A stretch of 35,205 nt of DNA from positions 1-35,205 of the forward strand of contig CAMEIH010000030.1 of the NCBI GenBank assembly GCA_945917985.1, written 5' to 3'. Each line of letters begins with the position of its first letter. Within the stretch, counting starts at the first letter, position 1. Below are positions 1 through 35,205 of the stretch, piece after piece. The notes under the pieces are model-generated. The model was given only the letters and a program-made list of their open reading frames with translations. It ran no database searches and was not told the origin of the DNA. Origin of the DNA: an uncultured Clostridium sp. (lineage in GTDB: Bacteria > Bacillota > Clostridia > Lachnospirales > Lachnospiraceae). The position numbers and the translations under genes are program-made.

Positions 1-54
1 CCGTATGTCCGGTGCTGTGAGAGGACGGCGGTTAGTCGCCGCCTCCTACTCGAT
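1..54 (+). mobile_element. 3' end of a group II intron (domain V tail and domain VI)
   Basis: The window opens inside what looks like the 3' strand of intron domain V (GTCCGGTGCT at 7-16). A domain VI-like hairpin follows: CGGCG (26-30) pairs with CGCCG (37-41), and AGG (22-24) pairs with CCT (45-47). An unpaired A at 48 is 7 nt from a likely 3' splice site after A53-T54, matching the usual branch-point distance and the 3' AY rule. The intron body and any reverse transcriptase would lie left of the window. The call rests on pattern recognition of a short piece. Confidence 0.62.
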
Positions 55-204
55 TGCCTTTCTCATTTTTTATTAAAATTTATTATATAAAAATAAACAA
101 ATTATTAAATCATTCCCACAAAGAAAAAGTGAGATAATGAAAGTAAAAAAGAGAAAAATAGAGAAAATTAAATAAAAAGCAACTGTATTTGCTTGTGATA
201 CCGT

Positions 205-233
205 TTGCAAAGCGGTGCATATAAAATTAATAT
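205..233 (+). promoter_or_regulatory. Sigma-A type promoter of groESL
   Basis: TTGCAA at 205-210 and TAATAT at 228-233 are separated by 17 bp. This places the transcription start near 240, just before the CIRCE operator. An imperfect palindrome (ACCG, TTTGCAAA, then CGGT with one extra G, 200-216) overlaps the -35 box and could be an extra operator. Bases 55-199 are very AT-rich and hold nothing else I can support. Confidence 0.6.
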
Positions 234-245
234 ATGTCTTAACGA

Positions 246-272
246 TTAGCACTCGAACAAAATGAGTGCTAA
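246..272 (+). promoter_or_regulatory. CIRCE operator (HrcA binding site)
   Basis: TTAGCACTC (246-254), a 9-nt spacer (255-263) and GAGTGCTAA (264-272) form the perfect CIRCE inverted repeat. In Firmicutes HrcA binds this element to repress groESL and dnaK operons, and heat stress relieves the repression. The element lies between the predicted transcription start and groES, so it would be in the 5' leader of the mRNA. Confidence 0.97.
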
Positions 273-319
273 CAAATAAAGGAAAACATTTTTTTAACAT
301 AATAAAGGAGGCAGTTAAA

Positions 320-604
320 ATGAAGTTAGTACCCTTAGGAGACAGAGTTGTATTAAAGCAGTTGGTTGCAGAGGAAACTACAAAGTCAGGTATTGTTTTA
401 CCCGGACAGAGCAAAGAAAAACCTCAGCAGGCAGAAGTTATCGCAGTAGGTCCCGGCGGCACAGTTGACGGCAAAGAAGTAAAAATGGAAGTGAAGGTAG
501 GAGATCAGGTAATCTATTCCAAATATGCCGGAACAGAAGTTAAACTTGATGAAGAAGAATACATTGTTGTGAAGCAGAACGATATTCTTGCAATTATTGA
601 ATAA
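320..604 (+). CDS. groES: Co-chaperonin GroES
   Basis: This encodes the 10-kDa co-chaperonin that caps the GroEL folding chamber in the cytoplasm. The protein is 94 residues, the normal length for the family. It starts MKLVPLGDRVV and carries the flexible mobile loop (around residues 18-35, ending in the GIVLPG segment) that contacts GroEL. The open frame extends upstream, but the ATG at 320 is the start because a strong AGGAGG site (307-312) lies just before it and the protein aligns from there. It is the first gene of a groES-groEL operon under CIRCE control, 123 nt before groEL. Confidence 0.98.
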   Translation: MKLVPLGDRVVLKQLVAEETTKSGIVLPGQSKEKPQQAEVIAVGPGGTVDGKEVKMEVKVGDQVIYSKYAGTEVKLDEEEYIVVKQNDILAIIE

Positions 605-659
605 CATTGCTTCGATGAGCCGAAGCTTTGAAAATAGAGTCATACAAGCCGAAGCTTTT

Positions 660-2350
<1,691 letters not shown>

Positions 2351-2353
<3 letters not shown>

Positions 2354-2418
2354 CCCATCGGAAGAAAATCAAGCGCGGTCCCTTTATGGGGCCGCATTTG
2401 ATTTTACCCGATGGGTTA
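2351..2418 (+). repeat. Long near-perfect hairpin at the groEL stop codon
   Basis: Three nested arm pairs are visible: TAACCCATCGG (2351-2361) with CCGATGGGTTA (2408-2418), AAAATCAA (2365-2372) with TTGATTTT (2398-2405), and GCGGTCCC (2375-2382) with GGGGCCGC (2388-2395, one G-U pair). The innermost stem is followed by a T-rich run (2397-2405) and could act as a terminator by itself. The left outer arm includes the groEL stop codon. The right outer arm is part of a 28-nt sequence that recurs at 2500-2527. Confidence 0.75.
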
Positions 2419-2527
2419 ACGATAAATGCGAAGCATTTAGAGTTTGCATACCGCTGCGTAGCAGCAGTAGAGCACGAAGTGCGAGTATGCGAGTTAAAAT
2501 ACCCGATGGGTTAACGATAAATGCGAA
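2405..2527 (+). repeat. 28-nt direct repeat flanking a multi-hairpin element
   Basis: An exact 28-nt sequence occurs at 2405-2432 and again at 2500-2527. Between and within the copies lie short hairpins that all have three-base loops: ACCC-GAT-GGGT (2406-2416), AAATGC-GAA-GCATTT (2424-2438), GCTGC-GTA-GCAGC (2453-2465, closing bases vary) and GCAC-GAA-GTGC (2472-2482). The last two are enclosed by GCATAC (2446-2451) and GTATGC (2485-2490), giving a branched, cloverleaf-like fold. It contains no open frame of note. I read it as a structured intergenic repeat in the 3' part of the groESL transcript; its function is unknown. Confidence 0.6.
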
Positions 2528-2568
2528 AACGCCCTGTGCAATTTCCCTGCACAGGGCGTTTTTGTTAT
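2528..2568 (+). terminator. Rho-independent terminator of groESL
   Basis: A perfect 13-bp stem, AACGCCCTGTGCA (2528-2540) with TGCACAGGGCGTT (2548-2560), has a 7-nt loop and is followed by TTTGTTATT. It ends the groESL transcription unit just before the rel promoter. Confidence 0.95.
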
Positions 2569-2577
2569 TGACCGGCG

Positions 2578-2606
2578 TTGACGAACACTTGAAAAAAATA
2601 TATAAT
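2578..2606 (+). promoter_or_regulatory. Sigma-A promoter of rel
   Basis: TTGACG (2578-2583) and TATAAT (2601-2606) are spaced by 17 bp. This is a near-consensus housekeeping promoter about 50 bp upstream of the rel start codon. Confidence 0.82.
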
Positions 2607-2658
2607 ATTTTTATTATGCCGTTAAAGCAGTAGATTACTACAGCAAAGGTGTGAGTGT

Positions 2659-4980
2659 ATGACAGAAGAAGGAAAAGAAACAACGAAAAAAGAAGTGGTA
2701 ATTGATGATGGCAGAATTGAGGCCATACAGGAGTTTCAAAGTCCTGAGCAGCTTTACAATGACCTGATCCTGCGGGTAAAGAAGTATCACCCTTCCGATG
2801 ATATTTCTCTGATAGAGAAAGCCTATAAGGTCGCGTCGGAAGCCCATAAGGACCAGCTCCGAAAATCAGGAGAGCCATATATCATTCATCCGTTATATGT
2901 TGCTATTATTTTGGCAGACCTTGAAATGGACAAGGAAACCATTGCCGCCGGGCTTCTCCATGACGTGGTGGAAGACACCATTATGACGGAACAGGAGATC
3001 AGGCAGCAGTTCGGTGATGAGGTGGCGCTTCTGGTAGACGGCGTTACCAAGCTGCAAAAACTGCAGTTCACGGGAAACGGAGATCAGCCTGACAGACTGG
3101 AAATGCAGGCGGAAAATCTTCGTAAAATGTTTCTTGCCATGGCAAAGGATATCCGTGTGATTCTGATCAAACTGGCAGACAGACTTCACAACATGCGTAC
3201 CTTAAAGTACCAGAAGCCGGAAAGCCAGCAGCGCATAGCCAGAGAAACACTGGATATCTATGCGCCTATTGCACAGAGACTCGGTATTTCCAAAATCAAA
3301 GTGGAACTGGATGATCTTTCCCTGAAATATCTGGAACCGGAAGCTTATTATGATCTGGTGGATAAAATCGCAGTGCGCAAGAATGTCCGCGAAAAATATA
3401 TCCAGAGCATTGTGGATGAGGTCAGTGAGCATATTAAAAACGCCGGCATCAAAGCACAGATTGACGGCCGTGTGAAGCATTTCTTCAGCATCTACAAAAA
3501 AATGAAAAATCAGAATAAGACCATTGATCAGATTTATGATCTGTTTGCCGTGCGTATTATTGTGGACACGGTAAAGGATTGCTATGCAGCGTTGGGTGTC
3601 ATTCATGAAATGTATAAACCCATACCCGGTCGTTTTAAAGATTATATTGCCATGCCGAAGGAAAATATGTATCAGTCACTTCACACCACACTGATCGGAA
3701 CAAACGGACAGCCCTTTGAGATTCAGATCCGTACCTTTGAAATGCATAAGGCTGCGGAATACGGTATTGCTGCCCACTGGAAATATAAGGAGGCCTCCGA
3801 TGGCAAAAAAGCGGATAACTCGGAGGAAGAAAAACTGACATGGCTCCGCCAGATTCTGGAATGGCAGAGAGATATGTCCGATAACAAAGAGTTCATGAAA
3901 CTGTTAAAGAGTGATCTTGACCTGTTTTCGGATAGTGTTTACTGTTTTACACCCTCCGGAGAAGTGAAAAATCTCCCGGCAGGTTCTACACCCATCGATT
4001 TCGCGTACAGCATTCACAGCGCGGTGGGCAATAAGATGATTGGAGCCAGAGTGAACGGCAAGCTGGTGACGATCGATTATGAAATAAAAAATGGTGATCA
4101 GATTGAAATTTTAACCTCCCAGAATTCGAAAGGACCAAGCCGTGACTGGCTCAATGTGGTCAAGAGTACCCAGGCGAAAAACAAGATCAACCAATGGTTT
4201 AAAAATGAGTTTAAAGAAGAAAATATTGTAAAAGGAAAAGAACTTTTAAACAATTACTGCAGAGCAAGAGGAATCAATATCCAGAATCTGATGAAGCCGG
4301 ATTACACGGAAGCAATCATGCGTAAGTACGGTTTCAGAGATTGGGATGCAGTGCTTGCGGCAATCGGTCATGGTGGATTAAAGGAAGGCCAGATCATCAA
4401 CAAGATGATGGAATTCTATGAAAAAGACCATAAGGTTGTCATGACCAATGAGCAGGTGCTGGCACAGGTGGCGGAAAATGCACAGAGTGTTTCCGCAAGT
4501 CCTGCAAAGATGAAATCAAAGAGTGGAATCGTGGTGAAGGGAATCCATGATATTGCGGTTCGTTTCTCCAAATGCTGTTCTCCTGTGCCGGGAGATGAAA
4601 TTGTGGGATTTGTCACCAGAGGAAGAGGTGTTTCCATTCACAGGACAGATTGCATTAATATTCTGAATCTTCCCGAAATGGAAAGGGAGAGACTGATTGA
4701 TGCAGAATGGGAGCATTCTGCAGATGAGATTGCGGGTGGCAAATATCTTGCAGAAATCAAGATTTATGCCAATAACAGAAACGGTCTTCTTGCCGATATC
4801 TCCAAGGCTCTTACGGAGAAGAATATTGATATTCTTTCCATGAATACCAGAACCAGTAAACAGGGGCTTGCCACAATGTCAACATCGTTTGAAATTAGCA
4901 GCAGGGAAGAACTGATCAGGATCATTGAAAAAATCAAATCCATTGACAGTGTGATTGATATTGAGAGAACCACTGGCTGA
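2659..4980 (+). CDS. relA: Bifunctional (p)ppGpp synthetase/hydrolase Rel (RelA/SpoT family)
   Basis: This protein makes and degrades the stringent-response alarmone (p)ppGpp in the cytoplasm. At 773 residues it is slightly longer than the usual 720-750. The order is HD hydrolase (about 45-190, metal-binding H101-D102 and E105-D106), nucleotidyltransferase (about 250-370, with GRFKDYIAMPK), TGS (about 405-470), the conserved Cys/His region (CCSPVPGD), and a C-terminal ACT domain. RFKD is the form known from bifunctional Rel enzymes, whereas mono-functional RelA has an acidic ExDD version. The intact HD residues also suggest hydrolysis is retained. A good promoter lies at 2578-2606 and the ribosome site (AAAGGTG) is modest. 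It is the first gene of an operon with the hydrolase and lipoprotein genes that follow. Confidence 0.97.
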   Translation: MTEEGKETTKKEVVIDDGRIEAIQEFQSPEQLYNDLILRVKKYHPSDDISLIEKAYKVASEAHKDQLRKSGEPYIIHPLYVAIILADLEMDKETIAAGLLHDVVEDTIMTEQEIRQQFGDEVALLVDGVTKLQKLQFTGNGDQPDRLEMQAENLRKMFLAMAKDIRVILIKLADRLHNMRTLKYQKPESQQRIARETLDIYAPIAQRLGISKIKVELDDLSLKYLEPEAYYDLVDKIAVRKNVREKYIQSIVDEVSEHIKNAGIKAQIDGRVKHFFSIYKKMKNQNKTIDQIYDLFAVRIIVDTVKDCYAALGVIHEMYKPIPGRFKDYIAMPKENMYQSLHTTLIGTNGQPFEIQIRTFEMHKAAEYGIAAHWKYKEASDGKKADNSEEEKLTWLRQILEWQRDMSDNKEFMKLLKSDLDLFSDSVYCFTPSGEVKNLPAGSTPIDFAYSIHSAVGNKMIGARVNGKLVTIDYEIKNGDQIEILTSQNSKGPSRDWLNVVKSTQAKNKINQWFKNEFKEENIVKGKELLNNYCRARGINIQNLMKPDYTEAIMRKYGFRDWDAVLAAIGHGGLKEGQIINKMMEFYEKDHKVVMTNEQVLAQVAENAQSVSASPAKMKSKSGIVVKGIHDIAVRFSKCCSPVPGDEIVGFVTRGRGVSIHRTDCINILNLPEMERERLIDAEWEHSADEIAGGKYLAEIKIYANNRNGLLADISKALTEKNIDILSMNTRTSKQGLATMSTSFEISSREELIRIIEKIKSIDSVIDIERTTG

Positions 4981-5016
4981 TGGAGAAGGCATAGAATCCG
5001 CCAGAAAGGAAAGAAA

Positions 5017-5646
5017 ATGAATGAGTTAAAGATTGGAAAAATCACTCTCGGTATCTGCCAGACAAACTGCTATTTTGTGTATGAGGACGGAAAAAAGGAA
5101 GTGCTCCTTTTTGATCCGGCAGATCACGGTGATTATCTTTACAATGCTTTGAAGGAAAAGGGATTTTCTGTGGGAGCAATTCTGCTGACCCATGGACATT
5201 TTGATCATATCTGGGGAGCAGAGAAACTGAGGGAACTGTCAGGAGCAAAGCTTTATGCCTATGAAGGGGAAAAAGAGCTGTGCGGGGATGCCGGCTTAAA
5301 TGTATCTGCACAGGCGGGAAGAGCCTGTCAGGTGGTGCCTGATGTACTGTTTCGGGACGGAGAGGAATTTACCCTTCTTGGTATTACCGGAAAGGTGATT
5401 GCAACACCCGGACATACGGGAGGAAGCTGCTGCTATTATTTTGAAAAGGATAAGATATTGATCAGTGGAGATACTCTGTTTTTGGAATCTGTGGGAAGAA
5501 CGGATTTCCCCACAGGAAGCATGAGCACACTGGTGCGTTCCATCCGGGAAAAACTGATGGTGCTTCCCGATGATGTAAAGGTGTATCCGGGACACGGTCC
5601 ATCCACAACCATCGGATATGAAAGAGAAAATAACAGTTTTTATTAA
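5017..5646 (+). CDS. MBL-fold hydrolase, glyoxalase II-like
   Basis: This is a cytoplasmic metallo-beta-lactamase-fold hydrolase of 209 residues, of the YcbL/glyoxalase II-like group. The N-terminal TNCYFVY motif is followed by the zinc-binding THGHFDH motif, and then the downstream metal ligands in TPGHTGG, SGDTLF and PGHGPSTTIG, near the C-terminus. All metal ligands are present. It lacks the long C-terminal substrate domain of classical glyoxalase II, so the real substrate may be another thioester or lactone. It lies 36 nt after rel with its own GGAAAG ribosome site, which fits an operon. A hydrolase of this group next to rel is a common Clostridia arrangement. Confidence 0.88.
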   Translation: MNELKIGKITLGICQTNCYFVYEDGKKEVLLFDPADHGDYLYNALKEKGFSVGAILLTHGHFDHIWGAEKLRELSGAKLYAYEGEKELCGDAGLNVSAQAGRACQVVPDVLFRDGEEFTLLGITGKVIATPGHTGGSCCYYFEKDKILISGDTLFLESVGRTDFPTGSMSTLVRSIREKLMVLPDDVKVYPGHGPSTTIGYERENNSFY

Positions 5647-5696
5647 TAATAGAAATGGTCTGCAAAATAGACAGGCCGCATATGAGGAGGCAATGA

Positions 5697-6866
5697 ATGA
5701 AAAGAAAACTGATAACCTGTCTTTTGACATCAATTTTGGCGGCAATGCTGCTTGCAGGATGCGGAAAAAGTAATGAGCCGGAAACTGTTGTGGAGGAAGA
5801 AACCGCTCCTACACCTGAGGCGACCGCAGAACCCACGCCCACTCCGGAGCCGGAAGGATTTGCGGTAATTGAGGAGAGAAAAGTTGTGGACGGAAAGATG
5901 CAGAGTTATCTGACCGGTGAATGGAAAGAGGAAAGTGTCGTGACAAGACGTCCTATCGCCGTAATGATTCCCAATAATGCACCGGCAATGCCGCAATACG
6001 GTATTTCCAAGGCAAGTATTATCTATGAGGCACCCGTGGAAGGCCGTATTACAAGGCTGATGGCCGTATTTGAAGATTTTGACGATCTTGACAGAATCGG
6101 ACCTGTCAGAAGCAGCCGTGATTACTTTATTTATGTGGCTATGGGCTACGAGGCAATTTACTGCAACTGGGGTCTCGCAAGACCTTATGTGGAGGAACTG
6201 ATCAACCGTGATACGGTGCAGAATATCAGTGCGGCAGTGGAAGGAATCTACAATCCTGCCCATGAAGCCTTTGACAGAGTCAGCCGCCCCGGTTATGCGA
6301 CGGAGTTTACGGGATACCTGTTTATCGATGGCATGAAGGAAGCTGCAGAGCGCCTTTCCTATGACTGGGACTACGATGATGCTTATGTGCCTCCCTTTAC
6401 CTTCGCAGCGGAGGAGGTCAGGGCAGAGGACAATTATGAGGATGCAGAGAGTGCTGTAAAGATCATGCCCGGAGGAACGGAAGGAAATCAGGGCGGATAC
6501 GGTGCATACACTCCCTATTTTGAATATCATGAGGACGACGGTCTTTATTACCGTTATCAGGATGGAAAAGAACAGACAGATGAGATTGACGGAAGTCAGC
6601 TCGCGGTGTCCAACGTGGTGTTCCAGTATTGCCATGGAGAAGTGAGAGACGATCATGATTATCTGGCATTCGGCGTGCATGGTGAGGGTGATGCCATTGT
6701 GTTTACCGGAGGCAAGGTGATCAAGGGAACATGGAAGCGTTATGACGGTGATGCAACGCCTGCAAAGTTCTATGATGAGAACGGAGAAGAGATCATCTTT
6801 AATCAAGGCAAAACATGGATCTGCAATATCTGGCAGGAATACGGTGAGTTTGCAAAGTACGAATAA
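5697..6866 (+). CDS. DUF3048 (YerB-type) lipoprotein
   Basis: This is a predicted exported lipoprotein of 389 residues. The signal peptide MKRKLITCLLTSILAAM leads into the lipobox LLAGC, with the lipidated cysteine near residue 22. A low-complexity Pro/Glu/Thr linker (about 27-52) follows. DUF3048 begins with RRPIAVMIPNNAPAMPQ, contains RIGPVRSSRDYF, and is followed by the C-terminal DUF3048 half that ends near residue 385. The family includes B. subtilis YerB; its biochemical role is not established to my knowledge, and a cell-envelope role is only a suggestion. The start at 5697 follows GAGGAGG (5684-5690). It is the last gene of the rel operon and is followed directly by a terminator. Confidence 0.9.
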   Translation: MKRKLITCLLTSILAAMLLAGCGKSNEPETVVEEETAPTPEATAEPTPTPEPEGFAVIEERKVVDGKMQSYLTGEWKEESVVTRRPIAVMIPNNAPAMPQYGISKASIIYEAPVEGRITRLMAVFEDFDDLDRIGPVRSSRDYFIYVAMGYEAIYCNWGLARPYVEELINRDTVQNISAAVEGIYNPAHEAFDRVSRPGYATEFTGYLFIDGMKEAAERLSYDWDYDDAYVPPFTFAAEEVRAEDNYEDAESAVKIMPGGTEGNQGGYGAYTPYFEYHEDDGLYYRYQDGKEQTDEIDGSQLAVSNVVFQYCHGEVRDDHDYLAFGVHGEGDAIVFTGGKVIKGTWKRYDGDATPAKFYDENGEEIIFNQGKTWICNIWQEYGEFAKYE

Positions 6867-6880
6867 ATATAGAAGAAAAG

Positions 6881-6919
6881 AAGAGGAACCTTCCGGAGGA
6901 CGGAACGGTTCCTCTTTTA
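6881..6919 (+). terminator. Terminator of the rel operon
   Basis: AAGAGGAACC (6881-6890) pairs with GGTTCCTCTT (6907-6916). The inner arms TTCCG and CGGAA close over a five-base loop, and TTTTAT follows. It sits 14 nt after the DUF3048 gene. The upstream A-run could make it work in both directions. Confidence 0.93.
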
Positions 6920-6964
6920 TGTGGTGCGCCTTGCGGCGCATTCTGGCGGGCGCTTATCGGCTAC

Positions 6965-6993
6965 TTTACAATCCGTATGCTTTTGTGTATAAT
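6965..6993 (+). promoter_or_regulatory. Sigma-A promoter of glmS
   Basis: TTTACA (6965-6970) and TATAAT (6988-6993) have a 17-bp spacer. Transcription would start near 7000, about 55 nt before the glmS ribozyme cleavage site. Bases 6920-6964 contain only a small GC-rich hairpin and nothing else I can name. Confidence 0.82.
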
Positions 6994-7043
6994 GTTTGCG
7001 ATGAACCTTGATAACTGAATAGATTTTATGACTGTTATTGTTT

Positions 7044-7245
7044 TCCTCATTTAGCGCCAGAGCCTTAGACAGAACCGGGCGGCCTGAAACAGCAAAGCCC
7101 CGGGGATATCTTTAAGGATGACGAGGAGAAGGGTTATCGAAAATTCGGCGGATGCCCTTCCGCATCCTTCCGGTGCGGGATATACCGGCAAATATGCAGG
7201 TGACTGCAAAACAAATACGGTATAACGGAGGACGGGAATTTTTAC
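7044..7245 (+). ncRNA. glmS ribozyme (GlcN6P-responsive riboswitch)
   Basis: The leader of glmS contains the conserved core of the glmS ribozyme: AGCGCCAGAG (7053-7062), GACGAGGAGAAGGGTTATCG (7120-7139) and TTCGGCGGATGCC (7144-7156), followed by further paired elements to about 7240. Self-cleavage is expected between A7053 and G7054. In this family glucosamine-6-phosphate acts as the catalytic cofactor, and the cleaved glmS mRNA is then degraded, giving feedback control. All core segments I can recognise are intact. The 3' limit is approximate. Confidence 0.95.
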
Positions 7246-7286
7246 AGAAAACTGATTTGAAAGAATATGTCAGCGAATTTTCCCGT
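7232..7286 (+). other. Inverted repeat between ribozyme and glmS
   Basis: ACGGGAA (7232-7238) can pair with TTCCCGT (7280-7286) over an AT-rich 41-nt loop. There is no U-run after it. It overlaps the predicted 3' edge of the ribozyme and could be a peripheral stem or a separate stability element. Bases 7287-7354 are AT-rich and contain the glmS ribosome site. Confidence 0.35.
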
Positions 7287-7354
7287 AAGAATAGTAAAAA
7301 AGTAATTTTTATAAAGTAAACATATAACGAATATAGAAAGATGAGGAAAATGAT

Positions 7355-9178
7355 ATGTGTGGAATTATAGGATATACAGGAACAAAAGAGGCAAGTGAGA
7401 TCATGCTGGATGCGTTGGAACTTCTGGAGTACAGAGGATATGACAGTGCAGGAATCGCACTTTCCGATGAGAACGGCGGACCTGCAAGAATTATCAAGCG
7501 TGCGGGAAGAGTAAAGGATCTACGCCTTCTGTGTGAAGAAAAAAATGTTTCCGGACACTGTGGGATCGGTCACACCAGATGGGCGACCCACGGCGGAGTC
7601 AGTGATGAGAATGCACATCCCCACGGCTACGGCAAGGTTACCATTATTCACAACGGTATTATTGAGAACTACAGACAGCTGATCGAAAAGTATGAGCTGG
7701 ACGGAAAGTTGAAATCCCAGACTGACAGTGAAGTGGTGGCAGCAGTTCTCTCTCATTTTTATCAGGGAGATCCCTATTCGGCCATTCGAAAGACTGTCCT
7801 GAAGCTGAAAGGAACCTTTGCACTTGCCATTATGTTTGAGGATATACCCGGCAAAATTTATGCGGTTCGGAATGTAAGCCCTATCGTTGCGGCAAATACT
7901 GAGGACGGAGCCATCCTTTCCTCTGATGTGGCAGCGATTGTGCCTTTTACAACCCAATATTTTGTGGTACCGGAATTAAATGTGGTATGTCTTTCCAGAG
8001 AAGGCATTGAAATGTATGATCTGTCAGGTGACAAGGCCAGAATTGACTGGCTCACTGTTGACTGGGATATCAGCCGCAGCGACAAGGGCGGTTATCCGTT
8101 TTATATGGAAAAAGAGATCATGGAGCAGCCGGACGTCATCAATGATACCGTGCTTCCCAGAATCAAGGACGGTAAGCCTGATTTTACGGCAGAAGGAATT
8201 CAGGATGAGATGCTGGCCTCCTGCGAGAGAATCTGTGTGATCGCCTGCGGAACAGCCATGCATGCAGGACTTGTGGGAAAGAGCCTGATCCAGTCCATGA
8301 TCGGCATTCATGTGGATGTGGTGATGGCATCTGAGTTTATGTACAACGATCCTGTTGTGAATGACAAAACACTGGTGATCGCCATCTCCCAGTCGGGAGA
8401 GACGATTGATACGCTGGAGGCACTCAAGTTTGCAAGAAAGTGCGGCTCGCCCAGCATTTCCATTGTCAATGTGAAGGGAGCTTCCATTGCAAGGGCAAGT
8501 GAGCATGTGATTTATACCTGTGCGGGACCGGAAATCGCAGTGGCAAGCACCAAGGCATACACGACCCAGCTTGCAGTGCTTTATCTTCTGACAGCCAGAA
8601 TGGCTATCGCCAGAGGACTTTGGAGCGATGAACAGACAGAGAAATATATGAAGGAGCTTCTCCGTGTTCCGGAGGTTATGAAAGAGGTTCTTTCTCAGAA
8701 GGAAGAGATTCATCACATTGCGGATACCATCCTGAATGCAAAGGACGTTTTCATGATAGGAAGAGGGTTGGATTACTCCATTCTGCTGGAGGGATCCCTG
8801 AAATTGAAGGAGGTTTCCTACATTCATTCAGAGGCCTACGCATCCGGAGAGCTGAAACACGGAACCATCGCGCTGATCACTTCGGAGACACCGGTGATCG
8901 CAGTGGTAACCCAGGATAAGTTAAAGAGCAAGGAGCTTTCCAATATCAAGGAAGTACAGTCGAGAGGCGCAAAGGTGATTCTTCTGATCAAGGGCGACGA
9001 AGTGCTCGAGCAGGAGAAGATCTGGAGCAGGATATTCAGACTGCCCGTGATGGAGGATGAATTTATGGTAATGCCTGCATCGGTGGTACTTCAGCTGATT
9101 GCTTACTATGTATCTCTTGACAAGGGACTTGATGTGGATAAGCCGAGAAATCTTGCAAAGGTGGTAACGGTAGAATAA
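7355..9178 (+). CDS. glmS: Glutamine-fructose-6-phosphate aminotransferase (isomerizing)
   Basis: GlmS converts fructose-6-phosphate and glutamine to glucosamine-6-phosphate and glutamate. This is the first step of amino-sugar synthesis for peptidoglycan. The product is 607 residues, the usual length. Cys2 after the start Met (MCGIIGYTG) is the N-terminal nucleophile of the class II glutaminase domain (about 1-220), with HTRWATHG and HNGIIEN also present. Two SIS sugar-isomerase domains follow (SQSGET in the first; ASGELKHG in the second), and the chain ends in the conserved NLAKVVTVE. Start choice is fixed by the need for Cys at position 2. Expression should be controlled by the upstream ribozyme. 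A terminator lies downstream at 9235-9270. Confidence 0.98.
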   Translation: MCGIIGYTGTKEASEIMLDALELLEYRGYDSAGIALSDENGGPARIIKRAGRVKDLRLLCEEKNVSGHCGIGHTRWATHGGVSDENAHPHGYGKVTIIHNGIIENYRQLIEKYELDGKLKSQTDSEVVAAVLSHFYQGDPYSAIRKTVLKLKGTFALAIMFEDIPGKIYAVRNVSPIVAANTEDGAILSSDVAAIVPFTTQYFVVPELNVVCLSREGIEMYDLSGDKARIDWLTVDWDISRSDKGGYPFYMEKEIMEQPDVINDTVLPRIKDGKPDFTAEGIQDEMLASCERICVIACGTAMHAGLVGKSLIQSMIGIHVDVVMASEFMYNDPVVNDKTLVIAISQSGETIDTLEALKFARKCGSPSISIVNVKGASIARASEHVIYTCAGPEIAVASTKAYTTQLAVLYLLTARMAIARGLWSDEQTEKYMKELLRVPEVMKEVLSQKEEIHHIADTILNAKDVFMIGRGLDYSILLEGSLKLKEVSYIHSEAYASGELKHGTIALITSETPVIAVVTQDKLKSKELSNIKEVQSRGAKVILLIKGDEVLEQEKIWSRIFRLPVMEDEFMVMPASVVLQLIAYYVSLDKGLDVDKPRNLAKVVTVE

Positions 9179-9234
9179 TGATATGTAACAGAAAAAGTGC
9201 GGAAAACAATAACAGATAAAATCAGGGTTCGGTG

Positions 9235-9270
9235 GGTGTCCGCATCGAAAAAGATGCGGATACCTTTTTG
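9235..9270 (+). terminator. Terminator after glmS
   Basis: GGTGTCCGCATC (9235-9246) pairs with GATGCGGATACC (9253-9264; T-A/G-T wobble inside) over a GAAAAA loop and is followed by TTTTTG. It separates glmS from hemZ and shows that the upstream extension of the hemZ open frame (from 9232) is not coding. Confidence 0.92.
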
Positions 9271-9324
9271 TATGGGGCTTCGCAGCCTGCGGGAAACTTT
9301 TTAGTAAGGGAAAAAGAGGAAAAT

Positions 9325-10812
9325 ATGGAACAGAAGCTTATTGCAGTTACAGTAAACAAAGCAGGGTTTGAATATGACATTCATTCGCTGGTAAAGGCGT
9401 TTTATCCGGAATGTGATGTGAAGGTGTGTGTGGAAGGACAGGATGATTCTTACAGTTCATCTGAGGGGTATCCGGATCTGTTGCTTCGTTTTTTTGAGGA
9501 TAAGATACTCCTTACGCTTGTGAAAACAGAAGAGGAAAAAGGAAGTGCTTCTTTTGGCGGCAGGAAGGTGGAGATTTCGGAAGATATGGAGCGACCGGAG
9601 GTGAAGAACCGCTTGAAACAGCTGATCTATGTGACGCTGTCGGAAACTCTGCAAAGACAGCTCCCATGGGGAACACTGACGGGAATCAGACCCACCAAGA
9701 TTCCCATGACTCTTTTGGAACAGGGAATGCAGGAGAAAGATATCCTTTCCTATATGAAGGAAACTTATCTTGTCAGTGAGGAAAAGGGGCTTCTCTCCAT
9801 TGATATCGCTAAAAGAGAAAAGGAACTTTTATCCACCCTTCATTACAAGGATGGCTACAGCCTGTACATCGGGATTCCCTTTTGCCCGACCACCTGTCTT
9901 TATTGTTCCTTTACTTCGTATCCCATTGTGTCATGGAAAAAGAGAATAGATGATTATCTCGCCGCACTGGAAAAGGAAATTGATTTCACTGCTGAGATCT
10001 ACAAGGATAAAATACTGGATACGGTCTATATCGGTGGAGGTACACCAACCACACTGGAGGCAGAAGAACTTGACAGACTTCTGGGAAAACTGAAAAACAC
10101 ACTTGATTTTTCAAATGTGAAAGAATTTACAGTGGAAGCGGGAAGAGCGGACAGCATCACGGAAGAGAAACTGGCGGTTTTAATGAAGTGGGGCGTTACC
10201 AGAATTTCTGTCAATCCCCAGACTATGAAGCAGGAAACCCTTGATCTGATCGGAAGGAGACATACCGTAGAGCAGGTGAAGGAGGCCTTCCATTTAGCCA
10301 GAAGCATGGGCTTTTCCAACATCAATATGGATCTGATTCTGGGACTTCCGGGAGAGAAGGAGGAGGATGTGGCAAGGACCATAGAGGCGGTTAAGGCGCT
10401 TATGCCGGATTCCCTTACGGTCCATTCCCTTGCCATCAAGCGTGCATCCAGACTGAACCAGTGGATAGAGGAAAACGGTATTACCGCATTGCACAACACG
10501 GATGAAACCATGAAAATTGCCGCAAAAGGTGCATCGGATATGGACATGGTACCCTATTATTTGTACAGACAGAAAAATATGTCCGGAAACTTTGAAAATG
10601 TGGGTTATGCAAAAGAGGGCAAATTCGGAATCTATAACATATTAATTATGGAGGAACTCCAAACGATCGTGGCGCTTGGAGCAGGTTCGATTACGAAGCG
10701 GGTGTTCCCGGACGGCAGGATTGAGCGGTGCGACAATGTGAAAGATGTAGGGCTCTATATCGAGAAAATTGAGGAAATGATAGAGCGCAAACGGAGACTT
10801 CTTGAGGATTAG
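9325..10812 (+). CDS. hemZ: HemZ, radical SAM coproporphyrinogen dehydrogenase-like protein
   Basis: This is a radical SAM protein of the HemN/HemZ group, annotated as oxygen-independent coproporphyrinogen III dehydrogenase. Whether heme is its real product in such anaerobes is uncertain. The product is 495 residues from ATG 9325, which follows AAGAGGA (9314-9320); the longer frame from 9232 runs through a terminator. An N-terminal HemZ-specific region (1-170) precedes the cluster motif C187-x3-C191-x2-C194 (CPTTCLYC), then GGGTPTT and the barrel with NMDLILGLPGE. The C-terminus ends EKIEEMIERKRRLLED. A diverged second copy of these last codons lies at 12367-12450, beyond the DUF4143 gene, so the 3' end appears to have been involved in a recombination or insertion event. 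No terminator is seen directly after it. Confidence 0.93.
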   Translation: MEQKLIAVTVNKAGFEYDIHSLVKAFYPECDVKVCVEGQDDSYSSSEGYPDLLLRFFEDKILLTLVKTEEEKGSASFGGRKVEISEDMERPEVKNRLKQLIYVTLSETLQRQLPWGTLTGIRPTKIPMTLLEQGMQEKDILSYMKETYLVSEEKGLLSIDIAKREKELLSTLHYKDGYSLYIGIPFCPTTCLYCSFTSYPIVSWKKRIDDYLAALEKEIDFTAEIYKDKILDTVYIGGGTPTTLEAEELDRLLGKLKNTLDFSNVKEFTVEAGRADSITEEKLAVLMKWGVTRISVNPQTMKQETLDLIGRRHTVEQVKEAFHLARSMGFSNINMDLILGLPGEKEEDVARTIEAVKALMPDSLTVHSLAIKRASRLNQWIEENGITALHNTDETMKIAAKGASDMDMVPYYLYRQKNMSGNFENVGYAKEGKFGIYNILIMEELQTIVALGAGSITKRVFPDGRIERCDNVKDVGLYIEKIEEMIERKRRLLED

Positions 10813-10904
10813 TGTGTACCGAATTGAGTTGGTCGCATTATAGAATAATACTTTTAACTTTGGCAAAAGATATGGATATTAATATATTGAGATAATGGAT
10901 GAAT

Positions 10905-10982
10905 GGGGATTTGCGTAGAAAATGCACTTGAACAAACGGGGATTTGCGTAGAAAACGCGTTTACATGAATGGGGATTTGCGT
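10905..10982 (+). repeat. Three 12-bp repeats at exact 33-bp period
   Basis: GGGGATTTGCGT occurs at 10905-10916, 10938-10949 and 10971-10982, each start exactly 33 bp apart (about three helical turns). The first two copies continue identically through AGAAAA. The third copy fills most of the spacer between the -35 and -10 boxes of the DUF4143 promoter. Phased sites that enter a core promoter suggest cooperative binding by a repressor. Bases 10813-10904 are AT-rich and contain nothing else I can name. Confidence 0.8.
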
Positions 10983-10988
10983 TATACT
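10960..10988 (+). promoter_or_regulatory. Promoter of the DUF4143 ATPase gene
   Basis: TTTACA (10960-10965) and TATACT (10983-10988) are 17 bp apart. The third 33-bp-phased repeat (10971-10982) lies in the spacer and abuts the -10 box. Transcription would start near 10995, so the mRNA leader would be short, about 17 nt. Confidence 0.65.
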
Positions 10989-11011
10989 CTTTTTGAAAGG
11001 TGGTAATAAAT

Positions 11012-12352
11012 ATGGAAAAACCAGTTTTTAAGAGGAAAATATACGATGAGATTCTAGAATGGAAAGAGAAGCGTAGCGATAAATATGCGCTTTTAATAAA
11101 AGGGGCAAGACGTGTAGGAAAATCAACTATTGTAGAAGAATTTGCGAAGAAGGAATTTAAGTCATATATACTGATTGATTTTGCTCATACGAGCAAGTCG
11201 ATTATAGAACTGTTTGATGATACGTATGATTTAGATTTCTTCTTTTTACAGCTACAGCAGTTGACAGGAATTAAATTATATGAAAAAGAATCAGTGATTA
11301 TTTTTGATGAAGTACAACTGCTTCCTAAGGCCAGACAGGCAATAAAGTATCTTGTAGCAGATGGAAGATACAAATATATAGAGACAGGTTCACTGCTGTC
11401 AATTAAGAAAAATACAAAGGATATATTAATCCCAAGTGAAGAACATAAAATATCAATGTACCCTATGGATTTTGAAGAATTTTTGTGGGCAATTGGGGAT
11501 GAAGTGACTGCCGATACCATAAAAATATTATTACAAAAGAAAAAGTCCGCGGGAAATGTGTTGCATAGAAACCTGATGCGTATTTTCAGACTATATATGC
11601 TTGTTGGAGGTATGCCACAGGCTATAGAAACATATATTGAACAAAATAATCTTCAGGCAGTTGATGAAACAAAAAGAGAGATTATAGATTTGTATGAGGA
11701 AGATTTTACCAAGATAGATGGAACCGGTCTGGTCGGGGATATTTTTGATGCTATACCGGCTAATCTAAGTGGTAATGCATCAAGATATGTTTTATCAAAT
11801 GCAAGGGAAGGAATTCGTACAGAACAGGTTCGTGAATTGATACCTGATATGCTAAGTTCTTATACAGTTAATATTGCGTATCATGCAAATAATCCGGGTG
11901 TTGGAATGGCATTAGAAAAAGATGCAGGAAGATATAAGTTGTTTACTTCTGATGTTGGACTGTTTGTTACGCTTGCATTTAAAGATAAGAAGTATACAGA
12001 GAATGTGATTTATAACAAGCTGTTATCAGATAAGCTTGAAGCAAATTTAGGATATGTGTATGAGAATGTTGTGGCTCAAATGCTAATCGTGAAGGGGAAT
12101 AATCTGTTTTATTATACAATGGAAAGTGATACTTCAAATCATTTATATGAAATAGATTTCCTTACTTCGGTGGGAGGCAAAATATGTCCGCTTGAAGTAA
12201 AATCAGGTAATTATAGAGGACATAAATCCTTAGATGTGTTTTGCAAAAAGTTTAGCAGCCGTGTGAGAGATAAATATGTTGTCCATATAAAAGACTACAA
12301 ATGGGAGAATGGAATTCATTACTTACCGGTATATATGGTTCCGTTTCTGTAA
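11012..12352 (+). CDS. AAA ATPase with DUF4143 domain
   Basis: This is a 446-residue P-loop ATPase of the common AAA_14/DUF4143 family. Walker A is GARRVGKST near residue 28, and Walker B is VIIFDEVQLLP near residue 96. The C-terminal DUF4143 region contains YEIDFLTS followed by PLEVKSG, matching the D...ExK arrangement of PD-(D/E)xK nuclease folds. No cellular role is firmly established for the family; many members are found in variable regions. The ATG at 11012 follows GAAAGGTGG (10995-11003); a GTG at 11000 is less likely because it overlaps that site. The gene is clearly more AT-rich than hemZ and the genes downstream, consistent with acquisition. It lies between hemZ and a hemZ-like 3' remnant. 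Confidence 0.88.
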   Translation: MEKPVFKRKIYDEILEWKEKRSDKYALLIKGARRVGKSTIVEEFAKKEFKSYILIDFAHTSKSIIELFDDTYDLDFFFLQLQQLTGIKLYEKESVIIFDEVQLLPKARQAIKYLVADGRYKYIETGSLLSIKKNTKDILIPSEEHKISMYPMDFEEFLWAIGDEVTADTIKILLQKKKSAGNVLHRNLMRIFRLYMLVGGMPQAIETYIEQNNLQAVDETKREIIDLYEEDFTKIDGTGLVGDIFDAIPANLSGNASRYVLSNAREGIRTEQVRELIPDMLSSYTVNIAYHANNPGVGMALEKDAGRYKLFTSDVGLFVTLAFKDKKYTENVIYNKLLSDKLEANLGYVYENVVAQMLIVKGNNLFYYTMESDTSNHLYEIDFLTSVGGKICPLEVKSGNYRGHKSLDVFCKKFSSRVRDKYVVHIKDYKWENGIHYLPVYMVPFL

Positions 12353-12366
12353 TACTTTGCAGTTAC

Positions 12367-12450
12367 ATGAAAAATATACACAAATTTTATTTTGAAAAGA
12401 TTGACGAGATGATAGAAAGAAAACGGGAGCTTTTTTCAGGAGGTGTCTGA
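12367..12450 (+). pseudogene. Remnant homologous to the hemZ 3' end
   Basis: The 27-codon frame from ATG 12367 to TGA 12450 encodes MKNIHKFYFEKIDEMIERKR and seven more residues. It matches the last part of HemZ (NVKDVGLYIEKIEEMIERKR). Over the 14 codons 12394-12435 against 10762-10803, 11 residues are identical, while 11 of 42 bases differ, several of them silent. The two copies are therefore diverged coding sequences and not a recent tandem copy. Its last codons supply the AGGAGG ribosome site (12437-12442) of the next gene. It is unlikely to make a functional protein. Confidence 0.72.
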
Positions 12451-12451
12451 T

Positions 12452-13252
12452 ATGCAGGAAACAAATCACATTACTATTATTTCAAACAGAAGAAAAGTTG
12501 TGCTTGGCATCAGCACAATCCTTTACGTTCTTATGGTAGGTAAGAATGCCGAGATACATGTTTCGGGCGGGAAGATCTACACAACAAGAATGAATCTTGG
12601 CGAGCTTGAGGAAAAACTGGGTGATGGCTTTATAAAGGTACACCGTGGATGTCTTGTGTCCATAATGGCGATACACGATATCACCGACAGTGTCAACTTA
12701 AGTAACGGCGAGTCTTTGATCTATACGATACGAAGGAAAAACGAGATTATTGACCAACTGCATGCAAAGCAGAAGAACATGATAAACAGTTTCATCGGGG
12801 AGGGCATTCCCATGACGGAAGAGGAATATCGCAAGCATTACAGCAGCTTTGAACACCTGCCCTTTGCATTTACGGATATCGAGATGATATTCAATGAGGA
12901 GAGGCATGCTGTGGACTGGATTTTCAGATATGGCAATCCCGCCCTCGCAAAGCTTGAAAAGCTACCGCTGGAACAATTGATCGGCAGCACGTTTGGAAGC
13001 CTGTTTTCCAACATGGATTCCAAGTGGCTCAGAAACTACGAGCGCTCTGCGCTTTACGGTGAAACGCTGGAAATCATCGATTACAGCCCCGAGATAGATA
13101 CCTATCTGAAGGTGATATGTTTTCCGACTTTTCAAGGTCACTGCGGATGCATACTGTTTGACATTTCAGAGATAGAATATACGGAAAGCAGCAGCGATGC
13201 CGACAGGGCGTTGATGCTCTATTTAAGAAAAATGCCGGAGAAGAACGAATAA
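12452..13252 (+). CDS. LytTR DNA-binding regulator with C-terminal PAS-like domain
   Basis: This is a predicted cytoplasmic transcription regulator of 266 residues. Residues 1 to about 105 resemble a LytTR DNA-binding domain, with the typical line LGELEEKLGDGFIKVHRGCLV and a following conserved-position NLSNGESL. A linker follows. Residues about 130-245 look like a PAS sensor fold (FAFTDIEMIFNEE, then DWIFRYGNPALAKLEKLPL). LytTR domains are usually C-terminal to a receiver domain, so this order with no receiver is unusual, although LytTR-only proteins are known. The start at ATG 12452 is set by AGGAGG at 12437-12442, inside the hemZ-like remnant. A terminator overlaps the stop codon. Its target and signal are unknown. 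Confidence 0.8.
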   Translation: MQETNHITIISNRRKVVLGISTILYVLMVGKNAEIHVSGGKIYTTRMNLGELEEKLGDGFIKVHRGCLVSIMAIHDITDSVNLSNGESLIYTIRRKNEIIDQLHAKQKNMINSFIGEGIPMTEEEYRKHYSSFEHLPFAFTDIEMIFNEERHAVDWIFRYGNPALAKLEKLPLEQLIGSTFGSLFSNMDSKWLRNYERSALYGETLEIIDYSPEIDTYLKVICFPTFQGHCGCILFDISEIEYTESSSDADRALMLYLRKMPEKNE

Positions 13253-13284
13253 AGACAGATGGAAATGTTCCATCTGTCTTTTAT
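13251..13284 (+). terminator. Terminator after the LytTR-PAS gene
   Basis: GACAGATGGAA (13254-13264) pairs with TTCCATCTGTC (13268-13278) over a three-base loop and is followed by TTTTATG. The preceding A-run (13251-13253) overlaps the stop codon. It could terminate in both directions. Confidence 0.93.
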
Positions 13285-13335
13285 GTTATAGTGGAATCGG
13301 CGGATGAACATGAGCATGGTGCGGGATTATTACGA

Positions 13336-13424
13336 TTTACACTTATGTGTGAAAATATATAATTGTAGAACTTTACATGATATATTTATTTTGTTAAAAT
13401 ATGAAAATGTAAATGAATATTTAC
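13336..13424 (+). promoter_or_regulatory. Promoter/operator region of the TetR-family gene
   Basis: Two candidate promoters are visible: TTTACA (13336-13341) with TATAAT (13358-13363), 16-bp spacer; and TTTACA (13372-13377) with TAAAAT (13395-13400), 17-bp spacer. A perfect inverted repeat GTAAAT-GAAT-ATTTAC (13409-13424) follows just after the second -10 box. A wider pair, TTTACAT (13372-13378) and ATGTAAA (13407-13413), also brackets it. The palindrome is a reasonable operator for the TetR regulator encoded next, which would make it self-repressing. That regulation is inference. Confidence 0.55.
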
Positions 13425-13451
13425 TTATTTCCTACAAAGGAGTGACATTTC

Positions 13452-14129
13452 TTGAGAACCGTAAATCACGAAGCACGTAATGCAAAGAAAATCGCTATCA
13501 TGGAAAAATGTTTCGATTGCTATGCGGAAAATGGACTTAACAGCGTTGGCGTAAGTGCCATTGCAGACGAATGTGGCATAAACGTGGCAAGCATATATCA
13601 GTATTTTGACAATCTGGATGACCTTATTATTAAGGCCACCGAATACTGTATGAGTAAAGTGGAAGATGACTTTATGGAGAAAGCCCCTGAAAATGTAGAG
13701 GACTTGTGGCGCTTCATCGATGAGATTCCATACTGGACGGCCAAAAAGCATGGAAAGAAGTACCGCCTGATGTATCAGGTATATACCCATCCAAAATACA
13801 GGGAGTATGGGCAGAAATTCTTCAAAGGAGTGGATGAACGTTATACGGAATACGCAAAATCTTTGGAAGATAAAATCGGTATTCCCTACCAAAAACTGAC
13901 ACCCCTGATTTTTATCTTAGTCAGGGCCTGCGTTCACTACGCGCTGTTCGAGGATGAGTTCTACTTAAAATCCCAGATAGAAGTTCTGAAAGAGAGTCTA
14001 GAACTTTTTATTATGAAATATAACCCCAAAGCACCAAAGAATGGAGAAAGAACACCCGGCAAGAAACGGGAAGCGGTAGCTTGCACCTCTTATGAGTCTG
14101 TGTCTAATCGGAACGATGATTCCGAATAA
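13452..14129 (+). CDS. TetR/AcrR-family transcriptional regulator
   Basis: This is a 225-residue regulator. The N-terminal helix-turn-helix (about residues 14-60) reads SAIADECGINVASIYQYFDN, a standard TetR pattern, and is followed by a helical ligand-binding region. The start is TTG 13452: AAAGGAG (13437-13443) is correctly placed for it, and the HTH needs the residues before the next ATG (13500). The last 30 residues are a polar tail rich in Lys, Ser and Asn. No efflux pump or other usual TetR target is next to it, so beyond likely self-control its regulon cannot be read here. It lies 120 nt before the split LAL regulator. Confidence 0.87.
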   Translation: MRTVNHEARNAKKIAIMEKCFDCYAENGLNSVGVSAIADECGINVASIYQYFDNLDDLIIKATEYCMSKVEDDFMEKAPENVEDLWRFIDEIPYWTAKKHGKKYRLMYQVYTHPKYREYGQKFFKGVDERYTEYAKSLEDKIGIPYQKLTPLIFILVRACVHYALFEDEFYLKSQIEVLKESLELFIMKYNPKAPKNGERTPGKKREAVACTSYESVSNRNDDSE

Positions 14130-14249
14130 GGTATATCTGTGTCGATTTGCGCCGTTTATATGTCGTTTTGAGTCGGGTCTCTTGATGAGGGCCACTCCAA
14201 AATGATAACATTTCTTCGTATGTAATAAGAGGTAAAAGGATAGTAATCC

Positions 14250-14840
14250 ATGCACATCATAATGAGGAATGAATTAATTCATGATATTTTGAGTGAATTA
14301 AAGAAGAAAAAAATGATTTACCTGGAAGCGCCTTGCGGATGGGGTAAAACAGTACTGTTACACCAGCTGGAAGAAGCAATCGGAAGAGAAAATTGTACTG
14401 TTATCCGCAGCGCTGACATTGAAATGAATTTGATGACGGATACGAATAAAGAGCAGAAAGAAAATGGTGAGCCAAAGATTTTCCTGGTAGATAATCTGGG
14501 AGAATGGGTCGTTTCTGGAAGTATTGAATTATTAGTAAATGCTATTCAGAATCAAAGTCAGGAATGCAGATATATATTTGCGGGAAGAATTCCTCTTCCT
14601 GCTCAATTGCTTCCATATAAACTGACTTACCAGATTACCATATACGGAAAAAACAGGTTGGCGTATTCCGAAAAGGAGCTGGGTGAGATTTGTGCCGATC
14701 ATTATCAGGGACATAGAGAACAAATCAGAGATCTGTATGAAGCATGTGGGGGTATGCCCTTATTTCTTACTGTGGCAGAGAATTTTTTAGAAGGAATGAT
14801 TGCGGATGATAAATCAACGGCTTCTCAGCAAATGTTATGA
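14250..14840 (+). CDS. LAL/MalT-type regulator, N-terminal ATPase part (split gene)
   Basis: This 196-residue frame has the P-loop half of a large LuxR-type ATP-binding (MalT-like) regulator. It has YLEAPCGWGKTVLLHQL (Walker A, around residue 30), a Walker B-like FLVDNLGEW, and the GGMPLFLTVAENF segment typical of the end of the STAND ATPase domain. It then stops at 14840, inside the next open frame. The following frame continues with the winged-helix, repeat and LuxR parts, so both look like one gene broken by a single shift between 14800 and 14838. Removing one base there would join DDK to QRLLSKCYEECF. It may be a true frameshift, a sequencing error, programmed shifting, or a two-piece regulator. 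ATG 14250 and ATG 14262 are both possible starts. Confidence 0.75.
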   Translation: MHIIMRNELIHDILSELKKKKMIYLEAPCGWGKTVLLHQLEEAIGRENCTVIRSADIEMNLMTDTNKEQKENGEPKIFLVDNLGEWVVSGSIELLVNAIQNQSQECRYIFAGRIPLPAQLLPYKLTYQITIYGKNRLAYSEKELGEICADHYQGHREQIRDLYEACGGMPLFLTVAENFLEGMIADDKSTASQQML

Positions 14841-16629
14841 GGAATGCTTCCAATATTACGAAGTGGAATGTTTCAAAGCATATCCGTATGAGTATCAGAT
14901 TATTTTACTGAAGCTTGCTTTTTTCCAGAAAGTAAATAAGGAGCTTCTGACACAGGTATTCGGATTTAGTGAAAAAGACAGCCTGCGCATATTGAATGAG
15001 CTGACGGATTCTTTCGGTGCATTGATCTTCTGCGGAGAAGATGAGTATGAAATCGAGGATTTTTTGAGATTATTTCTTCAAAAAAGACAAACTGCTTATC
15101 TTGGTGTGGGAGAAATGAAGCCCTTGTATTCCGCAGCATTTGATTATTACTGCAATAAGGGGAAATGGCTGGAAGCAATCAAATATGCAGATTTGAATGG
15201 TGATAAGCAGGGGATGGTCAAATGCCTGCATGCAGCCTGTGAAAATAATGTATTACATGCCGGTTATTTAGAGCTGGAAGCTTACATGAGAAGCATTCCG
15301 CAAAGCTATATTGTCAATGACCCGGTGCTTTGTTACGCGTATGCTTTCATGGAAGCACTGTGCGGCAACAGAGAGGGCGCTGAATATTATGAGCAACAGC
15401 TGGAAAAGTATTTGAAGAGTTTGCCGGAGGAGACACAAGAGTATCGGAAGCTTCAGCTGTTCTACAGATATATGCAGATATGTCTTCCCTATAAGAGTGC
15501 AGAGGAACTGGAAAAGCAGTTACTGCTTCTGGAAGGGCAGACGGATCATCCCGGGTATAGGCTTAGTATCAGTGGAGGACTTCCCAGTGTGCTGCATGGC
15601 GGAAGAGATTTTTGCATGTACATGAAACACGACCGGGAAACCATCCATGAGGTATGTAAAAGACTATCTCCCATTTTACAGGAAAATTTTGAAGGATTTG
15701 AAGAAACCGCATTGGGGGAAATTGCATATGAAAAAGGTGATTTTCAGGATGCAGTTACCTGGCTCAGCAAAGGGGCAGGAAAAGCGGTAAAGGGAGAGGA
15801 AATCGAATTTGTTGCCAATATGCTGCTGGTTAAGATTATGTTTCACAGAAATCAGCCGGAGCAGGCAGCACATATCATAAAAAGCCTGGATAAAATCCTG
15901 GAGCAGAAGAATAACACATACAGCAGAAAGAATCTGGATGCTTTCAATGTATATATCAGTATGCTTAAGGGACAGGCAGAACCGGTCAAAGACTGGGTGG
16001 AACACAGGGCACCGAGCGAATACGATTACTTTGATGTTATGGACAGATATTGTTATCTGGTAAAAATATATGCCTATATTATGCTGGGCAAAACGGAAAG
16101 TGCACTGCTGGTTCTGCATCGTATATTACAATATTCCGGGGATTATAATCGCAAATACGATGAATTGAATATGCGGATATTGGAAATGATCATCGGCTAC
16201 CGTCATGGGGACACCACATGGTCAGGGAAGCTTAAGGAGCTTCTGGCAGAGACCGGGGACTATGGAATGGTTCGAATCTATGCAGATAAAGGAAGCCTGA
16301 TATATCCTATTTTAAAAGAATACAAAGAAACAAACAAAAACAGACAGGTGGATTCCGAGTATTATATAAAAATTTTGGAGCAGACAAAGAAAGAAGCCTT
16401 ATTGTATCCCGGCTTTCTGGCACAGCAGGTGGAGCTTGAAAAACTCAGTGAACAGGAAACGGATGTACTGCGGCTCCTTTGTCAGGGAATGAGGAATGCG
16501 GAGATTGCAGACAAACTTTACCTGTCGGAGAATACTGTAAAATACCATCTGAAAAAGGTATATCAGAAACTGCAGGTAAGCTCCCGAAGCGAGGCAATTG
16601 CCCGGGCGAGGGAGAGGAATCTTGTATAA
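14800..16629 (+). CDS. LAL/MalT-type regulator, TPR-like and LuxR HTH part (split gene)
   Basis: This frame (609 residues from TTG 14800, or from ATG 14806) carries the rest of the MalT-like regulator. A winged-helix-like segment comes first (YEYQIILLKLAFFQKVNKEL), then a long helical repeat region with TPR-like character (about 80-500), and a C-terminal LuxR-type DNA-binding domain (from LSEQETDVLRLLCQGMRNAE, with NTVKYHLKKVYQKL). It overlaps the ATPase frame by 41 nt and has no convincing ribosome site of its own. With no ATPase joined to it, the piece would lack normal nucleotide-dependent control. It ends 25 nt before the next gene on the same strand, making it the likely local activator of the accessory cluster downstream. 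Confidence 0.78.
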   Translation: MRMINQRLLSKCYEECFQYYEVECFKAYPYEYQIILLKLAFFQKVNKELLTQVFGFSEKDSLRILNELTDSFGALIFCGEDEYEIEDFLRLFLQKRQTAYLGVGEMKPLYSAAFDYYCNKGKWLEAIKYADLNGDKQGMVKCLHAACENNVLHAGYLELEAYMRSIPQSYIVNDPVLCYAYAFMEALCGNREGAEYYEQQLEKYLKSLPEETQEYRKLQLFYRYMQICLPYKSAEELEKQLLLLEGQTDHPGYRLSISGGLPSVLHGGRDFCMYMKHDRETIHEVCKRLSPILQENFEGFEETALGEIAYEKGDFQDAVTWLSKGAGKAVKGEEIEFVANMLLVKIMFHRNQPEQAAHIIKSLDKILEQKNNTYSRKNLDAFNVYISMLKGQAEPVKDWVEHRAPSEYDYFDVMDRYCYLVKIYAYIMLGKTESALLVLHRILQYSGDYNRKYDELNMRILEMIIGYRHGDTTWSGKLKELLAETGDYGMVRIYADKGSLIYPILKEYKETNKNRQVDSEYYIKILEQTKKEALLYPGFLAQQVELEKLSEQETDVLRLLCQGMRNAEIADKLYLSENTVKYHLKKVYQKLQVSSRSEAIARARERNLV

Positions 16630-16654
16630 GATTCCGGAAGGGCGTGATAAATAA

Positions 16655-17518
16655 ATGGCAGAATATGATAGTTTGAAATCAAAGCAGGAGAGGTACGAAA
16701 AACAGAAAAAACTGAAGGAAGCTTATTATCGTCTGACAGCTCCCGTACATGTAACTTTAAATTCCTATAAGGAACATGAGCGCATCGAAGGCTATTATGA
16801 GTTTAAGGATTACGGAAGGATATTTCAATGTGACAGGCTTTTGAAGCTGGAGACCATCTATGGGAAAGTACAGATGGGCTACAATCCCAATCGTGGAAGA
16901 AGCTTTGTATTTGCCAATATGAAAACCAACCTGTATGATACGGTCAATTCCCGTTATCAGAAGATTATGAAGGAATATCAGCAAAAACCGGAGCAGAAGA
17001 AGGGAAACGAAAACAGGGCTTATGTGTCCGCCAGATGGAAGAATGCTGCCATATTATTGGAAAAGGCAGAGAATAAACCATGGTCTGAGAAATCCATGCA
17101 GCCATATTTCCATAATGCGAACATGGATGCAATTCTAAAAACCATGCCCTTTTTTTTTAAGGAGCAGGAAAGGGAGCAGCTCCGCGGAAACGCAGAGCAG
17201 ATAAAGAGGCTGCAGGAAGGCGTAAGGCAGAATGCTTTGCAGGGAAAAAGGCAGGAAAGCGGCAGCTTAAATGAACAGATGAGAGAGCTTCAGGAAGAAA
17301 GCAATATGCTGCAGGCGATTCTCTACAGAAAGGACAGCGGAAGGAGAGGCTTCATCAGAAAACTCAATTATGCCTTTGATATCGAGAAGCATGAAATGTT
17401 TGATTATTACAGACAGCAGAGATTAAGAGCCATGAAAGAAGAGGTAGAAGCAATCGAAGCCGGTGCTGACAGTGAAGGCGGCGATTCTTCAGAAGAAAAG
17501 AAAAATGACAAGCAATAA
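16655..17518 (+). CDS. Unrecognised charged, coiled-coil protein
   Basis: I do not recognise this 287-residue protein. It has no signal peptide or membrane segment. Residues 20-110 look like a folded domain (YRLTAPVHVTLNSYKEHERI, then GYYEFKDYGRIFQCDRLLKL). Residues about 165-225 are strongly charged and helical, a probable coiled coil (EQEREQLRGNAEQIKRLQEG and a second run of Glu/Gln/Leu). The C-terminus is acidic and disordered. The gene lies between the LAL regulator (25-nt gap) and the AAA+ ATPase (13-nt gap), so it is probably co-transcribed with the ATPase and may act with it. No clear ribosome site is seen at the best distance from ATG 16655; GGAAGGG is about 14 nt upstream. Confidence 0.7.
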   Translation: MAEYDSLKSKQERYEKQKKLKEAYYRLTAPVHVTLNSYKEHERIEGYYEFKDYGRIFQCDRLLKLETIYGKVQMGYNPNRGRSFVFANMKTNLYDTVNSRYQKIMKEYQQKPEQKKGNENRAYVSARWKNAAILLEKAENKPWSEKSMQPYFHNANMDAILKTMPFFFKEQEREQLRGNAEQIKRLQEGVRQNALQGKRQESGSLNEQMRELQEESNMLQAILYRKDSGRRGFIRKLNYAFDIEKHEMFDYYRQQRLRAMKEEVEAIEAGADSEGGDSSEEKKNDKQ

Positions 17519-17531
17519 AAGAGGTTAAGGA

Positions 17532-19307
17532 ATGGACAAAAAGAAAGTCATTACAGAGTTCACATACCAAAATACATACAGTGACAGAAATTATCTGGAG
17601 GAAGTCAGCCGGTTGCTTGGATGGTCTTTGCAGGAAACGGAATTGGCGAAGAAACTGTTAAAAGGACCTTTGTCCCTTGAAGCAATCGGGAAGGAAGAAT
17701 GGGAGAATTTGTCCCCTGCCTTTGGGCATACAGAAAAGGAGATTTATCTGTATCCCGTGGTTGCCGGGTATATAGCGGGAGAACTGCCTGATGCGGAATA
17801 CGGCACCTTGCCGGCGGGAATCAAATTGCTGTTTCCTTCTGCCGAAAAGCTTTACGGAGACAGCGAAATCGTGGAGGAAATGGTTTCCCTGTTTGGTAAT
17901 GTAAAGGAGGCACAAAAGGAAGAGTCATTTGCCTATGTACTGGTAGAAAACGGCAGAAGCGGGGCTCGTTTCCTTGCAGGCCAGGCAGCATACAGACTGG
18001 GGATGCCGCTTCTTGTCTGGGATGGGGAACAGCCCCATTGGCAGGAGCTTCTGCTGACAGCGGTTTTATATGATGCTTTGATTTGCGTGGATGCAAGAAA
18101 CTTAAGAAGCGGCCGAGAAGTCTTTTGCAAGCGCATGGAACAGCTCTCCGAACGTGTCATGAGATTTGTGATATTGCTGGAGAACAGGGAAGACGCGGGA
18201 GATTTATGCAGAAGGGTAAAGAGCATCTATCAGATGCTTCCGGTGACGGTCAGGGCTGACCGGGAAGCCTGCCTTCAGGATTACGAGGAAAACAGTGGAA
18301 TCTCCATACCGGAAAAGGTGCACAGAAGACTGGAGGATGGTCAGTACACTATGGATTCCGTGAAGCGGGTGCTCTGCGAGTTTACCGCCCGGGCACAGCT
18401 TGTGGGAGAAGGCGCATTGACAGAAAGCGCTGCAGAGCAGATCGTGGAATATTATGATGAAAAAGAAAAGGGATTGTTCGGAATCAGCCAGCTTACGACA
18501 AACCGCCGGCTGGTCGATTTGTGTTTGCCCGCAGAGCATCACCGCAAGCTTGCTTCCGTCTGTGCCATGCTTAAAAAACGGGATAAGGTCATGAGAGAAT
18601 GGGGGTTTTCCGACAAGTACAGCTATGGGAACGGGATTTCCCTGCTTTTCTACGGGGCACCCGGTACAGGTAAGACCATGGCGGCACAGGCCATTGCGGG
18701 AGAACTGGGCATGCCCTTATATCGTGTGGATTTATCCCAGTTAATCAGCAAATATATCGGCGAAACCCAGAAGAACATCGGTAAGGTCTTTGAGCAGGCC
18801 GGGCAGCTAAAAGGCATTTTATTGTTTGACGAGGCGGATGCTCTGTTTGCAAGGCGAAATGAAGTGAACGATGCACAGGATAAATATTCCAATGCGGAAA
18901 CAGCATATTTGTTACAGAGAATCGAGGAGTGGGACGGCATCTGCATCCTTGCTACGAATCTTCTGCAGAATTTTGACGAGGCATTCCGCAGAAGAATCAC
19001 CTATATGCTGAATTTTCCAATGCCGGATGAAGAAGTCAGGGAGAGACTGTGGCAGAAGGTGTTTCCAAAGCAGGCAAGCGTGTCGGAGGATATGGATACC
19101 TCGGTTCTGGCTGAAAATTTCGAGCTGTCGGGAGCAGCCATCAGGAATGCTGCCCTGCAGGGAGCCTATCTGGCGGCTGTGGAGGAGACGGACATCGGTA
19201 TGAGGCATGTCCTTGGCGGTATTGCCAATGAGTATCGCAAGCTGAATAAGAACATGAAGCCGGAGCAGAAGGCGCTGCTTCAGAAATATGACGCCGAAGA
19301 GACATAA
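17532..19307 (+). CDS. AAA+ ATPase, eCIS-type (Afp15-like)
   Basis: This 591-residue protein has a C-terminal AAA+ module: Walker A GAPGTGKT at 375-382, Walker B LLFDEAD with the DEAD box at 433-436, a sensor-1-like ILATNLLQNFDEAF, and the arginine pair in FRRRITYMLNFPMPDEE. The N-terminal ~340 residues look like a helical region plus a degenerate ATPase-like fold without a P-loop. The line DKYSNAETAYLLQRIEEW is close to the one in AAA+ ATPases of extracellular contractile injection systems (Afp15 group), which act in particle assembly. That assignment follows from family memory and needs a search. It is encoded just before the two giant surface proteins, behind GAGG at 17521-17524. Confidence 0.82.
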   Translation: MDKKKVITEFTYQNTYSDRNYLEEVSRLLGWSLQETELAKKLLKGPLSLEAIGKEEWENLSPAFGHTEKEIYLYPVVAGYIAGELPDAEYGTLPAGIKLLFPSAEKLYGDSEIVEEMVSLFGNVKEAQKEESFAYVLVENGRSGARFLAGQAAYRLGMPLLVWDGEQPHWQELLLTAVLYDALICVDARNLRSGREVFCKRMEQLSERVMRFVILLENREDAGDLCRRVKSIYQMLPVTVRADREACLQDYEENSGISIPEKVHRRLEDGQYTMDSVKRVLCEFTARAQLVGEGALTESAAEQIVEYYDEKEKGLFGISQLTTNRRLVDLCLPAEHHRKLASVCAMLKKRDKVMREWGFSDKYSYGNGISLLFYGAPGTGKTMAAQAIAGELGMPLYRVDLSQLISKYIGETQKNIGKVFEQAGQLKGILLFDEADALFARRNEVNDAQDKYSNAETAYLLQRIEEWDGICILATNLLQNFDEAFRRRITYMLNFPMPDEEVRERLWQKVFPKQASVSEDMDTSVLAENFELSGAAIRNAALQGAYLAAVEETDIGMRHVLGGIANEYRKLNKNMKPEQKALLQKYDAEET

Positions 19308-19360
19308 CTACCCTAAAGAGTGGTGACCGAAAGAAAAGCCGATGCTATGATACATCATAG
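19307..19360 (+). promoter_or_regulatory. Leader element, copy 1
   Basis: This element shares blocks ACTACCC, GAGTGGTG, ATGCTA and ATACAT, in the same order and at identical spacing, with 25269-25321. ACTACCC (19307-19313) can pair with GAGTGGT (19318-19324; one C-A mismatch and one G-U) over a UAAA loop. A second hairpin, CTATGA-TACA-TCATAG, spans 19345-19360. It does not match a riboswitch I know. The remaining bases to 19427 contain an AT-rich segment, a weak possible promoter (TTTTTA at 19385, TATAAG at 19408) and the ribosome site AGGAGAGGG. Confidence 0.55.
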
Positions 19361-19427
19361 AATCGCAATTTTGGCGTTCACAAATTTTTAGCCTGCACAC
19401 AGGAATATATAAGACAGGAGAGGGAAC

Positions 19428-22400
19428 ATGAGCCTGTATTTAAAAGACAAAAACGATGAATTACAGAATAGAGAGAAGGGGCCGAAGAATGTAGAGAGAA
19501 GAAAATGGAAGGAAGCCCCCGGGTATACCTCCAGAATCCTTTCTGCATTGGGAGTACTCTGCGTTTTGGCAGTGATCGTAGGTATAGCTGCCTATATGCC
19601 CATATTGTCGAAAGCGGAAACAGGAACTAATCTGCCTCCATTACCTACTAAGTGGGGAGAAACTTCTTTACCGCTCTATCAATTCAATCAATTCTCAGAG
19701 ACTGTAAAATTGGAAGATTTGACGTTTCTGAACGCTACGTACGATGAAGGAAATAATTTAGTAGTCGAGGCTGCCATTACAACTGAGGAACAGTTAAAGG
19801 CGGTTCTGTCTGGGTTGAAAACATCGGGAACTGCGAAAGATGAAAGTGGTAATACCACACCAATTACAAGAACTGATAAAGTTATATTCAAGCTGACCAA
19901 GGATATGACAATAACCGACTGGATACTGGATGGAACTGATAACACGTTTGCAATGGATGTTTTTGACGGTCAGGGGCATACCATCACATGTACCTATACG
20001 GATAGCTTTAAGAAGGAAGAGCGTGGAATTTATAGTTCAAATGGGGAATTGGCATATGGGCTGCTTTTTGGCAAGGTTTCTGATGCAGCAACCGTACGGA
20101 ATCTCCAGGTGAGTATAATAAATAATAAATTAGTCTTTAAATTTTCTTCTAACGCTGGTTACGCTGGAGCTTTTATCGGCTTGGGCGGCGTGTGTGGCGT
20201 TGCTGATAATGCGGTTTTTTCAGATATTGAGATATCCGGTACAAGGGAAGTGGTAAACGCACAGTCTTACTGTATAGAAAATCGTAATTACGGAGTGGGT
20301 GGCTTGGTTGGAATCGTTCGGTCAAATGTTTCGATTACAAGGTGTAAAGACGATTCTGTGATAAAATCTTCTTTCGACAGATTTAACACAGGAGATGCTG
20401 ATCCTGTTTGTACAACAGGTGGTATTGTCGGACAGATATCAGGCTCCGCCAACATCATTCATGCATGCTGGGGAAATGGTGATTATGAGAGTGATGTTGG
20501 TCGCAACGGAATCAGCAAGCTCATTGCATGCGGAACAATAGTCGGGGATGTGCAATCAGCAGGAGCAGTTACGATAGAGGATTGTGCAGGTAGGGACGAT
20601 ATGGGAATGATTGCTGCTGTACATTCAAGTGCTGAAGAAAATAAGAGAATAACTGTTAGCAATTGTTATGGTAAAACACCCTATACCTTTGAAAAATATG
20701 AGTATTATATAGACGGCAAAGTCCATCATATCGTTCATGGAACGGAGCTTACTTCATCTTTATCTGAAAAAAGGGAAAGAATTAATACTACTGACTGGGG
20801 ATATGATGAAAACACTGCTCAACATTATCTGCTGCACCCGACATATAATAATTGCTGGGTCAATGTTGAAAGCCTCAATATGGGAGATCCGCTTGGTGAG
20901 GAGCATAAGATAACTATCACAGGTACGGTTAGTCTTAGTGATTCTGCGTATAGTAAGATTGCCTTTCCTGATGATGCGAAGGTTTATCTTTATATGACAA
21001 CCAACGGAACAGATGATCCAATGCTATCGCCGGCTCACTCAGGATTTGCACTGGGGACAAGTCAAAACGCAGAACATGAAATTATGCTTTCTACATCAAC
21101 TAATTATACGGACACTAGTCAGAAACTGACCGTTCGTGTACGGATAAAAGTAGTATTTAATGAGAGCACAAACGAGACTGTAAGTAATGCGGAAACTGTA
21201 TGGTGGAGCTCTCTTTATGAAAAGGAGTATGAGGCGAGTGATCTGTATATAGAAAAGCCGACTTTGCAGGCTTCCATAGAAAATCAGCCCTATGAGAACT
21301 TTCAGGACACAACTGCTTATCCGCTGGGAACAACTACGCTGCAGTTGCAGGGAAATGGTTCAACGGAATACAAAATGTACTATGATTTTAGAGATCGTTC
21401 CGGTCTGGTATTGGGAGAGACGGATTCCGAAAGTACCATTAAATGGGAGACCATGGCCCAGAAGAAACTATATGATGGTTCTTTTACCCTGAAAGAAGAT
21501 ATGGTGCTGAGTACGTCCTCCAATAAAGTGTATATGTATGTTCTGGCCTATATCAAAAAGGACAACATGGATTATTACAAGCTGTATGAGTATGATATTG
21601 TGGTATTTGCCAAGGATAAATTGATTTCTGCTACCCGGGACAGCGGAAGCAAAATACCCAATGGAAGTACTGTCACATTCAAGGTTGGAAATGGCATAGC
21701 AAACCAGTATCCCTACGATAAGATGAATGTATTGATCAGCGGGGAGGAGAAACAGTACAGTACTTTGGAGGGACAAAACGGGGTAATGACATACGCTGGC
21801 GATGTATATAAGAAAGGATCCGGCACGAATGAAGATCCCTGGTATTTGACGGTTGATCTGACGTTGACGGGAAAGCCGGGACAGACCTTTTATGTCTATG
21901 TCGAGCCATGTATAAATGAGACGGAGGATTATCAAAGTAAATATGGCAGGTTTGTTTTGAAATATACCTACACGATTATGGATAAGGCAACAGGACTGAC
22001 GCTTTCGCCCTCAACCATTACGATGGCACAGTCCGGGGCACCAACCGGAATTCCCATCAATGAAAAGGTTTATATGAACTCAGGGGGAAACAGTGACATC
22101 ATCGTTTATCGGCAGACAAATAAAGTGATAACGCCTGTTATAGTAACGGATGCTGATGCATTGGGGCAGAATGAAAACACATATTTTCGGGATAATGTTA
22201 ATAAGAAGTTTTACATACGCTGCAACGATCTGTGGTACTCCATCGATGATGCGGATGGAAATCTGAAGGTATATACGGATACAGGTGTATCTTTTGATGC
22301 TTCCTATGCTGGCAAAACAGCTTATATTTCTACCGTACTGTTTTTGACAGGTTATGATCCTTCGGACAACTGGATATATAAATATAAGGTGAATGAGCAG

Positions 22401-25265
22401 GATGCGGTGGCAGCGCCCACGGCACTTATGCCGGATGGTAGCAGTATCAGTATGGGTAAGGTGCTCAATTTCAACTGTGCGCAGAATTGTGTCATGTATT
22501 ATACAACGGATGGCACTGACCCTGTGGTAAAAGTGGATCCGAATACGAAAGCAATTGGGACTGAACAGGGGACCTTTTACTATGATCCGGCGAAGGGAAT
22601 TGAGGTTACCACAGAAAACGGCTTTTCCTACGGAACCAACATACTCATTAAGATTGTGGCATACCCGGTAGTTTATGATTCGGAAGGCGGATTTTGCTAT
22701 AACAGTGATAAAAAGAACAGCGACATCGCTACTTTTACCTATACGATTAAGGAACAAAATCAGGTGGAAACACCCATAGCGTTTCCGGAGACGAGCACGG
22801 GAAATGTGGCGGTGGTGGTGAAAGGCAACAGTATTACGCTGAGCTGTGCTACTCCCGGAGCAGAGATTTACTATACGGTAAATGGAGGCACTCCTTCCAC
22901 AGCAAGCGATCAATATACAGGTGCCATTACAGTGGACGGCGATTACGGAAGCTATTTTACCGTCAGGGCAATTGCCCACAAGGAAGGAATGAAGGACAGT
23001 GAGGTAGCCACCCTCCTGTACAAAATAGCCGAGAAGAATACGATAAGCACAGTGACGGCGATTCCTTCTACAAACAATCAGGTGATTGCAGGAGATAAGA
23101 TTATTCTCTCAACCACAGAATCCGGCGCGGATATCTATTATACAACAGACGGAACAACTCCGGATGTGGTGGAGAATGAGAATGGTACCTATACCTTAAG
23201 TGAGGGGGTACAAAAATACGATCCGGCAGAGGCTGTCAAGGTGCCCGAGGGAAGCGGTTATTTTGTAATCCATGCCATAGCTGTCAAAGCCGAAATGGCC
23301 AATAGCCCGGTGGCACAGTTTATTTATACTTACGTCGATTCGGTGGGAGCGCCTTACGGAAATCCGTCTTCGGGAACAGTAACCGAGAATACGGAGGTTG
23401 CCTTGCGGTGTGCAAATGAGGATGCGATTATCTATTATGAAATTGCATATGGCGGTGAGGAACCGGATGAACCCACCACAAGCAGTGCGGTATTTAGCGA
23501 GAAAGCACCGATTATCATTACACGTGATACAAAGATCAAGGCATTTGCCTTTTACAACAGAGAATCCTCTGAGATTGTGACACTCAGCTATACCCTGGCG
23601 CAGAAGATGGATGCACCCACATCCTCTGTCAGCAGCGGTGCGATTGTTCCGTCAGGTACGACGGTGAGTCTGTCATCAAACGGCGGTAAAGTGTACTATA
23701 CAACCGATGGTTCCGATCCGCTGGATGGCACCAACACAGCGGTGAATATCGGATCCGATGTGGTTATCACAGGTAAGGCGGGAGACAAAATCATCATAAA
23801 GGCATGCACCAGGGAAACCGGGGCAACAACCAGCGATATGGTGACGTTTACTTATCAGATCAGCCAGTACCCGGGCGGAGTGACAACAGATACCGCAGCC
23901 GGTTCTACCCTGGCAGGAGGAACATCGATCTATCTGATGACTGATGTGACGGGAGGAACGATTTATTATACGACCGGTTCAGGCAGTCCGATAACAGCAG
24001 GGACAGCAGGGAACAGCGTTGCGCTTAGCGGCAAGGCCGGATCGAATATCACGGTAAAGGCAGTGGCGATTGCACCGAATACCACCATGACAGGAAGCTA
24101 TGCATCCTTTGATTATAAGCTGATGGAGCAGCTGGCAGCACCAAATGCATCGCTTAAGGACGGAACCAGACTGACGGGGAAGGCCAGTGTTGTACTGAAA
24201 GCGAATAAGGGAAAGATATACTTTACCATTGACGGTACAGAGCCTACCAAGGCAAGCAATGAATATACAGCGCCCATTGTGGTTTCCAAGGCGATGACCA
24301 TTAAGGCAATTGCGATTGAAGAGGGCAGTGAGAACAGTGATGTGAGTACATTCTCTTATACCTTTGCGGAAAAGGTTAAAAATATCACATCCTCCGTTCC
24401 CACAGAAACTGTGGTGCAGTCAGGAGAGGTAGTGAAACTGAACTGTGCCACAAAGAATGCCAGAATTTACTATACCACAGACGGCACAGATCCTTCCGGG
24501 AATGCGGAGGAAGGCGTATTTGTCTACGATGAAAAAGAAGGGATCAGTATTTACCGCAGCGTAAATATTAAGGCTGTCGCTGTCAGTGATGATTTGTGCG
24601 ACAGTGAGATTCTTTCTTTAAATTACCGGGTGGAAGAAGTGCCGGTAGAAATAGAAAGAGAGAAAGCGGCAAAGGAAGAAGAGGAGGCAGGCTTAAAGCC
24701 CTCCGATCTCACGAAGCTGGAAAGCAGGCGGGTACAGCCGAACGAGGAAGAAGTATCCGACGGATATGTGCAGATCAGCGATTTCCTCAGCGATGTCACG
24801 GTACGGGGAAAACGGTCTGTGATCTCTGAAGAGACTACCCTTAGAGGAACGGAAATAGCAGTATCTGATAATGCCAAAAAGGAAATCAGGAGCCTTTTGG
24901 GCGATGACTATGAACTGATATGTAATTACAGCTTTGCGCTATATGAGGACGGGGAGCGGATCAGGCCGGAGGGACTGTTTGAAATAGGGATTCCGATTCC
25001 GGAAGAATATGAAAATGCTGATGTGACCATTGTTTCCATCAATGAGAATGATGGCATAAAGACATACACTACCAGACGGGAAAACGGTTATGCGTATGCG
25101 GAGGCTTCTTACCTGAACAGCTTTGCGATTGTGGGCGCAAAGATAGAAAAAGACAGTCATAATGAGTGGAACCTTGCGCTGATCATGTCAGTGGTGGCAG
25201 GAGCACTTGTGCTTGTGGGTGCTTCCATGATAACCGTTACGGTGATCAGACGAAAGAGGTATTAA
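19428..25265 (+). CDS. Giant surface protein with chitobiase C-terminal-like repeats (paralogue 1)
   Basis: This 1945-residue protein is predicted to be exported and membrane-held at both ends. Residues 1-36 are basic, and 37-60 are hydrophobic (signal peptide or anchor). About 80-470 resemble a beta-helix with GLUG-like segments (GGLVGIVRSN, GGIVGQISGS). From about residue 1000 there are at least eight repeats with the CHB_HEX_C-like signature IYYTTDGTDP, each followed by a TIKAIAV-type strand. A Glu/Lys linker (about 1735-1765) precedes a folded domain, then a membrane segment at about 1917-1940 and the tail RRKRY. No LPxTG sorting signal is present. It is preceded by the leader element and AGGAGAGGG, and followed by its paralogue. 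Adhesion or glycan binding is possible; the repeat family alone does not prove it. Confidence 0.8.
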   Translation: MSLYLKDKNDELQNREKGPKNVERRKWKEAPGYTSRILSALGVLCVLAVIVGIAAYMPILSKAETGTNLPPLPTKWGETSLPLYQFNQFSETVKLEDLTFLNATYDEGNNLVVEAAITTEEQLKAVLSGLKTSGTAKDESGNTTPITRTDKVIFKLTKDMTITDWILDGTDNTFAMDVFDGQGHTITCTYTDSFKKEERGIYSSNGELAYGLLFGKVSDAATVRNLQVSIINNKLVFKFSSNAGYAGAFIGLGGVCGVADNAVFSDIEISGTREVVNAQSYCIENRNYGVGGLVGIVRSNVSITRCKDDSVIKSSFDRFNTGDADPVCTTGGIVGQISGSANIIHACWGNGDYESDVGRNGISKLIACGTIVGDVQSAGAVTIEDCAGRDDMGMIAAVHSSAEENKRITVSNCYGKTPYTFEKYEYYIDGKVHHIVHGTELTSSLSEKRERINTTDWGYDENTAQHYLLHPTYNNCWVNVESLNMGDPLGEEHKITITGTVSLSDSAYSKIAFPDDAKVYLYMTTNGTDDPMLSPAHSGFALGTSQNAEHEIMLSTSTNYTDTSQKLTVRVRIKVVFNESTNETVSNAETVWWSSLYEKEYEASDLYIEKPTLQASIENQPYENFQDTTAYPLGTTTLQLQGNGSTEYKMYYDFRDRSGLVLGETDSESTIKWETMAQKKLYDGSFTLKEDMVLSTSSNKVYMYVLAYIKKDNMDYYKLYEYDIVVFAKDKLISATRDSGSKIPNGSTVTFKVGNGIANQYPYDKMNVLISGEEKQYSTLEGQNGVMTYAGDVYKKGSGTNEDPWYLTVDLTLTGKPGQTFYVYVEPCINETEDYQSKYGRFVLKYTYTIMDKATGLTLSPSTITMAQSGAPTGIPINEKVYMNSGGNSDIIVYRQTNKVITPVIVTDADALGQNENTYFRDNVNKKFYIRCNDLWYSIDDADGNLKVYTDTGVSFDASYAGKTAYISTVLFLTGYDPSDNWIYKYKVNEQDAVAAPTALMPDGSSISMGKVLNFNCAQNCVMYYTTDGTDPVVKVDPNTKAIGTEQGTFYYDPAKGIEVTTENGFSYGTNILIKIVAYPVVYDSEGGFCYNSDKKNSDIATFTYTIKEQNQVETPIAFPETSTGNVAVVVKGNSITLSCATPGAEIYYTVNGGTPSTASDQYTGAITVDGDYGSYFTVRAIAHKEGMKDSEVATLLYKIAEKNTISTVTAIPSTNNQVIAGDKIILSTTESGADIYYTTDGTTPDVVENENGTYTLSEGVQKYDPAEAVKVPEGSGYFVIHAIAVKAEMANSPVAQFIYTYVDSVGAPYGNPSSGTVTENTEVALRCANEDAIIYYEIAYGGEEPDEPTTSSAVFSEKAPIIITRDTKIKAFAFYNRESSEIVTLSYTLAQKMDAPTSSVSSGAIVPSGTTVSLSSNGGKVYYTTDGSDPLDGTNTAVNIGSDVVITGKAGDKIIIKACTRETGATTSDMVTFTYQISQYPGGVTTDTAAGSTLAGGTSIYLMTDVTGGTIYYTTGSGSPITAGTAGNSVALSGKAGSNITVKAVAIAPNTTMTGSYASFDYKLMEQLAAPNASLKDGTRLTGKASVVLKANKGKIYFTIDGTEPTKASNEYTAPIVVSKAMTIKAIAIEEGSENSDVSTFSYTFAEKVKNITSSVPTETVVQSGEVVKLNCATKNARIYYTTDGTDPSGNAEEGVFVYDEKEGISIYRSVNIKAVAVSDDLCDSEILSLNYRVEEVPVEIEREKAAKEEEEAGLKPSDLTKLESRRVQPNEEEVSDGYVQISDFLSDVTVRGKRSVISEETTLRGTEIAVSDNAKKEIRSLLGDDYELICNYSFALYEDGERIRPEGLFEIGIPIPEEYENADVTIVSINENDGIKTYTTRRENGYAYAEASYLNSFAIVGAKIEKDSHNEWNLALIMSVVAGALVLVGASMITVTVIRRKRY

Positions 25266-25268
25266 AAG

Positions 25269-25321
25269 ACTACCCGTTGGAGTGGTGCTGATCAGAACAG
25301 GAAATGCTAGTATACATTATA
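25269..25321 (+). promoter_or_regulatory. Leader element, copy 2
   Basis: Blocks ACTACCC (25269-25275), GAGTGGTG (25280-25287), ATGCTA (25304-25309) and ATACAT (25312-25317) match the leader of the previous gene with no gaps. The first hairpin keeps its stem, but its loop is GUUG in place of UAAA, as expected if structure is what matters. The element ends about 15 nt before the start codon of the second giant gene and overlaps its ribosome site region (GAGGAG), so control of translation is possible. Confidence 0.55.
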
Positions 25322-25336
25322 TGAGGAGTCTGCGAC

Positions 25337-28300
25337 ATGCTTGTTAATGATGATAAGAAGGGCAGAAAAAAGAGAAAAGATTATCAAAGAGCAATGGCGA
25401 AAAAGAAAAGCCGCTCCCGCGCAGGACGCCGATGGCTGCCTGTGGGAGCCGGCGGATTGTTGTCGGTTGCTGCTGTGGTACTGATGGCGGTGGGAGTGAT
25501 TTCCTTCACGGTAAGAAGCGATTCATTGATACTTGTCACAAATGATTCCGATACAGAATTTCAGGCTAATACCACGATAAAGGTAATGGATGGTGCGCAG
25601 GTGTCCGTAGAGGGTTATACGGATGAGAGTGTTGCCAATGGTGAAGAGATTTATTATAAGTTTTATGACACAGCGCTTACAGATACAAGCAGTCTGGATC
25701 TTAGCAGTAACGGAACACGTTATGTGCCGGGAGAAATTATTACCTTGAACAGATCTTCTGCGGAAGACGGCACCCGGTATCTGTATATTCAACGGAAGTC
25801 TGGTGAGGAAAGCGTTATTTTCTCTTATATAATTGAGTTCTGTGAAAAGCTGGGAAGTATTGCGTCATACCCCGAAACATCAGATTCGGATATGACTTCG
25901 GTAAAGGTTGGAGATACCATTACTTTTTCCAATGATGAGTCAGCCACCATGTATTATACAGACGATGGCACGCCGCTATCCTTTGTGAGAGATCCTGACG
26001 GAGAGATAAAGATTAACGGAGAGCGTTTTCGACCGGGCAGTGATCAGATGAAGACTCTTAATGATGATAATGCCAGTATAGTGCCGGAGGACTGGCTTGC
26101 AAATGGCACGAGAACAATCCGTGTTATTTCTTATAAGGAAGGGTATGATTTTAGCACTGTCTGCATCTTTCGATTTAAAATATCACAGGATCAGGCACAG
26201 GCACCCACGATCAAACCGGCTACCACCGCAGAAAACCCGGTTACTGTGAATTCAGGGACATCGGTAACGCTTAGCACGTCGACACAGGATGGCGTCATTC
26301 TGTATACGACAAATGGGAGAACTCCGGGATATACTGTTGGGCAGGATGGCGGCACTTATCAGATTGTAACGAATTCAGATACTGAAAAATATACAGGACC
26401 TTTTGCAATAACCGGGAAACCGGGTGAAGAGATAATTATAACTGCTGTTACGGTAAAGATCAGTACATCTTCCGGAGCTTCGCTTATGACAGACAGTGAT
26501 CCGGTGCAGTTTGTTTACAATATTACACCCTTGGAAACGGCATTTCCCCCGGAGGTATCTCCGGAATCCGGAACAGAGCTCGCACTAAGCAGCAGGATTT
26601 ATCTGAATACACCCACCAGTGATGGCGTTATCCTATACACCACGGATGGTTCCTCGCCGGATTACGCGATTGAACAGCCGGAAGGCGGTGGGGAGTATCA
26701 GATTGTGGGGAAGGGTACCACAAAGGTGTATGGAAGCGATACTTCTTATATCGTAGCCGACGAAGACTCCGGAGCCAGGCACGGACAGACGTTCCTGATT
26801 CAGGCTAAGACCGTTCAAATAGAGAAGGCTACGGGTGAGAAATTGCTGGAGGACAGTGCGGTCAGACAGTTTAGCTTCAAGATCAGTGATGCGGATAAGG
26901 TGGCTGCGCCTGAGGCAATTCCCAAGACCAAGGAAGAGTCGCCTACCGTAGTCAAGGAAGGCGACAAGATTATGCTGAGCTGTACCACTGCCGGAGCGAA
27001 AATTTATTATACGCTTGACGGTACAGCGCCTTTAATCAAAGAAGACGGTTCTTTGTCGGGATCCACGAAATTGTATACCGGAGCAATCGTTGTACCTCAG
27101 GGAACAGGATTTTTTACGATTACCGCCATGGCCAGGAAGGATGGAATGAATGACAGCTCTACGGTACGGTTCAACTACCAGTATCCGGGTACGGTTGCAC
27201 CGCCGTATGTAACTCCTGCGGAGGGAACGATCAGTATTAATACGGAAGTGACTCTGGCAAGTCTTGATACAAAGGCACAGATTTACTATACATTGGATGG
27301 CAGTGAACCTACCCAGACAACCGGAAGGCTGTATTCGGAACCCATGCTGCTTACACAGGATACCGTGATCAAAGCAATTTGCGTGGTAGACGGAATCAGC
27401 AGTGCGGTAAGGACATTTACCTTTAAGGTGGCACCGGAATTATTACCGCCCACACCATCCATACAAAGTGGTGCCGTGGTGACAAGCGGGACAACCATAA
27501 ATCTCACTGCGCAGCAGGGCGCTCAGATATTTTATACGGTAGACGGAAGCAGTCCGAAAGAGGACAAGGCCATGGCAGGAAGTACGGTGACACTCACGGG
27601 AAAGGCCGGAGATGCCATCACACTGATTACCTATGCCAAGGGAAGTGATTTCTCGGATTCCCAGACTGCGACCTATGTATATACCATAAGTAATTATGAA
27701 AACGGTATCAAAGTAAATCCCGAAGCCGGAAGCAGAGTAAAAGAAGGGGACGTTATATCTCTGGAGACAGATGTGACAAACGGAACGATCTATTACGCAG
27801 TAGGAGGGGACAATCCTGAGAGCAGCGGCATATCGGGGACAGAGGTGATGGTAGGTGACAGCGGAGGGGAAACCAAATTTACCTTAAAGGCTACTGTGGT
27901 CTCTGTCGGTTCCGCATTCACCGGTGCGATAGGCTCTTATGTCTACGAATATATGGAGAAGCCGGTAGCCCCCAAGGCATCTGTTCCAAACGGAGCCGTG
28001 CTGCTTCAGGAGCAGAATATCGTTCTTACGGCAGAGAGCGGAGATATCTATTATACACTGGATGAGACGGAGCCGGATTCCAAATCGGATATCTATACGG
28101 AACCGATTCATATAACGCAAGCTGCTACCATCAAAGCGATCACCGTATCGAAGGAGGGGGCAGAGAGTGATGTGGCTACATTTGCTTACACGTTTGCAGA
28201 ACAGACCGTGGCACCTGTTTTCTCCATAAAGAGCGGTGAAGTGGAATCGGGCACCATGCTGACCATCACCTCTGACACACCGGGTGCAGTCATTTATTAT

Positions 28301-29092
28301 ACGACAGACGGGCAGATCCCCGACCTGAACAATCCGAAGAATCTGTATATCTACAGCGGTGCCATTACGCTGAATAAGCCGGTTAATATCAAGGCGATGG
28401 CGGTAAAGGACAGAATGACAAATTCTGAGGTGTCCGGTGCGATTTACACAGTAAAGGAACCGGAGATCATTGTTGTGGATGAGGAACCGGAAGAGGAGGA
28501 GAAGCAAAAGAGCGGAAATCGTCTGATGAGCCGCAGAGCTTATATGGATGAAATGGGAGGTCCGGCCTACAGCGATTTTGTGTTGAAGAGTGCTGCTACG
28601 GGAGTGGTGTTATCTGCGGAAGAAGGAGCGATACCTGTAGACTCAAAGATAAAAGTGGAGGAAACTGCTGTCGACACCGCATTGAATTATGCAATTGAAA
28701 GCAGTGTGGGTAAGGAGTATGGAGCGATAGCAAACTATGAGGTTTCACTTTTGAACGGTACAGAAGAACTGCAGCCGGCAGGAGATGTGGAGATAGGCCT
28801 CCCTGTCCCGTCTCAGTATCAGAACAATACCATTTCCGTTGCGTATGTGAATGAAGACGGCAATGTGGAGACCTTTGAAACCCGCAGAGATAATGAAATG
28901 GTATATGCCCATATAACGCATTTCGGCCGCTATTGCATCGTGGCTCCGGTGAATCTGGAAGAGGAGGAGACGCAGCCTGATATCGTGAAGATGATCCGTA
29001 TCGTGGCAGTGGTTTTATTGGCGGCAGGGTATGTTCTGTTGCGACTGGGAAGAAAAAAGAATAAAGAAGAACATTCTATTTTGGATGACTAA
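25337..29092 (+). CDS. Giant surface protein with chitobiase C-terminal-like repeats (paralogue 2)
   Basis: This 1251-residue paralogue has the same plan as the previous gene product. A very basic N-terminus (1-33) precedes a hydrophobic segment at 34-59. At least nine CHB_HEX_C-like repeats follow, for example ILYTTDGSSP, IYYTLDGTAP, IYYTLDGSEP and IYYTTDGQIP. An acidic linker (VVDEEPEEEEKQKS) and a membrane-proximal domain come next, similar to that of paralogue 1 (GIPIP/GLPVP and TYTTRRENG/TFETRRDNE). A membrane segment at about 1219-1237 is followed by a charged cytoplasmic tail. It lacks the GLUG-like N-terminal region of paralogue 1, and no LPxTG is present. The start is ATG 25337, behind GAGGAG. 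Gene duplication including the leader is the simplest origin. Confidence 0.8.
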   Translation: MLVNDDKKGRKKRKDYQRAMAKKKSRSRAGRRWLPVGAGGLLSVAAVVLMAVGVISFTVRSDSLILVTNDSDTEFQANTTIKVMDGAQVSVEGYTDESVANGEEIYYKFYDTALTDTSSLDLSSNGTRYVPGEIITLNRSSAEDGTRYLYIQRKSGEESVIFSYIIEFCEKLGSIASYPETSDSDMTSVKVGDTITFSNDESATMYYTDDGTPLSFVRDPDGEIKINGERFRPGSDQMKTLNDDNASIVPEDWLANGTRTIRVISYKEGYDFSTVCIFRFKISQDQAQAPTIKPATTAENPVTVNSGTSVTLSTSTQDGVILYTTNGRTPGYTVGQDGGTYQIVTNSDTEKYTGPFAITGKPGEEIIITAVTVKISTSSGASLMTDSDPVQFVYNITPLETAFPPEVSPESGTELALSSRIYLNTPTSDGVILYTTDGSSPDYAIEQPEGGGEYQIVGKGTTKVYGSDTSYIVADEDSGARHGQTFLIQAKTVQIEKATGEKLLEDSAVRQFSFKISDADKVAAPEAIPKTKEESPTVVKEGDKIMLSCTTAGAKIYYTLDGTAPLIKEDGSLSGSTKLYTGAIVVPQGTGFFTITAMARKDGMNDSSTVRFNYQYPGTVAPPYVTPAEGTISINTEVTLASLDTKAQIYYTLDGSEPTQTTGRLYSEPMLLTQDTVIKAICVVDGISSAVRTFTFKVAPELLPPTPSIQSGAVVTSGTTINLTAQQGAQIFYTVDGSSPKEDKAMAGSTVTLTGKAGDAITLITYAKGSDFSDSQTATYVYTISNYENGIKVNPEAGSRVKEGDVISLETDVTNGTIYYAVGGDNPESSGISGTEVMVGDSGGETKFTLKATVVSVGSAFTGAIGSYVYEYMEKPVAPKASVPNGAVLLQEQNIVLTAESGDIYYTLDETEPDSKSDIYTEPIHITQAATIKAITVSKEGAESDVATFAYTFAEQTVAPVFSIKSGEVESGTMLTITSDTPGAVIYYTTDGQIPDLNNPKNLYIYSGAITLNKPVNIKAMAVKDRMTNSEVSGAIYTVKEPEIIVVDEEPEEEEKQKSGNRLMSRRAYMDEMGGPAYSDFVLKSAATGVVLSAEEGAIPVDSKIKVEETAVDTALNYAIESSVGKEYGAIANYEVSLLNGTEELQPAGDVEIGLPVPSQYQNNTISVAYVNEDGNVETFETRRDNEMVYAHITHFGRYCIVAPVNLEEEETQPDIVKMIRIVAVVLLAAGYVLLRLGRKKNKEEHSILDD

Positions 29093-29113
29093 AAATGAAG
29101 GAAGGGGTATCCG

Positions 29114-30898
29114 ATGAACAACCGTAAATTTTATTCTTATGAAAGAAATAATTATTATTATGGCAAGCTGCTGACCTCCAGGGATTTTCAGGTAGAGCAA
29201 TCCTATATCAATGATAAGCGGCGGCTGACAAACCGTCTGTTTTGTGGAAGCGGTATTGTGTCAGGTCTGAAAGTAGTTGAGGCTGACGACACAGCCATCG
29301 TTCTTCAGTCGGGATGTGCGATTGACGGAGCAGGAAGAGAGATTGTGGTTCCCGAGACTGCCGTAGTGAAGCTTGCGACCATCGACGGAAGCAGGAATTT
29401 ACATACGGATGTGGCATACTTAAGCATTTCTTATACGGAAAGCAAGGAAGATAAGGTCTATGCCGTTATGGGCAATGCCGTAAATGAGAAGGCAGAGGAC
29501 GGCGAATATAATCATATCAGGGAAGGATATTGTCTCAGTCTTTCGGATGCCGAAGAATGTGTGCCGGTAAAGGAACTGAAGGACGATTATCTAATCAGAA
29601 CGGTTCTGTATGAGGATGAGGATTACAAAATTTTCCAGGAAGTAGCGGGATATCTTCCCAAAGAATGCAATTTGGCAGTGAAGCTGATTGTTTATAAGAA
29701 GCGCCAGACCACGGATCTTTTATCGGTGCGCTATGCGGTAAGCATAGAGGGAATCAGCGAACAGAGTTTTCCCATTAAACTGGAAAATCTGAAAATGGAT
29801 CGTTATGAGACAAGATGCGTCACGGAGACTATCGTTCCAAAGGATGAGATACGGTTTCTGGCAGATGTTAAGCTTCGAATGGACCATCTGGAAATTTTGA
29901 AGGATAAGAAAAAATGTCAGGTGAAGGAGCCGGCACCCATAACCGTTACCATGTCAGACAAAAACCTGGTGTCATTGATTGTGGAAAACAGTTATAAGAC
30001 GGCAATGGATGTAGAGATTGAAGAGAACTATGACAATAAGATATATCTTGCAAAATTGTATCTGATTCGTTCCGGCGAGCGGATACTGCTGGATCGTATC
30101 GAAGAGGTACCCTTTAAGCAGTATGTTTATTCCGCATCACAGATCATGCTGTTAGAGGAATTAAAGGAATATTATCCAGAAACAGGAAAAACCGAAAGAG
30201 AGTTTAGGACGGTGTCCGGAGAAATACAGCATACAGGCACTAAGGAACAGACCGGTGAGAAAAAGAATTTTGTCACAGGTGCATTTGATCTAGCCATCGG
30301 AAATGCCGGAGAGATCGGTAAAACTTTTTATTCCGAGGAAATCATGCATGGACTGGGAGAAGGACCGGTGTATGTGGAAATTGCTTATGAATTCTTAAAT
30401 AAAGAGAACGGCAGTATGAAGGAAGAGATACTGTTTGGTGACGGTGAATTGTTTGCTTCGGGAGAAGCGGAAGAAAAACAAATGCAGATAGCCTGTGCGG
30501 TCAAGGTCCTTCCGGAAAGAGGCACCTTCATTGTGGCCGTGCGTCCGAAGAATAAAATGGTTCGGACAAGTCTGCGTGTCCGCTGGTATGCATGCAGGGC
30601 AGAGGATACCGGAAAGAACATCAGCAAGCTGAAAGAGAAACAGGGAATGATCATGATCTCTCCCGATACAATTACTACAACGCCAAAGGGCATCGTGCAG
30701 ATCCAGCCCAAGTTCGTCAACATGCCTTCCGAGGCCTGCAACTATGAGGTTATAGATCAGGCAGGAGGTAAGATAGACAATAACGGCATCTATACGGCAC
30801 CTACGGCAGAGGGCGTGTATGAAGTAAAGGTTTCCTGTATCAGTGCACCGGAGATTTTTGCACACGCATATATTATTGTATCTGCGGAAAAGAAGTAG
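29114..30898 (+). CDS. Protein resembling eCIS-associated baseplate-region proteins
   Basis: This 594-residue protein has no signal peptide or membrane segment. The N-terminus (about 1-80) contains YYYGKLLTSRDFQVEQSYIN, then NRLFCGSGIVSGLKV and CAIDGAGREIVVP. I associate this pattern with uncharacterised proteins encoded beside contractile injection system baseplate genes. It would fit a particle or adaptor component, but no biochemical role can be read. The middle (about 190-510) is unrecognised. The last ~75 residues look like an Ig-like domain (GGKIDNNGIYTAPTAEGVYE). It is preceded by GGAAGGGG and lies 21 nt after the second giant gene, so it is likely in the same transcript. Lack of an export signal means it would be cytoplasmic unless released or loaded by another machine. 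Confidence 0.68.
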   Translation: MNNRKFYSYERNNYYYGKLLTSRDFQVEQSYINDKRRLTNRLFCGSGIVSGLKVVEADDTAIVLQSGCAIDGAGREIVVPETAVVKLATIDGSRNLHTDVAYLSISYTESKEDKVYAVMGNAVNEKAEDGEYNHIREGYCLSLSDAEECVPVKELKDDYLIRTVLYEDEDYKIFQEVAGYLPKECNLAVKLIVYKKRQTTDLLSVRYAVSIEGISEQSFPIKLENLKMDRYETRCVTETIVPKDEIRFLADVKLRMDHLEILKDKKKCQVKEPAPITVTMSDKNLVSLIVENSYKTAMDVEIEENYDNKIYLAKLYLIRSGERILLDRIEEVPFKQYVYSASQIMLLEELKEYYPETGKTEREFRTVSGEIQHTGTKEQTGEKKNFVTGAFDLAIGNAGEIGKTFYSEEIMHGLGEGPVYVEIAYEFLNKENGSMKEEILFGDGELFASGEAEEKQMQIACAVKVLPERGTFIVAVRPKNKMVRTSLRVRWYACRAEDTGKNISKLKEKQGMIMISPDTITTTPKGIVQIQPKFVNMPSEACNYEVIDQAGGKIDNNGIYTAPTAEGVYEVKVSCISAPEIFAHAYIIVSAEKK

Positions 30899-30917
30899 AA
30901 ATAAAGACGGAAATTAG

Positions 30918-31820
30918 GTGAATCAAGTGATACCTGCTCTGAATATGCATCTGGAGGATGTAAGGGTTGTTTTAAAAAATGAAGTAAATGATATTACCGT
31001 CTGCAGGGATATGAAAGAGAGAGGACAGCAGTTTTATACAATGGTATCTGTGAAGAGTGACAGATATCGAAAGTATATAACCGAGCAGATGAATCTGGGT
31101 AAAATGTTTGCCCACTGTAAGGATTTCATAGGTTCCTTCAGCATCGGCAAAGAACTGAAGCTGCTGTTTCGGTATGAAAACGAGAATCTGATCGACAATG
31201 TGGGAAGCATTTATCTGTATGATTTTGCCAGATGCCGGGAGGCAGCCATTCATTTGGTGAGTATTCTCGCTGAGACAGGTGTTTCCGGACAGGTATGTAA
31301 GCTGCTCCTGAATTCGAGAAACATAAATGTTGACAGTGAGTGCGGCGTGACACTGAATTATTTTCTGGATTTTCAGGATTATGACATGGAGGACCAGTCA
31401 TTCAATGATATGGACTGCATTGCAGAGGCGGTGTTTGGCATTCTGGAACGTCCCTTTAAAGAAAAGCTGAATGGTGAAATACAGAATTATCCGGATGAGC
31501 TGAGACTTTTTTGGATGAAGATGCAGAATCATTCTTTCTTTTCCTATGGACAGATCGTGGCGCAGCTTCGGTCAATGCCGAATAAGCCCATTGCGAAAAT
31601 GGGAGCTGTATGGAAGATCCGTAAATGGTTCCGCACGATACGTTCCGTGCTTTTCAGAAATCCCGCCAGAATTTTACTCACGGTTTTGGTAATAGTCACG
31701 GTTGTCTATGCTTCGTGGCAGATCTATACGAGAATAAGAGTGCGGCGGGCGTATGATCAGAATATTTCTTACAGTGCTTTGGAATATATCGGTTCGGTAT
31801 ATCTGGGGGACGAAGAATAA
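30918..31820 (+). CDS. Single-pass membrane protein of unknown function
   Basis: I do not recognise this protein (300 residues from GTG 30918; GTG 30927 behind AGGTG is equally possible). Residues 1-245 are predicted cytoplasmic and soluble. Residues 251-269 form a membrane segment (LLTVLVIVTVVYASWQIY), and about 30 residues lie beyond it. The soluble part alternates strands and helices and contains LLNSRNINVDSECGVTLNYF followed by DFQDYDMED. This is loosely like the C-lobe of a degenerate protein kinase, as in pseudokinase membrane proteins such as EssB, but no catalytic motif is clear. Encoded between the 29114-30898 protein and the cyclase-like protein, it may link cytoplasmic and membrane parts. 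Confidence 0.65.
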   Translation: MNQVIPALNMHLEDVRVVLKNEVNDITVCRDMKERGQQFYTMVSVKSDRYRKYITEQMNLGKMFAHCKDFIGSFSIGKELKLLFRYENENLIDNVGSIYLYDFARCREAAIHLVSILAETGVSGQVCKLLLNSRNINVDSECGVTLNYFLDFQDYDMEDQSFNDMDCIAEAVFGILERPFKEKLNGEIQNYPDELRLFWMKMQNHSFFSYGQIVAQLRSMPNKPIAKMGAVWKIRKWFRTIRSVLFRNPARILLTVLVIVTVVYASWQIYTRIRVRRAYDQNISYSALEYIGSVYLGDEE

Positions 31821-31837
31821 GAGAATGGAAAGAACTC

Positions 31838-34531
31838 ATGAAAAATTTGAAGCGTAATCTTATAATATTAGCACTGATCGGACTTGTAACAGTTGCCTTT
31901 GTTAAAACCTATAATGACAGAAAAATACCCATAGACCGAATTTACACTGTCAGTGCAGCCGGCAGCGGAAAGACACTTGTTACATGGTATGGCGAGGATG
32001 AAATAACAGCTGCCATCATAGACAGGGAAGGGAAAATCGGGAAATCGGTAGAACTTCCTTTGGAGAAGGATGGAAAAACCTATGCAGTGGAGGCTGCCTG
32101 TGCAGGAGAAGACGGCAAAGTATATCTGCTTCTTAGTGCCTGCGAAAGCATCAGTGGCGAGAACCTGACAAAGGATTTGTATATCTATGATTTCAATAAA
32201 ATATTTCCGTCAAAGACGATAATTTCCACAGATGATCTTCAATCGCAGCAAAGTGATGATCCGAACGAGGTTGTGGATTCATGGGACTTTAAGTGGATGA
32301 GCATCTCCGGAAGCGCATTATCCATGATAGGAGTCAACAGTGATTCCACAAGGGCAGTGAGAAAGGTATTTGAATTCGGAGCAGTAACAGAGAGAAGCCT
32401 CAATGTGAAATCCGAGAGAGTGTATCCGCTTTCAGAGGGGGAAGGCGTTTATCAGGCCATAGGAAACGGTACGGATATTGCGTATGTATCCAATTCCGGA
32501 AAGCTGTTTTATGCGACTGAGACCGAGGTAAAAGAGGTATATCCGGCCAGAGAGGTAGAAGTGCTGATGTATCCCCTCTATCTGTCCTATGCGGAGACCG
32601 GCTTTGTGTATCTTCAGGACGCAGAATCGGGAAACATCCTGAAGCTGAATCTTATGGATGGAACCGAGGAGGTTGTGATGAAAGGAACTGCTGCTTTCTC
32701 TGCGGCAGAAACCATCACACCGAAAGAAATATGCATGATGTCTAGGACTAATTTAAGCAATTTTTCGGCGGTAATTAAGGACAACTTAGGCAAAGGCTAT
32801 CAGCTTCTCATATTGCAGGAGAGATCCGGTTATGTGATTCAGGAAATGACGCAGCCCTTGAGCCGGCTGGTGATCGCGTTTTTCAAATATCTGATATTGT
32901 ATCTGGCTACAGCGGCTGCCGTGGTGCTTATACTCTACGGATTGTTCCGGGGCATTACAAAGGGCAGAACGATCATGGGCAAGCTGATGCTGGCTGCTTT
33001 GCCTCTGCTTATTTTGGCAATGTCTGTGTTCGGAATCGTTGCTTACAGCTATTACAGTGATTCTGTCCGCAAAAGCTATGAGAAACAGACAGAGGATGAG
33101 GGCAACATGATGACGGCTCTGTTCGGGCAGGAATCCTTTAACGCTTTGGAATATCCTTACGATTACAGCAGTGAAAACTATAGATATTTGCAGAATCAGA
33201 TAGAAGGAAGAGACTTGTATTCCAGGGTCATCTATTACGAGGATGGTGAGCTTTATACAGGTGTGGATAAGAATACACCCTGTTTCTATCCCATTGGAAT
33301 CAAGGTGAATTCGCAGCTGGATTCCATATATAGAAAAGCAGCGATGTCAGGTGAAACAGTGACAGAGACCATACAGGACAGGGCAGGAAAGAGGATTGTC
33401 AGCGTGACGCCCATAGGCGGATCCTCAGGCCGAAGCGTATATCTTTATGAGGCAGGGGTGTTTACGGCTGTTCTGGATGAATACCAGAGTTCATATATTA
33501 AGAGCTTTGTTGGTGTCTGTATCGCTTTTCTGATTGTGGTTTCTGTTTTGCTGACGGCAATGTTTTTGCAGATTTTGCAGCCGTTGTCGGAAATCAGAGA
33601 AGGAATGGAGAAATTTACCCGTGGTAACCGTGATATCCGCATCGAGCCGGAGACAACAGACGAGCTTGCAGGTATCTGCCAGGCATTTAATGAGATGGCA
33701 GATGACATAGACCTTCAGATTATGAATCTTCAGAATCTGAGTGATACTTATTATCGTTTTATGCCGCTTGGCATGATCGGAATATTGGGAAAGGATAACT
33801 TGGGGAATCTCACCCTTGGCTCCCAGATTCAGGGAAGCTACGCAGTTCTTTCCGTTCAGATGACGAACACGGAGGAAGGTCTTTCCTTCCGTGACAGAGA
33901 AGAGAAAATTAATCGTTTCTTCAATCTGATTAACACGCAGGCTGTGAAGCAGAATGCAATTCCTATTGTGGATAGTGCAAATCTCTCCGGTATGCTGTTG
34001 ATATGCAGGGATGGTGTGGTTTCTGCCATCCGTACCGCACTGACTATTTTGGCCGGTGTAGATGCCTATAATGCGGGCATAGAGGAAACCAAGCGGCTGG
34101 ATATTATGTTCCTGCTGCACCGCTCTGATATTTTCGTTGGTGTTTGCGGAGATAAAGAGCACTATATTCCGGTACTGATCACACCGGAATTGGAAAATAT
34201 ACTTCAAAGCAGCAGCACTTTCAAAAAGACAGGTGCACGTCTGCTGGTAACAGGACAGGCATACAGTGAACTGGAAACGGGAACTGAGTTCGAGAGCCGT
34301 TATATCGGTAATCTTGAGGTAGAAGAAAGCAGGAATGGCTTTTACGAATTCTATGATGATCGTGATGCGGAGGAAGCGCATCTGCTCAAGATCACGGACA
34401 GCAATTTCCGCAAGGCCATGAAGCTTTTCGAACAGGGATATCTGTATGAAGCAAAGAATCTGTTCGCCCTTGTATTGCAGGATAATCCGGGCGATATGGT
34501 TGCCAGATATTATATTTTCCGTTGTGAATGA
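31838..34531 (+). CDS. Four-pass HAMP protein with degenerate class III cyclase-like domain
   Basis: This 897-residue membrane protein starts with a membrane segment (8-26). An external region (about 30-340) follows, possibly a propeller. Further membrane segments lie at about 345-367, 378-406 and 552-579, with a Cache-like sensor region at about 410-545. A HAMP linker follows (about 580-632: ILQPLSEIREGMEKFTRGNR). The cytoplasmic domain starts YYRFMPLGMIGILGKDNL, as in class III adenylate cyclases. However, the usual metal-binding strand (VLFxDIRGFT) is VLSVQMTN here, with no Asp, so catalysis is doubtful. The chain ends in a TPR-like tail (FRKAMKLFEQGYLYEAKNLF), also known from cyclase-family proteins. 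It is probably a signalling receptor that kept the fold as a binding module. It starts 17 nt after the previous gene, behind GGAAAG. Confidence 0.75.
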   Translation: MKNLKRNLIILALIGLVTVAFVKTYNDRKIPIDRIYTVSAAGSGKTLVTWYGEDEITAAIIDREGKIGKSVELPLEKDGKTYAVEAACAGEDGKVYLLLSACESISGENLTKDLYIYDFNKIFPSKTIISTDDLQSQQSDDPNEVVDSWDFKWMSISGSALSMIGVNSDSTRAVRKVFEFGAVTERSLNVKSERVYPLSEGEGVYQAIGNGTDIAYVSNSGKLFYATETEVKEVYPAREVEVLMYPLYLSYAETGFVYLQDAESGNILKLNLMDGTEEVVMKGTAAFSAAETITPKEICMMSRTNLSNFSAVIKDNLGKGYQLLILQERSGYVIQEMTQPLSRLVIAFFKYLILYLATAAAVVLILYGLFRGITKGRTIMGKLMLAALPLLILAMSVFGIVAYSYYSDSVRKSYEKQTEDEGNMMTALFGQESFNALEYPYDYSSENYRYLQNQIEGRDLYSRVIYYEDGELYTGVDKNTPCFYPIGIKVNSQLDSIYRKAAMSGETVTETIQDRAGKRIVSVTPIGGSSGRSVYLYEAGVFTAVLDEYQSSYIKSFVGVCIAFLIVVSVLLTAMFLQILQPLSEIREGMEKFTRGNRDIRIEPETTDELAGICQAFNEMADDIDLQIMNLQNLSDTYYRFMPLGMIGILGKDNLGNLTLGSQIQGSYAVLSVQMTNTEEGLSFRDREEKINRFFNLINTQAVKQNAIPIVDSANLSGMLLICRDGVVSAIRTALTILAGVDAYNAGIEETKRLDIMFLLHRSDIFVGVCGDKEHYIPVLITPELENILQSSSTFKKTGARLLVTGQAYSELETGTEFESRYIGNLEVEESRNGFYEFYDDRDAEEAHLLKITDSNFRKAMKLFEQGYLYEAKNLFALVLQDNPGDMVARYYIFRCE

Positions 34532-34562
34532 ATTGACTTAAGGCCTTAGGGAGTATTACTCA

Positions 34563-35205
34563 ATGCAGTATATAGCAAAATTAATAAGGGCAGTTATTTC
34601 AAGACTGAGGGCTCTCACACTGAATCCGGTTAGGAATTTCCTGCGGCGGATTCAGATGATGTTTAACACCAATGTGATCGCCAATAGGGTTTTGAAACCT
34701 GTCACGAAGAAATTCAGAGAGCTGTTTCATATAAAACCGAAATCGGAAGATGACTATTTTTCCGTAGGAAGGTTTTTAGTAGCAAAAAAACTGGTTGCTG
34801 CCGTAATTGTAGTTTGTTGCATCGCAGTAATTGTGTACTTTAACTTTATTGCAGAACCTGTAGAGAAGCCGGTAACTACCACAACCGGCATCACCACAAA
34901 TGTCTATTTCGACTATGATGACATTGCACTGACGGAATATACAGGAAAAGCAAATATCAGAGCCGCCAACGGCAGCGTGGTTTACACCGGGGATATTAAG
35001 AACGGTGTCTGCGAAGGAACGGGTATTTTGCATAATCAAAGCGGCGTTTTGGTTTATGAAGGAGATTTCTCTAATAATTCCTTTAACGGACATGGAAAGG
35101 AATATGCAAAGGATGGAAGTCTTCAGTATGAGGGGGAGTATACGGACAACGCTTATAACGGACAGGGTACATTATTTTATCCGTCAGGGCAGATTCAGTA
35201 TACCG
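34563..35205 (+). CDS. MORN-repeat membrane protein (truncated by window edge)
   Basis: The frame is open from ATG 34563 to the end of the window (214 codons), with TAGGGAGT just upstream. Residues 1-70 are basic and helical (cytoplasmic). A membrane segment lies at 77-96 (LVAAVIVVCCIAVIVYFN), followed by a Thr-rich stretch. From about residue 125 MORN-like repeats run on: VYTGDIKNGVCEGTGIL, VYEGDFSNNSFNGHGKEY and QYEGEYTDNAYNGQGTLF. By the positive-inside rule the repeats would lie outside the membrane. MORN repeats usually bind membranes or proteins; the role here is unknown. The gap to the upstream gene (31 nt) contains the palindrome TAAGGCCTTA. The real C-terminus lies beyond the window. 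Confidence 0.82.
   Translation, partial: MQYIAKLIRAVISRLRALTLNPVRNFLRRIQMMFNTNVIANRVLKPVTKKFRELFHIKPKSEDDYFSVGRFLVAKKLVAAVIVVCCIAVIVYFNFIAEPVEKPVTTTTGITTNVYFDYDDIALTEYTGKANIRAANGSVVYTGDIKNGVCEGTGILHNQSGVLVYEGDFSNNSFNGHGKEYAKDGSLQYEGEYTDNAYNGQGTLFYPSGQIQYT

Follow-up and report, generated by a model that had tools for sequence, protein, structure and literature searches.

How contractile injection systems (CIS) are used by monoderm bacteria is an open question: the particles of Streptomyces lie in the cytoplasm, and those of haloarchaea are membrane-docked. In the accessible text of one report, the Streptomyces system is accompanied by CisA, a bitopic membrane protein of N-in/C-out topology whose gene directly follows those of the baseplate, and the CIS of Anabaena docks through a baseplate extension (PMC12237407). 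The haloarchaeal system, an ‘archaeal T6SS’, has a Cis11 closest to that of Bacillota according to the available part of its description (PMC11566945). For Bacillota themselves, the accessible portion of a 2026 catalogue treats eBAP3-type proteins as tail fibres that bind the target and in some cases carry bacterial Ig folds (PMC12923769). Lastly, excerpts of a study of monoderm Firmicutes describe TolC-like proteins that have an OEP domain and an export signal, lie beside efflux pumps and S-layers, and occur in bacteria where no Omp85 is recognised (PMC8809574). Here we analyse a clostridial locus in which membrane-protein genes come after a baseplate adaptor; these genes are named candidates for a docking complex, through which the question of use becomes testable.

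Gene content of the cluster

The window, that is, the whole stretch of 35,205 nucleotides analysed, is one entire contig (C30) of an uncultured Clostridium sp., a relative of gut Lachnospiraceae. As the first-pass annotation had described, positions 16655–35205 hold eight genes on one strand, the eighth truncated. It is the MORN gene, which is cut by the contig end. The intergenic gaps are 13, 120, 71, 21, 19, 17 and 31 bases, and the genes are as follows.

16655..17518, plus strand: 287-aa protein, first gene of the cluster, with no Pfam (over cut-off), NCBIfam or PHROG match
17532..19307, plus strand: AAA+ ATPase (AAA1), PF00004 at 7.3e-28
19428..25265, plus strand: CHB1, 1945 aa, chitobiase C-terminal-type repeats, PF13290 at 6.2e-68 in 6 stretches
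25337..29092, plus strand: CHB2, 1251 aa, chitobiase C-terminal-type repeats, PF13290 at 7.3e-76 in 7 stretches
29114..30898, plus strand: baseplate adaptor or fibre-position protein, NF053767 at 6.2e-23 over residues 8–144
30918..31820, plus strand: single-pass membrane protein, one transmembrane segment (TM) at 244
31838..34531, plus strand: HAMP membrane receptor with four hydrophobic segments, HAMP at 1.2e-9
34563..35205, plus strand: MORN membrane protein, N-terminal 214 aa, TM at 78, MORN at 4.4e-11

The PF00004, PF13290, HAMP and MORN matches bear out the ATPase, chitobiase-repeat, receptor and MORN assignments made earlier from the letters. A LAL regulator lies upstream of the cluster, split over two frames. 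Relatives of the 287-aa protein were found in L087, L088 and L091 among 80 related loci, most of which end short of that upstream point. The best NCBIfam name for AAA1 is IteA, which scores 122 bits where the cut-off is 510. A second AAA+ gene stands at the close of the cluster (contig C3, 9260–11236); in a search of the own genome its product is 48% identical to AAA1 over 255 residues. Both proteins have PF00004 as their best match, and AAA+ genes occur in or near the CIS loci of relatives too. No holin or endolysin was recognised among the window's cluster proteins, several of which have no family match at all.

Structural genes on two further contigs

The proposed search for phage-tail-like genes downstream was productive: they lie on two further contigs, C77 and C3. 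The remainder of the MORN gene opens C77, with a few codons missing between C30 and C77; compared with the intact homologue in L078, the two halves match residues 1–213 and 219–563, each at 77%. Because C30, C77 and C3 share no sequence overlap, the contig order was taken from relatives; the relative G086 carries CHB1 through Tail_P2_I on a single contig in the same order.

C77 encodes a Pvc16/Afp16 cap (Pvc16_N, PF14065, 1.5e-31), a PAAR-like tip (DUF4280, PF14107, 5.5e-35), a sheath (PF04984, 1e-18; PF17482, 1.5e-17), a tube of gp19 type (PF06841, 1.5e-39) with a second tube (1.5e-14), a CIS_tube initiator (PF19266, 1.5e-23) and a hub (GPD, PF05954, 6.4e-10). C3 supplies an OB spike (PF04717, 1.7e-21), gp25 (PF04965, 5.2e-21), Baseplate_J (PF04865, 1.4e-10), Tail_P2_I (PF09684, 1.5e-5) and the second AAA+ protein. 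Neither Pfam nor PHROG gave a match for a 966-aa protein, which does match the gene at the same position in relatives. With sheath, gp19-type tube, initiator, hub, OB spike, PAAR-like tip, gp25, baseplate, Pvc16 cap and AAA+ protein all present, the gene set of the window, C77 and C3 is eCIS-type.

The adaptor and its membrane-protein neighbours

The first-pass annotation had related the protein with the YYGKLLTxRDF pattern to eCIS, a link that profile searches uphold. The adaptor has no Pfam match, and its NF053767 match (‘CIS13 family contractile injection system protein’) scores 81.7 bits, far below the whole-protein cut-off of 370. Searched against the PDB (E up to 1), its profile A1 returned one protein, the tCIS crown protein All3314 (9.5e-4, positions 18–73). 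In a second gene order (L116, L131, L138 and L156; G056, G106, G242 and G278) the adaptor gene stands directly after Tail_P2_I. The CIS13_fam and tCIS crown likenesses and the Tail_P2_I adjacency in these eight loci fit a probable eBAP3 type for the adaptor. Its conserved C-terminal region is read as Ig-like. A phage origin was considered and dropped, as none of 50,697 phage records gave a match; one viral contig holds a partial relative.

The next gene encodes a domain of ~240 aa, a TM and a short conserved tail on the outside. The TM is present in 40/40 aligned homologues, and K+R is higher before it in all 40, a charge pattern that indicates an N-in/C-out topology with the cytoplasmic domain first. 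The PDB profile matches include kinases, the best of them at 5e-4 among the matches listed. In EssB proteins one TM comes after a kinase-like domain, and hhalign aligns the single-pass protein with YukC/EssB at P 2e-4 in such a way that the TMs coincide; probabilities are low (kinases 21%, YukC 46%), and the MORN family, run as a control, gave P 0.0013. On these alignments the protein looks weakly kinase- and EssB-like. At E up to 0.1, PF10140 is not one of the 14 families listed for the 40 homologues, and a genuine YukC is encoded elsewhere in the genome, on contig C84. TssL, considered for its layout, was set aside: it does not appear among the best 60 of 86 PDB matches, and there is no DotU-type Pfam match.

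The receptor combines four hydrophobic segments, a HAMP domain and a degenerate class III cyclase-like domain, and its homologue in L113 matches PF00211 at 9.3e-9. Class III cyclases conserve a first metal-binding Asp and later substrate residues. A catalytic role was rejected, since neither that Asp nor the substrate positions are kept in the cyclase-region alignment. The MORN protein has an N-in/C-out charge pattern in 26/27 sequences.

Conservation in relatives

From 558 loci, the best 80 by adaptor similarity were taken as the related loci, which so lean toward the window's relatives; the counting profiles were built partly from the very loci counted. Adaptor followed by single-pass protein was found in 75/75 loci with enough downstream sequence, the HAMP receptor in 63/63 and the MORN protein in 61/61 (5, 17 and 19 of the 80, respectively, were excluded for short downstream sequence). 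By record titles, many of the loci come from animal guts, and two are titled as apparently cultured strains. A further 13 relatives all keep the order adaptor, single-pass, MORN; the HAMP gene lies between the latter two in only seven, and elsewhere in G106 and G278.

Among 299 family genomes, the adaptor has a match in 29, strong in 26 (G138, G140 and G267, with E about 5e-4 to 9e-4, fall outside the strong count). The single-pass protein was counted in 24, all of which have the adaptor and belong to the 27 genomes whose sheath match is strong. Of these 24, 23 match at E below 1e-7; the other is G006, where a 30-residue match (2.9e-5) begins immediately behind the adaptor, in an open frame of 36 aa that the contig end probably truncates. 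A sheath match in G059 (8.8e-4) and single-pass matches in G250 and G297 (4.7e-4 and 8.0e-7) were left out. Three of the 27 strong-sheath genomes are without the single-pass protein: G233, which is a 3.8-kb contig, and G046 and G253, in whose examined stretches the profiles recognised no baseplate gene. Two of the 26 strong adaptor genomes, G146 and G163 (68% and 87% complete), have no sheath or single-pass match; their adaptor matches are partial, in short open frames.

Across the relatives examined, membrane-protein genes are thus conserved alongside this baseplate. The expectation that eCIS loci do not typically carry such a set does not hold here, as it is the rule in the clostridial loci examined.

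The exported proteins are more variable. CHB1 has hydrophobic segments at 37 and 1922, and CHB2 at 41 and 1216. The earlier proposal that both are anchored at both ends is thus matched by a hydrophobic segment at each end and weakened at the N-terminus, where the segment could instead be a signal peptide that is cleaved off. The window's clade alone has CHB proteins. A TolC-like exported protein is encoded in 40/54 loci, never alongside CHB proteins in these 54, and is fused to its partner in G242; it has no match in the window's own genome. Neither type is present in two of the 54 loci, nor in G106 and G278, and a wall conduit is therefore not general.

Proposed function

We think it fairly likely that this CIS works docked to the cytoplasmic membrane of the cell that produces it; docking and firing direction are inferred from the genes. 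The adaptor would bind Tail_P2_I at the baseplate edge and pass the baseplate on to the single-pass protein's cytoplasmic domain; this protein together with the MORN protein may form the docking site. Where present, the HAMP receptor could sense a signal from outside or from the envelope and use the cyclase-like domain to gate firing. Passage across the wall might be lined or guided by the large exported proteins, which are CHB1 and CHB2 in this locus and, in many relatives, the TolC-like protein with its partner; the tube would thus be fired outward from a living cell. Of the two versions offered by the first-pass annotation, a membrane-attached system is supported by the conserved membrane-protein linkage; nothing was found to support a surface-displayed one.

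The core genes are eCIS-like, and proteins of the adaptor's type have been catalogued as fibres, some with Ig folds, in the accessible part of the source (PMC12923769). Both observations would fit an ordinary extracellular CIS released by lysis, with the adaptor as a fibre for the target cell and the membrane proteins only regulating or accompanying it; an exported amidase gene close to the G106 locus could be its lysis gene. We regard this as unlikely, however, since the single-pass and MORN genes trail the adaptor in every long-enough locus, membrane partners encoded beside a fibre would be of no obvious use to a free particle, and the window's cluster contains no recognised lysis gene.

Another alternative is a cytoplasmic suicide device like that of Streptomyces: free particles would dock once the membrane proteins sensed stress, fire into the producer's own membrane and kill the cell. 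CisA provides the precedent, as far as the available text describes it (PMC12237407), the HAMP receptor suits stress sensing, and some relatives have none of the exported proteins. Set against this, several membrane proteins together with large exported ones (TolC-like in 40/54 loci) seem more than a kill switch needs, and we consider such a device rather improbable. That an unrelated surface-protein operon merely lies beside a CIS is highly improbable: the window itself shows no structural gene and CHB proteins are confined to one clade, but this reading is contradicted by the linkage counts, which hold in two gene orders, with sheath and adaptor in all 24 single-pass genomes.

Membrane docking, our preferred reading, could be extended to a trans-envelope CIS of monoderm Clostridia, with a phage-type baseplate, a kinase-like docking protein and membrane sensor, and an exported wall conduit (TolC-like in many relatives, chitobiase-repeat in the window's clade), which would be the Gram-positive equivalent of a T6SS and would have arisen independently of TssJLM. 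We put this forward tentatively, as a possible but doubtful generalisation. A caution also follows for catalogues, in that eCIS tail fibres listed for this group may instead anchor to the producer's own membrane.

Relation to described systems

The open-licence literature searched yielded no account of such a membrane-docked clostridial system. With the T6SS there is no sequence match to TssJ, TssL or TssM, and no DotU/IcmF-type Pfam match in 40 single-pass homologues, 29 receptor homologues or the window's other proteins. The cluster proteins likewise include no TssB/TssC (VipA/VipB) Pfam match and no ClpV, and there is one phage-type sheath gene. Those Afp/PVC-type eCIS of Bacillota that have Tail_P2_I and eBAP3 proteins share the structural set, the AAA+ protein and the CIS13_fam-like N-terminus of the adaptor. 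They differ in that here membrane-protein genes come after the adaptor, an arrangement of which the accessible portions of the eCIS literature make no mention.

Single components recall other systems. The adaptor resembles, weakly and over 56 positions, the crown protein All3314 (PDB 7b5h) of the thylakoid-anchored CIS of Anabaena. The single-pass protein weakly resembles type VII EssB/YukC by hhalign and layout, whereas its homologues have no PF10140 match and its gene neighbourhood is another. The extra protein of the relatives matches the TolC-like proteins of monoderm Firmicutes as the available excerpts present them, and is here located in CIS loci.

The haloarchaeal CIS also joins eCIS-type genes to an adjoining gene for a putative membrane anchor; in the part of that description available (PMC11566945) the anchor is a single protein for which six TM helices are predicted, and no membrane protein here is so built. 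The CisA-dependent CIS of Streptomyces, as far as its accessible account goes, shares a bitopic N-in/C-out protein near the fibre position and a monoderm host, a likeness of layout. In contrast to that system, the clostridial loci have several membrane proteins, one of them weakly kinase-like, often a HAMP receptor, and exported proteins in addition.

A membrane-protein cluster at the contig end

The window is the entire contig C30 of a 2.9-Mb genome in 111 contigs (88.5% complete). The scanned genes left of position 14250 are ordinary chromosomal in appearance (chaperonin, RelA/SpoT, metallo-beta-lactamase fold, DUF3048, SIS/GATase, radical SAM, AAA_14/DUF4143, LytTR and TetR). A LuxR-type (LAL) regulator is split over two overlapping frames (14250-14840 and 14800-16629), one with the P-loop part and the other with the TPR/GerE part, and may be two genes or a single gene with a frameshift. 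Eight genes occupy the + strand between 16655 and the contig end, with intergenic gaps of 13 to 120 bases; the last is interrupted by the end of C30:

16655-17518, +, 287-aa unknown protein
17532-19307, +, first AAA+ ATPase
19428-25265, +, giant chitobiase-repeat protein, CHB1
25337-29092, +, giant chitobiase-repeat protein, CHB2
29114-30898, +, adaptor (YYGKLL protein)
30918-31820, +, single-pass membrane protein
31838-34531, +, HAMP receptor
34563-35205, +, MORN protein, first part

Structural genes of a contractile injection system

A sheath-profile search of the genome gave a single location, contig C77. This contig encodes, in order, the second part of the MORN protein, Pvc16_N, a 241-aa unknown protein, DUF4280, sheath, tube, a 123-aa protein (PHROG match to tail assembly chaperone, 1.4e-9), a second tube, a 760-aa protein, CIS_tube and hub. 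Contig C3 encodes an OB spike, gp25, a 966-aa protein in baseplate position, Baseplate_J, Tail_P2_I, a 589-aa protein and a second AAA+ protein, after which come chromate transporter genes. The 589-aa protein (C3 stretch L008, 7462-9231) has weak PI3/PI4-kinase similarity (1.4e-4, below cut-off) and no relatives in the best 80 of 558 adaptor loci; it is possibly a cargo of the injection system.

No overlap was found among C30, C77 and C3. A single intact homologue covers both MORN halves: its residues 1-213 match the end of C30 and residues 219-563 the start of C77. The end sequence of C77 (L007, 10220-10253) has exact copies at C79:22-55 and C106:3332-3365, as expected for a repeat that broke the assembly. 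By eye, the flanks of the C77/C3 break, which falls directly after the hub gene, hold inverted repeats and a short direct repeat in common, like the borders of an insertion element. In the relative G086, one contig carries CHB1 through Tail_P2_I in the order reconstructed for C30-C77-C3; that contig ends before CHB1, and the fetched stretch is without the outer-end genes of the cluster (the 287-aa protein and first AAA+ on the left, the 589-aa protein and second AAA+ on the right).

The membrane proteins travel with the sheath

Adaptor matches occur in 29 of 299 same-family genomes (26 strong) and sheath matches in 28 (27 strong), with strong matches to both in 24. The single-pass protein matches in 26 of the 299, of which 24 were counted, and all 24 have both sheath and adaptor. 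Outside this pattern are G046, G233 and G253, each with sheath alone, and G146 and G163, each with just a partial adaptor.

Further genomes were scanned and gave 558 adaptor loci; the best 80 were retained. Lachnospiraceae is named in 46 of the 80 titles, and the rest include Oscillospiraceae, Ruthenibacterium, Lachnoclostridium, Agathobaculum and Herbivorax. Among these best 80 of 558, the adaptor is followed by the single-pass gene in 75/75 loci that extend 1 kb or more downstream, by the HAMP receptor in 63/63 that extend at least 4 kb and by the MORN gene in 61/61 that extend at least 5.5 kb. The receptor is displaced by ~5.6 kb in loci L116 and L138, where a 353-aa cyclase-like protein corresponding only to the receptor's C-terminal part is encoded after a PAAR-like gene (17299-18357 and 17286-18344, respectively).

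The order adaptor, single-pass, MORN is also kept in all 13 CIS loci of further relatives, a count that leaves out G046, where only the sheath was seen. HAMP lies between single-pass and MORN in seven (G041, G080, G086, G149, G174, G180, G242), elsewhere in two (G106, G278), and is absent from the fetched stretch in four (G056, G085, G104, G176). The adaptor/single-pass/MORN set has two placements: it either precedes the sheath genes or follows Tail_P2_I.

Properties of the membrane proteins and adaptor

The single-pass protein has a TM segment at about residue 240, and K+R are commoner before it than after it in 40/40 homologues. In the PDB search its top 22 rows were all kinases (best 5e-4; 20 of them PAK entries), with bromodomains next, from 0.17. 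By hhalign, nine YukC/EssB sequences gave P 2e-4 (probability 46%) and 20 kinases from relatives P 1e-3 (21%), against 16 control families, of which MORN gave 0.0013 and the other 15 from 0.054 to 0.95. A genuine type VII secretion YukC/EssB is encoded in the same genome on contig C84 (G000:C84:5790-6839, L178; 3.3e-97). One single-pass homologue (L156, 11790-13001) has a long outside tail with a LysM-like end (E 0.0064, below cut-off), which suggests a hold on peptidoglycan.

For the HAMP receptor, adenylate cyclases appear among the PDB matches from 0.0078, and one of 29 members passes the PF00211 cut-off. The cyclase catalytic residues, at what we take to be their positions, are not kept in the alignment. 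The MORN protein has a TM segment at about residue 71; since K+R are commoner before it (26/27), the MORN repeats are predicted to face the outside.

The adaptor is conserved along its whole length, with 39 invariant columns in 22 sequences, and its N-terminus is similar to CIS13_fam and, weakly, to the crown protein of the CIS that is anchored to thylakoids. In a 2026 study, eBAP3, an N-terminal domain of 200 aa that many Bacillota proteins have, is described as resembling TssK and possibly docking on Tail_P2_I (PMC12923769); the adaptor is taken to be of this type, putatively. Only one viral-collection contig was found with a relative of the adaptor N-terminal domain (L198, 8001-8273).

Two alternative pairs of exported proteins

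Within the best 80 of 558 loci, a ~680-aa protein is encoded after the MORN gene in 40 of 54 with at least 8 kb downstream, and a second, ~900-aa protein in 33 of the 51 that reach 9.5 kb or more. An N-terminal hydrophobic segment is present in 18/19 and 16/16 aligned members, respectively, and in G242 the two are fused. The first matches OEP (TolC family) in 14/19 members (best 1.2e-14), with TolC and OprM its top PDB matches (best 0.0026). Of the 299 genomes, 13 have strong matches to this TolC-like protein, each together with sheath, and 10 more have weak ones; the window's own genome has no match. Omp85 had no match in 15/15 CIS-bearing genomes, eight of these with a strong TolC-like match, which fits single-membrane cells; it matched in 7/14 control genomes. 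TolC-like proteins of monoderm Firmicutes are already known beside efflux pumps (PMC8809574).

Of those 54 loci, 12 have chitobiase-repeat genes upstream without the TolC-like gene, 40 the reverse, two neither and none both. The 13 further relatives divide into nine TolC-like, one chitobiase-repeat (G086) and three with neither in the fetched stretch (G056, G106, G278). We infer that the two pairs are alternatives for one job in the wall; that some loci have neither argues against wall proteins being needed generally.

Docking and firing direction

Docking at the producer's own membrane is the best fit to these genes, because proteins anchored from the inside are tied to a baseplate adaptor. 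From sequence, firing may be either outward, the first choice and one helped by the exported proteins, or into the producer's own membrane, as proposed for Streptomyces. A released eCIS may also be encoded, in which the adaptor would be a fibre that binds the target; lysis could then be served by an exported N-acetylmuramoyl-L-alanine amidase with DUF4214 repeats, whose gene lies ~1.4 kb after the G106 locus (L071, 15010-17211) and could be a lysis gene.

No joint report of contractile injection and MORN was found among open-licence PMC papers. Judged by their listing, the papers there on eCIS and Lachnospiraceae were off the subject, and PMC10266427, which combines contractile injection system, membrane and Lachnospiraceae, has contractile injection in its reference list only.

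As stated in the CisA paper (PMC12237407), every CIS studied is membrane bound before firing, through a T6SS-type complex, fibres, a baseplate extension or the help of CisA.
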